Shown one piece after another: positions 1 to 64,000 of a stretch of 64,000 nt of DNA (position 1 is its first letter; each line of letters begins with the position of its first letter). The DNA comes from Rhizobium leguminosarum (GTDB lineage Bacteria; Pseudomonadota; Alphaproteobacteria; Rhizobiales; Rhizobiaceae), in assembly GCF_001652265.1 (NCBI RefSeq), contig NZ_LWBS01000154.1, forward strand, positions 36,504 through 100,503, written 5' to 3'. A program made the position numbers and the translations under genes. The notes beneath the pieces are model-generated. The model saw only the letters and a program-made list of their open reading frames with translations, did no database searches and was not told where the DNA came from.

Positions 1-742
1 GGTCTTTCGCGACCAGACATCGCAGAAGATAGGCTGCTCCCAACCCACTCAGCGCAGCCTGAATGAGTGCGGCCCCTGAGTCGCAATCGACGCGCCCGAA
101 GGGAATGAAGCTCGTCCCGTCCGGCAGGCGCAGAGGCTGCGTGACACCACCCAGCGCATAGCGGGCAAAGGGCAGAGCCGCCAGCGCTTCGGCAGTTGCA
201 GGATTGCCCCAGGTCTTCAGAAAGGTTGGAGACCCGACGATCGTCATCGGCAGGTCGGCCAGGTGTCGAACCATGAGGTCCCCCGGCGCGGGATTTCCAA
301 CGCGCAGCACAACGTCGTAGTCCTCCCTGATCAGATCGACGAACCGATCCGTAAGTCCGACTTCGAGATGCAGGTTTGGATACTTGGCTGCAAAGCTTCC
401 GAAGAGGCGCGGCAGCAGTAGAGGCGCCATTTCGCTAGGCATGCTGATGCGCAAGCGACCCGAGGGCGCAACGTCGGACCTGATCGCCTCTTCACTTGCA
501 TCCAGGTCCCGCAACAGCGGCGCAACGCGGTCGAAGAAAAGTTGCCCGTCCTGGGTAAGCATCAGGGCGCGCGTGGAGCGCAGGAACAGCCGGGCGCCAA
601 TCTTCTTTTCCAGCCGCGCCACGCTCTTCGACACCGCTGACGGTGTCGTCGCCAGATCGCGGGCCGCGGCACTGAACGATCCGGCCTCTACTGTCCGCAC
701 AAAAGCCATCAATCCGGGCATCTCGTTGAGCAGATTCGGCAT
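1..742 (-). CDS. LysR-family transcriptional regulator (C-terminus cut by window edge)
   Basis: The minus-strand frame is open from an ATG at 742 to the window edge, about 247 codons, with GGAGG just upstream. Residues ~8-67 form the winged HTH of LysR regulators (FVRTVEAGSFSAAARDL, then SAVSKSVARLEKKIGARLF). From ~residue 90 the effector-binding domain begins (GRLRISMP, then VVLRVGNPAPGDLMVRHL). LysR proteins are usually ~300 residues, so 50-60 C-terminal residues lie outside the window. It is divergent from the dehydrogenase at 837, the usual arrangement of a LysR regulator and its target. The shared spacer holds a 22-bp inverted repeat. The effector is unknown. Confidence 0.85.
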   Translation of the reverse strand, partial: MPNLLNEMPGLMAFVRTVEAGSFSAAARDLATTPSAVSKSVARLEKKIGARLFLRSTRALMLTQDGQLFFDRVAPLLRDLDASEEAIRSDVAPSGRLRISMPSEMAPLLLPRLFGSFAAKYPNLHLEVGLTDRFVDLIREDYDVVLRVGNPAPGDLMVRHLADLPMTIVGSPTFLKTWGNPATAEALAALPFARYALGGVTQPLRLPDGTSFIPFGRVDCDSGAALIQAALSGLGAAYLLRCLVAKD

Positions 743-760
743 TTGCACCTCCGCGGCACA

Positions 761-782
761 GATCATGTGCCCGCCCATGATC
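761..782. promoter_or_regulatory. Inverted repeat, candidate LysR operator
   Basis: GATCATG and CATGATC are perfect inverted arms separated by 8 nt, in the spacer between the divergent LysR gene and the dehydrogenase. The position and dyad symmetry fit an autoregulatory LysR site. The exact T-N11-A motif was not demonstrated. Confidence 0.4.
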
Positions 783-802
783 TAATGACGAAGGGTGGCA
801 GC

Positions 803-835
803 GTTTATCTAATTTCTCGTTGAAAGGAGATAAAC
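803..835 (+). promoter_or_regulatory. Leader inverted repeat overlapping the RBS of the SDR gene
   Basis: GTTTATCT (803-810) and AGATAAAC (828-835) are perfect 8-bp inverted arms with a 17-nt loop. The right arm includes part of the GGAGA ribosome-binding site and ends one base before the ATG at 837. It could be a protein operator or an RNA hairpin that occludes the ribosome site. Confidence 0.35.
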
Positions 836-836
836 A

Positions 837-1586
837 ATGCAACACCTCAAAGACAAGGTCGCCGTCATCACCGGCGGCAATAGCGGCATCGGCAAGGCGA
901 CCGCTCGGCTATTCGCGGAAGAAGGAGCGCAGGTCATCATTTCCGGGCGCCGGCAGGATGCTGTCGACCGCGCCGTGCAAGAAATCGGTCCGTCGGCCAT
1001 CGGCTTCGTGGGTGATGCCGCCGACCTGGAAGATCATCGCAGGCTGGCGGACACCGTGAAGAGCCGCTTCGGCGGGCTCGACATCTACATGGCCAATGCT
1101 GGGATCATCAATCTCACCACCTCCGCCGAGGTGACTCCGGCAGACTATGACCGGCATTTCGCAATCAATACGCGCGGCGTGTTCTTCGGCGTGCAGACGA
1201 TCGCCCCTCTGATCCGCGACGGCGGAAACATCATCGTTACCAGCTCGCTTGCGGCCACGAAGATCCTCCCGGATCATACCGTCTATGCCGGTTCAAAGGC
1301 AGCTACCGCCGCCTTTGCGAAAAACTGGGCGATCGAATTCAAGTCGCGGCGGATCCGCGTCAACATCCTGAGCCCGGGACCGGTCGAGACGGAAATCCTC
1401 GCCAAGCTGGGCGTATCGGAGGCCGAGCGGCCGGCATTCGAAGATTACATGGCTTCCCTGATCCCCGCCGGCCGTCTCGGCCGACCGGAAGAGTTGGCGC
1501 GCGCCGCACTCTTTCTCGCCTCCGATGCAGGAAGCTTTGTCAACGGGATCGAGCTTCATGTCGATGGCGGTATGACCCTGGCTTAA
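837..1586 (+). CDS. Short-chain dehydrogenase/reductase (SDR)
   Basis: A 249-residue classical SDR, a cytoplasmic NAD(P)(H)-dependent oxidoreductase. The Rossmann glycine motif TGGNSGIG is at residues 12-19. The basic pair in SGRR (36-39) after strand 2 suggests NADPH preference. NAG is at 87-89, and the catalytic tetrad is N111, S137, Y150 and K154 (YAGSK). The C-terminal GIELHVDGGMTLA is typical. The start is supported by AAAGGAG upstream. It is divergent from the LysR gene, which probably controls it. The substrate cannot be read from sequence. Confidence 0.9.
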   Translation: MQHLKDKVAVITGGNSGIGKATARLFAEEGAQVIISGRRQDAVDRAVQEIGPSAIGFVGDAADLEDHRRLADTVKSRFGGLDIYMANAGIINLTTSAEVTPADYDRHFAINTRGVFFGVQTIAPLIRDGGNIIVTSSLAATKILPDHTVYAGSKAATAAFAKNWAIEFKSRRIRVNILSPGPVETEILAKLGVSEAERPAFEDYMASLIPAGRLGRPEELARAALFLASDAGSFVNGIELHVDGGMTLA

Positions 1587-1617
1587 AAGGCCTGCCATTG
1601 CCGGCCCTAACGGGCTC

Positions 1618-1985
1618 TGCAACCTGTCGAAGCTGTCGGTCCAGTGGCTGAGGCTCGGCAGGTATCGAACGCATCAAGCCCGGCCATCCGCAGCAGAACG
1701 GCCGCCACGAGCGCCTGCATCTGACGTTGAAGAAGAAGGCCACCCGTCCGCCCGGCAGAACGACCCTTCAACAGCGGGCACGCTTCGATGACTTCATCAG
1801 CGAATTCAACGAAGAACGCCCGCACGAGGCGCTGGGAATGAGGCATCCGGCTCGTCAGCTTCATGCACTATGATCTGGGATATATCGATCTGGAGCAGAG
1901 GACTTCCAAAACCATCGACAACCCGTTCGGCACGAGCTTGTCACCCCTGTCTCAGGAACAATCTGTTACCTGTGTCTTCGGTATG
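1618..1985 (+). pseudogene. Remnant of IS481-family transposase C-terminus and IS end
   Basis: Positions ~1673-1872 read the end of a DDE transposase (GHPQQNGRHERLHLTLKK, then RFDDFISEFNEERPHEALGM). The preceding piece LSKLSVQWLRLG lies in another frame, so there is a frameshift near 1660 and the rest of the gene is missing. Downstream, 1945-1985 has CACCCCTGTCTC and TTACCTGTGTCTTCGG, which resemble IS481-type terminal repeats. The remnant lies between the SDR gene and the left attachment repeat and is not functional. Confidence 0.7.
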
Positions 1986-1995
1986 GGCAATTGGA

Positions 1996-2050
1996 AAACT
2001 GGAGCGGGCGAAGGGATTCGAACCATCGACCCCAACCTTGGCAAGGTTGT
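1996..2050. repeat. Left attachment-site copy (tRNA-Gly 3' fragment)
   Basis: A 55-bp segment that repeats 17078-17132 with one mismatch (A at 2025, C at 17107). It holds the 3' part of tRNA-Gly(GCC), from the anticodon loop to CCA plus 4 bp, but not the 5' half. It marks the left boundary of the integrated element. The mismatch falls in the T stem and would weaken it, as expected in a copy no longer under selection. Confidence 0.9.
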
Positions 2051-2185
2051 TATTGCGGCCTATCAGCGTTTGTCAGGAGCTATCACCGGATATCACGGGA
2101 TGCACCAAGCGATTGGAAAATAAAGATATTTTTTGATTTTTGCGTTTGATTTCGTTTCGGTTGGATTGATTTCGATGTCTGCCCG

Positions 2186-2224
2186 GTGGTAGCTATGTGG
2201 TAGCTGAGAGGTTCTAGCTACCAC
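2186..2224. promoter_or_regulatory. Repeated GTGGTAGCT motifs, candidate integrase arm sites
   Basis: GTGGTAGCT occurs at 2186-2194 and 2197-2205, and inverted (AGCTACCAC) at 2216-2224, just upstream of the integrase start. A 20-bp segment here (2188-2207) recurs near the right end of the element (16998-17017) with one mismatch. This suggests paired arm-type binding sites for integrase or excisionase, which could also autoregulate int. Confidence 0.5.
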
Positions 2225-2235
2225 AGGAGAAAACT

Positions 2236-3534
2236 TTGCCGAAGCTGACTAAAGCCCTTGTTGCCGCCCTCGCGCCGCCGGATACCGGTGATAAAATTGA
2301 ATGGGACAGCGGCATTCCTGGGTTCGGCGTCCGGGTGTGGGCCGGTGGCGCGAAGACGTATATTCTGAAGTACCGAAACAGTGACGGTAGGGTCAGATGG
2401 CTGACTATCGGCCGCGTCGGCGGCCTAACGTTAGACGAGGCGCGAGATGAGGCGACCAAGGCGCGGGGCGCTATTGCCAAGGGCGAGGACCCGGCAGCGG
2501 AAAAGCAAGCCCATCGGAAAGCGGAAACCGTTGAGCAACTCATCGAGCTTTACGCGGTGGAAGGTCTCTTCGTCCAGCGAGGTATCAGGCAAGGCGAGCC
2601 GATGAAGCCACTTACCGCCGCCTATACGGTGGCAAGGCTGCGTCACCACGCTATACCCCTACTCGGCAAAATGAAGGCCAAAGCCGTCAAGCCTGGCGAT
2701 ATCGAGCGCTTCGTTCGAGACGTCACCAACGGCAAAACGGCACGCGACGAGAAGATCAGAGACGAGGCTGGTAAAGAAAAGCGTGTCATCGTTCGCGGTG
2801 GCGAAGGCGCCGCCAGAAAGGTTGTCCGCGACCTCTCCGCCGTTTTCAGTTTTGCCAAACGCCGGAGCATCGTTGAGAAGAACCCCGTCGAGGATGCAGC
2901 GGTTCGCAAGACTGACAATAAGCGGGAGCGTTTTCTATCTCTGGAGGAAATTCAACGCCTCGGCGCTGCCTTCGAAGAACTGGAAGCCAGTGGCACGAAT
3001 TCGAAGGCCCTCGATATCTGCCGATTGTGGGCACTCACGGGCGCTAGGCGTAACGAAATCGCGGGCCTGAAATGGGATGAGATTGATCATTCATCAGGCT
3101 TCTTGCGTTTTGAGGATACCAAGACAGGAAAGTCACTCCGCCCCCTCGGGACCGCTGCCCGTGCGTTGCTCGCCGCACGGTACGCCTCCCGAGACAAGGC
3201 GAAGCCGTGGGTTTTCCCGGCGGAACGCGACGGAGATGGATTCTATGTGGGAACCAAACGCATTTGGCCCATAGTGACGAAGAAAGCCAATCTGCCCGGT
3301 GTCACACCGCACACACTGCGTCACTCACTTGGAAGCGTGGCTGCGTCCAGCGGCGAAGCCCTCTTAATTGTCGGGTCCTTGCTTGGCCACGCCAATGCGA
3401 GGTCAACGCAAATCTATGCCCACATTGATCGGGATCCCTCGCAGCGGGCGGCTGACAAAGTTGGCGATACAATTGCCGCAGCGCTAGCAGGAAGAAAAAA
3501 GGCGGAAGTGATTCCTCTCCGTATCGCTGAATAA
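2236..3534 (+). CDS. int: P4-type tyrosine site-specific integrase
   Basis: A 432-residue tyrosine recombinase that inserts and excises the element at tRNA-Gly. The start is TTG, supported by AGGAGA 6 nt upstream. The N-terminus (~3-80) is the DUF4102 domain of P4-type integrases, followed by a SAM-like core-binding domain (~95-200). The catalytic domain shows R271 (TGARRNE), H359-x-x-R362-H363 (HTLRHS), H385 (LGHAN) and nucleophile Y394. It is the first gene inside the left boundary and is followed by a strong terminator. All key residues are present, so it should be active. Confidence 0.95.
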   Translation: MPKLTKALVAALAPPDTGDKIEWDSGIPGFGVRVWAGGAKTYILKYRNSDGRVRWLTIGRVGGLTLDEARDEATKARGAIAKGEDPAAEKQAHRKAETVEQLIELYAVEGLFVQRGIRQGEPMKPLTAAYTVARLRHHAIPLLGKMKAKAVKPGDIERFVRDVTNGKTARDEKIRDEAGKEKRVIVRGGEGAARKVVRDLSAVFSFAKRRSIVEKNPVEDAAVRKTDNKRERFLSLEEIQRLGAAFEELEASGTNSKALDICRLWALTGARRNEIAGLKWDEIDHSSGFLRFEDTKTGKSLRPLGTAARALLAARYASRDKAKPWVFPAERDGDGFYVGTKRIWPIVTKKANLPGVTPHTLRHSLGSVAASSGEALLIVGSLLGHANARSTQIYAHIDRDPSQRAADKVGDTIAAALAGRKKAEVIPLRIAE

Positions 3535-3558
3535 TTCCCTCACCTTTCGCCTAAAAGC

Positions 3559-3590
3559 GCCCGCCAAGACCATTCTGGCGGGCTTTTTTT
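3559..3590 (+). terminator. Rho-independent terminator after int
   Basis: GCCCGCCA and TGGCGGGC form an 8-bp perfect stem with a 9-nt loop, followed by seven T residues, 25 nt after the int stop codon. Confidence 0.9.
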
Positions 3591-3754
3591 GTGGAGTGGT
3601 GTCGGCAATACCGGGAATGTGGCAAGTTTCTTGGTGCCGCGTCATATCAACGAATAGCATCACCTATCAGCGCTTAACCCTTCGCAGAATCGTGGAATGA
3701 CGGCAGGAAGCTAACTGCGCAAATTACCTTCACAATCAATCGAAGGTAAACATC

Positions 3755-4018
3755 ATGAGCAAGAAGACATCTCAGCTTTCCCTCATGGAAATTGGAAAGC
3801 TCCACGCTGATCTTTCCGCGCTTCCAGACGATATTCAATTAGACCCGTCAAAGGCGTCTGAAGCCTTGCGAGTCATGGGCGTACGGATCGCTCGCCAAAC
3901 ACTGGCAAAGATCCGCTGCGCGTCCAGCAATGGCCCCGCTTTCCGAAAGGTCGCGAATGGCCGCGTTGTCTATCGCCTCGGCGATCTCCGTCGCTTCGCC
4001 GGAATGGATGCGTCCTAA
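3755..4018 (+). CDS. Small HTH DNA-binding protein, excisionase-like
   Basis: An 87-residue protein. The C-terminal half (GVRIARQTLAKIR, then NGRVVYRLGDLRRFAG) has the layout of HTH_17/MerR-like excisionase domains: recognition helices, a short wing, then a VVYR strand. It lies just after int, the usual place for a recombination directionality factor or small regulator in tRNA-targeted islands. That role is inferred from position; the fold is fairly clear. The ATG lacks a strong ribosome site. Confidence 0.6.
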   Translation: MSKKTSQLSLMEIGKLHADLSALPDDIQLDPSKASEALRVMGVRIARQTLAKIRCASSNGPAFRKVANGRVVYRLGDLRRFAGMDAS

Positions 4019-4083
4019 GACGAAAAGAAAAACCCCTCCCGCCGGCAAGCAATGAAGGGGTTTGACTTGGAAAAGTATGCATC

Positions 4084-4623
4084 ATGAATAGCGAAAACAG
4101 TGATTTCGGTCAAGTCGCCCATGCCTCGTTGGGCAGGCAGATACATCAGCGGATGGCGACATTCGGCACGCTGGACCTGCTTTACGAGGCAATAGAATTG
4201 CAGTCTCACGGCGAGGTCATCGCGGCCAAGCATCTCATCGAGCGGGCAATAGATGCCATCGAGGACGGCGGCCGTTCAGAGGCAGAGATTATCGCCGAGA
4301 TAGCGGATCTCCCTCCCGTTTTTGCAATTGATGGATGGCTCCACGGTCGCCGCCACGATGTCCTAGACAAGTTCGCGATGAGCTTGGGTTGGGCGGCGGT
4401 ATGGGCCGGTGAGACTTTCCGCGCCTCGCTTGAGGACGGTTCTTTTGATCTGCACGTCAATGCCGCTGACGGTTGGCGATGCACTTCCGGTATGCCCGAC
4501 GTGCTTGTCTATGGCGTTGGTCTCACCGCTCTCCACGCACATTTGAAATGCGAGAACCTGGCGGCTACCGTTGCACGTCTCGCGCCTTGGTATTTGAAAT
4601 CTACGAAAGGCGGCAGGGTGTGA
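4084..4623 (+). CDS. Unknown protein upstream of primase
   Basis: A 179-residue protein not assigned to a family. The first half is helical and acidic (LLYEAIELQSHGEVIAAKHLIERAIDAIED); the second half has tryptophan/glycine-rich stretches and no signal peptide or membrane segment. Its end overlaps the GTG start of the primase (stop at 4621-4623, start at 4620), so the two are translationally coupled. The coupling suggests a role in replication or its control, but nothing in the sequence proves it. An imperfect hairpin (AAACCCCT/AGGGGTTT, 4030-4063) lies upstream. Confidence 0.6.
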   Translation: MNSENSDFGQVAHASLGRQIHQRMATFGTLDLLYEAIELQSHGEVIAAKHLIERAIDAIEDGGRSEAEIIAEIADLPPVFAIDGWLHGRRHDVLDKFAMSLGWAAVWAGETFRASLEDGSFDLHVNAADGWRCTSGMPDVLVYGVGLTALHAHLKCENLAATVARLAPWYLKSTKGGRV

Positions 4624-6272
4624 GCACTTTGACCTCTGAAGACGATCTCGGCTTTCTTGATGATATCGCCGAACCCGCCGTTGATGCTCCCGGTTCTCGG
4701 TTGCGAAGCCCGGAAAGCCTACCTGACCACATTCGGGCCGAATATGAGCGCGTCAACTTACCTGCTCCGCCATTGGCGGCTCCGCCGGAAGTCCGAGGCT
4801 CGTTTGAAGATTATGAGTCATTGCACGAAACCGTCATCAATGATGACGCGTTGGCGCTGGAGCTTGGCCAAAAGCATTGGGATGAAAACGCCAAATTCGT
4901 TGCCTCCTTGGGGAAGTGGTTCTTTTGGCGGGGGTCGCGGTGGGAGGATGCGGATTATCCCGTGACGCGGGGACAGGTTCGCGATTTCCTTCGAATGAAG
5001 GCCGATGAAGTCTTCGAGTGGGCGCAACGCCAGGCCCTCGATTCCAGCGAGGAAAAGTCAAAAGGCATTTCGGCGGCGACCGCTAAACTTCGGCGCGTCC
5101 TTGGCGCGCACTCCACTGTCACCGCTGTCGAGCAGATGGCGAGATCAAATGCGAAGAGCATAGCCTATGCAGAGGACTTCGATGGCAACACCCTTCTTCT
5201 TGGAACTCCTGGCGGAACCGTAGACTTGAAAACGGGGCAGCTCCGTCCGGCGCGGCGCGAAGACATGATTACGAAGTTCACCGCGGTGGCGCCTGCGCCT
5301 CAGGGAACCCCTGCCATAGTCTGGTTCGAATTCCTATGCCGTGTCTTTCCCGGTGACGACGGACGTGGTGACCTCGAAACCATTGCCTTCATCCAACGCG
5401 CCGCCGGCTACGCCCTGACCGGCGAGACAACAGAGCAAAAGTTGCTTTTCCTTCATGGCACCGGCCGCAATGGCAAGGGCACCATCATGCAGACCCTTAC
5501 CGGGATCCTCGGCGAGTATTCCCGCACCGTCTCATCATCGCTCTTCATGGCGACCCATGGGCAGGAACACCCAACCGGGCTCGCGCAACTCAAGGGCGCC
5601 CGGTTGGTGGCGTCGAATGAGATACCGAAGGGCGCGACGTGGAATGAGGAGGTTATCAAATCGCTCACCGGCGGTGACACCATTTCAGCCCGGCTGATGC
5701 GCCAGGACTTCTTTGAGTTCCAACCACAGCTTTCCCTCTTCATCAGCGGTAACAACAAACCGAGATTTAAGGGCGTCGGTGTCTCGATGCGCGAGCGTTT
5801 CATACTGGTTCCGTTCACTCGAAATTTCACGGACGAGAACGGGAAGCGCGACCCGAACCTTGGTGACAAACTCAAGGCTGAATGGCCCGCCATTTTGCGT
5901 TGGTGCATCGACGGCGCCGGGGAGTGGCTGAAGATGGGGTTGGCACCCCCGGAAACCGTGAGGGCCGCCAGCGCGGATTATCTGGACGAGGAAGACGATA
6001 TCTTGGCCTTCGTCCGCGACTGCCTGGTGCCGGATAAGGACGCCCGCACCGCCACCGCCGATATCTATCCCGCCTTCCGCAAGTGGCAGGAAGAACAGGG
6101 CGTGAAGTCACCTTGGACGCAAACCGCGATGTCTCGCGCGCTCGGCGAAGAGGGAAATTTGGAACTGAAGCGGACACGGCCAGGCGGCGGCGGGTCAGTG
6201 GTCAATTGTGTCATCGGCTACCGCTTGAAGATCAATCCTGATGCCTATTCCAGTTACTGCGATGTCGAATGA
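4620..6272 (+). CDS. P4/D5-family phage-plasmid primase-helicase
   Basis: A 550-residue replication protein. The GTG start at 4620 overlaps the previous stop; the longer upstream reading is in the frame of that gene and is unlikely. The D5_N-like region covers ~residues 130-260. The superfamily 3 helicase domain has Walker A GTGRNGKG at 280-287, then GARLVASNEIPKG and sensor-like SLFISGNNKP near 370-380, where SF3 proteins have their B' and C motifs. The C-terminus (ILAFVRDCLV onward) fits the P4-family C-terminal domain. Such proteins unwind an origin in mobile elements and satellites. An iteron-bearing inverted repeat follows at once. The N-terminal primase active site was not identified. 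Confidence 0.9.
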   Translation: MSTLTSEDDLGFLDDIAEPAVDAPGSRLRSPESLPDHIRAEYERVNLPAPPLAAPPEVRGSFEDYESLHETVINDDALALELGQKHWDENAKFVASLGKWFFWRGSRWEDADYPVTRGQVRDFLRMKADEVFEWAQRQALDSSEEKSKGISAATAKLRRVLGAHSTVTAVEQMARSNAKSIAYAEDFDGNTLLLGTPGGTVDLKTGQLRPARREDMITKFTAVAPAPQGTPAIVWFEFLCRVFPGDDGRGDLETIAFIQRAAGYALTGETTEQKLLFLHGTGRNGKGTIMQTLTGILGEYSRTVSSSLFMATHGQEHPTGLAQLKGARLVASNEIPKGATWNEEVIKSLTGGDTISARLMRQDFFEFQPQLSLFISGNNKPRFKGVGVSMRERFILVPFTRNFTDENGKRDPNLGDKLKAEWPAILRWCIDGAGEWLKMGLAPPETVRAASADYLDEEDDILAFVRDCLVPDKDARTATADIYPAFRKWQEEQGVKSPWTQTAMSRALGEEGNLELKRTRPGGGGSVVNCVIGYRLKINPDAYSSYCDVE

Positions 6273-6282
6273 GCGGAGGTTT

Positions 6283-6422
6283 GTTGCACTTGTTGCACTT
6301 CCTCCCCTTATCACCCGTAGTAGCTTGTATGTATACTTTCCCGCGTGCGGGAAAAACAATACCCGTAATGGCTGTTTGTGCTTTTGACGGGTGATAAGGA
6401 AGCGAAGTGCAACAAGTGCAAC
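6283..6422. other. Candidate replication origin: iterons in a 36-bp inverted repeat
   Basis: Two abutting copies of GTTGCACTT (6283-6300) are mirrored by two abutting copies of AAGTGCAAC (6405-6422). Inside these lie CTTATCACCCGT (6307-6318) and its complement (6387-6398), giving 36-bp arms that match at 32 positions around a 68-bp spacer. The spacer is AT-rich in part and contains TTTCCCGC-GT-GCGGGAAA (6337-6354). It sits 10 bp after the primase-helicase, as expected for a P4-like origin recognised by that protein. It could instead be a large termination or regulatory hairpin. Confidence 0.6.
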
Positions 6423-6460
6423 ACGACGTGGATCAAATAAATCGAACGATATTGCCGGCT

Positions 6461-6868
6461 ATGACCTCGAAAACCGTGATCCCAACCAAAGCAGACGAAG
6501 CCCAAGCCCTACGGCTCTTCGAAATCATCGAGACCATTCCGGAGGTGCCGTCTGGCGTTGTCGCCCTGGTGGCCCGAGCCAAAAAACTGCTGGAAGCCGA
6601 TCTTCCTCGGCAGACGAACATGCGTGCCGCCCGGCGAGGTGAAGCCGTCCGCGTCCTCGCAGATCAGATGCATCCTGGCTGGCGGCTCAAGGCGCCTGGT
6701 GCACCCTCAGCCCGAGATGTAGCCCGTGACTTCCACGCGCGAGGTAGCAAGATCAAGATCAAGAAAGAATATTACTGTGAGCCACAAATCACTTTGAAAC
6801 ACATTCTTGAACTTAATGGCGGTGCAGTTCCGTCATTCGAGACATTTCGGCGTGATCTAAAATATTGA
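6461..6868 (+). CDS. Unknown protein after candidate origin
   Basis: 135 residues from ATG 6461. A longer GTG reading would begin inside the iteron array and is less likely. The protein is basic and helical (VVALVARAKKLLEADL, then a GSKIKIKKEYYCEP segment) and shows no catalytic motif, signal peptide or membrane span. It begins the run of small genes between the origin and the tail module. The lysine-rich segment could bind nucleic acid; function unknown. Confidence 0.55.
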   Translation: MTSKTVIPTKADEAQALRLFEIIETIPEVPSGVVALVARAKKLLEADLPRQTNMRAARRGEAVRVLADQMHPGWRLKAPGAPSARDVARDFHARGSKIKIKKEYYCEPQITLKHILELNGGAVPSFETFRRDLKY

Positions 6869-6947
6869 TCCTTCCCGTTGGGTAACGAAACCGCGAAGTC
6901 GACCCAAAATCGCTGATAAATTGCTTCCAATAGATTTCGAGGAAGCG

Positions 6948-7346
6948 ATGACAATTGATCTCTACAAGCTACGACAGTTTTACCAGGCATCCAAAGATGC
7001 GCATGGCGCTCTTGCCGGCGCGTGGGAGCGATATCGAGATGCACTCACATTGCGCCGACGTGCAAGAGAGGCATTTGTCAGACTCGTAAGTGTGCCTTCA
7101 AGTCTAGATCCGGAAGTCGTCCTGGAAGCCGCAAAAAAGGAGGCCTTCGAGAAGGACAGAAGGCTGAGAGACCCTCAAAAAGCCGCTGCCGGGAAAGCCG
7201 TTTTAGATGCGGAGCGGCCGTTCAAAATGGCGGAAGAAGAAATCGCTCGCCTTCAGCAAAAAAGCAACCACGCCGGGCGGATTTGGACGCGTTGCCGCGA
7301 CTACGCGCAGGAGCAAGGTGTGCTCCCAACTGATATGGAGAATTGA
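6948..7346 (+). CDS. Unknown coiled-coil protein
   Basis: 132 residues from ATG 6948, preceded by GAGGAAG; the TTG at 6921 is an alternative. Nearly all helical and highly charged, with probable coiled coils in the middle (EKDRRLRDPQKAAAGKAV) and near the end (FKMAEEEIARLQQK). The next gene starts on the base after its stop codon, so they are co-translated. No family recognised. Confidence 0.55.
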   Translation: MTIDLYKLRQFYQASKDAHGALAGAWERYRDALTLRRRAREAFVRLVSVPSSLDPEVVLEAAKKEAFEKDRRLRDPQKAAAGKAVLDAERPFKMAEEEIARLQQKSNHAGRIWTRCRDYAQEQGVLPTDMEN

Positions 7347-7916
7347 ATGTCAAAAAGTCTTAAATCTGTTGCCGACCGTCTCACCTCGCTGTTTTCCGAG
7401 ACCGCGAAGATCCAAACGCAACTGACTACGGCGATCGGTGAAGTCGAATCCGACTTGATTGCCGCAAAAGATCGCCTCGCCGCAATTCAATCCGCTCCGG
7501 TGGACCGTGAAGAGGTGAGTCGCCGCATCAAAGCTTTTGCGGTTTCCGCCGCGGAAGAAGCGCGCGCCGCCTCTGGCGTCATCGATTTCGCCCGCCTCAA
7601 CTACAATCCGGCCCAAGGCACCGATATCACCGGTTTGAACCCCCGGCATATTTTCGGCTTCCAGGTATTGACTGGCGATATCGAAGCCATCGTTGATAGG
7701 CTGACCGATGCGGCTTTTGCCAGCTTTTCAGCGCAACCGATATCGGCGGGGGAACGCGAGCGCGAAACAAACGCACTCAACGCCGAGATTGCCAATCTGG
7801 AACGCATGAGGGAGCGGATCGCGCGTGACGCCGCCGCCCACGGGATCAACATTCCGCGGAGCGAATTCGCTGATCCCGCCGTCCTGCTTGCCCCTGATGT
7901 CGAGCTTCAGGCATGA
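7347..7916 (+). CDS. Unknown coiled-coil protein
   Basis: 189 residues. Residues ~5-60 and ~140-170 are heptad-rich helices (LTSLFSETAKIQTQLTTAIG; NAEIANLERMRERIARDAA) flanking a less helical centre. The start directly follows the previous stop and the end overlaps the next start (ATGA), so it is the middle of a translationally coupled set. No enzyme motif was seen. A structural or scaffold-like role is conceivable given the neighbours but not shown. Confidence 0.55.
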   Translation: MSKSLKSVADRLTSLFSETAKIQTQLTTAIGEVESDLIAAKDRLAAIQSAPVDREEVSRRIKAFAVSAAEEARAASGVIDFARLNYNPAQGTDITGLNPRHIFGFQVLTGDIEAIVDRLTDAAFASFSAQPISAGERERETNALNAEIANLERMRERIARDAAAHGINIPRSEFADPAVLLAPDVELQA

Positions 7917-8170
7917 CGCGAGGGGCGAAAATTGAGCGGAAGACGGCAGCTATGCTTGCCGCGCAGCGCCGAGCAAAACGGGCTACACGCCTCGCTCATG
8001 TCGAAACGCAGTCACTTAAATGGGCGGTCCTGTCCGAGCCTGACGCCCCGTACATCCGCGGGGCGTTGGAGCGAGCACTTACCGCGCAGAACGCGGCGAT
8101 TTTCGAATTGCAGCGGTATGAAACCGCCCGCTCGCAGCTTAGCGCGGAATGGAGGAACAATGGTCGCTGA
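7913..8170 (+). CDS. Small basic helical protein
   Basis: 85 residues. The N-terminus is strongly basic (KIERKTAAMLAAQRRAKRATR) and the rest is helical. It overlaps the previous gene by 4 bp and the next by 11 bp, where GGAGGAA inside its 3' end serves as the ribosome site of the next gene. Function unknown. Confidence 0.5.
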   Translation: MTRGAKIERKTAAMLAAQRRAKRATRLAHVETQSLKWAVLSEPDAPYIRGALERALTAQNAAIFELQRYETARSQLSAEWRNNGR

Positions 8171-8432
8171 AATCCACGTTCTCAAGATGCCGAAAGACCG
8201 GCAGGCCGCTGCAATTGCGGTACGGGCCGAAGCAATTCAACCAGATATCGCGGCTGCAGTAGAGGCGGAACGTGAACGCGTTCTCACCTTGGTGACCATC
8301 GCCGAACAGGCGGCTCGCATCGGCGTCGACGTCGATCTTGCCGCCATTATTTCACACGGCGCCGTTCCCGATGAAGTGCGCGAGGTCGTTATCGATATGG
8401 CATCATCCGAAAGGGATCAGAATTATGGATAG
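8160..8432 (+). CDS. Small protein resembling phage head-protease C-terminal tail (copy A)
   Basis: 90 residues from ATG 8160, preceded by GGAGGAA. The core AERERVLTLVTIAEQAARIG followed by a V-D-x-D-AAI stretch resembles the helical tail seen after the protease domain in S49/ClpP-type phage head maturation proteases (typical form AERxRIxxIxxLxEQAxRLG). No protease domain is present here or upstream. The next gene is a recognisable paralogue. The likeness is by eye and needs a profile search. Confidence 0.5.
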   Translation: MVAEIHVLKMPKDRQAAAIAVRAEAIQPDIAAAVEAERERVLTLVTIAEQAARIGVDVDLAAIISHGAVPDEVREVVIDMASSERDQNYG

Positions 8433-8817
8433 CAAAAAGAAGCACCATGCTGCCGCCGCGTTGCGTAAGCAGGTCGCGAACAGACATGCAGCCGAAGCCG
8501 AACAGGCAGTTAGTGCTCACATCCTTGCGGAACGGAAACGCTGCGCCGGCCTGATGGCGTTAAGCGAGCAAGCCGCCCGACTCCGAGTCAGTTTCGACGC
8601 TGACGCCGCGATACTGGGCCGCATCTCGTTGCAGGCGGCTCGCAATAAGGTGATGCACGCCGCCGCCGATGGTGACGCACCGGAAACCTCCCCCGTATTC
8701 GGGCCAAACGCAACTGGTCGAAACCTGCAGGCCGGCTCCGAGAAGGCGGTGGATAAAGCGGCGATGTGGCGGAAGGCATATGAGAGCAACCGGCCCAAGC
8801 CGGCCAAGCTACCCTAG
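8425..8817 (+). CDS. Small protein resembling phage head-protease C-terminal tail (copy B)
   Basis: 130 residues from ATG 8425, overlapping copy A by 8 bp. The block AERKRCAGLMALSEQAARLR, with a following D-x-D-AAI and A-R-x-x-V, matches copy A residue by residue in the key positions. The C-terminus (AVDKAAMWRKAYESNR) resembles the last segment of head-protease tails. It has no catalytic serine/lysine domain. Together the two genes look like duplicated orphan scaffold-like tails. Confidence 0.5.
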   Translation: MDSKKKHHAAAALRKQVANRHAAEAEQAVSAHILAERKRCAGLMALSEQAARLRVSFDADAAILGRISLQAARNKVMHAAADGDAPETSPVFGPNATGRNLQAGSEKAVDKAAMWRKAYESNRPKPAKLP

Positions 8818-9216
8818 TTTTTGACGGGTCTCCTCCCCGCCCGTCCTCGCGTCGCCGGTTCGTCTCCTATCCGGATCGGCGGCGCGCCCTCCATCATCGA
8901 CGCGCAAGAATATTTCACGGGTCCTTCCCCCAGTACCGGGACCTGCGGGGGACGTGGCCGCGCAGGCTTTCGCTAGCGACAGAATCTTTCAGCATGGTTA
9001 CACTTTATGCATTATGCATAGAGAAACCGTTGGTATCGAGACAAGCAATGCCGGTGCAGTGGCTAGTCGCTTACCAAATAAATATCTGTAGTTATTCAGG
9101 AATCTCTACTTCTCGGTAAGTTCGAAGAGCTTTTTTAGGCCGTTGAATCAGCCGGCGTGCGGTTTTCAACAATTTGGTTATGAACCATGCATAATGCTTA
9201 GCCATCTGGTGAAAGC
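8818..9216. other. Gene-poor stretch with two related palindromes
   Basis: No convincing gene is present. TATGCAT-T-ATGCATA (9006-9020) is a perfect 15-bp palindrome. A related ATGCATAATGC lies at 9187-9197 within a similar context. Both sit in locally AT-rich DNA and could be operators of one of the element's regulators. The first ~100 bp (GACGGG, CCCGCCCGTC) is GC-rich with weak hairpins. Confidence 0.35.
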
Positions 9217-9435
9217 ATGGCGAGCTTTTACGCCCAACTGCGGCTCGCCGATGAATATGACGCGGCGCAAGAGCGGGGCGAAGTCGCCGGGCAAAGGACG
9301 GCGCCAGCAGGCGTTCCGAGAGGGAACGCCCGCCAACTGCCGCCGATATCGGGCTAACCCGTAAGGACTTTTATGAAGCCCGTGTCATCCGCCGACGCCG
9401 CGTGGGACACAGCGAACTCGCAGCAGTATCGGCTG
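9217..9435 (+). pseudogene. Decayed rhizobial gene (frameshifted)
   Basis: From ATG 9217 the frame reads ASFYAQLRLADEYDAAQERG and then stops after 46 codons. The neighbouring frame continues with ADIGLTRKDFYEARVIR, and a third frame with DAAWDTANSQQ. In rhizobia these segments occur in order in one small protein family (LADEYDAAQERGEV, then ADIGLTRKDIHEARxIRDAE). This therefore looks like a gene broken by at least two frameshifts. The function of the intact family is not established. Confidence 0.4.
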
Positions 9436-9939
9436 CTACTCTCCCGTTTGGGGATTCCTTGCATATCGTTCGCCGGTTTGGGGGTTTCTTGCCCCTTCGC
9501 CCTGCGATTTCCCCGAGCCTGTCGGACCACTCTCCTTGGAGCCAGGCGCTTCGGCTCCGTTTTGCGGCCCGCCCAACCAATCTTTTGTACCTGCCGCCTC
9601 CTTCGCCTGATCGCCGGTTCCGGTGGGCACTACGACTTGCTGCCCGTTCTGCTGATAAGTGGCTTCCTCTCCGTTTTGCGGCCCGCCTAACCAATCACCG
9701 GAGCCGCCCGTTAGTGAACCTTTCGGCGCCTTCTTCTCATTAATGTCGACTGCGGGGACACGACCACGATCATCGTTGGAAGCAGGCTCTTCGGCTCGGT
9801 TTTGCGGCACTACAACTTGCTGCCCGTTCTGTTGATAGCCGGCTTGGTCCTCGTGGCCCTTCAACTGATTGACAGCTGCGTATTCGGGGGGGTCTTGGAT
9901 TATCTTCTTGGCGGGAGGAATCTTAGAGTTCTCGGTCAT
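9436..9939 (-). CDS. Repeat-containing disordered protein
   Basis: 167 residues from ATG 9939 with GGAG upstream. It is almost free of hydrophobic core and is built of repeats: YQQNGQQVVVP twice, DWLGGPQNGxEA twice, and RNPQTGE twice at the very C-terminus. The repeats are also visible in the DNA. It opposes the flanking genes in direction and has no signal peptide or enzyme motif. Low-complexity Q/N/G-rich repeats suggest an extended binding or stress-related protein. Function unknown. Confidence 0.5.
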   Translation of the reverse strand: MTENSKIPPAKKIIQDPPEYAAVNQLKGHEDQAGYQQNGQQVVVPQNRAEEPASNDDRGRVPAVDINEKKAPKGSLTGGSGDWLGGPQNGEEATYQQNGQQVVVPTGTGDQAKEAAGTKDWLGGPQNGAEAPGSKESGPTGSGKSQGEGARNPQTGERYARNPQTGE

Positions 9940-10326
9940 GACGATCTCCACTGTTGCGCGTTGTTGGGTTGGTAAGGCAACACCCAAAACCTATCAGACC
10001 GACGACTTAAAATCTACCCTAGGCTTTGATTGTAATTTTTACTTTGTAAAGTTGTATATTACCAGCGACATCGACAGCGGTGCTTTTCGGGGCCCGGAAG
10101 CGATGGGGCCGGCGGTCGTGTTCTGATCCAATCGGCCTTGAAGCCGGTGCCCTTGTATTGCTCGCGCATGCAGGACTCCACGATGTCGGCAGAGCCTTGG
10201 GGTAAGCGATGGTACTCCACCAGCCTTTCAACAAATTCGCGGACCCGACCGCCTCACCATCATGCGTGTAAGGGATTCCCCTTTACGAGATAGGTGGACA
10301 AATGTGGACATGGGATACTCCGGAAA
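9940..10326. other. Gene-poor stretch before the alpA-like gene
   Basis: It holds the promoter side of the repeat protein (AT-rich 10010-10060), a possible coding remnant on the minus strand (10118-10253), and short repeats ahead of the alpA-like gene: an imperfect dyad GTAAGGG/CCCTTTAC near 10267-10287 and a repeated TGGACA at 10292 and 10303. No intact gene was seen. Confidence 0.35.
10118..10253 (-). pseudogene. Possible coding remnant
   Basis: One minus-strand frame reads a protein-like stretch (FVERLVEYHRLPQGSADIVE, then MREQYKGTGFKADW) with no start codon and an abrupt end. The composition looks like real protein rather than chance. The family was not recognised. Confidence 0.25.
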
Positions 10327-10518
10327 ATGGAGTCGCACATGCTGCAAAAGATGCTTACGCCTCAAGAAGTTCTCAGTGAAATCAAGGTGTCATCCCGCAC
10401 GTTGCGTCGATGGCTGCAGGCATCGAAGTTTCCGGAGCCCATTCGTATCGGCAACACGCGCCGATGGGATGAGCGCGAGGTGCAAGCCTACCTCGCCACT
10501 CGCAAGAAGGACGGGTGA
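10327..10518 (+). CDS. AlpA-like HTH regulator
   Basis: 63 residues from ATG 10327; ATG 10339 is an alternative. The protein is a single winged-helix HTH of the AlpA/MerR type: MLTPQEVLSEIKVSSRTLRRW, then FPEPIRIGNTRRWDEREV and a final helix. AlpA proteins of P4-like elements activate or repress element genes or act as excisionases. Unusually it is 3 bp from, and probably co-transcribed with, the tape measure gene. Confidence 0.75.
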   Translation: MESHMLQKMLTPQEVLSEIKVSSRTLRRWLQASKFPEPIRIGNTRRWDEREVQAYLATRKKDG

Positions 10519-10521
10519 GCT

Positions 10522-12366
10522 ATGGCGGCCAATGCCGAGGCATCAGTTACCTTAAGCCTGATCGACCGGGTCACCGGCCCCATCAAGCGCATCGCCGCGC
10601 GGATCTCCGCGATTTCAAAGCGTATCGCGCTTGACCGGGTCGGCCGCTCCATTACCAACATCGGGAACCGGTTCCGCGGCCTCGCCGATGGCATCGGGCG
10701 GACCTCGGGTCGGCTCGCCGGCTTGTTAGGTCTCCTCGGCGCCGGTGGGGCCGGGGCCATCGCAACCGCCTACGGGCTCGCGAAATCCGCATCCGATGTA
10801 GGCTCCGAAATTCATGATATGGCGGCGCAACTCGGTATCGGGACGCAAACGCTTTCCGAGTATCTGCACGTCGCAGATCAGGCCGGCGCCTCTGGTGAAG
10901 CCTTTGCCAAGGGCGTCGAAAAGCTCGGCATCAACGCCGTGGAAGCGAGCAAAGGCAATAAGCAACTCGCGGCCGCCTTCCAGAGCCTGGGAGTTCACGT
11001 CAAGGGATCCGGCGGAAAGCTGCGCTCCGCTGAAGAAATACTTGATGACACCATGCTTGCACTCACCAAGATCAAGGATCCGTTGAAGCGTAACGCGCTC
11101 GTTTTCAAGGTGTTCGGGAAGTCCGGCGTTGAACTTACCAAGATGCTCGCTGATGGCGCTGAAGGCATCAAGGCGGGGCGAGAAGAGGCCCGTAAGCTTG
11201 GCATCGTCTGGTCGCAAGATGCCGCCAACGCCGCCGATGCTTTTGGCGACGGTGTCAACGCGCTCGGAAAGCGTCTCAACGCGTTCAAGACGTTCGTGGG
11301 CGTCCAGCTTTTGCCCGTTATCAATGATGCCGTCGAAAGCATCAACAATTGGCTCGACGCAAATTCCGGGCTGATCCGTTCCAAGCTTGCCGAGTGGGTT
11401 CAGCGTCTCGGTGGCTTCGTGCGCGACCTCATCAATCCCACCTCGCAAATCAGGATCAAGTTTGACGAATTCGCCACATCCATAGCCAATGCGTATTCCA
11501 AGGTGAAACCCTTTGTGGACTTCATCGGGGGACCTATGAATGCCGCGCTAGGTCTTATCGGGCTTTGGGCACTGGCACCGGCTATCACCGCCATCACGCT
11601 TCTTGCCACCGCGTTCCTCGGACTCGGTGCCTCAATTGCAGGCTTTGCGGTCAAGTCCTTGTTCCAAGGCGTGAGAGGCATTGCCTCGCTTTTCGCGGGC
11701 ATGGCTGGCACCGCTACCACCGCCGGGGCCACCGCTGGCGCCAGTTACGGCAACGCCTTCACGAGGAGCCTACGCGGTGCCATCCGGGTCGGGCTTCTTG
11801 GCCTCGGCGCCTATGCGGCTTCACAGATCATCGCGGATATGCCCACCACCAAGGAAGGCTGGACGGAACGCCTCAAGGAAAACAAGGCGTCCGATGACGC
11901 GAGAAGCCAAGCCATCATGGATAATGGCGGCGGCGCGGTGAACAAAGCCCTCGGCTTCGATTTCTTCCGGCAAAAAGACGACTTCGAGAACTCGACGGCG
12001 AAGAAGCTTTTAGACGGGATCAAGGGTTTGTTCTCCGGATCCGGGAAGCCGGTGGCCGGGGTGTCCGGGTCGCTTGTGGTAGCCGATGCCCTCGCGGCGC
12101 GGCGGTATGGCTTCGGCGGATCCACCACGGACACCCTTCCAGGCAAGGCAAAGGATGACGCCGCCGCGGCGGTGCCTGACATGATCGCGAGCAATAGGAC
12201 CACGAGCGTCACGGCCCCTGTGAATGTCAACGTGACAATCAATGCGCCCGCCGGTGCCGACGCCGCTGCGATGGCGGCTATTGCTCGCCGTGAGTTCGAA
12301 GACGCCGGCAAGGATCAAGCCAGAAAGATCCAGTCCGCAATATCTTCCTCGCTATCGGATAACTGA
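10522..12366 (+). CDS. Phage tail tape measure protein
   Basis: 614 residues. The N-terminus (VTLSLIDRVTGPIKRIAARI) and the segment AQLGIGTQTLSEYLHVADQAG through VFGKSGVELTKMLADGAEGI are hallmarks of Mu-like tape measure proteins. Residues ~330-430 contain hydrophobic segments (ALGLIGLWALAPAITAITLL; LFAGMAGTATTAGATAGASY) usual for these proteins. The C-terminus has V-N-V-N-V-T-I-N and ends in charged helices. Tape measures set tail length and are injected with DNA. Here none of the other tail genes (tube, sheath, baseplate) is recognisable. The length is short for the family. Confidence 0.88.
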   Translation: MAANAEASVTLSLIDRVTGPIKRIAARISAISKRIALDRVGRSITNIGNRFRGLADGIGRTSGRLAGLLGLLGAGGAGAIATAYGLAKSASDVGSEIHDMAAQLGIGTQTLSEYLHVADQAGASGEAFAKGVEKLGINAVEASKGNKQLAAAFQSLGVHVKGSGGKLRSAEEILDDTMLALTKIKDPLKRNALVFKVFGKSGVELTKMLADGAEGIKAGREEARKLGIVWSQDAANAADAFGDGVNALGKRLNAFKTFVGVQLLPVINDAVESINNWLDANSGLIRSKLAEWVQRLGGFVRDLINPTSQIRIKFDEFATSIANAYSKVKPFVDFIGGPMNAALGLIGLWALAPAITAITLLATAFLGLGASIAGFAVKSLFQGVRGIASLFAGMAGTATTAGATAGASYGNAFTRSLRGAIRVGLLGLGAYAASQIIADMPTTKEGWTERLKENKASDDARSQAIMDNGGGAVNKALGFDFFRQKDDFENSTAKKLLDGIKGLFSGSGKPVAGVSGSLVVADALAARRYGFGGSTTDTLPGKAKDDAAAAVPDMIASNRTTSVTAPVNVNVTINAPAGADAAAMAAIARREFEDAGKDQARKIQSAISSSLSDN

Positions 12367-12370
12367 CGCG

Positions 12371-13009
12371 ATGTACCGCCCATTGATCTCGCCCCGTGTC
12401 CTGGCAATTCATCCCGCCCACAACGATATAGGCGAAACTCTCACTTGGCTTGAGCTTTGCGCTCCCGTTCCCGGTGGTGGATCCGCAACGATTGATCTTT
12501 TAGTCGGGGAAGCCGCCGAAAGCGTAAGCGCATCAATAGCGAGGGCCGCCGCTGGCACGTTATTAGCTGTGGTCATGCCGATAGGGGAAAGCAACGAGCA
12601 CACCGGCCGCCCGTGGTATCGCGGGGCAATTGGACCCGCTTCCGAACTTGCCTTGCCCCCTATGGCGAACATCGGTGACGACGCTGATGAAATGGAGTCC
12701 GCAATCGTAGCGCCGAAAGTGATCCGGGTTTATCCCGGAGAAGAGGCCCATGACTATCTAAGTGAACCGCTTGTGGGCCGGGCGCTGACTTGCTTAGATC
12801 TTCTTGTTGGCGACGAGTCCGGTGGCCTCATGCATTTCCTCGTCAAAATGCGTCCCTATGAAGTCGAGAATGTGCTTACTGCGGCGCGCGCTGTGCATAA
12901 TCCGCTTGTTTTCTGGCATCAGCGGCCACTTGCCATCGCCCATAAGAAGACCGGAAAATTCATCGCGTTCGGCAACATCGAGCGCCTGGGCACGCGTGGT
13001 TTACGCTAG
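12371..13009 (+). CDS. Unknown protein coupled to tape measure gene
   Basis: 212 residues from ATG 12371, 5 bp after the tape measure stop. Two parts carry a similar LLVGE/LLVGD element (TIDLLVGEAAES and TCLDLLVGDESGG). The C-terminal 80 residues (VENVLTAARAVHNPLVFWHQ) look globular. Position directly after a tape measure gene suggests a tail or tail-assembly component, but no family was recognised. The last 9 bp overlap the convergent gene at 13001. Confidence 0.55.
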   Translation: MYRPLISPRVLAIHPAHNDIGETLTWLELCAPVPGGGSATIDLLVGEAAESVSASIARAAAGTLLAVVMPIGESNEHTGRPWYRGAIGPASELALPPMANIGDDADEMESAIVAPKVIRVYPGEEAHDYLSEPLVGRALTCLDLLVGDESGGLMHFLVKMRPYEVENVLTAARAVHNPLVFWHQRPLAIAHKKTGKFIAFGNIERLGTRGLR

Positions 13010-13393
13010 ATCATCTACGGAGATCTCAAGAGCGGCGGCGATCTTCTTGATGGTCTCGAAGCTTCCGTCGCGCTCGCCCTTTTCAATCTGCAAAAGGAAC
13101 CCGGCGCTTATCTCCGCGTTCTCGGCGAGCTGGCGAGCGGTGATGCCGCGGAACTCTCTCCACGCTTTGATTTTGCTTTCGCCGTCAATGATTCGGTTCG
13201 CGAACTCGGCAGGCATCAACTCTTCTTCGCCGGCGGCGAGGCGTTGCTGGAAGACACGAACCGCCTCGGCGTCGGCGCGATTTTCAAGCGCTTCAATTAA
13301 TAGATTGTATTCGGACTCCGGAATGACCGCTAGCCTATCACCGGCGGCAGTCGTGATGAACTGGGCTCGCATTGTGCTTTTTTTGTCAGTCAT
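13001..13393 (-). CDS. XRE-family antitoxin-like regulator
   Basis: 130 residues. The N-terminus (MRAQFITTAAGDRLAVIPESEYNLL) resembles the strand-helix start of Phd/YefM-type proteins. The C-terminal ~60 residues form an XRE HTH (FRGITARQLAENAEISAGFLLQIEKGER). This arrangement occurs in antitoxins and small repressors. No RelE-, ParE- or Doc-like toxin is next to it, so it is either an orphan antitoxin or a repressor. It is transcribed toward the end of the tape-measure-linked gene and overlaps it by 9 bp. Confidence 0.7.
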   Translation of the reverse strand: MTDKKSTMRAQFITTAAGDRLAVIPESEYNLLIEALENRADAEAVRVFQQRLAAGEEELMPAEFANRIIDGESKIKAWREFRGITARQLAENAEISAGFLLQIEKGERDGSFETIKKIAAALEISVDDLA

Positions 13394-13429
13394 GTCCGGA
13401 GCCTTGCTTTGCGAAGCTTTTGATCGCCA

Positions 13430-14011
13430 CTATTTAACAGACCGAGTGCCCTTGCGTTCGTTTTTCGCCACGAAATCGATCAGCGCCGAAACTCGGTATA
13501 AAACTTTTCCACCAGCTTTAGAGTAAATGGGGCCGCGCTTTCCGCTTCGCCAACGGGCAAGCGTGACATCGGAAATCCGGAGGTAGGCTGCCGCCTCTGG
13601 CGCAGTCAAGCACATGTCCGGGGACAGGTCTTCGAGGCTAACAAGCGCGGGCGCGTCGATCGGTGCGTGCGGCTCCGCAAATGAGCCGCTGGCATTTTTC
13701 CAGTAACCGATGGCGGCGGCTTCCATTGCGTCTGCCACGGGGGATTCCTTAAAGATAGCCTTCTCCCGCTCCGCTAGGGATATCGCCTCAAGAGCGGCTT
13801 CGTGGCTGGTCGCCGGGCTCCGCCAGTTGGTGAGAGCGGCATCAGGGCCGAGCACTAAAGCCGCAAACAGATCTTCTTCGGTCCCCTCCGGTAAATCGTC
13901 AGGGGTTGCGTCGTAAGCTGCCAGGCCATCGCGGTAGGCATTGATCGCGATGAGAAGTGGATCCGCCGGAATTGTCATCTTGGCGGATGTAACGGTGAGG
14001 ACTTCAGCCAT
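13430..14011 (-). CDS. MerR/excisionase-like HTH protein with long N-terminal region
   Basis: 193 residues. Residues ~130-190 carry an HTH_17-like domain (LTAPEAAAYLRISDVTLARW, then GPIYSKAGGKVLYRVSALIDF). The first 120 residues are acidic, helical and of unknown function. It is co-directional with the XRE gene and divergent from the ribbon-helix-helix gene at 14096. A role as element regulator or excisionase is inferred. Confidence 0.65.
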   Translation of the reverse strand: MAEVLTVTSAKMTIPADPLLIAINAYRDGLAAYDATPDDLPEGTEEDLFAALVLGPDAALTNWRSPATSHEAALEAISLAEREKAIFKESPVADAMEAAAIGYWKNASGSFAEPHAPIDAPALVSLEDLSPDMCLTAPEAAAYLRISDVTLARWRSGKRGPIYSKAGGKVLYRVSALIDFVAKNERKGTRSVK

Positions 14012-14095
14012 GTGCGTTAACCTTTTCGGGGTTTGTTAAGTGTGGGCGGGCAATTCGATCTTCCCGTCGCTCCGCAATTTGTGTATAACATAAAT

Positions 14096-14302
14096 ATGTC
14101 AAAGTCAATTAATGTTAAACATAAAATGCGAGGCCGACCCGCAACCGGCAAAACGCCGATTACGGGTGTCCGGCTCGCAGATGAAATCGGCGAAGCACTC
14201 GATAAGTTTGCTGAACAGGAAGTCGATGCGCCCACGCGTTCGGAGGCTATTCGTCGCATCCTTCGCGAGTGGCTCTCAGCCAACGGATACCTGCCGAAAT
14301 AG
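14096..14302 (+). CDS. Ribbon-helix-helix DNA-binding protein
   Basis: 68 residues from ATG 14096 (an in-frame upstream codon at 14033 is less likely). Residues ~22-60 fit a CopG/Arc RHH fold: strand TGVRLADEIGEALDKFAEQE followed by PTRSEAIRRILREWLSANGY. It has a basic N-terminal arm (KHKMRGRPATGK). Such proteins are small autorepressors or antitoxins. It is divergent from the HTH gene at 13430 with 84 bp between, where both promoters must lie. No toxin follows. Confidence 0.75.
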   Translation: MSKSINVKHKMRGRPATGKTPITGVRLADEIGEALDKFAEQEVDAPTRSEAIRRILREWLSANGYLPK

Positions 14303-14511
14303 ACCTAGCGGGGCGGGCGCGAAAGCTCGGCTTCCACGACGTGAAGCTGCTCACCGGCCACGCCAGGTTAAAGGCAAGAAATCTTAGATCCAACTTATCT
14401 CAGCGTCCTCTCTTCAGTTTGAAGCAAATTCAACCAGTTAAGAAGGTGTTACCTTTAACCTCGAAAATTCTCGGGCAAATACTGGTTGTCAACTCCTGCT
14501 TTACACTCTAC

Positions 14512-14530
14512 TTGACACTCGATACAGTGT
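14512..14530 (+). promoter_or_regulatory. Candidate promoter/operator of cargo operon
   Basis: TTGACA (14512-14517) overlaps the dyad ACACT-N6-AGTGT (14515-14530), 28 bp before the first cargo gene. A second ACACTC lies at 14503. A -10 box was not clear. The dyad may be the site of the operon's own HTH protein. Confidence 0.35.
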
Positions 14531-14557
14531 GCAAATCACTCCTGGGATAGCCGCCAC

Positions 14558-15361
14558 ATGGATTCAGAAAATTTTGACCCGCTGCACGGAGCGGCACCAA
14601 AAGAGATTCCTTTATCCAAAGCGCCGCTTGCATCTGTGCTCTGCCAAGTAAGATTTCCTGACATTGTGCAAGTCAGGGATATCAACTTCATCGGACCCTT
14701 TCAGGAGAAACTTCGCGTCTCCTATCCACTGTTCTCTGGCGATATAGTCCAGACGTTCAATATCGTCCCGGAGGGGCTCCAAGCCAGTCAGGATCAGTTG
14801 TGGCGTCTGTCGGACGCCGATGCGAACTGGCGGATATCGCTTGGCGCTAATTTCATCGCGCTTGAGACCAAGAAATATTCGTCAAGGGCGGATTTTCTGA
14901 AGAGGCTTAGTTTCGTGTTGTCCGCCCTTGAAGAGACGATCCGGCCGACCCACGTCTGGCGCGTAGGTGTCCGGTATGTAGATCGCGTTGAGACTTCGTC
15001 CTTGGGCAATATTCGAGATATGCTGCGCCATGAAATGGCTGGCCTCAGTGCGACTGAGCTTCGTCACGCGTTCAATCATTCGGTCTCTGAGGTTGCTTGC
15101 AAGGTCGATGAGGGGACCCTTCTTGTAAAATGGGGGATTCTACCGGCTAACGGCAGTCATGAGCCCGAGGTTATGCCACCGATCAACGATGAATCGTGGT
15201 TTTTGGACATTGATGTTGCCCATGAGTACCGGGTCGGTCCGCGGCAGTTTCGCGTTGATGAACTGGTCGCTGACGCGGAACGAAAGGCAGAACGATGCTA
15301 CAGCTTCTTTAGGTGGGCTGTTACGGACGAATTCTTGCGTAGATTTGGGGGAGAGCTTTGA
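14558..15361 (+). CDS. TIGR04255-like family protein
   Basis: 267 residues. The opening (IPLSKAPLASVLCQVRFPDI), the W-R-I-S-L-G / F-I-A-L-E-T-K-Y strand pair near residues 88-105, and VWRVGVRYVDRVE near 130-142 fit the sporadically distributed TIGR04255 family, whose members are ~250-270 residues. It is soluble, with no signal peptide and no known catalytic residues. It starts a three-gene operon at the right end of the element and overlaps the next gene (TGATG). Biochemical role unknown. Confidence 0.7.
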   Translation: MDSENFDPLHGAAPKEIPLSKAPLASVLCQVRFPDIVQVRDINFIGPFQEKLRVSYPLFSGDIVQTFNIVPEGLQASQDQLWRLSDADANWRISLGANFIALETKKYSSRADFLKRLSFVLSALEETIRPTHVWRVGVRYVDRVETSSLGNIRDMLRHEMAGLSATELRHAFNHSVSEVACKVDEGTLLVKWGILPANGSHEPEVMPPINDESWFLDIDVAHEYRVGPRQFRVDELVADAERKAERCYSFFRWAVTDEFLRRFGGEL

Positions 15362-16089
15362 TGATTGCTGAAGTCCCCTACGGGGATCCGGAAACGGTTA
15401 TCGAGCGGCGGTTGGGAACGTCTCCATGTGCGGACGGCCATAATCCCCCTATCGTCATGTTTGATCCCAAGGCAAAGGTTTTGATAGTTGGGGGCAATTT
15501 TGCGTCTTCAATAGTATCGGGTTGGACCTCAAGTGATTGGTACTCCATCTCTGCGAGCATCGGCCGAAATACGACTTCGACGTTTGAAAAGGTTCGACCG
15601 GTCGAACCTGCTGCCGGCGAATTTGAGCCTCAAGACGCTTCAGGCCAAATCGCGGAGATTCGACGGCTGCTCGGTGTAAGCGTCGATCAATTGGGCAGGC
15701 TGTTAGGTTGTTCAAGGCAGGCATTTTACGATTGGCAAAAAGGACTAAAAGTATCGCTGGTTAACCGGGAGCGAATTTCCAAGTTGCTTGCGACTTTGCA
15801 GCATATTGACCGGGGATCGGTCGAAGAGAATCAGAATCTTCTTTTTGCCAGCGAAAACGGATTTTCGATTTTCGCGCTCCTTGAAGCTGGCGAGTACGAC
15901 CGGGTTCGAACTTTGACAGCTAAAGGACCGGGCCGACCAGACGCGCTGTGGAAGAAAAAAGATCAAACACACTCAAAATTTGCAGATGAGTGGTACGATA
16001 GACTTATCGCTTCTGACGACATTGGTGATTCGGCAGAAGGGTTTGTTGGCCGAGAAACCGGAAAGAGGCTTCGGCTCAAGAAATCGTAG
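15361..16089 (+). CDS. HTH-domain protein of cargo operon
   Basis: 242 residues, the ATG overlapping the previous stop by one base. The N-terminal ~80 residues are a mixed fold with no match (VMFDPKAKVLIVGGNFASSI). Residues ~98-148 are an XRE-like HTH (IAEIRRLLGVSVDQLGRLLG, then SRQAFYDWQKG). The C-terminus is charged and ends RLRLKKS. It probably regulates the operon or acts as a DNA-binding partner of the TIGR04255-like protein. Confidence 0.6.
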   Translation: MIAEVPYGDPETVIERRLGTSPCADGHNPPIVMFDPKAKVLIVGGNFASSIVSGWTSSDWYSISASIGRNTTSTFEKVRPVEPAAGEFEPQDASGQIAEIRRLLGVSVDQLGRLLGCSRQAFYDWQKGLKVSLVNRERISKLLATLQHIDRGSVEENQNLLFASENGFSIFALLEAGEYDRVRTLTAKGPGRPDALWKKKDQTHSKFADEWYDRLIASDDIGDSAEGFVGRETGKRLRLKKS

Positions 16090-16097
16090 AGAGCTGA

Positions 16098-16925
16098 ATG
16101 AATTCGACGGTAGATGCGTCTTCGGATATAGATAAGTCCTCTTTGGACAAGTGGCGCCAGGGCGACTACACGGTCGACATCAAGCAGTTCTTGGTGGTTG
16201 ACAGTGTTGAAGACGGCGAGCTTGTGCCATTCGGGTTGGATGTGCCGGGTTTCGTCGTTATTAGCCAGACCTGTGACATCGTCAATTTTGGACCCGGCAA
16301 AGAGCATGTTGTGGTTTGCCCGCTCCGGGAAGTCACTGAAAGCTTTCTGAAGGAAATTCAAAGCGGTCGAACGCCAGTGGCCGCGAAGCTTCAACACCCT
16401 CCTAAAGCGAATCTCGTTATCGACCTAAACCGCATGATGACAGTGCCAAAGAGCGTTTTGAGTACGCTAAAACGCGAAGTCGGATTTAGTGATGATGCCG
16501 AGAGGAACCGTTTTGGCGAGGCGCTGGCTCGTAAGCACGGTCGGTTTGCCTTCCCTGATGATTTCAACGACGAGGTGCTCGGCGCCATCCGAAGCAAAAT
16601 GCAGAAGTGGCACGATCGGGACTCGGATAACGGAAAGGCGTTACGTTCAATCGCGAGCATTCGCGCAACCGCCGCACCGGATTGGGATGCGAAGGTAGTT
16701 GAGGTTGGCTTCAGGGCGATATTGCACCCACAGGACCGGAGGCTGGTCTCTAACGAAAAGATAAATGATGTGTTGAAGTCGCTTTTTGACGGTGTGCTGT
16801 GGCCCGCGAAATACAACAGGGCTAGTCCGCTGTTCATCATGCAAACCTTGGCCGACTTAAGTGCGCAAGATTATGTCGACAGCATGCCTATCGACTGGGA
16901 CTATCTCTCTAGTTCGTCGAGATAG
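16098..16925 (+). CDS. Unknown third protein of cargo operon
   Basis: 275 residues starting 8 bp after the HTH gene. A hydrophobic strand pair around residues 50-60 contains FVVISQTCDIV, followed by EHVVVCPLREV. The Q-T-C-D motif recurs in poorly described bacterial proteins and includes candidate catalytic Cys and Asp. The rest is helical and charged (FGEALARKHGRFAFPDDFND). No membrane segment. It is the last gene of the element, a position often used for cargo. Confidence 0.55.
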   Translation: MNSTVDASSDIDKSSLDKWRQGDYTVDIKQFLVVDSVEDGELVPFGLDVPGFVVISQTCDIVNFGPGKEHVVVCPLREVTESFLKEIQSGRTPVAAKLQHPPKANLVIDLNRMMTVPKSVLSTLKREVGFSDDAERNRFGEALARKHGRFAFPDDFNDEVLGAIRSKMQKWHDRDSDNGKALRSIASIRATAAPDWDAKVVEVGFRAILHPQDRRLVSNEKINDVLKSLFDGVLWPAKYNRASPLFIMQTLADLSAQDYVDSMPIDWDYLSSSSR

Positions 16926-16997
16926 AATCGGGCCGGTTTCCGGTGATTCGCGGACTCCACCCCAATATGCTGAATGGACGAATGGGTACGAGGTTCC

Positions 16998-17017
16998 GGT
17001 AGCTATGTGGTCGCTGA
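16998..17017. promoter_or_regulatory. Right-end copy of integrase arm-site-like repeat
   Basis: This 20-bp segment (GGTAGCTATGTGGTCGCTGA) matches 2188-2207 near the left end at 19 of 20 positions in the same orientation. Paired short repeats inside both ends of a tyrosine-integrase element are expected for arm-type binding sites. Confidence 0.45.
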
Positions 17018-17033
17018 CCAATGTGCACACGCC

Positions 17034-17053
17034 AGACGCCCAATTGAGCGTCT
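17034..17053 (+). terminator. Possible weak terminator after cargo operon
   Basis: AGACGC and GCGTCT form a 6-bp stem with an 8-nt loop between the last cargo gene and the right attachment repeat. The following TAATAAG is only weakly U-rich. Confidence 0.3.
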
Positions 17054-17077
17054 AATAAGCGTATGATTTTATTGGAG

Positions 17078-17132
17078 AAACTGGAGCGGGCGAAGGGATT
17101 CGAACCCTCGACCCCAACCTTGGCAAGGTTGT
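17078..17132. repeat. Right attachment-site copy within tRNA-Gly
   Basis: This is the 55-bp partner of the repeat at 1996-2050. It covers the 3' portion of the intact tRNA-Gly gene, so integration kept the tRNA functional. The element lies on the 3' side of the tRNA and the integrase gene is at the far end. Confidence 0.9.
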
Positions 17133-17156
17133 GCTCTACCCCTGAGCTACACCCGC
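17082..17156 (-). tRNA. tRNA-Gly(GCC)
   Basis: The minus strand reads a complete cloverleaf. The acceptor 5' strand GCGGGTG pairs with CGCCCGC (one G-U), the D arm has GCTCAGGGGTAGAGC, the anticodon GCC lies at 17122-17124 in CTTGCCAAG, the T arm is GAGGGTTCGAATCCC, and CCA is encoded at 17082-17084. It is the integration target of the element at 1996-17132. Confidence 0.97.
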
Positions 17157-17412
17157 TCAATCCGCATCGGTCCGGGGTAGTTGTTGGACCGTGGGCGCCG
17201 CCTCGCGGCGACCGGCGCTATATGGCCTAACGGGTTTTCAAATGCAACAGGGAAATGACGGAGAGGTGAAGAAAAATTCTGATGCGCGCAGACGCCCGGC
17301 GGAAAGGCCGCAAATGCGGGGCAAAGCGTCGGTCGCAAAGATTGCCAAACGATGTGGACCGACTTAATCAGGACGCCTCGCTTTTTTCCCTTCCTGCCCA
17401 ATGGATTGCCCC

Positions 17413-17922
17413 ATGTCAGAAAATGCCCCGAAGACAAGAGAAGAATTGTTTGCCTTTCTCGATGGGCTCGGCATTGCCCATAAGACGGTCGACCATGCGC
17501 CGGTCTTCACCGTGGCGGAATCGGTGGCCCTGCGCGACGAGATCCCCGGCGGCCACACCAAGAACCTGTTCGTCAAAGACAAGAAGGACAGGTATTTTCT
17601 GCTGACCGTGGAGGAAAATGCCGAGGTCGACCTCAAGCAGCTGCATAATTTGATCGGCGGGTCCGGCCGGGTCTCCTTCGGCAGGGCGGAAAAGCTGATG
17701 GAATATCTCGGCGTCATCCCTGGGGCCGTCACCGCCTTCGGCGCGATCAACGATACCGCAGAGAATGTCACCTTCGTGCTCGATGCCGAGCTGATGCGCG
17801 AGGAGATCGTCAACTGCCATCCGCTATCCAACGATGCGACGACCTCGATTGCGAGCAGCGATCTCATCCATTTCATGGAAGCGACCGGACATAAGCCGCT
17901 TGTCTTGAAAGTGACGTCCTGA
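17413..17922 (+). CDS. proX: Prolyl-tRNA deacylase-type editing protein (YbaK/ProX family)
   Basis: 169 residues from ATG 17413 (ATG 17401 is also possible). A single YbaK/aa-tRNA deacylase domain covers the protein: THE-like VDHAPVFTVAESVALRDEIP, then GGHTKNLFVKDKKDRYFLL and GVIPGAVTAFGAIND, as in PrdX/ProX free-standing editing factors that remove mischarged alanine from tRNA-Pro. Cytoplasmic. It is the first conserved chromosomal gene right of the tRNA. The symbol follows this family. Confidence 0.85.
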   Translation: MSENAPKTREELFAFLDGLGIAHKTVDHAPVFTVAESVALRDEIPGGHTKNLFVKDKKDRYFLLTVEENAEVDLKQLHNLIGGSGRVSFGRAEKLMEYLGVIPGAVTAFGAINDTAENVTFVLDAELMREEIVNCHPLSNDATTSIASSDLIHFMEATGHKPLVLKVTS

Positions 17923-17938
17923 CATACGATTTTAGCGC

Positions 17939-18045
17939 TAAAGCGCGTCACGGTCTTTTAGATTCGCTTGCCGCGCTTTAGTCTTTGGTTTTGCGCATGC
18001 CTTTATCGCAAAACCGCACCATAGTTTTGCGCGACATGCTTTAGC
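17939..18045. repeat. RIME-like intergenic repeat
   Basis: The block AAAGCGCGTC...GATTCGC...GCGCTTTA plus GCGCATG...TTATCGCAAAACCG...GTTTTGCGCGACATGC forms nested palindromes. Close relatives occur at 20098, 32729 and 62238 in this window. Rhizobial intergenic mosaic elements have this structure. Confidence 0.7.
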
Positions 18046-18082
18046 AAAGACGCCGGCAGGATCGGCGCGGCGGGAGATACCT

Positions 18083-19057
18083 ATGAGCGGCAGCGACAAC
18101 CCCTATAACGCTTCCTTCGGAAATCAGATGACGGCGACGACAAGCTTCAGTGCTACGCCGGAACCCGCGGCTGCGGCCGGCAGCTACATCACCGAGACGA
18201 CGACCGCGAATTTCGGCAAGGACGTCATCGAGGAATCGCGCAAGCAGCCGGTGCTGGTCGATTTCTGGGCGCCCTGGTGCGGTCCGTGCAAGCAGCTGAC
18301 GCCGGTCTTGGAGAAGGTGATCAACGAGGCCAAGGGCCGTGTCCGGCTGGTCAAGATGAATATCGACGATCATCCCTCGATCGCCGGCCAGCTCGGCATC
18401 CAGTCGATCCCCGCCGTCATCGCCTTCGTCAATGGCCGTCCTGCCGACGGTTTCATGGGCGCGGTGCCGGAAAGCCAGATCCAGCAGTTCATCGACCGGA
18501 TCGCCGGTCCGGCCGGCGCCGACGAGGCGGCCGAAATCGAAGCGGTGGTTGCGGAAGCGGCGGAACTGCTTGCCGCCGGCAATATCGACGAGGCCGCTCA
18601 GCTCTATGGCGCCGTGATGCAGGCCGATCCCGAGAATGCCAAGGCGCTTGCCGGCATGGCCGAATGCATGATCGCCGCCAACCAGCATCAGCGGGCGCGC
18701 GAAATACTGACGGAATTGCCGGAAGAGCTGGCGAAAGACGCCGGCATCCAGGCCGTGCTGATGAAGCTCGAGCAGATCGAGGAGGCCCGCAAGCTCGGTG
18801 ATCCCGTTGCGCTCGAGCGCGAGCTGGCTGCCAATCCCGATGACCACGAGGCGCGGATCAAGCTTGCCAAGATCCTCAATGTCGAAGGCCGCCGCGACGA
18901 GGCGGCCGACCATCTGCTGCTGATCATGCGCAAGGACCGTGCCTTCGACGATGACGGCGCCCGCCGCCAGCTGCTGCAGTTCTTCGAGGTCTGGGGCTTC
19001 AAGGATCCAGCGACGGTTGCAGCGCGCCGCAAGCTTTCGGCGATGCTGTTCTCCTAA
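18083..19057 (+). CDS. cnoX: Thioredoxin-TPR co-chaperone (YbbN/CnoX type)
   Basis: 324 residues. The N-terminal ~45 residues are a flexible S/T/A-rich leader, followed by a thioredoxin domain with intact active site W65-C66-G67-P68-C69-K70. The C-terminal half is helical with TPR-like repeats (LLAAGNIDEAAQLYGAVMQ; MIAANQHQRAREILTEL). E. coli YbbN has an altered active site and works as a chaperedoxin; the CGPC here suggests redox activity as well. It is followed by the LON-domain and Trm112 genes. Confidence 0.87.
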   Translation: MSGSDNPYNASFGNQMTATTSFSATPEPAAAAGSYITETTTANFGKDVIEESRKQPVLVDFWAPWCGPCKQLTPVLEKVINEAKGRVRLVKMNIDDHPSIAGQLGIQSIPAVIAFVNGRPADGFMGAVPESQIQQFIDRIAGPAGADEAAEIEAVVAEAAELLAAGNIDEAAQLYGAVMQADPENAKALAGMAECMIAANQHQRAREILTELPEELAKDAGIQAVLMKLEQIEEARKLGDPVALERELAANPDDHEARIKLAKILNVEGRRDEAADHLLLIMRKDRAFDDDGARRQLLQFFEVWGFKDPATVAARRKLSAMLFS

Positions 19058-19229
19058 AGCCACGCGTCCGACAAGACACGCTATCAGTTTGAATCTACGC
19101 AGCGTCCTTTGCGCGTCTAAAAAGCGCGCGGCGTTGTAAGTTTCGAGCATCTGCCCTTGCGTTTTCGGGCGAGGGCACCACATTCTCGTGAGGACGGGCA
19201 TGCCCGTTACAAGAATGCGGGACGGTTTC

Positions 19230-19901
19230 ATGCAAGTCGGGAATGCCAGATACCTGAAGCCGGGCGATCTGCCTGATGCGATCGCTGTCTTCCCCCTGAC
19301 CGGCGCCCTCCTCCTGCCGGCCGGGCAGCTTCCCCTCAACATTTTCGAGCCGCGCTATCTGGCGATGCTGGATGCAGCGCTGACCGGAAACCGGCTGATC
19401 GGCATGGTGCAGCCGGCACTCGGCGAACATGAGGACAAGGGCAGCGAGCCCAATCTTGCCGCTGTCGGCTGCCTCGGCCGCATCACCTCCTTCGCGGAGA
19501 CCGGCGACGGGCGCTATATCGTATCGCTGACCGGCGTCTGCCGCTTCCGGCTGCTGGAAGAGAAAGCGACCAACGATCCCTTCCGTATCTTCCGTATCGC
19601 CCCGTTCATCGCCGACCTCTCGGCCGCAAACGAGGAGGAGGCGGTCGACCGCGCAGCGCTTCTGACCGCCTTCAAGGCCTATCTCGATGCCAACAAGCTG
19701 GAGGCAGACTGGGAGAGCGTCGAGCGGGCGAGCAACCTGACGCTGGTCAATTCGCTGGCGATGATGTCGCCCTTCGGGCCGGCGGAAAAGCAGGCGCTGC
19801 TGGAGGCGCCCGACCTGAAGACGCGGGCCGAGACGCTGATCGCCATTACCGAAATCGTGCTGGCGCGTGTCTTCGGTGACTCCGACACGGTTCTGCAGTA
19901 G
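19230..19901 (+). CDS. LON peptidase N-terminal domain protein
   Basis: 223 residues from ATG 19230. In-frame ATG 19200 (with GAGG upstream) and GTG 19188 are alternatives. The whole protein is the substrate-binding domain of Lon without ATPase or protease parts: IAVFPLTGALLLPAGQLPLN, then IFEPRYLAMLD and VGCLGRITSF. Stand-alone LON-domain proteins are common beside ybbN in Alphaproteobacteria. They may bind unfolded protein; exact role unknown. Confidence 0.85.
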   Translation: MQVGNARYLKPGDLPDAIAVFPLTGALLLPAGQLPLNIFEPRYLAMLDAALTGNRLIGMVQPALGEHEDKGSEPNLAAVGCLGRITSFAETGDGRYIVSLTGVCRFRLLEEKATNDPFRIFRIAPFIADLSAANEEEAVDRAALLTAFKAYLDANKLEADWESVERASNLTLVNSLAMMSPFGPAEKQALLEAPDLKTRAETLIAITEIVLARVFGDSDTVLQ

Positions 19902-19910
19902 ACTTCAGCC

Positions 19911-20099
19911 ATGGATGAAAAACTCAGCCGCGTCGATCCAAAACTGCTCGACCTCCTGGTCTGCCCGCTCTCCAAGGGCCGGCTTTCCTATGATCGCGAG
20001 CAGAATGAGCTCGTCTCGGAAAAGGCACGGCTTGCCTATCCGATCCGCGACGGCATTCCGATCATGCTGGTGTCCGAGGCCCGCCGCCTCGACGACTAA
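19911..20099 (+). CDS. Trm112-family small protein
   Basis: 62 residues, starting 9 bp after the LON-domain gene. It contains [17 protein letters not shown] and [13 protein letters not shown], diagnostic of the Trm112/YcaR family of short proteins that partner methyltransferases or act as zinc-ribbon-like factors. Only one of the usual cysteines (in VCPL) is kept. Its stop codon touches a RIME-like repeat. Confidence 0.9.
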
Positions 20100-20245
20100 A
20101 GCGCGTCGCGATCTTTCAGATTCAATCCTCGCGCTTTTTTTGCGCATGTCGTTATCGCAAAACCGCTGCACAGTTTTGCCATGCTCTGGAGCAACTCCAG
20201 GCAAAGCGCGAAGCGCTTTTGCCGGGAATTGCGTAAAAACAAAGG
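20098..20245. repeat. Composite RIME-like repeat
   Basis: The first part (20098-20190) is the same palindromic family as at 17939. The second part (20186-20245) has TCTGGAGCAACTCCAG, GCGCGAAGCGC and CCGGGAATTGCGTAAAAACAA, also seen at 29654. It fills the gap between Trm112 and the convergent hydroxylase gene. Confidence 0.7.
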
Positions 20246-21460
20246 TTAAATCGTCTCTCCGGCAAGCAGGCGCGGATTGTCCTTTGCCGTCGTTCCGGCC
20301 GCCTGGCCGATGAAGAAGGATTTGAGGCGCGGTAGCCGGTCGACGATGCCGAGGCCGACGTCGCGGGCGATGCGGATCGGCGTTGCGTCGTTGGAGAAGA
20401 GCCGGTTCAAGACGTCGGTCGTCACCCCCATGCGGAAAGTGTCGAAGCGCCGCCAGGTCTGGTAGCGCTCGAGAATGTTGATCGAGCCGATATCGAGGCC
20501 GAGGCGATCGGCGTCCACGATGGTTTCGGCAAGTGCCGCCACATCCTTGAAGCCGAGATTGAGCCCCTGACCGGAAATCGGGTGGATGCCATGGGCGGCG
20601 TCGCCGGCCAGCGCGAAACGCGGCGCGACGAAGGAGCGGGCGAGCGTCAGGCCGAGCGGGAAGGCGCGCTTGTCGCCGATCACTTTCAGGCTCCCAAGCT
20701 TGTGGCCGAACCGGCGTTCGAGCTCTTCCTCGAAGATCAGGTCGTCGGCAGCGACCAGCCGGTTGGCATCCGGCGTCCGCTCTGTCCAGACGAGCGAGGA
20801 GCGGTTGTTCTTGAGCGGCAGAATGGCGAAGGGGCCGGCCGGCAGAAAATGTTCCTCGGCGCACCCGTCATGCGGCCGCTCGTGTTCGACTGTTGCAACG
20901 ATGCCGGACTGGCCATAGTCCCAGGTGACGGTCCTGATGCCGGCGAGATCGCGCAGCGTCGAGCGCACGCCGTCGCAGGCGACCAATAGCTTGGTTTCCA
21001 GCGCGCTGCCGTCCGAAAGCGTGACCGTGGCATGGGTGTCATGGGTCTTCAGCTCCGTGGCGCCGAGCCCGTGGCGGATGTCGATGCCGAGCCGGTCGCA
21101 GGCGCCGCGCAGGGCTGCGACCATCACGACATTCGGGATCATGTGGGCGAAGGGCCGGCCTTCGGCGACTTCGCCGTCGAAGGTCAGAAAAACCGGACGC
21201 ACCGGATCGGAGGTCTTGGAGTCGGTGACGATCATTTTGGTGATCGGCTGGGCTTCCGGCTCGATCTCGTTCCAGATGCCGAAGACCTCGAGCATCTTTG
21301 CCGCCGCCGCGATGATGGCGGAGGCACGCGTATCGTTTTTCCAGACATGTTCGGGAGCCGCCTCGACGACGGCGACATTCAGATGCGGCGCGGCCTGTTT
21401 GACCGCGACAGCGGCGGAAAGGCCGACATAACCCCCGCCCACAACCAGCATGTCCAGCAT
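20246..21460 (-). CDS. FAD-dependent ubiquinone-biosynthesis hydroxylase (UbiH/UbiF-like)
   Basis: 404 residues. The N-terminal FAD-binding motif is VVGGGYVGLSAAVAV. The second flavin motif, FALAGDAAHGIHPISGQGLN, near residue 290 is the GD motif of aromatic monooxygenases in the UbiH/VisC family. These add hydroxyl groups to the ring in ubiquinone synthesis at the inner membrane face. Which position it modifies cannot be read, since rhizobia may use one enzyme for several steps. It is divergent from tesB. Confidence 0.85.
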   Translation of the reverse strand: MLDMLVVGGGYVGLSAAVAVKQAAPHLNVAVVEAAPEHVWKNDTRASAIIAAAAKMLEVFGIWNEIEPEAQPITKMIVTDSKTSDPVRPVFLTFDGEVAEGRPFAHMIPNVVMVAALRGACDRLGIDIRHGLGATELKTHDTHATVTLSDGSALETKLLVACDGVRSTLRDLAGIRTVTWDYGQSGIVATVEHERPHDGCAEEHFLPAGPFAILPLKNNRSSLVWTERTPDANRLVAADDLIFEEELERRFGHKLGSLKVIGDKRAFPLGLTLARSFVAPRFALAGDAAHGIHPISGQGLNLGFKDVAALAETIVDADRLGLDIGSINILERYQTWRRFDTFRMGVTTDVLNRLFSNDATPIRIARDVGLGIVDRLPRLKSFFIGQAAGTTAKDNPRLLAGETI

Positions 21461-21544
21461 CGCGCCGCTCCCGTACCTTATGCCTCAGATGTGCTCTATA
21501 TAGATCATCGCAACTTCAGTTCCTACCGCCGGGAGACATAGAAA

Positions 21545-22429
21545 ATGACGGGCGAGACATCAGGGCCTTCGGCGATGGAGACGCTGCTTTCGACGCTCGA
21601 CCTCGAGCCGATCGAGGTCGATATCTTCCGCGGCCGCAGCCCCAAGGTCGGCTGGCAGCGGGTCTTCGGCGGCCAGGTGATCGGCCAGGCGCTGATGGCG
21701 GCGCAGCGCACCATCGAGGGCGAACGTTTCGTCCATTCGCTGCATGCTTATTTCATGCGGCCCGGCGATCCCTCGGTGCCGATCATCTACCAGGCGGAGC
21801 GCATCCGCGACGGGTCGAGCTTCAACACGCGGCGCGTCGTCGCCATCCAGCACGGCAAGGCAATCTTCGCGCTGTCGGCCTCCTTCCAGGTTGAGGAGCC
21901 AGGCTTCGAGCACCAGATCGCAATGCCCGAGATCGAGATGCCGGAGGCACTGCTCGGCGAGCAGCAGATCAAGGATCAGTATCTCGCGCATGCGCCGGAG
22001 GCGATCCGAAAATACTGGCAGCGTGAGCGGCCTATCGAGATCCGTCCCGTCTCGCTGACGCATTATTTTTCCGACAGGAAGCTCGATCCCAAACAGGATG
22101 TCTGGGTGCGTGCCACTGGCCCGGTTCCCGACGACCGGCTCTATCAGGCGGCGGTGCTTGCCTATCTTTCGGACATGACGCTGCTCGATACGTCGCTCTA
22201 TGCGCACGGAACGTCCATCTTCGACCAGAGCCTGCAGGTGGCGAGCCTCGATCACTCCATGTGGTTCCACAGACCCTGCAAGCTCGACGACTGGCTGCTT
22301 TATACGCAGGACAGTCCGTCGGCTTCAGGCGCCAGAGGATTAACCCGGGGTAGCCTATTTACACGATCCGGTAGCCTGATTGCATCGGTCGCGCAGGAAG
22401 GCCTGATTCGGAAAAAGGCAAATGAATAA
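21545..22429 (+). CDS. tesB: Acyl-CoA thioesterase II
   Basis: 294 residues, the usual TesB length, with two hot-dog domains. The first contains GWQRVFGGQVIGQAL and RDGSSFNTRRVVAIQ; the second contains YLSDMTLLDTSLYAHG (with the Asp of the catalytic set), SLDHSMWFHRPCKLDDW, and near the end ASVAQEGLIR with the Gln. It hydrolyses medium- to long-chain acyl-CoA in the cytoplasm. Start ATG 21545. Confidence 0.92.
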   Translation: MTGETSGPSAMETLLSTLDLEPIEVDIFRGRSPKVGWQRVFGGQVIGQALMAAQRTIEGERFVHSLHAYFMRPGDPSVPIIYQAERIRDGSSFNTRRVVAIQHGKAIFALSASFQVEEPGFEHQIAMPEIEMPEALLGEQQIKDQYLAHAPEAIRKYWQRERPIEIRPVSLTHYFSDRKLDPKQDVWVRATGPVPDDRLYQAAVLAYLSDMTLLDTSLYAHGTSIFDQSLQVASLDHSMWFHRPCKLDDWLLYTQDSPSASGARGLTRGSLFTRSGSLIASVAQEGLIRKKANE

Positions 22430-22551
22430 TAATTGTGCAACTTTTTGAATTTGCGCGTTATTTGTGCGCTTATCGGCCAATCATTTGCCTGTTTATTGGC
22501 ACTCTTTATTATAATCTTTACTTTTCAATAGCTTACCACCCGCCCCGAATC

Positions 22552-22567
22552 TGGCACGTCCCTTGAA
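22552..22567 (+). promoter_or_regulatory. Sigma-54 promoter of glnK-amtB
   Basis: TGGCACG-TCCC-TTGAA matches the -24/-12 consensus (TGGCACG-N4-TTGCA/T) except that the -12 GC is GA. GG and GA are separated by exactly 10 bp, as required for RpoN. A TTGCGCG/TGTGCGC pair at 22451-22469 upstream could be an NtrC enhancer. Nitrogen-limited activation of glnK-amtB by NtrC and sigma-54 is established in rhizobia. Confidence 0.8.
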
Positions 22568-22634
22568 TGTGTATTGGCCGGTCGCTGTTCAGGAATGTCA
22601 GCGGCAAGGAGAGTCGGCTCCGCGCCGAGGATAA

Positions 22635-22991
<357 letters not shown>

Positions 22992-23018
22992 GAACGGCAG
23001 ATCAAGGAGCTTTACCCA

Positions 23019-24446
23019 ATGTCAATTTCGAAGTTTTCTTCCACCTTTGCGCGTCTTTGCGCAGCAACGGCTGCTCTTCTGGCGCCGGCCGTTGCTTTCG
23101 CGCAGGAGGCTGCACCAGCTGCCACCGCCGCCGCCGCTCCTGCTTTCACCATGGACAAGGGTGACAATACCTGGATGCTCGTATCCTCGGCGCTCGTCCT
23201 TCTGATGACCATCCCCGGCCTTGCGCTTTTCTACGGCGGTCTCGTCCGCGCCAAGAACATGCTCTCGGTGCTGATGCAGGTCTTCATGATCACGGCCGTC
23301 GTGGCGCTGATCTGGGTGACCTATGGCTATTCGCTCGCCTTCACCGACGGCGGCTCGCTGAACAGCTTCGTCGGCGGCTTCTCCAAGGCGTTCCTCGCCG
23401 GCGTCAACACGTCGTCGCTCGCCGAAACCTTCTCGAAGGGCGTCGCCATTCCGGAATACACCTTCATCGTCTTCCAGATGACCTTCGCCTGCATCACGCC
23501 CGGCCTGATCGTCGGCGCATTCGCCGAGCGCATCAAGTTCTCGGCCGTCATGCTCTTCGTCGTGCTCTGGGTCACCTTCATCTACTTCCCGATGGCCCAC
23601 ATGGTCTGGTTCTGGGGCGGTCCGAGCTCCTACACCTCGCCGGCCGGCCTGATCTTCTCCTACGGCGCAATCGACTTCGCCGGCGGCACGGTCGTTCACA
23701 TCAATGCCGGTATTGCGGGCCTCGTCGGCGCCATCATGCTCGGCAAGCGCACGGGCTATAAGAAGGAAATCATGGCTCCGCACTCGATGACGCTGACCAT
23801 GGTCGGCGCCTCGCTGCTCTGGGTCGGCTGGTTCGGCTTCAATGCCGGCTCCAACCTCGAAGCCAATGCCTATGCCTCGCTTGCCTTTATCAACACCTTC
23901 GTCGCAACGGCTGCCGCCGCTGTGTCCTGGTGCATCGTCGAATCCCTCACCCGCGGCAAGGCTTCGATGCTGGGTGGCGCTTCCGGCGCGGTTGCCGGTC
24001 TCGTCGCCATTACCCCGGCGGCAGGCTTTGCCGGCCCGATGGGCGCGATCGTTCTCGGCCTCATCGTCTCGCCGGTCTGCTACTTCTTCGTCGACGTCGT
24101 GAAGAACAAGTTCAACTACGACGACAGCCTCGATGTCTTCGGCGTCCATTGCGTCGGCGGCATCATCGGCGCTCTCGGCACCGGTATCCTCGTCAACCCG
24201 GCGCTCGGCGGTGCAGGCATCGTCGATTATTCGACTGCAGACTTCGCAGCCTCCTATGCCGGCACGGCAACCCAGGTCTGGGCTCAGGCCAAGGGCGTGC
24301 TGACGACGCTGCTGTGGTCGGGCATCGGCTCGGCGATCCTCTACAAGATCGTCGACGTCGTGATCGGCCTGCGTGTCACCGTTGAAGCCGAACGCGAAGG
24401 TCTCGACCTTTCGACCCACGGCGAAGCCGCCTACCACTCTTCCTGA
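23019..24446 (+). CDS. amtB: Ammonium transporter AmtB
   Basis: 475 residues. A cleavable signal peptide (to ~AFAQEA, residues 25-31) is followed by an alanine-rich stretch and eleven predicted membrane helices of the Amt/Rh fold. Seen are DNTWMLVSSALVLLMTIPGL, FAGGTVVHINAGIAGLVGA with the first conserved pore His, and DDSLDVFGVHCVGGIIGALG with the second. It moves ammonium across the inner membrane as a trimer and is gated by the GlnK encoded just upstream. Confidence 0.96.
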   Translation: MSISKFSSTFARLCAATAALLAPAVAFAQEAAPAATAAAAPAFTMDKGDNTWMLVSSALVLLMTIPGLALFYGGLVRAKNMLSVLMQVFMITAVVALIWVTYGYSLAFTDGGSLNSFVGGFSKAFLAGVNTSSLAETFSKGVAIPEYTFIVFQMTFACITPGLIVGAFAERIKFSAVMLFVVLWVTFIYFPMAHMVWFWGGPSSYTSPAGLIFSYGAIDFAGGTVVHINAGIAGLVGAIMLGKRTGYKKEIMAPHSMTLTMVGASLLWVGWFGFNAGSNLEANAYASLAFINTFVATAAAAVSWCIVESLTRGKASMLGGASGAVAGLVAITPAAGFAGPMGAIVLGLIVSPVCYFFVDVVKNKFNYDDSLDVFGVHCVGGIIGALGTGILVNPALGGAGIVDYSTADFAASYAGTATQVWAQAKGVLTTLLWSGIGSAILYKIVDVVIGLRVTVEAEREGLDLSTHGEAAYHSS

Positions 24447-24457
24447 TCACAGGGTTT

Positions 24458-24484
24458 GCGGCGCCCGGCAAAAGGGCGCCGCTT
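24458..24484 (+). terminator. Hairpin after amtB
   Basis: GCGGCGCCC and GGGCGCCGC form a perfect 9-bp stem with a 7-nt loop, 12 nt after the amtB stop. The T run is short (TTC). Confidence 0.6.
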
Positions 24485-24525
24485 CACGGCCCGTCGCGGC
24501 CTATCTAACCATAGACCGCATTTCG

Positions 24526-24554
24526 CCCGGACCTTTCAAGGTTCGGGCCTTTTT
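24526..24554 (+). terminator. Second rho-independent terminator after amtB
   Basis: CCCGGACC and GGTTCGGG form an 8-bp stem (one mismatched pair) with a 6-nt loop, followed by CC and TTTTTT. It isolates glnK-amtB from ftsK. Confidence 0.8.
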
Positions 24555-24696
24555 CATTTCCCTGTCCGGAATTGTCGCCCGGCTATGCATGGTTAACATC
24601 GCTTTAACCCGGCTCTGATTAGGTAGAGCGGACGCATTTTGGCACGGCGAAGCTTCAGCGATTCGCGTGTCCTCAGGCATTGGACGGGTTAGACAC

Positions 24697-27390
24697 ATGG
24701 CAAGAAGCACGTCGCCGGCAATGGATGGCCGTCCGGATCGGTTCTCCTTCTCGGCATTCATGCTGCGGCAGATCCAGGCGCTCATCGGCTTTGCGATCTT
24801 TCTGCTGCTGGCGTTCTGCGTCGCGGCGCTGGCGACATGGAACGTTGCGGATCCGAGCTATTCCTATGCCACCGCCAACCTGCCGACGAATATTCTCGGT
24901 TACAGCGGTGCCGCCTTTGCCGATATCGTCATGCAATTCCTCGGCCTTGCCAGCGTCGTTTCGATGCTGCCGATCGTCGCCTGGGCGCTGACGCTGATCT
25001 CGGGCCGCCGCTTCAGCCGTATTCCTGCCCGCATCGGCGCCTGGTTGGCCGGTTCGGTGCTCTCTTCCGCCGTCATCGGCTGTTTTCCGCCGCCGCTCAC
25101 CTGGCCGATTCCGAATGGCATCGGCGGCGTCGTCGGCGACATGATCCTGCGTTTTCCGGCACTCTTCGTCGGCGCCTATCCCACAGGCACTTTCGCCATG
25201 GTCGTCGGCTGCATCTTTGCCGCGCCGACCGCCTGGATGATGCTCTTTGCATCGGGCCTCGTCGGTCGCAGCGACACCGACGAGGAGATCGAGGAAGATT
25301 ACGTCGATACAAGAAGCAAGGCCCGCGTCGTCGGTGACGAGGACGAGGAGGAGGACGAGTCGCGCTGGGTCGCTTTCAGCGGCGCCTTGACGCATGCCTG
25401 GTACATGAGCCAGGGCCGGCTGCGCCGGCTCTTCGGCATGGGTCCGCGCAGGCGGCGCCAGGGCGATTACGAATCACCTTATGATTTCAACGACGACGAG
25501 TTCGGCACGCTGAACGAACCTGTTCGCGCCAAGGTGCCGACCGTCCGCGGCGAGCGCATGGAGCCCTCGATGGAACCATCGATGGGGCCAAGGGCAGCAT
25601 CGCCGCGACGCATCGTCTCCGCGCCGTCGCTGTCCATCGATGACGACGACGACAATGACGACGACCTGCCCTTCGATAACGACATGCCGCCGCGCCCGGC
25701 CGATATCCTGCCCGACGACGATGACGACGACTGGATGATTCGCGCGCCGGCAAAGGCAGCCGGCAAGCCGGAACCGCGCGTCATCCCCGTGGTCGCACGC
25801 CCGAAGCCCAGCGCCCGCATCGAGCGGGAGGCGCAGGGCTCGTTCATTCGTCCCGAGGGTTTCCAGCTTCCCTCGATGCATCTGCTCGCCGAACCGAAGA
25901 ACGTCGTGCGCGACTCCACGCTTTCGGCCGATGCGCTGGAACAGAACGCCCGCATGCTCGAAGGCGTGCTCGAGGATTTCGGCGTCAAGGGCGAGATCAT
26001 CCATGTCCGTCCCGGTCCCGTCGTCACGCTCTACGAACTGGAGCCGGCGCCCGGTATCAAGTCGTCGCGCGTCATCGGCCTTGCCGACGATATCGCCCGC
26101 TCGATGAGCGCGATTGCCGCCCGCGTCGCCGTCGTGCCCGGCCGCAACGCGATCGGCATCGAATTGCCGAACCAGACGCGCGAGACCGTCTATCTGCGCG
26201 AACTTATCGCCTCCCGGGATTTCGAGGGCAGCAAGGCGAAGCTCGCCATGGCGCTCGGCAAGACGATCGGCGGCGAAGCCGTGATCGCCGATCTTGCCAA
26301 GATGCCGCATCTGCTCGTCGCCGGCACCACCGGCTCCGGCAAGTCGGTCGCCATCAACACGATGATCCTGTCGCTGCTCTACCGCATGACGCCGGAACAG
26401 TGCCGGCTGATCATGATCGACCCGAAGATGCTCGAACTCTCCGTCTATGACGGCATCCCGCATTTGCTTTCGCCTGTCGTCACCGATCCGAAGAAGGCCG
26501 TCGTCGCGCTCAAATGGACGGTGCGCGAGATGGAAGAGCGCTACAAGAAAATGTCGAAGATCGGCGTGCGCAATATCGACGGCTTCAACACCCGCGTCGA
26601 GCAGGCGCTGTCGAAGGGCGAGGCGATCTCGCGCACGGTGCAGACCGGATTCGACCGCCATACCGGCGAGGCGATGTACGAGACCGAAGAATTCGATTTA
26701 AGGCCGATGCCCTATATCGTCGTGATCATCGACGAGATGGCCGACCTGATGATGGTCGCCGGCAAAGATATCGAAGGCGCCGTCCAGCGTCTGGCGCAGA
26801 TGGCGCGTGCCGCCGGCATCCACGTGATCATGGCGACACAGCGTCCGTCGGTCGACGTCATCACCGGCACGATCAAGGCGAACTTCCCGACCCGCATCTC
26901 CTTCCAGGTGACCTCGAAGATCGACAGCCGCACCATCCTTGGCGAACAGGGCGCCGAACAGCTGCTCGGCATGGGCGACATGCTCTACATGGCGGGTGGC
27001 GGGCGTATCCAGCGCGTGCACGGCCCGTTCGTCTCTGATGTCGAAGTGGAAGAGATCGTCTCCTACCTGAAGACCCAGGGCTCGCCGCAGTATCTCGACG
27101 CAATCACCGCCGATGACGATGAAGACGGCGATTACGGCGGCGGTGGCGGCGGTCCGGCCGGCACGTCCAATCTTTCCGAATCGGAAGATCCCTACGACCA
27201 GGCGGTCGCCATCGTACTGCGCGACGGCAAGGCGTCGACCTCCTACGTCCAGCGCCGGCTCGGCATCGGCTACAATCGCGCCGCGTCGCTCGTCGAGCGC
27301 ATGGAGAAGGAGGGCATCATCGGACCGGCCAACCATGCCGGCAAACGCGAGATTCTCGTTCCCACAGAAGGCGACATCCTCGACCGCTGA
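24697..27390 (+). CDS. ftsK: DNA translocase FtsK
   Basis: 897 residues from ATG 24697. Residues ~25-195 hold four to five membrane helices ([20 protein letters not shown] first). An Asp/Glu-rich linker follows (stretches of DDDD around 315-350). The RecA-like motor carries Walker A GTTGSGKS at 543-550 and Walker B region [14 protein letters not shown]. The C-terminal gamma winged helix (~830-890, [20 protein letters not shown]) reads KOPS and activates XerCD. It pumps chromosome ends through the septum at division. Confidence 0.95.
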
Positions 27391-27529
27391 CGGAACAGGC
27401 ATATATTTCCGATACAGCCGCTTTTGCGGAAACCTGATAGCATCGAAGCCGTTACCTCTCGCAGGCCGATCGCAACGCCTTGAAGACGCCGCCTTTCGGC
27501 AGCATGCAGATCGCATAAAGGAGATTTAG

Positions 27530-28198
27530 ATGAGTCACTCCGATAGCTTCCTCTCCGGCCTGACGGTAACGCGCCGCGACCTTCTCGGCGCCTTCGCTAT
27601 CGCCGCGATAGCGAGCGCCATTCCCTTCGGCGCTCATGCGCAGGCGGCAGCTCCCGCCTCCGGCACGGCGCAGGCGATCGCCGATCATTTCTCCGGCGTC
27701 ACGACGATGCAGGGTGAATTCGTGCAGTTCGGACCGCGCGGCGAGCAGACCGGCGGCAAGTTCTACATCCAGCGCCCCGGCAAGCTGCGCTTCAACTATG
27801 ACGATCCGTCGCCGATGCGGGTGATCGCCGACGGCAAGAACGTCGCCATCGGCAATACGAAGCTCAAGACCTGGGATCTCTATCCGCTCTCCAAGACCCC
27901 GCTCAGCCTGCTCTTGGCGCAGCATATCGACCTTTCGGCCGGTATGGTGAAGGGCGTGAAGGAAGAGTCTGACCTGACGACGATCGCGCTCGGCAACAAT
28001 ACGGTGTTTGGAAACTCGACCATCACCATGATGTTCGACCCGAAGACCTACGACCTGCGTCAGTGGACGATCACCGACAATCAGGGCAAGGACACTTCGG
28101 TGATGATCTTCAACGTCAAAACCGGCATGCAGTTCGACGATCGCGTCTTCCGCGTGCCCTATGAGACCATTCCCGGCACGCCTCAGTCGCGCGACTGA
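27530..28198 (+). CDS. lolA: Outer-membrane lipoprotein carrier LolA
   Basis: 222 residues. A signal peptide ending near AHAQA contains a twin arginine (TVTRRDLLGAFAIAAIASAI), so Tat export is possible. The mature part is a LolA half-barrel: VTTMQGEFVQFGPRGEQTGG, then FYIQRPGKLRFNYDDPSP and KTWDLYPLSKTPLSLLL. It ferries lipoproteins from LolCDE to the outer membrane across the periplasm. It follows ftsK, a common alphaproteobacterial order. Confidence 0.9.
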   Translation: MSHSDSFLSGLTVTRRDLLGAFAIAAIASAIPFGAHAQAAAPASGTAQAIADHFSGVTTMQGEFVQFGPRGEQTGGKFYIQRPGKLRFNYDDPSPMRVIADGKNVAIGNTKLKTWDLYPLSKTPLSLLLAQHIDLSAGMVKGVKEESDLTTIALGNNTVFGNSTITMMFDPKTYDLRQWTITDNQGKDTSVMIFNVKTGMQFDDRVFRVPYETIPGTPQSRD

Positions 28199-28264
28199 GA
28201 CCTTTTCGGTTGATCGCCGGCCGCTTTGACATGCGGCCGGTTCCCTCGCGTCCGCCTTTGTTCT

Positions 28265-28339
28265 AAAGCCCTTTCATGAAAGCGCATCGCGTGGAAACCG
28301 CTGCACGGTTTGCGCGATACGCGTTGGGCGTGAAAGGGC
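28265..28339. repeat. RIME-like palindromic repeat
   Basis: GCCCTTTCA (28268-28276) and TGAAAGGGC (28331-28339) are perfect outer arms. Inside is GGAAACCGCTGCACGGTTTGCGCGAT, related to the AAACCGCTGCACAGTTTTGC core of the other copies. It lies directly upstream of xthA. Confidence 0.55.
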
Positions 28340-28345
28340 ATGGGC

Positions 28346-29149
28346 ATGGGCTTTTCGATCACCACCTGGAACATCAACTCGGTGCGGCTGCGCATGCCGA
28401 TCGTCGAGCAACTCGTTCTCAAGCACAGGCCCGATATCCTCTGCCTGCAGGAAACCAAGGTGACGAACGACCTGTTTCCGGCGGCACCGCTCAGGGCGAT
28501 GGGCTACAATCACATCATCATCCATGGCCAGAAAGGCTATCATGGCGTGGCGATCGCCTCGCGCATTCCGTTGACCGAGGATCACCGGCAGGATTATTGC
28601 GGCATCGGCGATGCGCGCCACATCTCGGCGATCTTCGAGCACGGCAATCGTCGCGTCCGGCTGCATAATTTCTATGTCCCGGCCGGCGGCGACGAGCCGG
28701 ATCGCACGATCAATCCGAAATTCGGCCACAAGCTCGATTTCATCGAGGAGATGAAGCTGCTGAAAGCCAACGGCGAGGCCAACACCTCGGCCATCCTGGT
28801 CGGCGACCTCAACATCGCGCCGCTGGAGCACGATGTCTGGTCGCACAAGCAGCTTCTGAAGATCGTCAGCCATACGCCGGTCGAAACCGAGGGGCTGCTC
28901 GAGGTGATGAAGCGCGGCGCCTGGCTCGATCTGATGCGCCAGCATGTGCCTGAAAACGAGAAGCTCTACACCTGGTGGAGTTATCGCGCCAAGGACTGGG
29001 AGGCCGCCGATCGCGGCCGCCGTCTCGACCATATCTGGTCGTCGTCGGATCTCGGGCCGCATCTGAAGCGGATCGAGATCCTGAAGGAGGCGCGCGGATG
29101 GGATCGTCCTTCCGACCACGTGCCGGTGACGGCGCATTTCGATTTCTAG
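28346..29149 (+). CDS. xthA: Exodeoxyribonuclease III
   Basis: 267 residues from ATG 28346. The exonuclease/endonuclease/phosphatase fold is complete: FSITTWNINSVRLR (metal-binding Asn), DILCLQETKV (catalytic Glu), LVGDLNIAP (Asp/Asn pair) and GWDRPSDHVPVTAHF with the C-terminal SDH. It cleaves abasic sites and removes 3' blocks in base-excision repair. It reads away from lolA and converges with the cNMP-binding gene. Confidence 0.93.
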   Translation: MGFSITTWNINSVRLRMPIVEQLVLKHRPDILCLQETKVTNDLFPAAPLRAMGYNHIIIHGQKGYHGVAIASRIPLTEDHRQDYCGIGDARHISAIFEHGNRRVRLHNFYVPAGGDEPDRTINPKFGHKLDFIEEMKLLKANGEANTSAILVGDLNIAPLEHDVWSHKQLLKIVSHTPVETEGLLEVMKRGAWLDLMRQHVPENEKLYTWWSYRAKDWEAADRGRRLDHIWSSSDLGPHLKRIEILKEARGWDRPSDHVPVTAHFDF

Positions 29150-29182
29150 CGCATCCTCTCGGACGCGCGGCCTCTATCAAGA

Positions 29183-29638
29183 TCAGCTGAAGCGGTAGAA
29201 CTGGCTTGCGGCCTTTGCCGCAAGCTCGGCGAGATTGTCGCGGATCCGGTTCTCGATCAGCCGGGCCGCGTCCGGATATTCTTCGATCAGCCGGTGGAAG
29301 AGGGCGCGGGTGATGCGGATGATACTGGTGTCCTCGCGCGCTACCGCGGTGAACTTGCGCTCCACCAGCGTCACCAGCGCCAGCTCGGAAACCAGGGTTC
29401 CGGGACCGGCGATCCCCTCTGTCCTCTGCATGCCATCGCTGCTCGTTGCGCTCAGCTCCAGGCTGCCGGTGAGGATGACATAGGCGCTCTCGGCGGGTGA
29501 GCCCTGGCGAAACAGCATCTGGCCGGCAGCGATCATGCGCCGGTCGGCGCCGAAGGCGACCAACCGCAGTTGATCCTCGTTCATGTCCTTGAACAGAGGA
29601 AGCTGCGCGAGCATGTGGATGTCGTCGGTCAGCGCCAT
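29183..29638 (-). CDS. Cyclic nucleotide-binding domain protein
   Basis: 151 residues. A single CRP-type effector domain (LPLFKDMNEDQLRLVAF, AAGQMLFRQGSPAESAYVIL, GPGTLVSELALVT) and no HTH, so it is not a DNA-binding CRP protein. The phosphate-cassette position reads LVSELALV, without the usual R-A. In Brucella a similar protein, called a cAMP-dependent kinase regulatory subunit, neighbours the response regulator OtpR, matching the next gene here. A signalling role is inferred. Confidence 0.8.
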   Translation of the reverse strand: MALTDDIHMLAQLPLFKDMNEDQLRLVAFGADRRMIAAGQMLFRQGSPAESAYVILTGSLELSATSSDGMQRTEGIAGPGTLVSELALVTLVERKFTAVAREDTSIIRITRALFHRLIEEYPDAARLIENRIRDNLAELAAKAASQFYRFS

Positions 29639-29653
29639 GCGGGCTTTTCGCCT

Positions 29654-29777
29654 TAGAGCAATTCCAGCAAAGGTGCCTAGCGGTATTGCCAGGCAACGCG
29701 TGAAACGCTTGCCGGGAATTGCGTGAAAACAAAGAGATAGAGCATTTCCGTGATTCGGAGAAAAGGAAATGCTCTAG
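29654..29777. repeat. RIME-like intergenic repeat
   Basis: TAGAGCA...AATTCC and CCGGGAATTGCGTGAAAACAAAG, followed by AGAGCATTTCC/GGAAATGCTCT, which is a perfect terminal palindrome (29740-29776). It shares the AATTGCG(T/TG)AAAACAAAG segment with 20186-20245. It fills the spacer between the cNMP gene and the response regulator. Confidence 0.65.
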
Positions 29778-30457
29778 GGTATGATCTTGTAGCCGCCGTT
29801 TTCCGTGACGAGGATTTCGGCATTGGAGGGATCGCGCTCGATCTTCTGGCGCAGGCGGTAGACGTGGGTTTCCAGCGTATGCGTCGTCACGCCGGAATTA
29901 TAGCCCCAGACCTCTTCGAGCAGCACGTCACGGGTAACGACCTTCTGTTCGGCGCGGTAGAGATAGCGGATGATCGCCGCTTCCTTTTCCGTCAGCCGGA
30001 TCTTCTGACCGTTATCGGTGGTCAGCAGCTTCTGGCTCGGCTTGAAGAGGTAGGGGCCGACGGTGAAGGTCGCGTCCTCGCTCTGCTCATGCTGGCGCAA
30101 CTGCACGCGGATGCGCGCCAGCAGCACGGCGAAGCGGAAAGGCTTGGTGACATAGTCGTTGGCGCCGGCTTCGAGGCCGAGGATCGTGTCGGAATCGGTA
30201 TCATGGCCGGTCAGCATGATGATCGGCGCCTTGAAACCGCCCTTGCGCAGCAGCTTCACTGCCTCGCGGCCGTCCATATCGGGCAGGCCGACATCCATGA
30301 TCAGCAGGTCGATCGGCGTCGAGCGGGCGGTCGCGACACCTTTGCCGGCGTTGGCTTCCTGCAGAACCGTGAATTCCTCATACAGCGACAATTGCTCCGT
30401 CAGCGTCTGTCGAAGGTCATCGTCGTCATCCACCAGAAGAATGGTGCGTGCGGTCAT
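29774..30457 (-). CDS. cenR: OmpR-family response regulator (CenR/OtpR-like)
   Basis: 227 residues. The receiver domain has acidic residues D10-D14, phospho-acceptor D55 (LLIMDVGLPD), T83 and K105 (YVTKPF). The C-terminal winged helix includes LTEKEAAIIRYLY and TLETHVYRLRQKIE. No histidine kinase is adjacent. Its companion is the cNMP-binding gene, the arrangement known for Brucella OtpR, an orthologue of the cell-envelope regulator CenR. The symbol is given on that resemblance and is tentative. Confidence 0.85.
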   Translation of the reverse strand: MTARTILLVDDDDDLRQTLTEQLSLYEEFTVLQEANAGKGVATARSTPIDLLIMDVGLPDMDGREAVKLLRKGGFKAPIIMLTGHDTDSDTILGLEAGANDYVTKPFRFAVLLARIRVQLRQHEQSEDATFTVGPYLFKPSQKLLTTDNGQKIRLTEKEAAIIRYLYRAEQKVVTRDVLLEEVWGYNSGVTTHTLETHVYRLRQKIERDPSNAEILVTENGGYKIIP

Positions 30458-30624
30458 GCCGTTTGCGTCCTCATGTTAAGTTCCCTAGTCCTACGCCAAA
30501 TTCCTGGTTTGGCAAGGATCGGGCAGCGGCCTGTTGCCGGGTCGGTTTTGATATGATTTCAATCGAAGCCCCAAACAAGGCACGACATGCGAGAAAAATG
30601 GAAAAAGCGAGGCAGAGGCGGGGT

Positions 30625-31146
30625 ATGACGCCGTCGACGATGGTGGTGCGTGCTGCGCCGGGGCGTAAGAGCCGGGCAATCGTCCGGCTCGGCACCATCA
30701 CCGTGCCGGCTGCGATCGGCCGCTCCGGCCGCACCGTGATGAAACGCGAGGGCGACGGCGCCACGCCGATCGCCTCGATGAGGCTGATATCAGGCTTCCG
30801 GCGCGGCGAGCGGAACGGCCGGCTCGTCACTCCGCTTTCCATCCGCCGCATCCGCCCCGACATGCTCTGGTGCGATCAGTCTGATAACGCCAGCTACAAC
30901 CGCCTCGTCAGGGCGCCGTTCAGCGCAAGTCACGAGGCGATGCGGCGCAGCGACGGGCTCTACGATATCTGTCTGGTGATGGACTGGAACATCTCCTCGC
31001 GTGCGCGCAATCGCGGCTCGGCGATCTTCTTCCATCTGATCAAACCGGGCTACGAGCCGACGGCGGGCTGCGTGGCGGTGAGCCTCAGCAACATGCGCCG
31101 GCTGCTGCCGCACCTTCGAAAGGGAACGATTGTCCGCGTCGTCTGA
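30625..31146 (+). CDS. L,D-transpeptidase (YkuD family)
   Basis: 173 residues from ATG 30625, preceded by AGAGGCGGGG; ATG 30598 and earlier codons are alternatives. The catalytic region reads IFFHLIKPGYEPTAGCVAVS, the H-x(n)-S/T-x-GC pattern of YkuD enzymes with His and Cys present. These make 3-3 cross-links in peptidoglycan or attach proteins to it. No clear signal peptide is seen with this start, which is common for rhizobial short members. Confidence 0.82.
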   Translation: MTPSTMVVRAAPGRKSRAIVRLGTITVPAAIGRSGRTVMKREGDGATPIASMRLISGFRRGERNGRLVTPLSIRRIRPDMLWCDQSDNASYNRLVRAPFSASHEAMRRSDGLYDICLVMDWNISSRARNRGSAIFFHLIKPGYEPTAGCVAVSLSNMRRLLPHLRKGTIVRVV

Positions 31147-31277
31147 TTGTCTTCCGGATGCGGTCGCCTATATCCTTCCGGTGACCGAACGCTCCGGCTG
31201 AAATGCGTTCAGGGACGTCCGCAAGCGCGGGCGCAATTCATGCCTCGTCCAATTCTTCAAACTCCCGGAGATATATT

Positions 31278-32108
31278 GTGACCACTCAACCCATCATCAC
31301 TTTCCATGACGGACATTCCATTCCGCAGGTCGGCCTCGGCGTCTGGCAGACGCCGCAGGATATCGCCGCTCCCACCGTGCGCACGGCGATCGCCGCAGGC
31401 TACCGTCATATCGATACGGCTTCCGGCTACGACAACGAAGAGGGCGTCGGCGAAGGCATCCGCTCTTCCGGCCTCGACCGCAGGGATATCTTCGTTACCA
31501 CCAAGCTCAGGAACGACGACCAGGGCTACGACAATGCGCTGCGGGCCTTCGACGGCAGCCTGAAGAAACTCGGTTCCGAATATGTCGACCTCTATCTCAT
31601 TCACTGGCCGTCGCCGCATCGCGGCCTTTATACGGAGACCTGGAAGGCTTTCGTTCGCATCCGGGAAGAGGGCCGCGCCCGCTCGATCGGCGTGTCGAAT
31701 TTCAATCCTGAACATCTCGAGCGCATCATCGGCGAGACCGGCGTCGTTCCCGTCATCAACCAGATCGAGCTGCATCCCGATTTCCAGCAGAAGGCGGCGC
31801 AGGCGGCTCACCAGAAGCTGAACATTGCCACCGAATCCTGGAGCCCGCTCGGCCAGGGCAAGTTCATCTCGAACGCTGTTATTGGTGAGATTGCCAAAAA
31901 GCATCAGAAGACGCCGGCTCAGGTCATCATTCGCTGGCACATCGACACCGGCCTCGTCGTCATCCCGAAATCGGTGACGCCGTCGCGTATCGAGGAGAAT
32001 TTCCAGGTGTTCGACTTCAAGCTCGATGCCGATGATATGGCTGCGATCGCCAAGCTCGACAGCGCCAGCGCCCGCATGGGACCGGATCCGATGACGGCAG
32101 CCTTCTAG
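31278..32108 (+). CDS. Aldo/keto reductase
   Basis: 276 residues from GTG 31278 with GGAG 8 nt upstream; the longer frame has no ribosome site. It is a TIM-barrel NADPH reductase with the catalytic tetrad Asp and Tyr in HIDTASGYDNEEGVGEGI, Lys in FVTTKLRND and His in LYLIHWPSPH. The C-terminus has VVIPKSVTPSRIEENFQVFD, the NADPH phosphate site. It is close to the 2,5-diketo-gluconate reductase group; the substrate is not determinable. Confidence 0.9.
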   Translation: MTTQPIITFHDGHSIPQVGLGVWQTPQDIAAPTVRTAIAAGYRHIDTASGYDNEEGVGEGIRSSGLDRRDIFVTTKLRNDDQGYDNALRAFDGSLKKLGSEYVDLYLIHWPSPHRGLYTETWKAFVRIREEGRARSIGVSNFNPEHLERIIGETGVVPVINQIELHPDFQQKAAQAAHQKLNIATESWSPLGQGKFISNAVIGEIAKKHQKTPAQVIIRWHIDTGLVVIPKSVTPSRIEENFQVFDFKLDADDMAAIAKLDSASARMGPDPMTAAF

Positions 32109-32189
32109 CATTACCGAGCGCACCAACGGTCGCCCCGGAGGAGAGATCACCCGGGCGGCCGTTGCATGAAGGAGGCATGCAGCCTTCAG

Positions 32190-32537
32190 TCAATAATTGC
32201 AATTGGACGATCCGTTGGTCGGCGCGAAGCCGTAACTGCAGCTATTGCCCAGGCTCTGCGGTTTTCCAATTGAGCCGGTATAATCGTCGAAGGCGCGTGA
32301 GGGATACCAATAACCGTTCGCGCTCTTGATATAGCCGGGCCGGCCGCTGCTGTAGCCGCGGTATCCGTTGAGCGACGGTATCTTCTTCTGCGCGACCTGT
32401 TGCAGTTGGCCCGAGGCGAGCGTGATTGGCGGTATGGTTGGATGCATCGGCGCGGCGCCGACGGCGTCGATCGATGCCAGCGGTGCGAAGATGATCAGGC
32501 CGGCTCGCAGTAAACTCGCTACTAATTTCTGCCTCAT
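32190..32537 (-). CDS. BA14K-like secreted protein
   Basis: 115 residues from ATG 32537. Signal peptide to about VGAA (LVASLLRAGLIIFAPLASID). The mature part carries NGYRGYSSGRPGY then SANGYWYPSRAF, the Tyr/Gly motif of BA14K-type small rhizobial/Brucella surface proteins, and ends in SCSYGF and SSNCNY with two cysteines. Exported; role unknown. The family match is partial. Confidence 0.6.
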   Translation of the reverse strand: MRQKLVASLLRAGLIIFAPLASIDAVGAAPMHPTIPPITLASGQLQQVAQKKIPSLNGYRGYSSGRPGYIKSANGYWYPSRAFDDYTGSIGKPQSLGNSCSYGFAPTNGSSNCNY

Positions 32538-32728
32538 GGCGCTTCCCCGATGGCGCGGTGTTCGCCGAAGCCTGAACGGTATCTGTCGCGTGTCGCGCCT
32601 GATCATCGATGAGGCCACAGGACTTTATCGATGTCGATTGCCCGAAAGGATGAAATTGGGAAGGCGGGCCATGCACAAACGGGCTCGCCCGCCACGAGTG
32701 AGTTAAATCGGAAGCAATTTTCGGAATT

Positions 32729-32834
32729 AGAGCATGTCGCGCAAAACTGTGCAGCGGTTTTGGGACAACGACATGCGTAAAAACAAAGGCCTAAAGCGCG
32801 AGGAGCGAATCTGAAAGTTCGCGAGGCGCGCTTT
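32729..32834. repeat. RIME-like intergenic repeat
   Basis: AGCATGTCGCGCAAAACTGTGCAGCGGTTTTG...CGACATGCGT followed by AAAGCGCGAGGAGCGAATC...GCGCGCTTT. It is the reverse orientation of the copies at 17939 and 20098. With the terminator at 32938 it accounts for most of the gene-free stretch 32538-32995. Confidence 0.7.
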
Positions 32835-32937
32835 GGTGCAGCAATTCAGGGGGCTGCAGAGCTCTTTGCGCGTCGGAGAAGGCGCGGGGCTGTGCAGGTC
32901 GCAATCTGGGCGCCGAAGCGACAGACGCCATAAATGC

Positions 32938-32969
32938 AAAAGCCGCCCGATGAGCATCGGGCGGCTTTC
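32938..32969 (-). terminator. Terminator after leuC
   Basis: AAAGCCGCCCGATG and CATCGGGCGGCTTT form a 14-bp perfect stem with a 2-nt centre, 27 bp past the leuC stop on the minus strand. It is symmetrical, so it could serve both strands. Confidence 0.88.
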
Positions 32970-32995
32970 AATCTCATCCGTTAGGCCGGATCAGA

Positions 32996-34405
32996 TCAGT
33001 TCCACTCGCGGATATCGACGAAGTGCCCGGCGATCGCGGCTGCGGCGGCCATTGCCGGTGAGACGAGGTGGGTGCGGCCCTTGAAGCCCTGGCGGCCTTC
33101 GAAGTTGCGGTTCGAGGTCGAAGCGCAGCGTTCGCCCGGCTTCAGGCGGTCATCGTTCATCGCAAGGCACATGGAGCAGCCCGGCTCGCGCCAGTCGAAA
33201 CCGGCGGCCTTGAAGATCTTGTCGAGGCCTTCGGCTTCCGCCTGTTCCTTGACGAGGCCGGAACCCGGCACGATCATCGCGTCGACGGTTGAGGCAACCG
33301 TCTTGCCTTCGACGACCTTGGCGACTTCGCGCAGATCCTCGATGCGGCCGTTGGTGCAGGAGCCGATGAAGACACGGTCAAGGGTGATGTCGGTCATCTT
33401 CGTGCCCGGCTTCAGGCCCATATAGTCGAGCGCGCGCCACTTGGAGGTGCGCTTGGTTTCATCCGGAATGTCGTCGGGGTTCGGAACGATGCCCTGGACG
33501 GAGATGACATCCTCGGGCGAAGAGCCCCAGGAAACGATCGGCGGCAGGCTGGCGGCGTCGAGCACGACGACGCGGTCGTAATGAGCGCCCTCGTCGGTCT
33601 GCAGCGTCTTCCAATAGGCGATCGCCTGTTCCAGCGCCTCGCCCTTCGGCGCGCGCGGTTTGCCCTTGATATATTCGAAGGTCTTTTCGTCAGGGGCGAT
33701 CAGGCCGGCGCGGGCGCCGCCTTCGATCGTCATGTTGCAGACGGTCATGCGGCCTTCCATCGACAGCGCGCGGATCGCTTCGCCGGCAAATTCGATGACG
33801 TGGCCGGTGCCGCCGGCCGTGCCGATCTCGCCGATGATGGCAAGGATGATGTCCTTGGCGGTGACGTGCGGCGGAAGCAGGCCATCGACCCGCACCAGCA
33901 TGTTCTTCGCCTTCTTCTGGATCAGCGTCTGGGTCGCCAGCACATGCTCGACCTCGGAGGTGCCGATGCCGTGTGCCAGCGCGCCGAAGGCGCCATGCGT
34001 CGAGGTATGGCTGTCGCCGCAGACGATGGTCATGCCGGGCAGGGTGAAGCCCTGTTCCGGACCGACGATGTGGACGATGCCCTGGCGCTTGTCGCTTGCC
34101 GAATAATATTCGACGCCGAATTCGGCGGCATTGGTGGCCAGAGCCTCCACCTGGATACGGCTTTCCTCGTTCTTGATGCCGAGGTGGCGGTCGGGCGAGG
34201 TCGGAACGTTATGGTCGACGACGGCAAGCGTCTTTTCCGGCGCACGAACCTTGCGGCCGGTCATGCGCAGGCCTTCGAACGCCTGCGGCGAGGTGACTTC
34301 GTGGACCAGGTGGCGGTCGATGTAGAGAAGACAGGTGCCGTCTGGCTGTTCGTCGACCAGATGATCGTCCCAGATCTTGTCGTAGAGAGTACGCGGTGCG
34401 CTCAT
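32996..34405 (-). CDS. leuC: 3-isopropylmalate dehydratase, large subunit
   Basis: 469 residues, the standard LeuC length. Aconitase-fold signatures: [30 protein letters not shown] with the first cluster Cys, and GCSMCLAMN with the other two 4Fe-4S cysteines. It isomerises 2- to 3-isopropylmalate in leucine synthesis with LeuD, which is not in the window. It is a single gene with a terminator just downstream and 285 bp of non-coding DNA upstream holding its promoter. Confidence 0.97.
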
Positions 34406-34690
34406 GGCGTTAAGTCCGTTTTTCTGAAGCTTTTGGAAAATCGAGAAATGGCAGATCAGGCTCCGCCGGCCGTCATTCGATCAACGAAGTCGGCTATTGA
34501 GCGCACCGGATACGCACGCAAAAAACCGCGCCGGCAGGCGATAATGGTCCTGCAGCACGAAAATATGCGCCCCAATGCATCTGAACTTGGATTCCATGGC
34601 CCTGCATATAGCGATTTTTCGCGGCGGCTTCAATTTGAATCATCAGCAGAGGCTCTGCGGCCTCTCAGCGACGCGGCGGGTATTGATCGC

Positions 34691-35503
34691 TTACCGCGAC
34701 TTCATCCATTTCTCCGTCCGCCGTAGCGCCAGCGACAAGCCGATCGTCAGGATCAGGTAGATATAGGTGACGATCGAATAGGTCTCGAAGAAGCGGAAGG
34801 AGCCGGCGGCATAGACCTTGCCCATCTGGGTGATGTCGGCGACGCCGAGCACGGAGACGAGCGAGCTGTCCTTCACCATCGAGACGAAATCGTTGGAGAG
34901 CGGCGGGAAGATCACCCGGATCGCCTGCGGGAAGACGACGGAGCGGAAGCGCCGGTAGCGCGACAGGCCAAGCGCCTTGGCCGCCTCGATCTGGCCGAGA
35001 TCGACCGACTGGAAACCGGCCCGGAAGATTTCGGCGATGAAGGAGGAATAACCGACCGTCAGCGCGATGATCGCTCGCCACATCAGCGACAGGTCGCGCA
35101 CCAGGATGGGCTCGGCCATACCTGATGTCACCAGCGGCGAAATCAGGAAATTATAGGCTGCGACCAGAGCCGGCGCGCCGACGAAGGCGACGTAGAACAG
35201 CAGCACGAGAATCGGTATGCCGCGGATGATCTCGATGTAGAATCGCGCAATCTGAGGCAACACCTGGCTGTCGGCCATGCCGAGCAGGCAGATGCCGAGG
35301 CCGAGCACTGTGGCGAGTACGAAGGCGACCAGCGTGACGAAGACGGTGACGCCGACACCGTTAACAACGGTGCGGAAGACCTGGGCGTATATATCGTTAG
35401 CGACGATGACGGCGGCAAGCATGATGCCGATCGTGACGAGGGCAACCAGCCACCAGGGATAGTCGTCCTTGACGTGTCTGTCGGGCGATGGTCGCAGCGC
35501 CAT
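34691..35503 (-). CDS. Amino-acid ABC transporter permease
   Basis: 270 residues, a HisM/GlnP-type inner-membrane permease. The first helix is VALVTIGIMLAAVIVANDI. The EAA loop reads FQSVDLGQIEAAKALGLSRY, with the following FRSVVFPQAIRVIFPPLSND that contacts the ATPase. It lies 9 bp from the binding-protein gene on the same strand. No ATP-binding subunit is found next to it, so it must be encoded elsewhere or shared. Confidence 0.9.
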   Translation of the reverse strand: MALRPSPDRHVKDDYPWWLVALVTIGIMLAAVIVANDIYAQVFRTVVNGVGVTVFVTLVAFVLATVLGLGICLLGMADSQVLPQIARFYIEIIRGIPILVLLFYVAFVGAPALVAAYNFLISPLVTSGMAEPILVRDLSLMWRAIIALTVGYSSFIAEIFRAGFQSVDLGQIEAAKALGLSRYRRFRSVVFPQAIRVIFPPLSNDFVSMVKDSSLVSVLGVADITQMGKVYAAGSFRFFETYSIVTYIYLILTIGLSLALRRTEKWMKSR

Positions 35504-35512
35504 TGCTCGGCG

Positions 35513-36310
35513 TCATTCGCCCATCTTGTAGTCGAGGAACCACTTCTTGTTCAGCCCATCCAGCGTGCCGTCGGCCTTGAGTGCGGCGATGGCGGCATTG
35601 ACAGGGCCGACAAGGTCGGACCCTTTCGGGAAGATGAAGCCGAAATCCTCGGTGCCGAGCGGTTCGCCGATCAGCTTGAGGGCGCCGTTCGAGGCATCGA
35701 CATAACCCTTGCCGGCGGTGCCGTCGGTCAGCACGACGTCGACATCGCCGGCCTTCAGGGCCTGGACGGTGGCGCCGAAGGTTTCGAAGAGCTTGATGCG
35801 CGGGTTCTGCTCGTTGCCATCAAGCACTTCATAGACGGCGGTGTAGAAAGGCGTGGTGCCGGGCTGTGCGCCGACCAGGCCATCCTTGAATTCGCCGAAG
35901 GATTTGGCATCGGCGAAGCGTTTCTCGTCGCCGCGCACCAGCATGAACTGCTGGGAGCGCATGTAGGGGTCGGAGAAATCTACCTTCTGCTTGCGGTCTT
36001 CCTTGATGGTGATGCCGGTCATGCCAATGTTATACTGGCCGTCGGAAACCGCCTGGATCATCGCGTCCCAGCTGGTGTTCTGGTATTCGACCTTGAAATT
36101 CAGCCGCTTGGCGATCTCGTTCATCGCATCATATTCCCAGCCGATCGCCTTGCCGGATTTCGGATCGACGAATTGCAGCGGCGGATAGGCATTCTCGGTG
36201 ACGACGACGACGGTCTTGCCGCCAAGATCGGGCAGCTCGGCGGCCGATGCGGCGAGGGGTGCAAGAGCAAGGGCGGCGAAGCTCGCAAGAATGGTACGGC
36301 GAAACAACAT
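35513..36310 (-). CDS. Periplasmic amino-acid-binding protein
   Basis: 265 residues from ATG 36310. The signal peptide ends near ASAAE (RTILASFAALALAPLAASA). The mature protein is a family 3 solute-binding protein: ENAYPPLQFVDPKSGKAIGW, YDAMNEIAKRLNFKVEY, and KQKVDFSDPYMRSQQFMLV, with a ligand-binding Arg/Asp pattern. It delivers a polar amino acid to the permease encoded downstream. Specificity is not readable. Confidence 0.9.
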   Translation of the reverse strand: MLFRRTILASFAALALAPLAASAAELPDLGGKTVVVVTENAYPPLQFVDPKSGKAIGWEYDAMNEIAKRLNFKVEYQNTSWDAMIQAVSDGQYNIGMTGITIKEDRKQKVDFSDPYMRSQQFMLVRGDEKRFADAKSFGEFKDGLVGAQPGTTPFYTAVYEVLDGNEQNPRIKLFETFGATVQALKAGDVDVVLTDGTAGKGYVDASNGALKLIGEPLGTEDFGFIFPKGSDLVGPVNAAIAALKADGTLDGLNKKWFLDYKMGE

Positions 36311-36400
36311 TGAACGGTTCCCCAAAATTGAACGGCAAAAACTGTCACGGAAGATAGGCCTGAGGCAAGGCCGCCGGCTGCGTGCTGAAACAAAAAATAG

Positions 36401-36426
36401 AAAAGGCGACCCGAAGGCCGCCTTTC
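36401..36426 (-). terminator. Terminator after rplS
   Basis: AAAGGCG and CGCCTTT arms, extended by a GG/CC pair, form a stem between rplS and the binding-protein gene. On the minus strand it ends in TTTTCTATTTTTTG. Confidence 0.75.
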
Positions 36427-36455
36427 CAAGCAAAGAATTTTGCGTAGCGCAGATC

Positions 36456-37010
36456 TTATTCTGCTGCCGGTTCCGCTGCAGCGGCGGCTGCTTCTGCGGC
36501 GGCCTTTTCGGCAGCGGCCTTGGCTTCCGCAGCTTCTGCTGCTGCCTTCTCGGCGGCAAGCGCCTGGGCGGCGGCAACCTTTTCAGCTTCGATACGTGCC
36601 TTTTCCTCGGCAATGGCGGCGCGCTCGGCGTCGTTGAGCTTGCGGGCGCGGACGCCGGTGTCTTCAACGATACGGGCAGACTTGCCGCGACGGTCGCGCA
36701 GGTAATAGAGCTTGGCGCGACGGACCTTACCGCGGCGAACGACGTCGACGCTTTCGATCATCGGCGAGTAGACTGGGAATACGCGCTCGACGCCTTCGCC
36801 GTAGGAGATCTTGCGAACCGTGAAGTTTTCCTGCAGGCCGCCGCCGGAGCGGGCGATGCAGACGCCTTCATAGGCCTGAACGCGGGTACGGGTGCCTTCC
36901 GTGACCTTCACGTTGACGCGGACGGTGTCGCCCGGGGAAAATTCGGGAAGCGTGCGCTTGGCTTCGATCTTGGCGGCCTGTTCGGCCTCAAGCTGCTGAA
37001 TGATGTTCAT
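36456..37010 (-). CDS. rplS: Ribosomal protein L19 with alanine-rich tail
   Basis: 184 residues from ATG 37010. The first ~120 residues are L19 ([73 protein letters not shown]). The last ~60 residues are an extra Ala/Lys/Glu-rich helical tail ending AAEPAAE. Typical bacterial L19 is ~115-125 residues; extended forms occur in rhizobia. Last gene of the ffh-rpsP-rimM-trmD-rplS group; the spacing from trmD is wider (~215 bp), so it may have its own promoter. Confidence 0.95.
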
Positions 37011-37224
37011 CGTCTTAACCTTTGGTTCTTCTGAAACAGCCAGAGCGCTCGACACTGATCCTTCGGAACTGGCCTCAGGACTTTGCCCATCAAGGGCGGG
37101 AGCGGATTCACCATTCTTTGTTTGCTGGCAGACGGGGATAAACCCCATTTCCGCGTGCGCCAATACACGAAAGGCCAGGGCTTGTCATCCCTTGGACGGC
37201 ATTTTTGTGAAAAGGGCTTCGAAA

Positions 37225-37929
37225 TCAGCCGTTTTTCTCGGTTTTGACCTTTTCGAGAAGATCCGGGCGCCGTTCCCGGGTCAGGCGCACCGCTTCTTCA
37301 TGCCGCCATTTTTCGATGGCGCCGTGGTTGCCCGAGGTGAGGATCGCGGGGATTTCCCGGCCCTCCCACTCCTGCGGCCGGGTATAATGTGGATGTTCCA
37401 GCAGTCCGCCTTCGAAGCTTTCGTGCAGGCCGGAAAGGTCGTTGCCCATGACGCCAGGCAGGATGCGGATGATGGCATCTAGCACGATCAGCGCCGCCGG
37501 CTCGCCGCCCGATAGGACGTAGTCGCCGATCGAGACCTCTTCCAGTCCGCGCGCCTCGATCACCCGCTGGTCAACGCCCTCGAAGCGGCCGCAGACGATA
37601 ATGACGCCGTCGCCCGCGGCGAGCTCGCGCACACGTTCCTGCGTCAGCGGCCGGCCGCGCGGGCTCATCAGCAGCCGTGGGCGGGTATCGTTTTCCGAGG
37701 CGTTGTCGATCGCACGGGCGAGAATGTCGGCCTTCAGCACCATGCCGGCGCCGCCGCCGGCCGGAGTGTCGTCGACGGTGCGGTGTCTGTCGGTGGCGAA
37801 GTCGCGGATCTGCACCGTGTCCAGCGACCACTGCCCCCGCTCCATCGCCTTGCCGGCGAGCGAGAAGCCCAGATGCCCCGGAAACATTTCCGGATAAAGT
37901 GTCAGCACGCTCGCCCGGAAAGCCATCAC
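37225..37929 (-). CDS. trmD: tRNA (guanine-N1-)-methyltransferase
   Basis: 234 residues. The SPOUT-fold knot is visible as [19 protein letters not shown] and [20 protein letters not shown]. The N-terminus, [20 protein letters not shown], and the segment [17 protein letters not shown] complete the family. It methylates G37 of tRNAs reading CNN and some UNN/GNN codons, which prevents +1 frameshifting. Its start overlaps the rimM stop by 4 bp. Confidence 0.96.
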
Positions 37930-38495
37930 TTCTTCTTTTTCGGCTTGTCGGGAGTGAATTTCGAAAGCTCTTCCGGATCGTCGATCAACCCCGCCGCCAG
38001 CGGATCGATCAGCAGCGTGCCGGCCTCGAGGTCGATCTCCAGCACCGAGGTTTCGGAGAAGGGGATCAGCACCGGGCGCTTGCCCGGACCTTTGAGTTCC
38101 AGCAGGTCGCCGGCGCCGAAATCGAAGACGCCGGTGACGGTGCCATAGCTGACACCCTTGTCGTCGCGTGCTTCGAGCCCCTCAAGATCGGCATAGTAGA
38201 ACTCGTCGTCCTCCAGCTCCTCGTCCGGCAGGTTGTCCCGCTCGATATAAAGTTCAAGCCCGTTCAGAGCCTCGGCGGCATTGCGGTCGTTGACGCCGCG
38301 GAAACGTACGACGACGACATTCTTCATCTCACGGATTTCGAGGACTTCGAAGCTGCGGCCATCCATGCTGTGCAGATGGCCGTAGTCGCCAAGCGCGCCG
38401 GGATCGGCCGTATAAGCCTTGGCGCGCACCTCGCCCCGAAGGCCTTGCGCGCCACCGATCGTTGCCATCAGAACGGGGTTTTCAAGCTTGGTCAT
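37926..38495 (-). CDS. rimM: 16S rRNA processing protein RimM
   Basis: 189 residues from ATG 38495. The N-terminal RimM domain reads [20 protein letters not shown]. The PRC-barrel C-terminal domain reads [19 protein letters not shown] and [18 protein letters not shown]. It binds S19 and helps mature the 30S head. The C-terminus is lysine-rich (DKPKKKK). It lies between rpsP and trmD in the conserved order; a hairpin separates it from rpsP. Confidence 0.95.
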
Positions 38496-38560
38496 GGGTT
38501 CCTTCATGTGAAGCCGAAAGACAGGTTTCTCATAAACGAAGTGCGGGCGATTGGAAACGA

Positions 38561-38592
38561 AAACGGGCGGCATGTCGCCATGCCGCCCGCTC
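38561..38592 (-). terminator. Internal terminator/attenuator between rpsP and rimM
   Basis: CGGGCGGCATG (38564-38574) and CATGCCGCCCG (38579-38589) form an 11-bp perfect stem with a 4-nt loop, followed on the minus strand by TTTTCGTTT. It lies in the spacer after rpsP, so it would lower expression of rimM-trmD relative to rpsP. Confidence 0.8.
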
Positions 38593-38608
38593 GAAGGGAA
38601 TGTCGCGA

Positions 38609-38980
38609 TTATTCCGCAGCGTCGGCAGCAGCAGCAGCGGCGTCGGCGACCTTCTGAGCCTTTTCGGCGGCGCGTTCCTGGGCGCGTTTGCCGGGCTTTG
38701 CCTTGACCGGGTTGTTCTTGACTTCGCGCTTGGCAACGCCGGCCTCATCGAGGAAGCGCAGAACGCGGTCGGTCGGCTGGGCGCCGTGTTCGATCCAGTG
38801 CTTGATGCGCTCGGCGTTCAGCTGAACGCGCTTCTCGTCGTCCTTGGCAAGCATCGGGTTCCAGGAACCGAGGTTTTCGAGGAAGCGGCCGTCACGCGGG
38901 CTGCGCGCATCGGCGAGAACGACGTGGTAATACGGGCGCTTCTTGGAACCACCGCGGGCGAGACGAATTTTCAGTGCCAT
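38609..38980 (-). CDS. rpsP: Ribosomal protein S16
   Basis: 123 residues from ATG 38980. The S16 core spans ~1-85: [31 protein letters not shown], and [21 protein letters not shown] ~40-residue Ala/Lys/Glu tail follows ([20 protein letters not shown]), which is longer than the E. coli protein of 82 residues. It is an assembly protein of the 30S body and the first ribosomal gene of the operon after ffh. Confidence 0.97.
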
Positions 38981-39029
38981 GTTCTTTACTCCTTGGGCTA
39001 TTCTTGACCGCTTTCCTGGGCGGTACGGG

Positions 39030-39350
39030 TTATCGGGCTGCAGCGCTCTGTTCAGCGTGATCCGCAGCGATCTGCTCATGATGCCGGATGACTTCCTTGA
39101 TGACGAAGTTCAGGAACTTCTCAGCGAAATCCGGGTCCAGATTGGCGGCTTTCGCCAACTGGCGAAGGCGTTCGATCTGGTATTCCTCGCGCGCCGGGTC
39201 GGCCGGCGGCAAATTGTGTTTGGCCTTCAGCACGCCGACCTCTTTGGTGCAGCGGAAGCGTTCGGCCAGCATGTGCACGAGAGCGGCATCGATATTGTCG
39301 ATCGACTGACGATAGCTCGCGAGCTGGGCTTTGACGTTTGGATCAATCAT
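39030..39350 (-). CDS. Chorismate mutase (AroQ class)
   Basis: 106 residues from ATG 39350. It is an all-helical AroQ-type domain: [40 protein letters not shown], then [20 protein letters not shown] and the final helix. The substrate-contacting Arg (from RQSID) and Lys (in GVLKAKH) are present. It converts chorismate to prephenate for Phe/Tyr. It sits between ffh (16 bp away) and rpsP in an otherwise translation-related operon, an arrangement seen in Rhizobiales. Confidence 0.9.
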
Positions 39351-39366
39351 GGGGCAAGCGATCCTT

Positions 39367-40944
39367 TCACTTCTTCTTCGGCAATCCGGGCAATCCCGGG
39401 AAACCACCGCCAAGGCCCGGCAGCTTGGCGCCGCCGAGGCCCGACAAACCACCCGGCATACCGCCGAGACCGGGCATGCCCCCACCCGGTTTTCCAAGTC
39501 CGGCCGCTTCCGCCTGCTTCTGCAAGGCCTCGAGCTGCCGGGGGTCGATGTTCGAGAGATCGGGCATGCCGCCACCCATGCCGCCGCCGAGCCCCATCTT
39601 GCCGGCAAGGCCGCCCATCATCTGCTTCATCATGCCGCCTTTGCCCTTGCCGCCCATCATCTTCATCATGTCCGCCATCTGGCGGTGCATCTTCAGAAGC
39701 TTGTTGATGGCGGCGGCATCGGTGCCGGAGCCGGCGGCGATGCGCTTCTTGCGCGAATGCTTGAGCAGGTCGGGATTGGTGCGCTCGGCCTTGGTCATCG
39801 ACTGGATGATGGCGATCTGGCGACCGAAGAGCTTGTCGTCGAGGCCGGCTGCGGCCATCTTGTCCTTCATGCCGGCCATGCCGGGCATCATGCCCATGAT
39901 GCCGCCCATGCCGCCCATCTTCTGCATCTGGCGCAACTGGTCGGCAAGGTCGTCGAGATCGAACTTGCCCTTGGCCATCTTGGCGGCCATGGCGGCCGCC
40001 TTCTCGGCGTCGATGTTTTCCGCCGCGCGCTCGACGAGCGAGACGATGTCGCCCATGCCGAGGATGCGGTCGGCGATGCGGCGGGGATGGAATTCCTCCA
40101 GCTCGCTCATCTTCTCGCCGACGCCGATCAGCTTGATCGGCTTGCCGGTGACGGCGCGCATCGAAAGGGCGGCACCGCCGCGGCCATCGCCGTCCATGCG
40201 GGTCAGCACCAGACCGGTGATGCCGACGCGTTCGTCGAAACTGCGGGCGAGGTTGACGGCGTCCTGGCCGGTGAGGCTGTCGGCGACCAGCAGGATTTCA
40301 TGCGGGTTCGACCGCTTCTTGATGTCGGCCATCTCGACCATCAAGGGCTCGTCGATATGCGTACGGCCGGCGGTATCGAGGATGACGACATCATGGCCGC
40401 CGAGCTTGGCCGCCTGCACGGCGCGGGCGGCGATATCGGTCGGCGACTGGCCTGATATAATAGGCAGCGTGTCGATATTGGCCTGGGCGCCGAGCTGGCG
40501 AAGCTGCTCCTGGGCTGCCGGACGGCGCGTGTCGAGCGATGCCATCAGCACCTTCTTCTTCTCGCGCGTCGACAGGCGATGAGCGATCTTCGCCGTGGTC
40601 GTCGTCTTGCCGGAGCCCTGCAGGCCGACCATCATGACGACGACGGGGGCTGCCGCATGCAGGTCGATGCCGACCCCTTCGCCACCCAGCATCTCGATCA
40701 GTTCGTCATGCACGATCTTGACGACCATCTGGCCGGGCTTGATTGACTTCAGGATCTCAGCGCCGACGGCCTTTTCACGCACGCGGTCGGTGAAGGAACG
40801 CACGACGTCGAGCGCGACGTCGGCCTCCAGCAACGCACGGCGAACCTCGCGCAGCGCTGCGGAAACATCGGCTTCCGAAAGCGCGCCACGGCCTGTCAGT
40901 CCATTCAGAATGGATCCAAGACGGTCCTGGAGGTTTTCAAACAT
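39367..40944 (-). CDS. ffh: Signal recognition particle protein Ffh
   Basis: 525 residues from ATG 40944. N domain MFENLQDRLGSILNGLTGRG; G domain with P-loop GLQGSGKTTTTAKIA, DTRRPAAQEQLRQL, DTAGRTHID and TRMDGDGRGG; the M domain is methionine-rich (MGGMGGIMGMMPGMAGMKDK). It has a long Gly/Met/Pro-rich C-terminal tail (GLGGMPGGLSGLGG). It binds signal sequences and 4.5S RNA and docks with FtsY, encoded at 43970. First gene of the operon. Confidence 0.97.
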   Translation of the reverse strand: MFENLQDRLGSILNGLTGRGALSEADVSAALREVRRALLEADVALDVVRSFTDRVREKAVGAEILKSIKPGQMVVKIVHDELIEMLGGEGVGIDLHAAAPVVVMMVGLQGSGKTTTTAKIAHRLSTREKKKVLMASLDTRRPAAQEQLRQLGAQANIDTLPIISGQSPTDIAARAVQAAKLGGHDVVILDTAGRTHIDEPLMVEMADIKKRSNPHEILLVADSLTGQDAVNLARSFDERVGITGLVLTRMDGDGRGGAALSMRAVTGKPIKLIGVGEKMSELEEFHPRRIADRILGMGDIVSLVERAAENIDAEKAAAMAAKMAKGKFDLDDLADQLRQMQKMGGMGGIMGMMPGMAGMKDKMAAAGLDDKLFGRQIAIIQSMTKAERTNPDLLKHSRKKRIAAGSGTDAAAINKLLKMHRQMADMMKMMGGKGKGGMMKQMMGGLAGKMGLGGGMGGGMPDLSNIDPRQLEALQKQAEAAGLGKPGGGMPGLGGMPGGLSGLGGAKLPGLGGGFPGLPGLPKKK

Positions 40945-41457
40945 CGGTTCTTCCTTGATACGTTTCGGGCAGGTTGGGATATGCCCGGAAACGTCGTGCT
41001 TTTCCTTGACGAAAACAAGACGCAAAGCCAAAAAGCACCCGAGGGCGCATCGCGCTGTCGGGTGTTGACCTCCGGGATCTCTAAGTCCCGGTCGGCGGCT
41101 CGGAGTCATGTGGCTCGTCGCGGATTGGGCGCGATAAACAGGAAAGCCGCGCGAAAGTCAAGGCGATGCGGACAAATGACCGCATGACCGACTTCTCAGA
41201 AGCCGTTTGACGAGAGAGCGGCAGTGTTTCATCCAGTGGTTGTGGCGAAAGTACATATTCAAACAATGTGATGTATTGGCTTGCGCAATCTGCCAGGGTT
41301 TCAGGTTTGCCGATAAATATTGCTACCCCGGCGGCCGAATTCGCTGTCAACGCCAGTTGCAAATTATTCGGCTTATGATTCTACTTTATACTTAAGTGCG
41401 TCCTGTAAAATGATTCGTGAATATCCTTGATGCCGAATGAATCGGCGGAGATATCGA
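40945..41457. other. Non-coding stretch between ffh and a small unknown gene
   Basis: Divergent promoter region of 513 bp. Next to ffh is CACCCGA...TCGGGTG (41037-41065), a loose dyad. The right half (41310-41450) is AT-rich and probably holds the promoter of the gene at 41458. No ORF here looks like real protein. Confidence 0.4.
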
Positions 41458-41661
41458 ATGCTAAATCCTGATATTGAGAGCTGGGCGCTGGCGCGGGCCC
41501 ATCATATTGTTCTGAACGAGGGCCTGAATCTTGCGAAGGCGGCACAGGATCTGGATCGCAAGCGGTCCCGCTCGCTGGTCTACGAGCTGAGAAAGGTCAT
41601 CACCGCAGCTATTGTCGAAGCCCATGCCGCGTCCTTCGATCCCGACGGTGCACAGCGGTAA
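41458..41661 (+). CDS. Small unknown protein
   Basis: 67 residues from ATG 41458, preceded by GGCGGAGATAT (ribosome site GGAG). It is helical: ESWALARAHHIVLNEGLNLA, then KAAQDLDRKRSRSLVYELRK. The middle looks like a helix-turn-helix of the kind that binds DNA (LNLAKAAQDLD-RKRSRSLVYELR), but it is too short to be sure. A separate gene between ffh and dapF on the plus strand. Confidence 0.5.
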   Translation: MLNPDIESWALARAHHIVLNEGLNLAKAAQDLDRKRSRSLVYELRKVITAAIVEAHAASFDPDGAQR

Positions 41662-41776
41662 AAGCCAAACTGCCTTGAAAGGGTCGGCAGCCTGCAACGC
41701 CTGCCCGGCACTCACCCACTGGTAATTCCTTCGCATTTCCGCCATATACACCGGAAAGACAGACGGAATGATACCC

Positions 41777-42682
41777 ATGAGCGCAACGGTCGAATTCGCG
41801 AGGATGAACGGGCTTGGCAACAAGATCCTGGTCGTCGACATGCGCGGCCGGCCGGACAAAGTGACGCCGGCGGCGGCGGTCGCGCTTAATGCCGATCCGC
41901 AGACTGAGTTCGATCAGATCATGGCGATCCATGATCCGAAGGCCGAAGGCACCGATGCCTTCATCGATATCCTGAATTCCGACGGCTCGAAGGCGCAGGC
42001 CTGCGGCAACGGTACGCGCTGCGTGGTGCAGGCACTTGCCGCCGAGACTGGCAGGAAGGCCTTTACCTTCCAGACTGTCGCCGGCATCCTCAACGCCGTC
42101 GAGCACGAGGACGGAACAATCTCCGTCGATATGGGCCGGCCGGTGTTCGATTGGGACAGGATCCCGCTGGCGGAAGAATTCCACGACACCAGCCGCATCG
42201 AGTTGCAGATCGGCCCGATCGACAAGCCGGTGCTGCATTCGCCTTCGACGATGTCGATGGGCAATCCGCATGCGATCTTCTGGGTGGACAGGGACGTGAT
42301 GTCCTATGACCTCGCCCGCTTCGGACCGCTGCTCGAAAACCATCCGATGTTTCCCGAGCGCGCCAATATCACGCTGGCGCAAGTGACGTCGCCGTCATCG
42401 GTGACGACGCGCACCTGGGAGCGCGGCGCGGGGCTGACGCTTGCCTGCGGTTCGGCTGCCTGTTCTGCTGCCGTCAGTGCTGCGCGCACCGGCCGCACGG
42501 GCCGCAAGGTGACGATCAATGTGGCAAGCGCCAAGCCGCCGGCCACGCTTTCGATCGAATGGCACGAGCGCGACGATCATGTCATCATGACCGGCCCGGC
42601 CGAATGGGAATGGTCGGGCAGGGTCGATCCTTCGACAGGTCTCTGGTCGCGTGATGGTACCCGAGAGGCGGAGGCGCAGTGA
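41777..42682 (+). CDS. dapF: Diaminopimelate epimerase
   Basis: 301 residues from ATG 41777; ATG 41768 would add three residues. The two catalytic cysteines are in [13 protein letters not shown] and [16 protein letters not shown], as in all DapF proteins. [17 protein letters not shown] is the usual N-terminus. It interconverts LL- and meso-diaminopimelate for peptidoglycan and lysine. Its stop overlaps the GTG of mtaB. Confidence 0.95.
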
Positions 42683-43953
42683 GCGGCATCGAGGTCATTA
42701 CCTTCGGCTGCCGCCTCAACACATATGAATCCGAAGTGATGAAGGCGCAGGCTGAAAAGGCCGGGCTCAACAACGCCATCCTGGTCAACACCTGTGCCGT
42801 CACCGGCGAGGCCGTGCGCCAGGCCCGCCAGGCGATCCGCCGGGCACGGCGCGACAATCCGCATGCCCGCATCATCGTCACCGGCTGCGCCGCGCAGACG
42901 GATAAGCAGACTTTCGCCGCGATGGCGGAGGTCGATGCCGTGCTCGGCAACGAGGAGAAGCTGACGAGCGCCTCCTATCGCAGCCTTCCGGATTTCGGCG
43001 TGTCGGCCGAAGAGAAGCTCCGCGTCAACGACATCATGAGCGTCAAGGCGACGGCGCCGCAGATGGTCAGCCACATCGACGGCCATGTGCGTGCCTTCAT
43101 CCAGGTACAGAATGGCTGCGACCATCGCTGCACCTTCTGCATCATCCCCTATGGCCGCGGCGATTCCCGCTCCGTGCCGATGGGAGCCGTCGTCGACCAG
43201 GCCCGCAAGCTCGTCGACGGCGGTTATCGCGAAATCGTGCTGACCGGGGTCGATGCCACCAGTTATGGCGGCGATCTGCCGGGCGTGCCGACGCTCGGGC
43301 TTTTGGCGAAGACGCTGCTGAAGCAGATCCCCGATATCCGTCGGCTCAGGCTTTCCTCGATCGACAGCATCGAGGCCGATGCCCACCTGATGGATCTCAT
43401 CGCCGACGAGCCACGTTTCATGCCGCATCTGCATCTGTCGCTGCAGCATGGCGACGATATGATCCTGAAGCGCATGAAGCGGCGGCATTCACGCGCCGAT
43501 GCGCTGCGTTTCATCGAGGATGCGCGCCGCCTGCGCCCCGAGATGAGCTTCGGCGCCGACATGATTGCCGGCTTTCCCACCGAAACCGAAGAGATGTTCG
43601 AGAATGCCGTCCGGCTGGCGGAAGAGGCTGGCATCGCCCATCTGCATGTCTTCCCCTACAGTCCGCGTCCCGGCACGCCGGCCGCCCGCATGCCGCAGCT
43701 CGACCGGTCGCTGGTCAAGGATCGCGCCGCAAGGCTGCGCGCCACTGGACATAGGCTGCATCAATCCCATCTCGATGGGATGATTGGAACCCGGCAATGG
43801 CTGCTTGTTGAAAACAACGGCCTGGCGCATACGGAGAACTTCACGCTGGTCGCAGCCCCCGGCCTTCGTCCCGGCGAACTTGTGCCGGTCACGATCACCG
43901 GCCACAATGGCAAGCATCTCGACATGCAATTGACGGCCGCAGCAGCGGCCTGA
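42679..43953 (+). CDS. mtaB: tRNA t6A37 methylthiotransferase MtaB
   Basis: 424 residues from GTG 42679. The UPF0004 domain has [16 protein letters not shown] with Cys, [15 protein letters not shown] with Cys, and VTGCAAQTD with Cys (first 4Fe-4S). The radical-SAM motif is [24 protein letters not shown] domain closes the C-terminus ([18 protein letters not shown]). It makes ms2t6A37 in tRNAs reading ANN codons. It overlaps dapF and is followed by ftsY after 16 bp. Confidence 0.94.
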
Positions 43954-43969
43954 CTTTCACGGAATCCCC

Positions 43970-45568
43970 ATGGCGCTCAGTTTCATCAAAAAGGTCTTTA
44001 CCTTCGGCAAGCCGGCTGAAGAACCTGTGCCTGCGGCGGTGGAAAGGGAGCTGGAGCCGCGTTCGCGCGACGAAGATCTGCCGATTGCTGACGATCCGGT
44101 TCTGGCCGAGGAAATGGATACGGCCGGCGGGCCGGCTGCCGATATTGACGAGGGCGGGGTCGAGGCGCCGGTTGCTGACGATGATGTCGAATCCGCAATC
44201 CTGCCCGCCGCCGACCAATTGAGCGATATGGGTGTCGTGCCGCTTTCATTGCTGGAAGCGGAAGCTGCGGCGGAAGCGGAGACGGAAGCCCATCCGATTG
44301 CTGTGGACGTTGCGGAAGCACCCCCCTCTGTCCCTTCGGGACATCTCCCCCACAAGGGGGGAGATCGTTCGGAGGTCGACGCGCCACCTTCGGTCGAAGA
44401 GACCGCGGAAGTCGCAGGCCTGCTTCCAGAAGAGATTTCGCCCGAGATCAATGTGGAGCAAGACATCTCCGTTCAGCCGATCTCCCCCCTTGTGGGGGAG
44501 ATGCCCGGCAGGGCAGAGGGGGGTATCTCACCCACCGAACCTTCCGAGATCGCCGCTGAACAGCCGAAGCTTGAATCGCCTATCCTCCCCAAGGGCTTCG
44601 CCACCGGCCCGAAGGTTGTCGAGCCGGAGCCCGTTGTCCTGCAGCCAAAACTCAGCTGGTTCCAGCGCCTGCGCAACGGTCTTGCACGCACCTCTTCGCA
44701 GCTGACCGGCCAGATCACCGCGCTCTTCACCAAGCGCAAGCTCGATGACGAGACGCTGCAGGATCTCGAGGACCTGCTGATCCAGGCCGATCTCGGCGTC
44801 GAGACCGCCATGCGCGTCACCGACACCCTCGCCTCCGAACGCTATGGCAAGGATGTCACCGGCGAGGATGTCAGCCGGATCATGGCGTTGGAAATCGCCA
44901 AGGTCCTGAAGCCGGTCGCCAAGCCGTTGCAGCTCGACCTCTCGCACAAGCCGCATGTCATCCTTGTCGTCGGCGTCAACGGCACCGGCAAGACGACGAC
45001 GATCGGCAAGCTTGCGGCGAAGCTTTCCGGCGCCGGGCTGAAGGTGATGCTGGCCGCCGGCGATACTTTCCGTGCGGCGGCGATCGAGCAGCTGAAAATC
45101 TGGGCCGACCGGACGAATTCCGAATTCATCGGCACCAAGCTCGGCGCCGATGCCGCCGGCCTTGCCTATGATGCCTTCGAACAGGCGAAGGCGAAAAAAT
45201 GCGACGTGCTGATCGTCGATACCGCCGGCCGCCTGCAGAACAAGGCAGAGCTGATGGCCGAACTCGAGAAGATCGTCCGCGTGCTCGGCAAACTCGATCC
45301 CGATGCGCCGCATACCGTGCTGCAGACGCTCGATGCCACGACCGGGCAGAACGCGCTGAGCCAGGTCGAGATCTTCCGCAACGTCGCCGGCGTCAACGGG
45401 CTGATCATGACCAAGCTCGACGGCACGGCGCGTGGCGGCATTCTCGTCGCCATCTCCGCCAAGCACAAGCTGCCGGTCTATTTCATCGGTGTTGGCGAGG
45501 GCGTCGAGGATCTGGAGCCGTTCGAGGCCGAGGATTTTGCCCATGCCATTGCCGGACTTGGGCAATGA
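43970..45568 (+). CDS. ftsY: SRP receptor FtsY with repeat-derived N-terminal insertions
   Basis: 532 residues. The NG domain starts at ~residue 225 (LSWFQRLRNGLARTSSQLTG) and has P-loop GVNGTGKTTTIGKLAA, AAGDTFRAAAIEQL, DTAGRLQNKAELM and TKLDGTARGGILVAI. The first ~220 residues are the acidic, variable membrane-binding A domain. Two inverted copies of a palindromic repeat are translated in frame there, as PPSVPSGHLPHKGGDRS and ISPLVGEMPGRAEGGIS. It receives Ffh-ribosome complexes at the inner membrane. Start ATG 43970. Confidence 0.96.
   Translation: MALSFIKKVFTFGKPAEEPVPAAVERELEPRSRDEDLPIADDPVLAEEMDTAGGPAADIDEGGVEAPVADDDVESAILPAADQLSDMGVVPLSLLEAEAAAEAETEAHPIAVDVAEAPPSVPSGHLPHKGGDRSEVDAPPSVEETAEVAGLLPEEISPEINVEQDISVQPISPLVGEMPGRAEGGISPTEPSEIAAEQPKLESPILPKGFATGPKVVEPEPVVLQPKLSWFQRLRNGLARTSSQLTGQITALFTKRKLDDETLQDLEDLLIQADLGVETAMRVTDTLASERYGKDVTGEDVSRIMALEIAKVLKPVAKPLQLDLSHKPHVILVVGVNGTGKTTTIGKLAAKLSGAGLKVMLAAGDTFRAAAIEQLKIWADRTNSEFIGTKLGADAAGLAYDAFEQAKAKKCDVLIVDTAGRLQNKAELMAELEKIVRVLGKLDPDAPHTVLQTLDATTGQNALSQVEIFRNVAGVNGLIMTKLDGTARGGILVAISAKHKLPVYFIGVGEGVEDLEPFEAEDFAHAIAGLGQ
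44330..44367. repeat. Palindromic repeat inside ftsY, copy 1
   Basis: CCCCCCTCTGTCCCTTCGGG followed by ACATCTCCCCCACAAGGGG and GGAGATCG. It has the same consensus as the intergenic copy at 49321-49371, in the same orientation, with a few changes (TCCCTTCGGGA for GCCCTGCCGGGC). The length keeps the ftsY frame open. Confidence 0.85.
44478..44523. repeat. Palindromic repeat inside ftsY, copy 2 (inverted)
   Basis: CGATCTCCCCCCTTGTGGGG followed by GAGATGCCCGGCAGGGCAG and AGGGGGG. It is the reverse complement of copy 1's consensus and nearly identical to 49452-49497. The pair is separated by ~110 bp. Confidence 0.85.
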
Positions 45569-45643
45569 TGCCACAGATATGCCGCCGAAAGGCTGCAGGG
45601 CACGGCCGGAAACAGTTTCCAGGAAAACAGGTTTGAAGAACGC

Positions 45644-46288
45644 ATGAGCACCGAAAGCGATATCACCCCGTCTGCTGCTGACCGGCATCACCCGCTGCTG
45701 AAACTGGCGCTGGAACTCGGGCCGCTGCTGATCTTCTTCTTCGCCAATCTGCGCGGCCAGTGGCTGGTGGAGACGTTTCCTGCTCTTTCCGAATTGGGCG
45801 GACCGCTGTTCGTCGCGACCGGGCTCTTCATGGCGGCGACGATCATCTCGCTGATCGTTTCGAAGATCGTGCTCGGCCATCTGCCGATCATGCCTTTTGT
45901 ATCCGGCATCGTTGTCGTCATCTTCGGCTCGCTGTCGATCTGGCTGCAGAACGAAACCTTCATTAAGATGAAGCCGACCATCGTCAATGCGCTCTTTGGA
46001 GTGGCGCTGCTCGGCGGGCTGGCCTTCGGCAAGTCGCTGCTCGGCTATGTCTTCAACGCCGCGTTTCAGCTCGATGCCGAGGGCTGGCGCAAGCTCACCA
46101 TCCGCTGGGGCATCTTCTTTCTCTTCCTTGCCGTGCTGAATGAAGTCGTCTGGCGCAATTTTTCCGATGGTACCTGGGTCGCCTTCAAGGTCTGGGGCAC
46201 GATGCCGATCACCATCATCTTCACGCTGGCGCAGATGCCGTTGGTGCTGAAGCATAGCGTCAACCTGGAAACGGAAGGCGAGAAGTGA
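45644..46288 (+). CDS. yciB: Inner-membrane septation protein A (YciB/IspZ family)
   Basis: 214 residues with five to six membrane helices: [60 protein letters not shown]. The signature [16 protein letters not shown] lies near the C-terminus. Family members affect intracellular septation and envelope integrity. It overlaps the next gene by 4 bp (GTGA) and follows ftsY after 75 bp, forming dapF-mtaB-ftsY-yciB-DUF2585. Confidence 0.92.
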
Positions 46289-46872
46289 GCGCTGTCGACG
46301 TAGAATCTCGCGTAAGACACCAGAACTTCTGGTTTGTCGCCTGCCTTGCGGTCCTGATCATCCAGATCGTCGCCGAATATATGATGGGCCGCGTGCCGAT
46401 CTGCGCCTGCGGCACTGTCAAGCTGTGGGAGGGCGGGGTCAATACCAGCGGCAATTCGCAGCATCTGTCGGATTGGTATACGCCGTCACATATCATCCAC
46501 GGCTTCCTGTTCTACGGGCTCGCGCATCTCATCCTGCGCGGCAAGCCGTTGGCGGCGAGGCTGCTGCTGGCGCTAGTGATCGAATCCGGCTGGGAGCTGC
46601 TCGAAAACTCCCCTCTCATCATCGACCGCTACCGCACGGCGACGATCGCGCTCGATTATTACGGCGACAGCATCCTGAATTCGGCGATGGACACCGTCTT
46701 CATGTGCGTCGGCTTCTTCTTTGCGCGTCGCGCACCGGTGGCGCTCACGGTTGCGATCGCCATCTTCTTCGAGATTTTCACCGGCTACGTGATCCGCGAC
46801 AACCTGACGCTCAATGTTGTGATGCTGATCTGGCCGGTGGAGGCGATCAAGGTCTGGCAGGGCGGGGGTTAA
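46285..46872 (+). CDS. DUF2585 family membrane protein
   Basis: 195 residues from GTG 46285, overlapping yciB. At least four membrane segments ([20 protein letters not shown] first). Conserved features: [60 protein letters not shown], and [13 protein letters not shown]. These match DUF2585, a UPF0314-type alphaproteobacterial family of unknown role. The His, Glu and Asp residues at the membrane face suggest a possible enzyme. Confidence 0.88.
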
Positions 46873-47016
46873 GACCCCTCCCCAAGGGGGAGGGACTAAC
46901 TCGTGGCACCGCCTCGCAAACCAGACAAACTGCACACCGGACGTTCGATAGGACGCACGGCAAGAGCCGCACGTTAAGCCCCTCCCCCTTGTGGGGAGGG
47001 GTTGGGGAGGGGTCTT
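46871..47016. repeat. Intergenic element with 15-bp terminal inverted repeats
   Basis: AAGACCCCTCCCCAA (46871-46885) is exactly complementary to TTGGGGAGGGGTCTT (47002-47016). Inner arms GGGGGAGGG and CCTCCCCCTTGTGGGGAGGG strengthen the stem. The last base of the DUF2585 stop lies in the repeat. It separates that gene from the convergent ccmG and may act as a bidirectional terminator. Confidence 0.7.
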
Positions 47017-47031
47017 TTGTGGATCACTTAC

Positions 47032-47640
47032 TCAGGAAGTCGGCTTCCCGAGCGCCTTTTCCATCGCTGGAAAAAGCCCTTCCTTCAGGCTGATATCGTC
47101 GAAGGGACCGACGCGCTTATAGAGGATCGTGCCGTCAGGCCCGACCAGATAGCTTTCCGGAATGCCGTAGACACCCCAGTCGATCGCCGCCTTGCCGTTC
47201 GGATCGATGCCGATCGCCCGGTAGGGGTTGCCGAGTTCGCCGAGGAAACGAAGGGCGCTGTCGCCGTGGTCCTTGTAATTGATGGCGACGATGTTCAGCC
47301 GTCCGTCTTTTGCCAGTTCTTTCAATATTGGATGTTCGTCCCGGCAGGGGAGGCACCATGAGGCAAAGACGTTGACGAGGGTCAATTTGCCCTTGATTGC
47401 CGCATCGGTCAGCGCCGGCAGGTTGGCGCCGTCGAGCGGCGGCAGGTTGAGTGCGGGCGCCTTGGTGCCGATCAGGGCGGAGGGAATTTCGGCGATGTTC
47501 TTGCCATGGAAATCCTGGTCGTAGAGCATCTTTCCGGCCGTGGCCGCAATGCCGCCGAAGACGACGAGCGGCAGCAGCGCCAATGCGTAACGGCTCAGCC
47601 CGCGCGGCTTGGTGGCGGTGTTTTCCGGGGTGTCGTTCAT
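47032..47640 (-). CDS. ccmG: Thiol:disulfide interchange protein CcmG/DsbE
   Basis: 202 residues with one N-terminal membrane anchor ([20 protein letters not shown]). The periplasmic thioredoxin fold has active site [10 protein letters not shown] and the family insert [15 protein letters not shown] with cis-Pro. It reduces apocytochrome c cysteines before haem attachment. It overlaps ccmD by 4 bp and is last in ccmA-B-C-D-G. Confidence 0.94.
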
Positions 47641-47816
47641 TCGCCATCCCTCATACTATCCTTGGGGCGCGCCGAACGGCGGCGGATGCCGGCGGCCTCA
47701 AGGGCTGCAAGTTCCCTGCGGCAGGCGCGGCCGTCGGCCCAGGTCCAGGCGGTGACGGCGATCGTCACCAGGGCTGCAAAGCCATAGGAAGCGTAGACGT
47801 AGAAGGCATGCGTCAC
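47637..47816 (-). CDS. ccmD: Haem exporter small subunit CcmD
   Basis: 59 residues from GTG 47816, two bases after the ccmC stop. One membrane helix ([20 protein letters not shown]) with the family's F-x-x-x-x-Y-x-F/A start, followed by a basic cytoplasmic tail ([19 protein letters not shown]). It helps release holo-CcmE from CcmABC. Confidence 0.88.
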
Positions 47817-47818
47817 GG

Positions 47819-48580
47819 CTATTCCTCCCGGCTTGCCATGCGGGCGGCAAGACGGCGCTGGGCGGCAATGCGGCGGCGCCAGATCTCGTTCCTCATCGCC
47901 ATGATGTGCAGCGTGAAGAAGAGCAGGGTGAAGGCGATCGCCATGATCAGCAGCGGGCGCAGGAATTCCGGATCGATCGCCGGTCCATCGAGGCGCAGCA
48001 CGCTCGCCGATTGGTGCAGCGTGTTCCACCACTCGACCGAAAACTTGATGATCGGAATGTTGACGAAGCCGACGAGAATGAGGACGGCGGTGACGCGCGC
48101 AGCCTTCGACGGATCGTCGATGGCGCGGTTCAGCGCGATCAGCCCGAGATACATCAGGAAGAGAACAAAGACGGAGGTGAGCCGCGCATCCCAGACCCAC
48201 CAGGTGCCCCACATCGGCTTGCCCCAGAGCGAACCGGTGACGAGTGCGAGCAGGGTGAAGGCGGCGCCGAGCGGGGCCGCGGCCTTGGCGGAGACATCGG
48301 CCAGCGGATGGCGCCAGACCAACGTGCCGATCGCCGAGACGCTCATGATCGTATAGCACATCATCGAAAGCCAGGCCGAGGGCACATGCACATACATGAT
48401 GCGCACGGTCTCGCCCTGCTGGTAATCGCCTTCGGTGGCGAAGCTCAGATAGAGGCCGACCACGAAACAGAGGGCGGTGATGCCAGCCAGCCACGGAAGG
48501 GCGCGCGCCGCCAGCGCCAGAAACCGCGTCGGGTTGGCGAGATCGCTGAATTTGCTGATGGCAAGGCTCGTTTCGCTCAT
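47819..48580 (-). CDS. ccmC: Haem-handling protein CcmC
   Basis: 253 residues from ATG 48580. Six membrane helices and the tryptophan-rich periplasmic motif [18 protein letters not shown], which holds haem for transfer to CcmE. The conserved histidines lie in MYVHVPSAW and the later [10 protein letters not shown]. Intact order with ccmB and ccmD. Confidence 0.95.
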
Positions 48581-48628
48581 GATCGTTTCCTTACCTTGAT
48601 CCGACTTTTCCCGCAATCGAATGGCCCA

Positions 48629-49288
48629 TCAATCCGCTGTGTTTCGTAGCGCCAGGGCGGAGGCTGCCGGGCCGATGACCGCGAAGAAGAGTGTCAGCGC
48701 AATGAGGATCAGGAAGGGTGGCAGGAAGGGGGCGGGATCCTCGACTGCGGCATAGGTGGCGCTGACGCCGAAGATCAGCACCGGGATGGTCAGCGGCAGC
48801 ACGAGGATCGAGACCAGCAGGCCGCCGCGGGGCAGCGCCACGGCTACGGCAGCACCCACGGCGCCGATGAAGGTGATGGCAGGCGAGCCGACCAGCAGCG
48901 TCAGCATGGTCGCGCCGATCGCCGTCTCGTCCATGTTCATGAAGAGGCCGAGCAGCGGCGAGGCGATGACCAGCGGCAGGCTGGTGGCCGTCCAATGGGC
49001 GAAGCATTTGACCAGCACGGTCAGGACGAGCGGCGTTTCCTGCATCAGCATCAGGTCAAGCGATCCGTCGTCGCGCTCGGCCTGGAACAGGCGGTCGAGG
49101 CCGAGAAGGGCGGCGAGCAGCGCGCCGATCCAGACGATGGCGGGGCCGATGCGCGACAGCAGCTTGAGATCGGGGCCGACGCCGAAGGGAATGACGGCGA
49201 CGATGGTCAGGAAGAACAGCACGCCGATCAATGCACCGCCGCCGGCGCGGATGGAAAGTTTCAGGTCGCGGAGGAAGAGGGCGGTCAT
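48629..49288 (-). CDS. ccmB: Haem exporter permease CcmB
   Basis: 219 residues from ATG 49288. Six hydrophobic segments of the CcmB family, including LIGVLFFLTIVAVIPFGVGP, IGPAIVWIGALLAALLGLDR and FQAERDDGSLDLMLM, a signature of CcmB. With CcmA it forms the ABC part that frees holo-CcmE. A palindromic repeat pair separates it from ccmA. Confidence 0.94.
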   Translation of the reverse strand: MTALFLRDLKLSIRAGGGALIGVLFFLTIVAVIPFGVGPDLKLLSRIGPAIVWIGALLAALLGLDRLFQAERDDGSLDLMLMQETPLVLTVLVKCFAHWTATSLPLVIASPLLGLFMNMDETAIGATMLTLLVGSPAITFIGAVGAAVAVALPRGGLLVSILVLPLTIPVLIFGVSATYAAVEDPAPFLPPFLILIALTLFFAVIGPAASALALRNTAD

Positions 49289-49320
49289 GTGGGACAGCTC
49301 TCTAGATGTGCGGTGGACGG

Positions 49321-49371
49321 GGCACCCCCCTCTGCCCTGCCGGGCATCTCCCCCACAAGGGGGGAGATCGG
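49321..49371. repeat. Palindromic repeat between ccmA and ccmB, copy 3
   Basis: CACCCCCCTCTGCCCTGCCG followed by GGCATCTCCCCCACAAGGGG and GGAGATCGG. It is the same family as the copies inside ftsY. Confidence 0.85.
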
Positions 49372-49451
49372 CTGGATGCTCTCGCTTCCCCAAACAATCG
49401 GCCATCCAAATCGGCAATCCGGTTGCGAAGCGGGAAAGCTAAGCAGCTTGT

Positions 49452-49497
49452 GATCTCCCCCCTTGTGGGGGAGATGCCCGGCAGGGCAGAGGGGGAT
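49452..49497. repeat. Palindromic repeat between ccmA and ccmB, copy 4 (inverted)
   Basis: GATCTCCCCCCTTGTGGGGG followed by AGATGCCCGGCAGGGCAGAG and GGGGAT, the reverse complement of copy 3, 80 bp away. The pair can form a long hairpin in the ccmA-ccmB spacer. Confidence 0.85.
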
Positions 49498-49514
49498 AGC
49501 CAAACCGAGCAGCA

Positions 49515-50162
49515 TCAACCCCACACCCCCGCATCGACCCCGGCAAAGCCGGTCATCTTCAATTCCTGCATATTCCTCAGCCCCAGCGCCTGATGCGTTG
49601 CCGCCAGCACGATGCCGCCCTTTGTCTGATGCGCTCCAATCAAATCGGCAAGCAGCCGGTCGGCGCTGGCATCGAGTGCGGCGGTCGGCTCGTCGAGGAT
49701 CCAGACAGGGCGATGGGCGACGAGCAGCTTGGCGAAGGCTATCCGGCGCTGCTGGCCGGCGGAGAGATAACCGAAGGGAAGGTGGGTGATGCCGGCAAGA
49801 CCGACGGCGTCAGTGGCGTCCTCGATGGAAAGGGCAGCGGCGGAGCCTGCACTGCCGAGAAAGGCGCGCCAGAAATCGAGGTTTTCTGCAACCGTAAGTT
49901 CACTCTTCATCGCATTTCGATGGCCGAGGTAGTGGCTTACTTCGCCGGGATGCCTGCCCCCCGGGCTCTCTTCATCGCGGAAGATGACAGTGCCTTTTTC
50001 CGGCCTCAGCAGTCCGGCGGCGACACGCAACAAAGTGGACTTTCCCGATCCATTTCTCCCAGTCAGGATAAGCGCCTCGCCGGCTGCCAAGTGAAAGGAA
50101 ATGTTAACGAAAATGAGATCCTCACCGCGCCTTGCAGCCAGATTTTCGGCGGTGAGATGCAT
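49515..50162 (-). CDS. ccmA: Haem exporter ATP-binding protein CcmA
   Basis: 215 residues. An ABC ATPase with Walker A LTGRNGSGKSTLLRVAAGLL, signature FGYLSAGQQRRIAFAKLLV and Walker B PVWILDEPTAALDASA. Short, as usual for CcmA. First gene of the ccm operon; ccmB follows after ~225 bp filled by a repeat pair. ccmE, ccmF and ccmH are not in the window. Confidence 0.95.
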   Translation of the reverse strand: MHLTAENLAARRGEDLIFVNISFHLAAGEALILTGRNGSGKSTLLRVAAGLLRPEKGTVIFRDEESPGGRHPGEVSHYLGHRNAMKSELTVAENLDFWRAFLGSAGSAAALSIEDATDAVGLAGITHLPFGYLSAGQQRRIAFAKLLVAHRPVWILDEPTAALDASADRLLADLIGAHQTKGGIVLAATHQALGLRNMQELKMTGFAGVDAGVWG

Positions 50163-50424
50163 GCGTCGGCTCTTTCCTGGTTTCGGCTTGCGGCGGGGTC
50201 AAAAAATGTCCGATTTTGACCGTGCTCGGGTATGGCAAGTTTTTAGGAAATTATCTATAAGACCTGCAACCACGCCAGCGGTCGGCGTGAATTTCATCCT
50301 TGCGCCGAACTTGGAGCGTCTGTTCCACGTGCGGACGGCGGAAATGGCCGTACCCGCATCCTGATGTGCATTAAGTGCATAGGCGTTCGCACGACTGTGT
50401 TGGCTATCAGAAACGGGGTATCTC

Positions 50425-53115
<2,691 letters not shown>

Positions 53116-53141
53116 TTTTTTAAGAGATGCGCGTGATAATG

Positions 53142-53176
53142 GCCGCCGGAGAGCAATCTCCGGCGGCTTTTCTTTG
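53142..53176 (+). terminator. Terminator after acnA
   Basis: GCCGCCGGAGA and TCTCCGGCGGC form an 11-bp perfect stem with a 4-nt loop (GCAA), followed by TTTTCTTT, 27 bp after the acnA stop. Confidence 0.92.
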
Positions 53177-53352
53177 ATGTGACGACAGTATTTGGACGGG
53201 CTCACGATGATTTGTTTTACGCAGGTTCCGGCCGGGCTACGTCTCACCCGTTCGTGATTTTCCGTTTGGACCCTGAGGGATTATTCGTACGTTCATATGT
53301 CAGGGCCTCCGGTACAAACATGCCGTCGGCGCTGAAAAAGAGGTGCAGGTGA

Positions 53353-54093
53353 ATGTCCCCCCGTTTTTTGATTCCGCTGATCGCCGGCGTTGTTCTCTCA
53401 GGCCCGCTGCAGGCCGAGGACGGCACGCCGAAAGGTGTCGTCGAACTCTTCACGTCGCAGGGCTGCTCCTCCTGTCCTCCCGCTGATGCCGCTTTCCGCA
53501 AGCTGGTGAACCAGGGCGATGTCATCGCGCTCGCTTACCATGTCGATTACTGGAACTATCTCGGCTGGGCCGATACGCTGAGCTCCAAGGAAAACACCGA
53601 GCGGCAGTACGGCTATGCCAGGACGATGGGCCGCAGCAACGTCTATACGCCTCAGGCCATCGTCAACGGACGCGGCCATCTGGCCGGCGCCGATCTCAGC
53701 GGCATCAACGGCAAGATCGACACCTACAGCAGCGAAGGCAATGGGCTGACCGTTCCCATCAGTGCCGCGATGCGCGGCGACGAACTGGAGATCAAGATCG
53801 GTGCGGGACAGGGCAAAGCCAATGTCGTGATGGTCTATTTCGACAAGGAAAAGACGATCGATGTCGAAAAGGGCGAGAACAGCGGCAAGAAGATTTCCTA
53901 TCTGCACAGCGTCACAAATGTCGAAACCGTCGGCATGTGGGACGGCAAGGCGACCAATCTGACGCTGCCGGCCAGCGTCCTGCAGCGGCCGCAGCTCGAG
54001 GGCTGCGCGATCCTGCTGCAATCAGCGACCGCAGATGGCGACCCGGCTGCGATCCTTGGCGCGACCGTGGTGATGGCTGGCAAAAATATCTGA
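53353..54093 (+). CDS. DUF1223 secreted thioredoxin-like protein
   Basis: 246 residues. Signal peptide RFLIPLIAGVVLSGPLQAED. The mature part begins GVVELFTSQGCSSCPPADAA, carrying the CxxC of DUF1223 proteins, then VIALAYHVDYWNYLGWADTL and GRSNVYTPQAIVNGRG with the cis-Pro position. Thioredoxin-fold, periplasmic; a redox or metal role is presumed but unproven. Confidence 0.9.
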   Translation: MSPRFLIPLIAGVVLSGPLQAEDGTPKGVVELFTSQGCSSCPPADAAFRKLVNQGDVIALAYHVDYWNYLGWADTLSSKENTERQYGYARTMGRSNVYTPQAIVNGRGHLAGADLSGINGKIDTYSSEGNGLTVPISAAMRGDELEIKIGAGQGKANVVMVYFDKEKTIDVEKGENSGKKISYLHSVTNVETVGMWDGKATNLTLPASVLQRPQLEGCAILLQSATADGDPAAILGATVVMAGKNI

Positions 54094-54408
54094 GATTCCA
54101 TCCGCTTTCGGATGAAGTGCTGGGGCGGCCCGGCCGAGCGTATTCGGGGCTGGGGTTAAGGTCGATACGCTCCGCCGGGCCTTTTGGCGCGCTGGCGCCA
54201 AACTGGAATTCATAAATCTCCTGCAAATGAGGCGCTGTTTTGACTGAAATGCGGCGCTGCGGAGAAAGCGTGGTGCCCGCCAGCGCCCTTGCGACAGAGA
54301 CGCGCGGCGCTGCAGTGCGGCCGAATGTGACGGCTGGTACTCTTGCAATTTGCGGCGGCTCGGGCAAACTGTCACCCTCCTGTCACAAGCGGAGGCCTCG
54401 GGAGACTG
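54094..54408. other. Non-coding stretch with hairpin
   Basis: 315 bp between the DUF1223 and DUF2794 genes. TTTGGCGC and GCGCCAAA arms (54183-54202) make a short dyad near the middle. The rest must hold the promoter of the DUF2794 gene (AGACTGATG at the start). No gene was seen. Confidence 0.4.
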
Positions 54409-54810
54409 ATGACAGATCAGCCGGATTTGCGACACGGCGAGAGCCGCTCCGTCGACAATAGTTCCTCAGTCGTCGTCGATCTCAGGGAATACAAACAAAG
54501 CAAGGACCTGCTTCCGGTGACCTTCCACCGGCGCGAACTGGACGCGATCCTCTGGATCTACGGCCGCATGGTCGGTGACGGTGAGTGGCGCGACTACGCC
54601 ATCGATCACCTGAAGGACAGGGCGGTCTTTTCCGTTTTCAAGCGCTCCGGCGAAATGCCGCTCTTCCGCATCGAGAAAAACCCGAAGCTTGCCGCCAAGC
54701 AGGGCGCCTATTCGGTGATCAGCGTCAACGGCACCATCCTGAAGCGCGGTCACGAGCTGAACCAGGTGCTGAAGGTGTTCGACAAGGCCCTGAAGCTCGT
54801 CGACAAGTAA
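54409..54810 (+). CDS. DUF2794 family protein
   Basis: 133 residues from ATG 54409 with GGGAG upstream. The whole protein matches DUF2794: LPVTFHRRELDAILWIYGRM, GDGEWRDYAIDHLKDRAVFS, FRIEKNPKLAAKQGAYSVIS. An alphaproteobacterial family of unknown role with no signal peptide. It converges with the GNAT gene, 6 bp between stop codons. Confidence 0.92.
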   Translation: MTDQPDLRHGESRSVDNSSSVVVDLREYKQSKDLLPVTFHRRELDAILWIYGRMVGDGEWRDYAIDHLKDRAVFSVFKRSGEMPLFRIEKNPKLAAKQGAYSVISVNGTILKRGHELNQVLKVFDKALKLVDK

Positions 54811-54816
54811 GCCGCA

Positions 54817-55374
54817 TCAGCCGGCAAACAGCGTCCCGGGATAGACGGACGGATCCGGATCGCTCGTCATAGCTTCGCCGAGCGCGCGCTGCATGAACAT
54901 CGTGTCCAGCCAGCGGCCATGCTTATAGCCGGTGCCCTTCATCAGACCGACCTCCGCGAAGCCGGCTGCGCGATGAAGCGCGATCGAGGCGGGGCTGGCG
55001 CCGCCGATGACGGCTGCCATCTGACGGAAACCGAGTCCGGTGCAGCGGTCGATCAGTTCGGCGAGCAGCGCCTTGCCGATGCCCCGGCCGCGGGCCTGCG
55101 GCGCCAGATAGATCGAATCCTCGACCAGCCAGCGATAGGCAGGACGCGTGCGAAACGCCGAGGCATAGGCGTAGCCGAGAAGAGTTCCATCCGCATCGGT
55201 TGCGGCAACATAGGGATATTGCTGGCTGACGATGGCCGCAAAACGTTGCGCCAGCTCGGCCTCGGACGGCGGCTCGATCTCATAGCTTGCGACGCCGTTC
55301 AGGACCGATTCGCGATAGATATCGGCAATGGCGGGAATATCGGCGTTCGAAGCATCGCGCAGGAGGAAGGACAT
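54817..55374 (-). CDS. GNAT N-acetyltransferase (phosphinothricin/methionine-sulfoximine type)
   Basis: 185 residues from ATG 55374. The GNAT acetyl-CoA site is VEDSIYLAPQARGRGIGKAL. The N-terminal IADIYRESVLNGVASYEIEP and the late GFAEVGLMKGTGYKHGRWLD are typical of the Pat/MnaT group that acetylate phosphinothricin or methionine sulfoximine. Cytoplasmic. The true physiological substrate cannot be told. Confidence 0.88.
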   Translation of the reverse strand: MSFLLRDASNADIPAIADIYRESVLNGVASYEIEPPSEAELAQRFAAIVSQQYPYVAATDADGTLLGYAYASAFRTRPAYRWLVEDSIYLAPQARGRGIGKALLAELIDRCTGLGFRQMAAVIGGASPASIALHRAAGFAEVGLMKGTGYKHGRWLDTMFMQRALGEAMTSDPDPSVYPGTLFAG

Positions 55375-55440
55375 TTCAGCAGCATATCCATAAGGGCGGC
55401 AAGGGCTTTCTAAAACCATTCCGTGAAAGCCTACGCAACA

Positions 55441-55466
55441 AAAAAGGCGGCCGAAGCCGCCTTTTC
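55441..55466 (-). terminator. Terminator after BI-1 gene
   Basis: AAAAAGGCGGC and GCCGCCTTTT arms with CGAA loop, 19 bp past the BI-1 stop on the minus strand, ending in TTTTT when read on that strand. Symmetrical, so it may also stop readthrough from the other side. Confidence 0.88.
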
Positions 55467-55484
55467 GATCTCAGTCTGCCCTGC

Positions 55485-56213
55485 TTATTTACGGTTGCCC
55501 ATGAACTGCAGCAGGAACATGAAGAGGTTGATGAAGTCGAGATAGAGCGTCAGAGCGCCCATGATCGCCTTGCGGCCGGCCACGGCAACGTCATCGGCTT
55601 CCAGGTACAATTCCTTGATCCGCTGCGTATCGTAGGCGGTGAGGCCTGCGAAGATCAGAACGCCGAGTACCGAGATGGCGAACTGCACGGCGGACGACGC
55701 CAGGAAAATGTTGACCAGCGAAGCGATGATCAGGCCGAAAAGACCCATGATCAGGAACGAGCCCATCGCCGACAGGTTACGCTTCGTCGTGTAGCCGTAA
55801 AGCGACAGCGCGCCGAAGGAGGCGGCGGTGACGAAGAAGGTCTGGACGACGCTCTGCCCCGTGTAGATCAGGAAGATCGATGAGAGCGACAGGCCGACGA
55901 GCGCTGCGTAGACCGCAAAGGTCGTCTGGGCGGCAGCCACCGTCATGGTATTGATCCGGAAGCTCAGGAAGAACACCAGAGCCAGCGGCGCCAGAATGAC
56001 CACCCACTTCAGCGGGCTCACATAGATCGCCTGACCGAAAGCGGTCAGCTCGCCATTGGCGAAGGCGAATTGGAACGACAGATATGCGGCCACACCGGTG
56101 ATCGCCAGACCCAGCGCCATCAGGTTGTAGACCTTGAGCATATAAGCGCGCAGGCCTTGATCAATCATCTCGCCGGTCTGAGCGCGGCTTTGATAGTTAC
56201 GAAGATCAGCCAT
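55485..56213 (-). CDS. Bax inhibitor-1/YccA family membrane protein
   Basis: 242 residues with seven membrane segments (VYNLMALGLAITGVAAYLSF first). Family marks: SLSSIFLIYTGQSVVQTFFV, FGALSLYGYTTKRNLSAMGS and FAGLTAYDTQRIKELYLEAD, including the paired Asp residues of the pH-sensitive calcium leak. Inner membrane. Role in rhizobia unproven. Single gene with its own terminator. Confidence 0.93.
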   Translation of the reverse strand: MADLRNYQSRAQTGEMIDQGLRAYMLKVYNLMALGLAITGVAAYLSFQFAFANGELTAFGQAIYVSPLKWVVILAPLALVFFLSFRINTMTVAAAQTTFAVYAALVGLSLSSIFLIYTGQSVVQTFFVTAASFGALSLYGYTTKRNLSAMGSFLIMGLFGLIIASLVNIFLASSAVQFAISVLGVLIFAGLTAYDTQRIKELYLEADDVAVAGRKAIMGALTLYLDFINLFMFLLQFMGNRK

Positions 56214-56393
56214 AGTTTCCTCTTACAAGCTCCGATGGAAATACGGTGTCGGGGTTTTCGACCCGGGCGCCGCTGCGGAGCTCCAGCATGCCTGCGAACA
56301 ATATGAGGCTTTCGCCCATTGCAAACAAGAGGCTTGCAAAGCCTCGGCCGGTTAAATCGCCGTAAGGTGAAGGGTTTGAGTGCCGCGGCTTGA

Positions 56394-58937
56394 TCAAAGT
56401 TCGCGCAAAACGGGGGCCGCCTTCTGCCCAAGGATGCGCCAGGTGCCGATCAGGCCGATGCCGACGGTGAGGATGAGCGCTGTGACGAGCGTCAACCCCG
56501 CGACGTCGGGCAGAAAGGTCGAGGGCAGGCGCATGATGCGGGCGACGATGAACCAGGCGGCAACGCCGCCGGCGATCAGCGCAAAGATTGCGGTCGCGAG
56601 CCCAAGGATCAGATATTCGTAGCTGAAGGCGCGGATCAGCATGGCGCGCGTGGCGCCGAGCGTTTTCAGCACCACCGCGTCGTGGGTGCGCGCCCGGTTT
56701 CCGGCGGCAAGCGCGCCGGCAAGGACGAGGATCGAGGCGATCAGGGCGACCGAGGCTGCGGCGCGGATCGCCGTCGCAAGCTGCGCGACCAGTTGGTTGA
56801 CGATATCGATCGCGTCCTTGACGCGCACACTGGTGATCGTCGGATAGGTGTTGGTGACCGATTTCAGGATCGCCGCATCTTCGGCCGGTGTCGAAGAGGG
56901 ATCGGTCAGCGTCGCCAGCCACGCATGCGGGGCGCCGCGGAAGGTATTCGGCGAGAAAACCATGACGAAATTGATCGACAGCGATTCCCACTCGACGCGG
57001 CGCAGATTGGCGATCTTCGCCGTGATGTTGCGGCCGAGCACGTTGACGGTCACGGTATCGCCGATCTTGAGGCCGAGTTCATGCGCCTCGTCCGAGGAGA
57101 AGGAGACGAGCGGCTCGCCGCTGTAATCCTTGTCCCACCATTTGCCTTCGGTGAGGGCGGCGTTCTCCGGCAGGGTTTCGGCATAGGTGATGCCGCGATC
57201 GCCGTTCAGCACCCAGCGGCCGGCGGCCGGCACGTTCATCTTGGTGACGTCCTCGCCGTTGAAGGCGACGATCCGGCCGCGCAGCATCGGCACTTCGACA
57301 AGCTTGCCCTGCGGCGCTTGGCCCTGGACGAGATCGCGGAAGGCACCGACCTCGGCGCTCTGGATATCGACGAAGAAGAAGTTCGGCGCACCCTCGTTCA
57401 TCCGGCCGGTCAGCTGCTGGCGCAGGTTCCCGTCGATCAAGGTCAGCGTCACCAGCAACGCCAGGCCAAGGCCGAGCGAGAGCACGACCGAGGGCGTCAG
57501 TGCGCCGGGGCGGTGGATGTTGCCGATCGCAAGCCGCAGCGCCGGCGAATTGACACGCGGGCTGTGGCGCGCGAGCCAGGCGATCAGCGCGGCGACGAGG
57601 CGCAGGACAACGAAGGCGAAGACGATCGCACCGACGAAGACGACGGCGATGAAGCGGTCGTAGGCGGTGAGGATGGCAAGGCCGGCAAGGGTGGCCATGA
57701 ACAGGGCGGCAAGCAGGATGTAGGGCCAGGAGGGCAGGCGGCGGGCCTCGAAGCCCTGCTCGCGGAAGAGCGCGGTCGCCGGTACTTCGCGGGCGTGGCC
57801 GAGCGGCAGGATGGCGAAAGCGAGCGTCGTCAGGATGCCGAAGAGCGTGGCGAGCAGCAGGGCGCCGGGATAGAGGGTCGGCGTCGTGGAGATCGGCAGG
57901 AATTGCGCCAGGAACTGCGCGGCAAGCATCGGCGACAGGGCGCCGATGACGAGGCCGATCAGGATGCCGCCGAGAGCGATGATGGCGATCTGGAAGAGAT
58001 AGATCAGAACGACGACCTGCGCCGGTGCACCGAGACATTTGAAGGTGGCGATGGTGGTGCGCTTGGAATCGAGGAAGGCGCGCACCGCATTGGCGACGCC
58101 GACGCCGCCGACGATCAGTGCGGTGAGGCCGACCAGGGTCAGGAACTGCGAGAAGCGAGTGATGTTTTCGGTGAGCGAGGGCGCGGCGCGGTCGCTTGTG
58201 CGGATTGCCCAGCCGGCGGCGGGGAAGTCCTTCGAGGCGCGCGCCTGGATGCCCGACATCGCGCCCTTGTCGTCCAGCCGGATCTTATAGGCATGTTCGA
58301 CCAGGCTTCCGGTCTGGATCAGCCCGGAGGCTTGGAGCGCCTGGCGGCTGACGAGCAGGCGCGGCGCAAAGCCAAAACCTTCCGACAGTGCATCCGGCTC
58401 GGTTTTGACGGTGCCGGTGATGCTGAGCTTGACGTTGCCGAGCAGCAATTCGTCGCCGACCGCAAGCCCGAGCCGATCGAGAAGCAGTGGGGCTGCGACC
58501 GCGCCATAAGTGCCGCTTTGGCTGGAAAGCAGCGCTGCAAGCGGATAGTCCGGCTCGGCCACGAACTTGCCGTAGAGCGGGTAGGCTTCATCGACGGCCT
58601 TGACCTCGACCAGCGCCTGATCGGAACCGTCGGGCTTGCGGGCCATCGAGCGCAGGCCTGTCGACACCGAAACGGTGCCGAGGCCTTCGAGGAAACCTAT
58701 TTCCTGAGGCGTGGCCTCGCGGTTGTTGAGTTCGAAGCGGATGTCGCCGGCCAGCAGTTCCTGCCCCTGCGAGGCGATCGTGTCGGTGATCGACTGTGAA
58801 ACGGAATTGACGGCGGCGATGGCGCCGGTGCCGAGCGCGATGCAGGCAAGGAAGATGTAGAAGCCGCGGATGCCGCCGCGCAACTCGCGCAGCGCCAGGC
58901 GAAAAGCGAGCGAGACGCGTGGCGTGATGATCATCAT
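56394..58937 (-). CDS. ABC transporter permease, FtsX/YbbP type
   Basis: 847 residues. N-terminal helix FLACIALGTGAIAAVNSVSQ, a large periplasmic domain (~45-260), then FtsX-type membrane blocks at ~265-430 and the C-terminus (VALIASILVLAGALAAGNRA, then LGATRAMLIRAFSYEYLILG). This matches YbbP of the YbbA-YbbP lysophospholipid/lipoprotein-like exporters. It overlaps the ATPase gene by 4 bp. Its substrate is unknown; the divergent esterase suggests lipids. Confidence 0.9.
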   Translation of the reverse strand: MMIITPRVSLAFRLALRELRGGIRGFYIFLACIALGTGAIAAVNSVSQSITDTIASQGQELLAGDIRFELNNREATPQEIGFLEGLGTVSVSTGLRSMARKPDGSDQALVEVKAVDEAYPLYGKFVAEPDYPLAALLSSQSGTYGAVAAPLLLDRLGLAVGDELLLGNVKLSITGTVKTEPDALSEGFGFAPRLLVSRQALQASGLIQTGSLVEHAYKIRLDDKGAMSGIQARASKDFPAAGWAIRTSDRAAPSLTENITRFSQFLTLVGLTALIVGGVGVANAVRAFLDSKRTTIATFKCLGAPAQVVVLIYLFQIAIIALGGILIGLVIGALSPMLAAQFLAQFLPISTTPTLYPGALLLATLFGILTTLAFAILPLGHAREVPATALFREQGFEARRLPSWPYILLAALFMATLAGLAILTAYDRFIAVVFVGAIVFAFVVLRLVAALIAWLARHSPRVNSPALRLAIGNIHRPGALTPSVVLSLGLGLALLVTLTLIDGNLRQQLTGRMNEGAPNFFFVDIQSAEVGAFRDLVQGQAPQGKLVEVPMLRGRIVAFNGEDVTKMNVPAAGRWVLNGDRGITYAETLPENAALTEGKWWDKDYSGEPLVSFSSDEAHELGLKIGDTVTVNVLGRNITAKIANLRRVEWESLSINFVMVFSPNTFRGAPHAWLATLTDPSSTPAEDAAILKSVTNTYPTITSVRVKDAIDIVNQLVAQLATAIRAAASVALIASILVLAGALAAGNRARTHDAVVLKTLGATRAMLIRAFSYEYLILGLATAIFALIAGGVAAWFIVARIMRLPSTFLPDVAGLTLVTALILTVGIGLIGTWRILGQKAAPVLREL

Positions 58938-59641
58938 GCGATCGCCGCTTCGCTGCGGCGGGCGGCGCTGTCGCCTTCGATCCGGCCGGAGCGGACACGA
59001 ATCTGGCGCGAGCAGCGGTTTGCAAGCGAGACGTCATGGGTGACGAGAAGCAGGGTCATGCCACGTTCGGCCTGCTTGGAAAACAGAAGGTCGGCGATCT
59101 GGCGGCCGGTCTCGGTGTCGAGATTGCCGGTCGGCTCGTCGGCGATCAGCAGGGCGGGCGACGGGGCAAGCGCCCTGGCGATCGCCACGCGCTGCTGTTC
59201 GCCGCCGGAAAGCTGGCCGGGATAGTGGTTCAGCCGTTCGCCGAGGCCGACCGCTTTCAGCTCGCGATGAGCAATCTCGAAAGCGTTGCCGACATTGGCG
59301 AGCTCGAGCGGCACGGCGACGTTTTCCAGCGCCGTCATGTTGGCAATCAGGTGAAAGGACTGGAAGACGATGCCGATGTTGCGGCCGCGGAAATCGGCGA
59401 CCTGGTCCTCGCTGAGGCTATGGAGCGGCGTGTCATTGATGTTGATCTCGCCGCTATCGAGCTTCTCCAGCCCGGCGAGAACCATCAGCAGGGTTGATTT
59501 GCCGGAACCGGAAGGGCCGACGATGCCGACGGATTCGCCGGCCGCGATATCGAGATCGATGCCCTTCAGCACATGGACGGAGGCGGCCGCGCTGCCAAGG
59601 GTCAGATCGGCGCCCTTCAACTCGATAATGGTTTTTGCCAA
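58934..59641 (-). CDS. ABC transporter ATP-binding protein, YbbA/LolD type
   Basis: 235 residues from TTG 59641; the longer frame upstream overlaps the divergent esterase gene and is unlikely. Walker A is GIVGPSGSGKSTLLMVLAGL, signature YPGQLSGGEQQRVAIARALA, Walker B PALLIADEPTGNLDTETG. It belongs to the MacB/LolD/YbbA group that pairs with FtsX-type permeases, encoded next. The weak TTG start is the least certain point. Confidence 0.9.
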   Translation of the reverse strand: MAKTIIELKGADLTLGSAAASVHVLKGIDLDIAAGESVGIVGPSGSGKSTLLMVLAGLEKLDSGEININDTPLHSLSEDQVADFRGRNIGIVFQSFHLIANMTALENVAVPLELANVGNAFEIAHRELKAVGLGERLNHYPGQLSGGEQQRVAIARALAPSPALLIADEPTGNLDTETGRQIADLLFSKQAERGMTLLLVTHDVSLANRCSRQIRVRSGRIEGDSAARRSEAAIA

Positions 59642-59713
59642 CAGAAATCGCCCTATATAAGTCCGTAATCGAAAGGCCGCATAACGGCACCTCGCCAATC
59701 TAGGGAAACCAGG

Positions 59714-60358
59714 ATGAGATTTAAAGTTGCCGCCCTTCAATTCACCGTCATCGCCGTCTCGCTGATCCTTGCCACTGCAGCCGATGCCCGGACGATCAAT
59801 CTCGTCGGTTTTGGAGACAGTTTGATGGCGGGCTATCAGCTGCCGCCCGGCGACGGCTTTCCGGAAAAGCTGCAGGCGGCCCTGAAGGCGAAGGGCCTCG
59901 ACGTCACTATCGCCAATGCCGGGGTCTCCGGCGACACGACGACTGGGGGCCTTGCGCGCATCGACTGGTCGGTACCCGACGGTACCGATGGCGTCATTCT
60001 TGAGCTTGGCGCCAATGATGCGCTGCGCGGCATCCCGCCGGAGGAGAGCGAGAAGCATCTCGATCAGATGATTATCCGGCTAAAGGAGCGTGGGATTGCC
60101 GTGCTGCTCGCCGGTATCATAGCGCCGCCGAACATGGGAGCGGATTATGCTGCACGATTCAACCCGATCTATCAGAAACTCTCGGAAAAACATGGGCTTC
60201 CACTCTATGCCTTCTTTCTCGACGGCGTCGCGCTGGAGGCAGGGTTGAAGCTCGACGACGGCATGCATCCGAACGCGAGAGGTGTCGACGTTATGGTCGA
60301 AAAGATGGAGCCTGCTGTCACAAATTTCGTCGAAGCGATTTCTTCTGTGAAGAAATAG
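59714..60358 (+). CDS. SGNH-hydrolase arylesterase/lysophospholipase (TesA type)
   Basis: 214 residues with a signal peptide (FTVIAVSLILATAADA). Catalytic motifs: block I GFGDSLMAGYQLPPGDGFPE with Ser, block III LELGANDALRGI with Asn, and block V DDGMHPNARG with Asp and His. Matches E. coli TesA, whose gene is also divergent from ybbA-ybbP. Periplasmic esterase/lysophospholipase. Confidence 0.92.
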   Translation: MRFKVAALQFTVIAVSLILATAADARTINLVGFGDSLMAGYQLPPGDGFPEKLQAALKAKGLDVTIANAGVSGDTTTGGLARIDWSVPDGTDGVILELGANDALRGIPPEESEKHLDQMIIRLKERGIAVLLAGIIAPPNMGADYAARFNPIYQKLSEKHGLPLYAFFLDGVALEAGLKLDDGMHPNARGVDVMVEKMEPAVTNFVEAISSVKK

Positions 60359-60426
60359 GGGCTTGCGCGGTTGTTGATTGCATGATTCCGTGTGAGCACC
60401 TGCAAAAGATTCGGGGAGTGCTCGTG

Positions 60427-61020
60427 ATGCCGAGACTGTTTACCGCCCTCGAAATTCCGCGCAATGCGGCGATGAGTCTTTCATTGCTGCGCGGTGGCCT
60501 CCCCGGAGCACGATGGATCGATGTGGAGAATTACCACATCACCCTGCGCTTCATCGGTGATGTCGACGGCCGCACGGCCGATGAAATCGTTGAACGCCTC
60601 GACCGGATAGACCGGCCGGAATTCCAGTTTCGGCTGGAAGGCATCGGTTCCTTTGGCTCGAAGAAACCGCATTCGGTCTGGGCCGGCGTCTCGCAATCGC
60701 CTGAAATGTATGCCCTGCAGGGGGAGATCGAGCGCATCTGCCAGCGTATCGGCCTGCCGCCGGATCCCCGCAAATTCATGCCGCATGTGACGCTGGCGCG
60801 GCTCAAATCCTCACGGCTCGACGATGTCGTGCAATATCTGGCGGGGCGCGGCAACTTCCACACAGCAACCTTCGCCGCACCGCGCTTCGTGCTGCTTTCG
60901 TCGCGCGAATCGGTTGGCGGCGGGCCTTACCTCACCGAGGAAGTGTTCCCGCTGCACGAGGCGCGCTCGACGCCCAGCGTTTCGAACAGCCTGCAGCAGC
61001 CGGTCAAGAGCCTGGTGTAG
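60427..61020 (+). CDS. thpR: RNA 2',3'-cyclic phosphodiesterase (ThpR)
   Basis: 197 residues from ATG 60427. The 2H family motifs are both present: VENYHITLRFIGDV and KFMPHVTLARLKS. The GARWIDVENYH and GSKKPHSVWAGV contexts match ThpR/LigT. It opens 2',3'-cyclic phosphate ends of RNA; a tRNA-repair link is presumed. Its last 94 bp overlap the convergent phosphatase gene. Confidence 0.92.
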   Translation: MPRLFTALEIPRNAAMSLSLLRGGLPGARWIDVENYHITLRFIGDVDGRTADEIVERLDRIDRPEFQFRLEGIGSFGSKKPHSVWAGVSQSPEMYALQGEIERICQRIGLPPDPRKFMPHVTLARLKSSRLDDVVQYLAGRGNFHTATFAAPRFVLLSSRESVGGGPYLTEEVFPLHEARSTPSVSNSLQQPVKSLV

Positions 61021-61427
61021 GCCAGCTCGAAACCGCCTGTGCCGCCATAATAGGGATCGGGAATATCCTCTCCCGTTCGCAGCGCGGTATCACCGAAAAG
61101 GTGGATATTCGCCCCATGCGGCGCGCTCTTTTCGAGCGCCGCCAGGTTGGCGCGGTCCATGGCGAGGATCAGATCGAAATCCCTAAAGTCCCTCGGCCGT
61201 ATGCGGCGGGCGCGCTGTCCCGATATGTCGATGCCGTGGCTTTTCGCGGTGGCGATCGAACGCCGGTCCGGCGGCTCGCCTTCATGCCAGCCGCTAGTGC
61301 CGGCGGAATCTATCGTAAAATCGCCGCTCAAGCCTGCCTCGGCGACGAGATGGCCAAAAATTCCCTCCGCAAGCGGAGAACGGCATATATTGCCCATGCA
61401 AACGAAGAGGATGCTGATGCGTTTCAT
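60927..61427 (-). CDS. Low-molecular-weight protein-tyrosine phosphatase
   Basis: 166 residues from ATG 61427. P-loop VCMGNICRSPLAEGI (C-x5-R-S), DSAGTSGWHEGEPPD, and the general-acid loop DIPDPYYGGTGGFELAY with the DP pair. It removes phosphate from protein tyrosine; in rhizobia such enzymes can regulate polysaccharide synthesis, but no such cluster is near. The C-terminal 31 residues are encoded antisense to the end of thpR. Confidence 0.93.
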   Translation of the reverse strand: MKRISILFVCMGNICRSPLAEGIFGHLVAEAGLSGDFTIDSAGTSGWHEGEPPDRRSIATAKSHGIDISGQRARRIRPRDFRDFDLILAMDRANLAALEKSAPHGANIHLFGDTALRTGEDIPDPYYGGTGGFELAYTRLLTGCCRLFETLGVERASCSGNTSSVR

Positions 61428-61461
61428 CGGTAACCTGTCTGAGAGATGAGAGGACCATGGC

Positions 61462-61767
61462 ATGAAAATGGAAAGACTGGAACGGGCGGCGGCCGAGGCT
61501 GAGCTGAGCGAGCTTTCGGGCTGGGTGCTGAATGATGCGGCTTCGTCGATATCGAAGACGTTCAAGTTCGCAAATTTCGTCGAGGCTTTCGGCTTCATGA
61601 CGCAGGCAGCGCTCGCGGCCGAGAAGCTCAACCACCATCCCGAATGGTTCAACGTCTATTCCAGGGTGGATGTGACGCTGAACACGCATGACGCCGGCGG
61701 ACTGACGGAGCTGGATTTCAAGCTCGCCAAAGCCATGGAGAAGGCGGCGACGCGACGTGTCGTTTGA
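61462..61767 (+). CDS. phhB: Pterin-4-alpha-carbinolamine dehydratase
   Basis: 101 residues. The family motif [20 protein letters not shown] (H-H-P-x-x-x-x-x-Y) and [20 protein letters not shown] are complete. It dehydrates 4a-hydroxytetrahydrobiopterin for aromatic hydroxylases and may take part in molybdopterin-related chemistry. No phenylalanine hydroxylase is near. Its stop overlaps the upstream reading of the next gene. Confidence 0.93.
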
Positions 61768-61826
61768 AAGCGGGGTCGATTGAAAGGGGCCGATTGAAAG
61801 ACTGGGCGCCGTCACCATATGTTCGC

Positions 61827-62240
61827 ATGGACAAAAGGGATGCAGGGATGGACGAGGTCAAATTCGGGGAAATCCTCTTGCCGGGCGACGAGGACACCCG
61901 CAGCCGGCGCGAGAAGACGGTTAGGCAGAAATTCTGGCCGACGTTTCGGCGGGCCGTGCGGCAGATCCCCTTCTCGCGCGATGTCGTCGCCGGTTTCTAT
62001 TGCGCGCTCGATCCGCAGACGCCGACCAAGGTGCGCGGCGTGCTGCTTGCGGCACTCGCCTATTTTGTCATGCCGATCGACATGATCCCGGATGTTTTCG
62101 CCGTCATCGGTTTTTCCGACGACATCGCCGTGCTCTCGGCCGCCTTCGCCATGGTGCGCGGCCACATCCGGCCGGGCCACTACGAAGCGGCCGACCGCGT
62201 TCTCGCCGACCGGCCGGAAGAAGCAATGAAGACGATCTAA
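61827..62240 (+). CDS. DUF1232 (YkvA-type) membrane protein
   Basis: 137 residues from ATG 61827; a longer reading from 61764 and a shorter one from 61848 are possible. The DUF1232 core is TPTKVRGVLLAALAYFVMPI followed by DMIPDVFAVIGFSDDIAVLS, a membrane hairpin with the D-x-I-P-D motif. N-terminus charged and cytoplasmic. It follows the pterin dehydratase closely and may be co-transcribed. Function unknown. Confidence 0.88.
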   Translation: MDKRDAGMDEVKFGEILLPGDEDTRSRREKTVRQKFWPTFRRAVRQIPFSRDVVAGFYCALDPQTPTKVRGVLLAALAYFVMPIDMIPDVFAVIGFSDDIAVLSAAFAMVRGHIRPGHYEAADRVLADRPEEAMKTI

Positions 62241-62278
62241 AGCGCGTCCGCTGCACACTTTTGGGTGACATGCGTTAG
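62238..62278. repeat. Short RIME-like fragment
   Basis: TAAAGCGCGTCCGCTGCACA followed by CTTTTGGGTGACATGCGTTAG, a truncated form of the repeat at 17939, touching the stop codons of both flanking convergent genes. Confidence 0.5.
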
Positions 62279-62835
62279 GCGATTTCGCGTTCCAGCAGCT
62301 TGCGGAGCTTGCCGAAGGCAAGCCGAATACGTGACTTCACCGTGCCGAGCGGCAGTCCGGTCGCTTCGGCGATCTCCGAATGCGATTGACCGAGGAAGAA
62401 GGCGGCGCGCAGCATGTCGCGCTGGTCCTCCGGCAATTGACCGACGGCGGCGCGTATCTTGGCGTCGCGATCGTCATTGGCGATGATTTCTTCCGCGCCG
62501 ATATCGGCCGGCGGCTGCAGGGCCGGATCGTTCTCGTCGAAGATGCGAGTATTGGCGCGGCGCTGCATGTCGATGCGGCGATTGCGGGCAATACGGAAAA
62601 GCCAGGTCGAGAGGGAAGAGCGCGCGGCATCATAGAGGTCTGCCTTGTGCCAAAGCACGATCATGATCTCCTGGACCAGTTCCTCGGCCTCGCCTGATGT
62701 CATCTTCTGGCGCATCAGCCAGGCTTTCAGGCGGGGCGCGAAATAGTCGAACAGGATGGAAAAGGCCTGCTGGTCGCGATCGTCCGCGACTGCCTTCGCG
62801 AGGGCAGCGAAACGCTGTCTTTCCTCGGCATCCAT
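62275..62835 (-). CDS. ECF-type RNA polymerase sigma factor
   Basis: 186 residues. Region 2: FDYFAPRLKAWLMRQKMTSG, EAEELVQEIMIVLWHKADLY and SLSTWLFRIARNRRIDMQRR. Region 4: LPEDQRDMLRAAFFLGQSHS and EIAEATGLPLGTVKSRIRLA. It directs stress genes at the membrane-linked ECF promoters. No anti-sigma gene (ChrR or zinc-finger type) is adjacent in the window, so its partner is not visible. Confidence 0.93.
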   Translation of the reverse strand: MDAEERQRFAALAKAVADDRDQQAFSILFDYFAPRLKAWLMRQKMTSGEAEELVQEIMIVLWHKADLYDAARSSLSTWLFRIARNRRIDMQRRANTRIFDENDPALQPPADIGAEEIIANDDRDAKIRAAVGQLPEDQRDMLRAAFFLGQSHSEIAEATGLPLGTVKSRIRLAFGKLRKLLEREIA

Positions 62836-63171
62836 ATCCCCTCACCAGCCCCCTGCGGCAATAATTTCGTCCCGGATTTCCAAGTCTTAATGAGGTACAA
62901 CGGATTTGGGAAAGGTCAAACTCTTGCCTGAATCTTTGTGTCTTAAATTCAGCCGAACGGACGGCCAATGCCATTGGGGCACGGTGTCGCGGCCGATACA
63001 GTTAAAGGGACGAAAATTGACACCCGAGCTGAAATGACACAGGCAGATACAAATCGCAGCTATTGTTGACCATTTGGTAACCTGAATTAAGTCAAAATAA
63101 AGCAGATCGTGATTATGCGGCGCCCGCTATGATCGCTTCGGGCCTTGAATCGCAAGAACCGGCAGGAATCC
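62836..63171. other. Non-coding divergent promoter region
   Basis: 336 bp between the ECF sigma gene and the IalB-family gene. The right half (63030-63110) is AT-rich and probably holds the promoter of the latter. No -35 AAC / -10 CGT pair of ECF type was certain. No gene was seen. Confidence 0.4.
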
Positions 63172-63681
63172 ATGTTTGTAAAAAGTATCGTATCCGCTCT
63201 CGCACTCACCCTTGTTATGGCCGGAGTTGCGGAAGCGCAGCAGGCCGCGCCGAACCGCATCCAGCAGTTCCAGGCATGGGGCGCCTACTCCTACAAGTCG
63301 GGCAACAGCACCGTCTGCTACGTGCTGTCCGTTCCGACGGCAAAGCAGCCGGCAAGCGTCGACCACGGCGACAATTTCTTCATCGTCTCTCAGCGCCCGG
63401 GCCAGAACATCTCCTACGAGCCGCAGGCGATGATGGGCTACACGGTCAAGGAAAATTCGAAGATCAACGTCGTCATCGACAACAAGACCTTCGTGATGTT
63501 CACCAAGGACAAGGCCGGCTGGGTCGAGAACGCGGCGCAGGAGCCGGCTCTCGTCGCCGCGATGAAGACCGGTCATTCGATGACGGTCAATGCCGTTTCG
63601 CGCAAGGGCACGGGCACCTCCTACAGCTATTCGCTTTCGGGTATCTCGGCTGCGCTGAAGCAGATCGAAACCTGCAAGTAA
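63172..63681 (+). CDS. Invasion-associated locus B (IalB) family protein
   Basis: 169 residues from ATG 63172 with AGGAAT upstream. Signal peptide VSALALTLVMAGVAEAQQ. The mature protein fits the IalB family (FQAWGAYSYKSGNSTVCYVL, PTAKQPASVDHGDNFFIVSQ and SMTVNAVSRKGTGTSYSYSL), with paired cysteines (C-Y near 53 and the final ETCK). Exported; family known from Bartonella, common in non-pathogenic rhizobia. Exact role unknown. Confidence 0.88.
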   Translation: MFVKSIVSALALTLVMAGVAEAQQAAPNRIQQFQAWGAYSYKSGNSTVCYVLSVPTAKQPASVDHGDNFFIVSQRPGQNISYEPQAMMGYTVKENSKINVVIDNKTFVMFTKDKAGWVENAAQEPALVAAMKTGHSMTVNAVSRKGTGTSYSYSLSGISAALKQIETCK

Positions 63682-63709
63682 ACGGATCCTTCGGACCGCA
63701 GAGTTTCAG

Positions 63710-63738
63710 GGGCCGGCCTTGCGCCGGCCCTTGTCGTT
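63710..63738 (+). terminator. Terminator after IalB-family gene
   Basis: GGGCCGGC (63710-63717) and GCCGGCCC (63723-63730) form an 8-bp perfect stem with a 5-nt loop, followed by TTGTCGTT. The group II intron begins on the next base. Confidence 0.8.
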
Positions 63739-64000
63739 GTGCGCCCAGCATGGGCGTACTCTTGTGGGTGGAAGTCCCACCGTAAGCTGGTCATAGCGAG
63801 CGAAGAGAAGCGCAACTGCGGAAGGGCAACCGACCGTGGGGAGGAAGCGTGGATCGAAACTGCGGGCCGATGAACAAGAACCGGATATGAGGCGGTGCCG
63901 ACCAGGGCGAGCGGGCAACGAACCGCGAAGCTCTTGTGACCAAGGGGCGGTGGCGTAAATCCGGCGGTCGTGCAGGGAAGGAGTGCGTTCTTACCTGGGG
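63739..64000 (+). mobile_element. 5' part of a group IIC-like intron (cut by window edge)
   Basis: It starts with GTGCGCCCAGCATGGGCG, the GUGYG 5' end and first stem of bacterial group II introns. Then come GGGTGGAAGTCCCACC, the repeated GAAG/GCAAC junctions of domain I and, at the edge, GTGCGTTCTTACCTGGGG, closely like the end of domain I in class IIC introns. Insertion directly after a terminator hairpin is the known target choice of class IIC. The maturase/reverse transcriptase gene would lie outside the window. Confidence 0.75.

Follow-up and report, generated by a model that had tools for sequence, protein, structure and literature searches.

A probable cos-type phage satellite in Rhizobium leguminosarum with its own tape measure gene and a scaffold-like domain

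The window, a 64,000-nucleotide stretch of Rhizobium leguminosarum DNA, contains an intact island at a tRNA-Gly gene, a real mobile-element insertion in the Rhizobium chromosome. As is typical of satellites, it brings genes of its own for integration and replication but lacks a full set of virion genes, and it would depend on a helper phage. In our view the island is quite probably a functional, integrated cos-type satellite that would redirect helper heads and build chimeric tails. An earlier note on this DNA had suggested a rhizobial satellite of a new or little-described type, or else a heavily reduced prophage. The satellite is favoured by a backbone common to sister elements, the lack of virion genes in tblastn searches, purifying selection and a cos-like site in all five elements. 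Calling the type new or little described is fair, as none of the papers listed in our literature searches dealt with a rhizobial satellite.

Boundaries, backbone and sister elements

The island is bounded by two copies of a 55-bp repeat that match at 54 of 55 positions (98%) and lie 15,082 bp apart, start to start (1996 and 17078). Repeat comparison and the empty site define attL (1996..2050), which corresponds to the 3' part of tRNA-Gly; attR (17078..17132) lies within an intact tRNA-Gly(gcc) gene (17082-17156, minus strand). Precise empty sites were found in relatives. In G458, the joined flanks align along the whole 1841-bp query with 98.5% identity, which bears out the att repeats at tRNA-Gly proposed earlier.

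Four sister elements (L032, L033, L034 and L049), from Rhizobium and a second Rhizobiaceae genus, have parts of the island backbone. All five elements have in common the type of integrase, a gene for a replicative helicase/primase, g7 and a protein with an HTH_17 domain. L032, L033 and L049 are bounded by exact att repeats of 58, 52 and 49 bp, giving lengths of 13,764, 14,069 and 13,545 bp, and the four delimited elements, window included, span 13.5-15.1 kb. The left end of L034 is not fixed because the longest identical stretch near its tRNA-Ser is only 14 bases. Seven genes compared between the window and L032 have dN/dS values of 0.035-0.29, indicating purifying selection, unlike a decaying prophage.

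The left part of the island holds the genes for integration and replication, all on the plus strand. The expected integrase is a tyrosine integrase (2236..3534; Pfam PF00589/PF13356, PF00589 1.6e-19; dN/dS 0.035). It is followed by hth1 (3755..4018), a small gene common to L032, L033 and L049 with no clear family match in Pfam-, PHROG- and TIGRFAM-type profile scans, and by the backbone gene g3 (4084..4623), common to L032, L033 and L034. The gene at 4620..6272 encodes a D5/P4-type replicative helicase (PF08706; TIGR01613 9.2e-79; phrog_6088; dN/dS 0.058). It had been described as a P4/D5 primase-helicase, of which the helicase part is borne out: profile scans matched no N-terminal primase domain, the PHROG match covers only the C-terminal part (from about 319 of 772), and only the C-terminal helicase part of the alpha-type primase-helicase of P4 is matched. 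Directly 3' of this gene lies a candidate origin (6282..6423) with direct and inverted GTTGCACTT repeats and 37-nt arms. Different repeat words follow the helicase/primase genes of L033 and L034. A second set of repeats, at 9.5-9.85 kb, was rejected as an origin; it lies inside a repeat-rich small ORF (9436..9939, minus strand), and the same DNA occurs in five other Rhizobium loci. This ORF, present in further Rhizobium loci, is probably an accessory insertion.

Next come g5 (6461..6868), found in L033, L034 and three of 148 Rhizobium genomes; g6 (6948..7346), with weak relatives in L032 and L033; g7 (7347..7916), with a relative in every element, weak in L032 and linked to L049 via L032 and L033; and g8 (7913..8170), which overlaps both neighbours and has no family assigned. 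Further right, a 59-aa AlpA/excisionase-type HTH gene (10339..10518, plus strand; HTH_17 6.4e-8, phrog_66 2.8e-12) adjoins the tape measure gene on its 5' side. It agrees with the AlpA-like protein seen before, with E 0.1 only for the AlpA model itself. Also among the excisionase-like HTH genes is xis, an HTH_17 excisionase/regulator (13430..14011, minus strand; PF12728 2.8e-9, phrog_66 3.2e-7), beyond which lies a ribbon-helix-helix regulator (14096..14302, plus strand; PF01402). Three plus-strand cargo genes complete the island: a TIGR04255 family protein (14558..15361; TIGR04255 2.6e-41; dN/dS 0.122), an HTH-like protein with weak HTH matches (15358..16089; dN/dS 0.114) and a 275-aa protein to which profile scans assigned no function (16098..16925). 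PADLOC, run on these and three other genes, returned no match to a defence system.

Profile scans covering the 20 genes predicted in the island matched no portal, capsid or lysis family, and the terminase-small-subunit matches were weak (0.022 and 0.0043) and fell on HTHs only, in agreement with the earlier failure to recognise terminase, portal, capsid or lysis genes. A tblastn search of the five elements with 203 phage-side ORFs, drawn from partial phage loci, found no portal, capsid, decoration, sheath, tube or baseplate gene at E 1e-5. Full capsid/terminase sets in homologous elements, which the earlier note had named as the mark of a deleted prophage, occur in none of the four sisters found. 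L033 (Rhizobium sp. 16-449-1b) encodes TerS, TerL (86% identical to that of phage G913), a tail chaperone recognised in this element only, a tape measure protein (TMP) and a protease, and is without portal, capsid and sheath.

The cos-like site and the phage-related genes

A 39-bp cos-like core (8944..8982, plus strand), within similarity spanning about 8914-9020, is present in two phages as well as in each of the five elements. In lambda-head/P2-tail Rhizobiales phages it lies upstream of the terminase and resembles lambda cosN. This resemblance is modest: the G913 site and the lambda left end are the same at 17 of 22 positions, a value reached by 15 of 2000 shuffles. Among 148 Rhizobium genomes, four match the site, namely the four element carriers with one site each, and a reversed-pattern control gave no match. 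Phages G911 and G912, outside the set that defined the pattern, have the site upstream of TerL with one mismatch, and nowhere else in the scanned sequences was there a match with fewer than 12. A second stretch (9172..9209, plus strand) resembles the phage DNA that directly follows the cos-like core and is perhaps cosB-like. Judged by sequence alone, the site looks like the helper's packaging signal carried by the island, as in satellites, and answers to the cos/terS feature of PICIs. That every one of the five elements has it suggests that what is packaged is the element itself.

Just before this site lie two plus-strand scaffold-like genes. The product of g9 (8160..8432) is found by hmmsearch with a scaffold profile (2.5e-9) and has no C-terminal motif. 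g10 (8425..8817), a separate ORF whose start overlaps the g9 stop, encodes a stand-alone scaffold domain homologous to the C-terminal part of the phages' protease-scaffold protein, helix motif included (45% over 123 aa to the C-terminus of the G913 protein). Six such stand-alone proteins were listed, window copy included, the homologs being 126-132 aa long, and an alignment of five stand-alone rows with three phage rows has 23 invariant columns. Of 2420 ORFs, 6 have the strict C-terminal motif: three protease-scaffold genes of phages and three genes of satellites. Of the five elements, only the one in the window has a recognisable domain, and the sisters have just the motif; the L033 and L034 matches needed a pattern loosened after they had been seen, which also matches two other ORFs. 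By analogy with the lambda/P2-type gene fusion, the phage C-terminal part is likely to be a scaffold and may bind the capsid protein, and g10 may redirect head assembly.

One of the two tail-linked genes noted earlier, at 10522..12366 on the plus strand, is confirmed as a 614-aa TMP (phrog_8462 1.3e-33). It is 40-62% identical to phage TMPs (58% to that of L011, 62% over 390 aa to that of L042). Four of the five elements have a TMP, L032 being the one without. The window TMP compares with 615 aa in G911 and 612 aa in G913, and those of L034 and L049 have 694 and 667 aa. In the TMP tree, satellite and phage rows are intermixed; interleaving is just as strong with shuffled labels, so the tree shows mixing and not its rate. 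Directly after the TMP gene lies g14 (12371..13009, plus strand), with a predicted tandem OB fold in a model of middling confidence (pLDDT 72.6). A small gene takes this position in all four TMP-bearing elements, with homology to g14 clear in one sister and weak in two; no g14-type gene was found in the phages compared.

An orphan HTH/antitoxin-like gene (13001..13393, minus strand) is 81% identical to a gene of phage L042 that adjoins a ParE-type toxin. The window and L032 both have this gene, about 80% identical to that of L042, without the toxin. It is, together with the cos-like site and the scaffold-domain gene, a feature beyond those of the earlier note.

Candidate helper, proposed mechanism and alternatives

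The lambda-head/P2-tail phage type was found in G911-G915 and G581, and is the candidate helper. Its TerL is absent from the island carrier's own genome, and a sheath gene was found in none of 148 Rhizobium genomes (with a positive control). We propose that the island would be mobilised by excision through the integrase and HTH proteins that it encodes, and would replicate from the repeats adjoining the D5-type helicase. A phage of this type, whether infecting the cell or induced in it, would provide capsid, portal, terminase, sheath, tube and baseplate, and its terminase would cut the cos-like site of the satellite. g10, perhaps with g9, would bind the phage capsid protein through its phage-type scaffold C-terminus, without the protease, and redirect assembly, most likely to small heads suiting about 15 kb. 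Satellite TMP and g14 would take the place of the phage TMP in chimeric tails. A wider reading, which we entertain only tentatively, is that a Rhizobiaceae satellite lineage reprograms both virion ends with helper-derived genes, a protease-less scaffold decoy and a substitute TMP exchanged between phage and satellite, a g14-type partner selecting the satellite TMP.

The head part of this mechanism has the strongest competitor. The satellite could travel in full-size helper heads, with g10 tuning scaffold use or procapsid yield and no head shrinkage. There are satellites that travel in heads of normal size, and EcCICFT073 seems to go into large capsids (PMC6893505). We regard this as rather unlikely for the island, since g10 resembles a competing scaffold and the delimited elements, at 13.5-15.1 kb, have roughly one third the length of the G913 contig (39.8 kb), which may itself be incomplete. 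Less likely still, the main role of g10 and TMP could be to block the phage in a dominant-negative way, as a defence, and not to serve as parts of the satellite's own particles. Satellite-borne inhibition of tail assembly is described in PMC11364771 and PMC12987554, and the orphan antitoxin-like gene also hints at conflict with phage; the conserved cos-like site argues instead for the element's own packaging, and the window TMP has the length of two phage TMPs, as expected of a working ruler, with those of L034 and L049 being longer. It is very improbable that the island is a deletion-derived prophage remnant in which a single tail gene and part of the protease-scaffold gene survive: TMP, scaffold domain and the TerS-TerL-chaperone-TMP-protease set of L033 do derive from one phage type, but the shared backbone genes are absent from the phage loci compared, the seven genes compared are under purifying selection, g10 is an ORF of its own with stand-alone homologs, and the L033 protease sits after the TMP, which is not the phage gene order.

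Relation to known satellites

P4, the satellite of P2, integrates at a tRNA gene and uses a helper with a P2-like tail. The island is like P4 in its D5/P4-type replication protein, its tRNA integration and the P2-like tail of its presumed helper. It differs in having a homolog of an internal scaffold in place of Psu, Sid and delta, to which no island gene matched in Pfam and PHROG scans, which distant forms could escape. Gram-negative PICIs such as EcCICFT073 (PMC6092414) share with the island int, AlpA/excisionase-type HTHs, a replication gene and, as predicted for the island, cos packaging without a terminase of their own. The island has HTHs at 10339-10518 and 13430-14011 and a D5-type helicase with repeats, but the order differs, the AlpA-type gene lying before TMP and not near int; no primase domain was matched, and TMP, g14 and the scaffold domain are extra. 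cf-PICIs have their own major capsid, portal, protease, connectors and terminase; L033 shares with them the terminase subunits and a head protease, whereas a capsid or portal gene was found in none of the five elements.

For the head, the closest parallel is SaPI1, whose CpmB competes with the phage scaffold (PMC5644958). As described there, CpmA/CpmB are like g10 small, largely helical and related to the C-terminal part of the helper scaffold; g10 differs in being a recognisable homolog of the C-terminus of a protease-scaffold fusion and in that its role is a prediction. For the tail, it is the PLE satellites of Vibrio cholerae, which place their own TMP in virions, transduction falling by 96-99.9% without it (PMC12987554, March 2026). 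Chimeric contractile tails with the satellite's TMP are shown there and predicted here, and, going by the description of PLE, both have further small tail-linked genes beside TMP. The PLE11 TMP is 20% identical to that of ICP1 (PMC12987554), whereas the island TMP has 40-62% identity with its phage counterparts, and the island's other parts are a cos-like site, a D5 helicase and a scaffold domain. That study describes PLEs as the first satellites for which chimeric tails are known, and notes putative tmp genes in other satellites, some cf-PICIs among them (Extended Data Fig. 10 legend).

The elements form a separate and well-delimited family with a precise cos-like site, and their candidates for head and tail take-over both trace to a single phage type that can be identified. 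If the wider, tentative reading is right, this would be a second, unrelated chimeric-tail family, and g14-type proteins would be candidates for the TMP selection step which the PLE study describes as unexplained (PMC12987554). Why a satellite brings its own TMP, and how this is chosen over the helper's, would become testable in a harmless soil bacterium.

Sequence collections were also searched for relatives. None was found in the viral contig collection scanned with g10, helicase and g5, among plasmid records (0 for TMP and 0 for g10) or, for g10, in the annotated phage collection, where TMP gave 105 records, each with less than 60% identity and with under 80% of the query covered. In the genome contig collection, a single TMP query found no relative and a TMP alignment query found two loci. 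Among metagenome relatives, the longest contig measures 13.4-16.3 kb for 7 of 58 TMP relatives and 2 of 6 g10 relatives, which is suggestive only.

A cos-like site and genes shared with one type of phage

About 40 bp of DNA (core 8944..8982, plus strand, in the window) is conserved in all five elements, that of the window and its four sisters, and in phages G913 and G581. A pattern derived from these seven sequences matched the window once and none of 100 shuffles. Among 148 Rhizobium genomes it occurs in four, exactly the four carriers, at one site each, and a reversed-pattern control gave no match in the same genomes. The exact pattern is also present in three IMG/VR contigs, G913 (itself a pattern source), G914 and G915, whose TerL proteins are 72-86% identical to that of sister element L033. 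Phages G911 and G912, which lie outside the pattern-defining set, carry the site with one mismatch, on the same strand as TerL and about 3 kb upstream of it; no other place in the scanned sequences comes closer than 12 mismatches. The G913 site agrees with the lambda left end at 17/22 positions, and 15/2000 shuffles did as well (28 for G581; 17 for the window, over 18 positions). Judging from its sequence, we read the conserved site as a putative cosN with cosB-like repeats behind it. Since small ORFs run across it in some phages, calling it non-coding is a judgement. A further stretch of phage-like DNA occupies 9172-9209 of the window.

A TMP (tape measure protein) and/or TerL family is common to G911, G913, G914 and G915 (IMG/VR contigs), a Brucella tritici prophage (G912) and the G581 prophage, which may be one and the same as G915. 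The head genes of G913 are TerS, TerL, portal (phrog_21), protease (phrog_53), decoration (phrog_49) and capsid (phrog_29), followed by a tail sheath and a GPD-type hub (Pfam) with TMP between them, an arrangement that we designate a lambda-type head with a P2-type tail.

We compared 203 ORFs of these partial phage loci with the five elements by tblastn. Matches were found for TMP (window, L033, L034 and L049), the scaffold domain (window), an antitoxin-like HTH protein (window and L032), and TerS, TerL, tail chaperone and protease (L033, whose TerL is 86% identical to that of G913). The phage integrase matched distantly, one phage ORF matched antisense to TMP, and a 28-aa match in L034 falls on the cos-like DNA. 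Portal, capsid, decoration, sheath, tube and hub genes of the partial phage loci had no match in the five elements. PHROG scans of further, not all, ORFs of the four sisters gave no portal or capsid family; a portal-family profile appeared as a secondary hit for the L033 protease, and L032 had matches to tape-measure and scaffold families (0.02 and 0.08) that are too weak for use.

Scaffold-domain and tape measure genes

Gene g10 (8425..8817, ATG at 8425) encodes 130 aa that match the final ~120 residues of the phages' protease proteins (467-535 aa): 45% over 123 aa for G913, and 55% and 43% over shorter best segments for G911 and G912. In lambda and P2, protease and scaffold are described as encoded by one gene (PMC8508860). 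Aligned together, five stand-alone sequences and three from phages show 23 invariant columns. A database search with g10 returned six proteins of 126-132 aa, the window's own copy counted; its relatives include proteins from R. leguminosarum (85% and 67%), and P0004, which diverges beyond about residue 90. The predicted structure has a long helix, disorder at 86-105 and a C-terminal helix at 105-120 bearing a motif (pLDDT 77.8).

The strict form of this motif, sought in the last 45 residues, was found in 6/2420 ORFs: three belong to phages, and the window, L032 (two copies) and L049 contribute one each. A looser form, in the last 35 residues and defined after the remaining sequences had been seen, was found in 10: the six strict ORFs, two genes that lie downstream of g7 (7347..7916 in the window), one in L033 and one in L034, and two others, on the window minus strand and in L048. 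Among the five elements the scaffold domain proper is confined to the window; the L032 motif gene reaches the scaffold profile (E 0.003) by way of the motif. Gene g9 (8160..8432) matches the scaffold profile at 2.5e-9 and lacks the motif, and neighbouring genes from g6 through g10 abut or overlap. The L049 gene is small (reverse-complement 8616-9101), carries the motif in three tandem copies and is possibly a multivalent scaffold mimic.

The TMP of the window (10522..12366) has 614 aa, those of G911, G913 and G912 615, 612 and 631 aa, and those of L034 and L049 694 and 667 aa. In a tree of 62 rows (4 satellite, 5 phage, 53 unlabelled) satellite and phage rows are intermixed, and well-supported branches force at least two changes per label; shuffled labels mixed equally well, so the tree indicates mixing, not its rate. 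A search with the following gene, g14 (12371..13009), returned eight proteins including its own copy, the named ones all from Rhizobium. It seems to consist of two similar halves in tandem, each modelled as an OB fold. The L049 gene after TMP matches the second half of the g14 homolog P0007 (27%, 3e-6), that of L033 the first half of g14 (0.003), and that of L034 g14 weakly (hhalign probability 9). In G911, G912, G913 and G581, TMP is followed by a different gene of 133-141 aa. Where other elements have the TMP module, L032 has a 393-aa gene (reverse-complement 11434-12615) that gave no match in a PHROG scan. The window's own genome holds a second, distant tape-measure-like gene (27%; G000:C461:13254-13955, L002) in a 918-aa frame, perhaps part of another prophage.

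Sister elements, ends and empty sites

Three related elements are in Rhizobium (L032 in G495, L033 in G497, L034 in G536), and the fourth sister, L049 (G792), is in another genus of the same family. The att-to-att distance is 15,082 bp in the window, 14,069 in L033, 13,764 in L032 and 13,545 in L049; a search for an att repeat in L034 gave no clear one. Three of the five are integrated at tRNA-Gly, and the other two at tRNA-Ser and tRNA-Thr. All five encode a tyrosine integrase, which is distant in L034 and L049, as well as a g7 relative, an HTH_17-type protein and a replicative helicase/primase whose PHROG family varies, and some of them have hth1 (3755..4018), g3 (4084..4623), g5 (6461..6868) and g6 (6948..7346). 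Between the window and L032, dN/dS is 0.035 for int (2236..3534), 0.058 for the helicase (4620..6272), 0.096 for hth1, with dS close to saturation, 0.264 for g3, 0.122 for TIGR04255, 0.114 for HTH and 0.294 for xis (13430..14011, minus strand).

The att repeats of the window (1996-2050 and 17078-17132, 54/55 identical) are the 3' part of tRNA-Gly, an intact copy of which lies at the right end. We joined the flanks into a 1841-bp query and compared it with loci of 19 relatives. The alignment runs through the query in G458 (L075) at 98.5% and in L087 at 91.4% (1888 columns). The alignments of L076, L080, L084 and L086 cross the junction and extend about 75-150 bp to the left of the repeat; in the remaining 13/19 loci, that of the element carrier G495 included, the match runs rightwards only and starts no more than 10 bp before the repeat.

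A three-gene cargo at 14558-16925, with one TIGR04255 protein, has 87-97% protein identity to L032, where a frameshift splits the 275-aa gene; PADLOC gave no match for these genes. A small ORF at 9436-9939 (minus strand) is built of repeated peptide units, and its DNA is 80-96% identical, piecewise, to five other Rhizobium loci (L035-L039).

Known satellites and the proposed helper

According to PMC12987554, TMPs of PLE are present in virions, tails are 10-nm shorter, and transduction falls by 96-99.9% without tmp; the same text states the mechanism of TMP selection as unknown, reports no earlier TMP for other satellites and points out putative tmp genes elsewhere. CpmB is described as using C-terminal contacts of the phage scaffold (PMC5644958), and cos packaging as shown for EcCICFT073 (PMC6092414); size redirection is reviewed in PMC6893505 and cf-PICI gene content listed in PMC10690885. 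The rhizobial element would work in part like these systems, but is a clear member of none. No rhizobial satellite was found among titles and abstract openings of the open-access papers that literature searches listed.

No TerL of this phage family occurs in the window's own genome, and a sheath query, which recovered G912, G913 and G581 as positive controls, matched 0/148 Rhizobium genomes; thus the sampled genomes contain no resident helper of this type. The antitoxin-like gene at 13001-13393 (minus strand) and its L032 counterpart are about 80% identical to that of phage locus L042, where a gene for a ParE-type toxin adjoins it; neither the window nor L032 yielded a copy of the toxin. The arrangement would fit a satellite that disarms the addiction module of its helper, but the antitoxin-like protein may be no more than a regulator that satellite and phage have in common.
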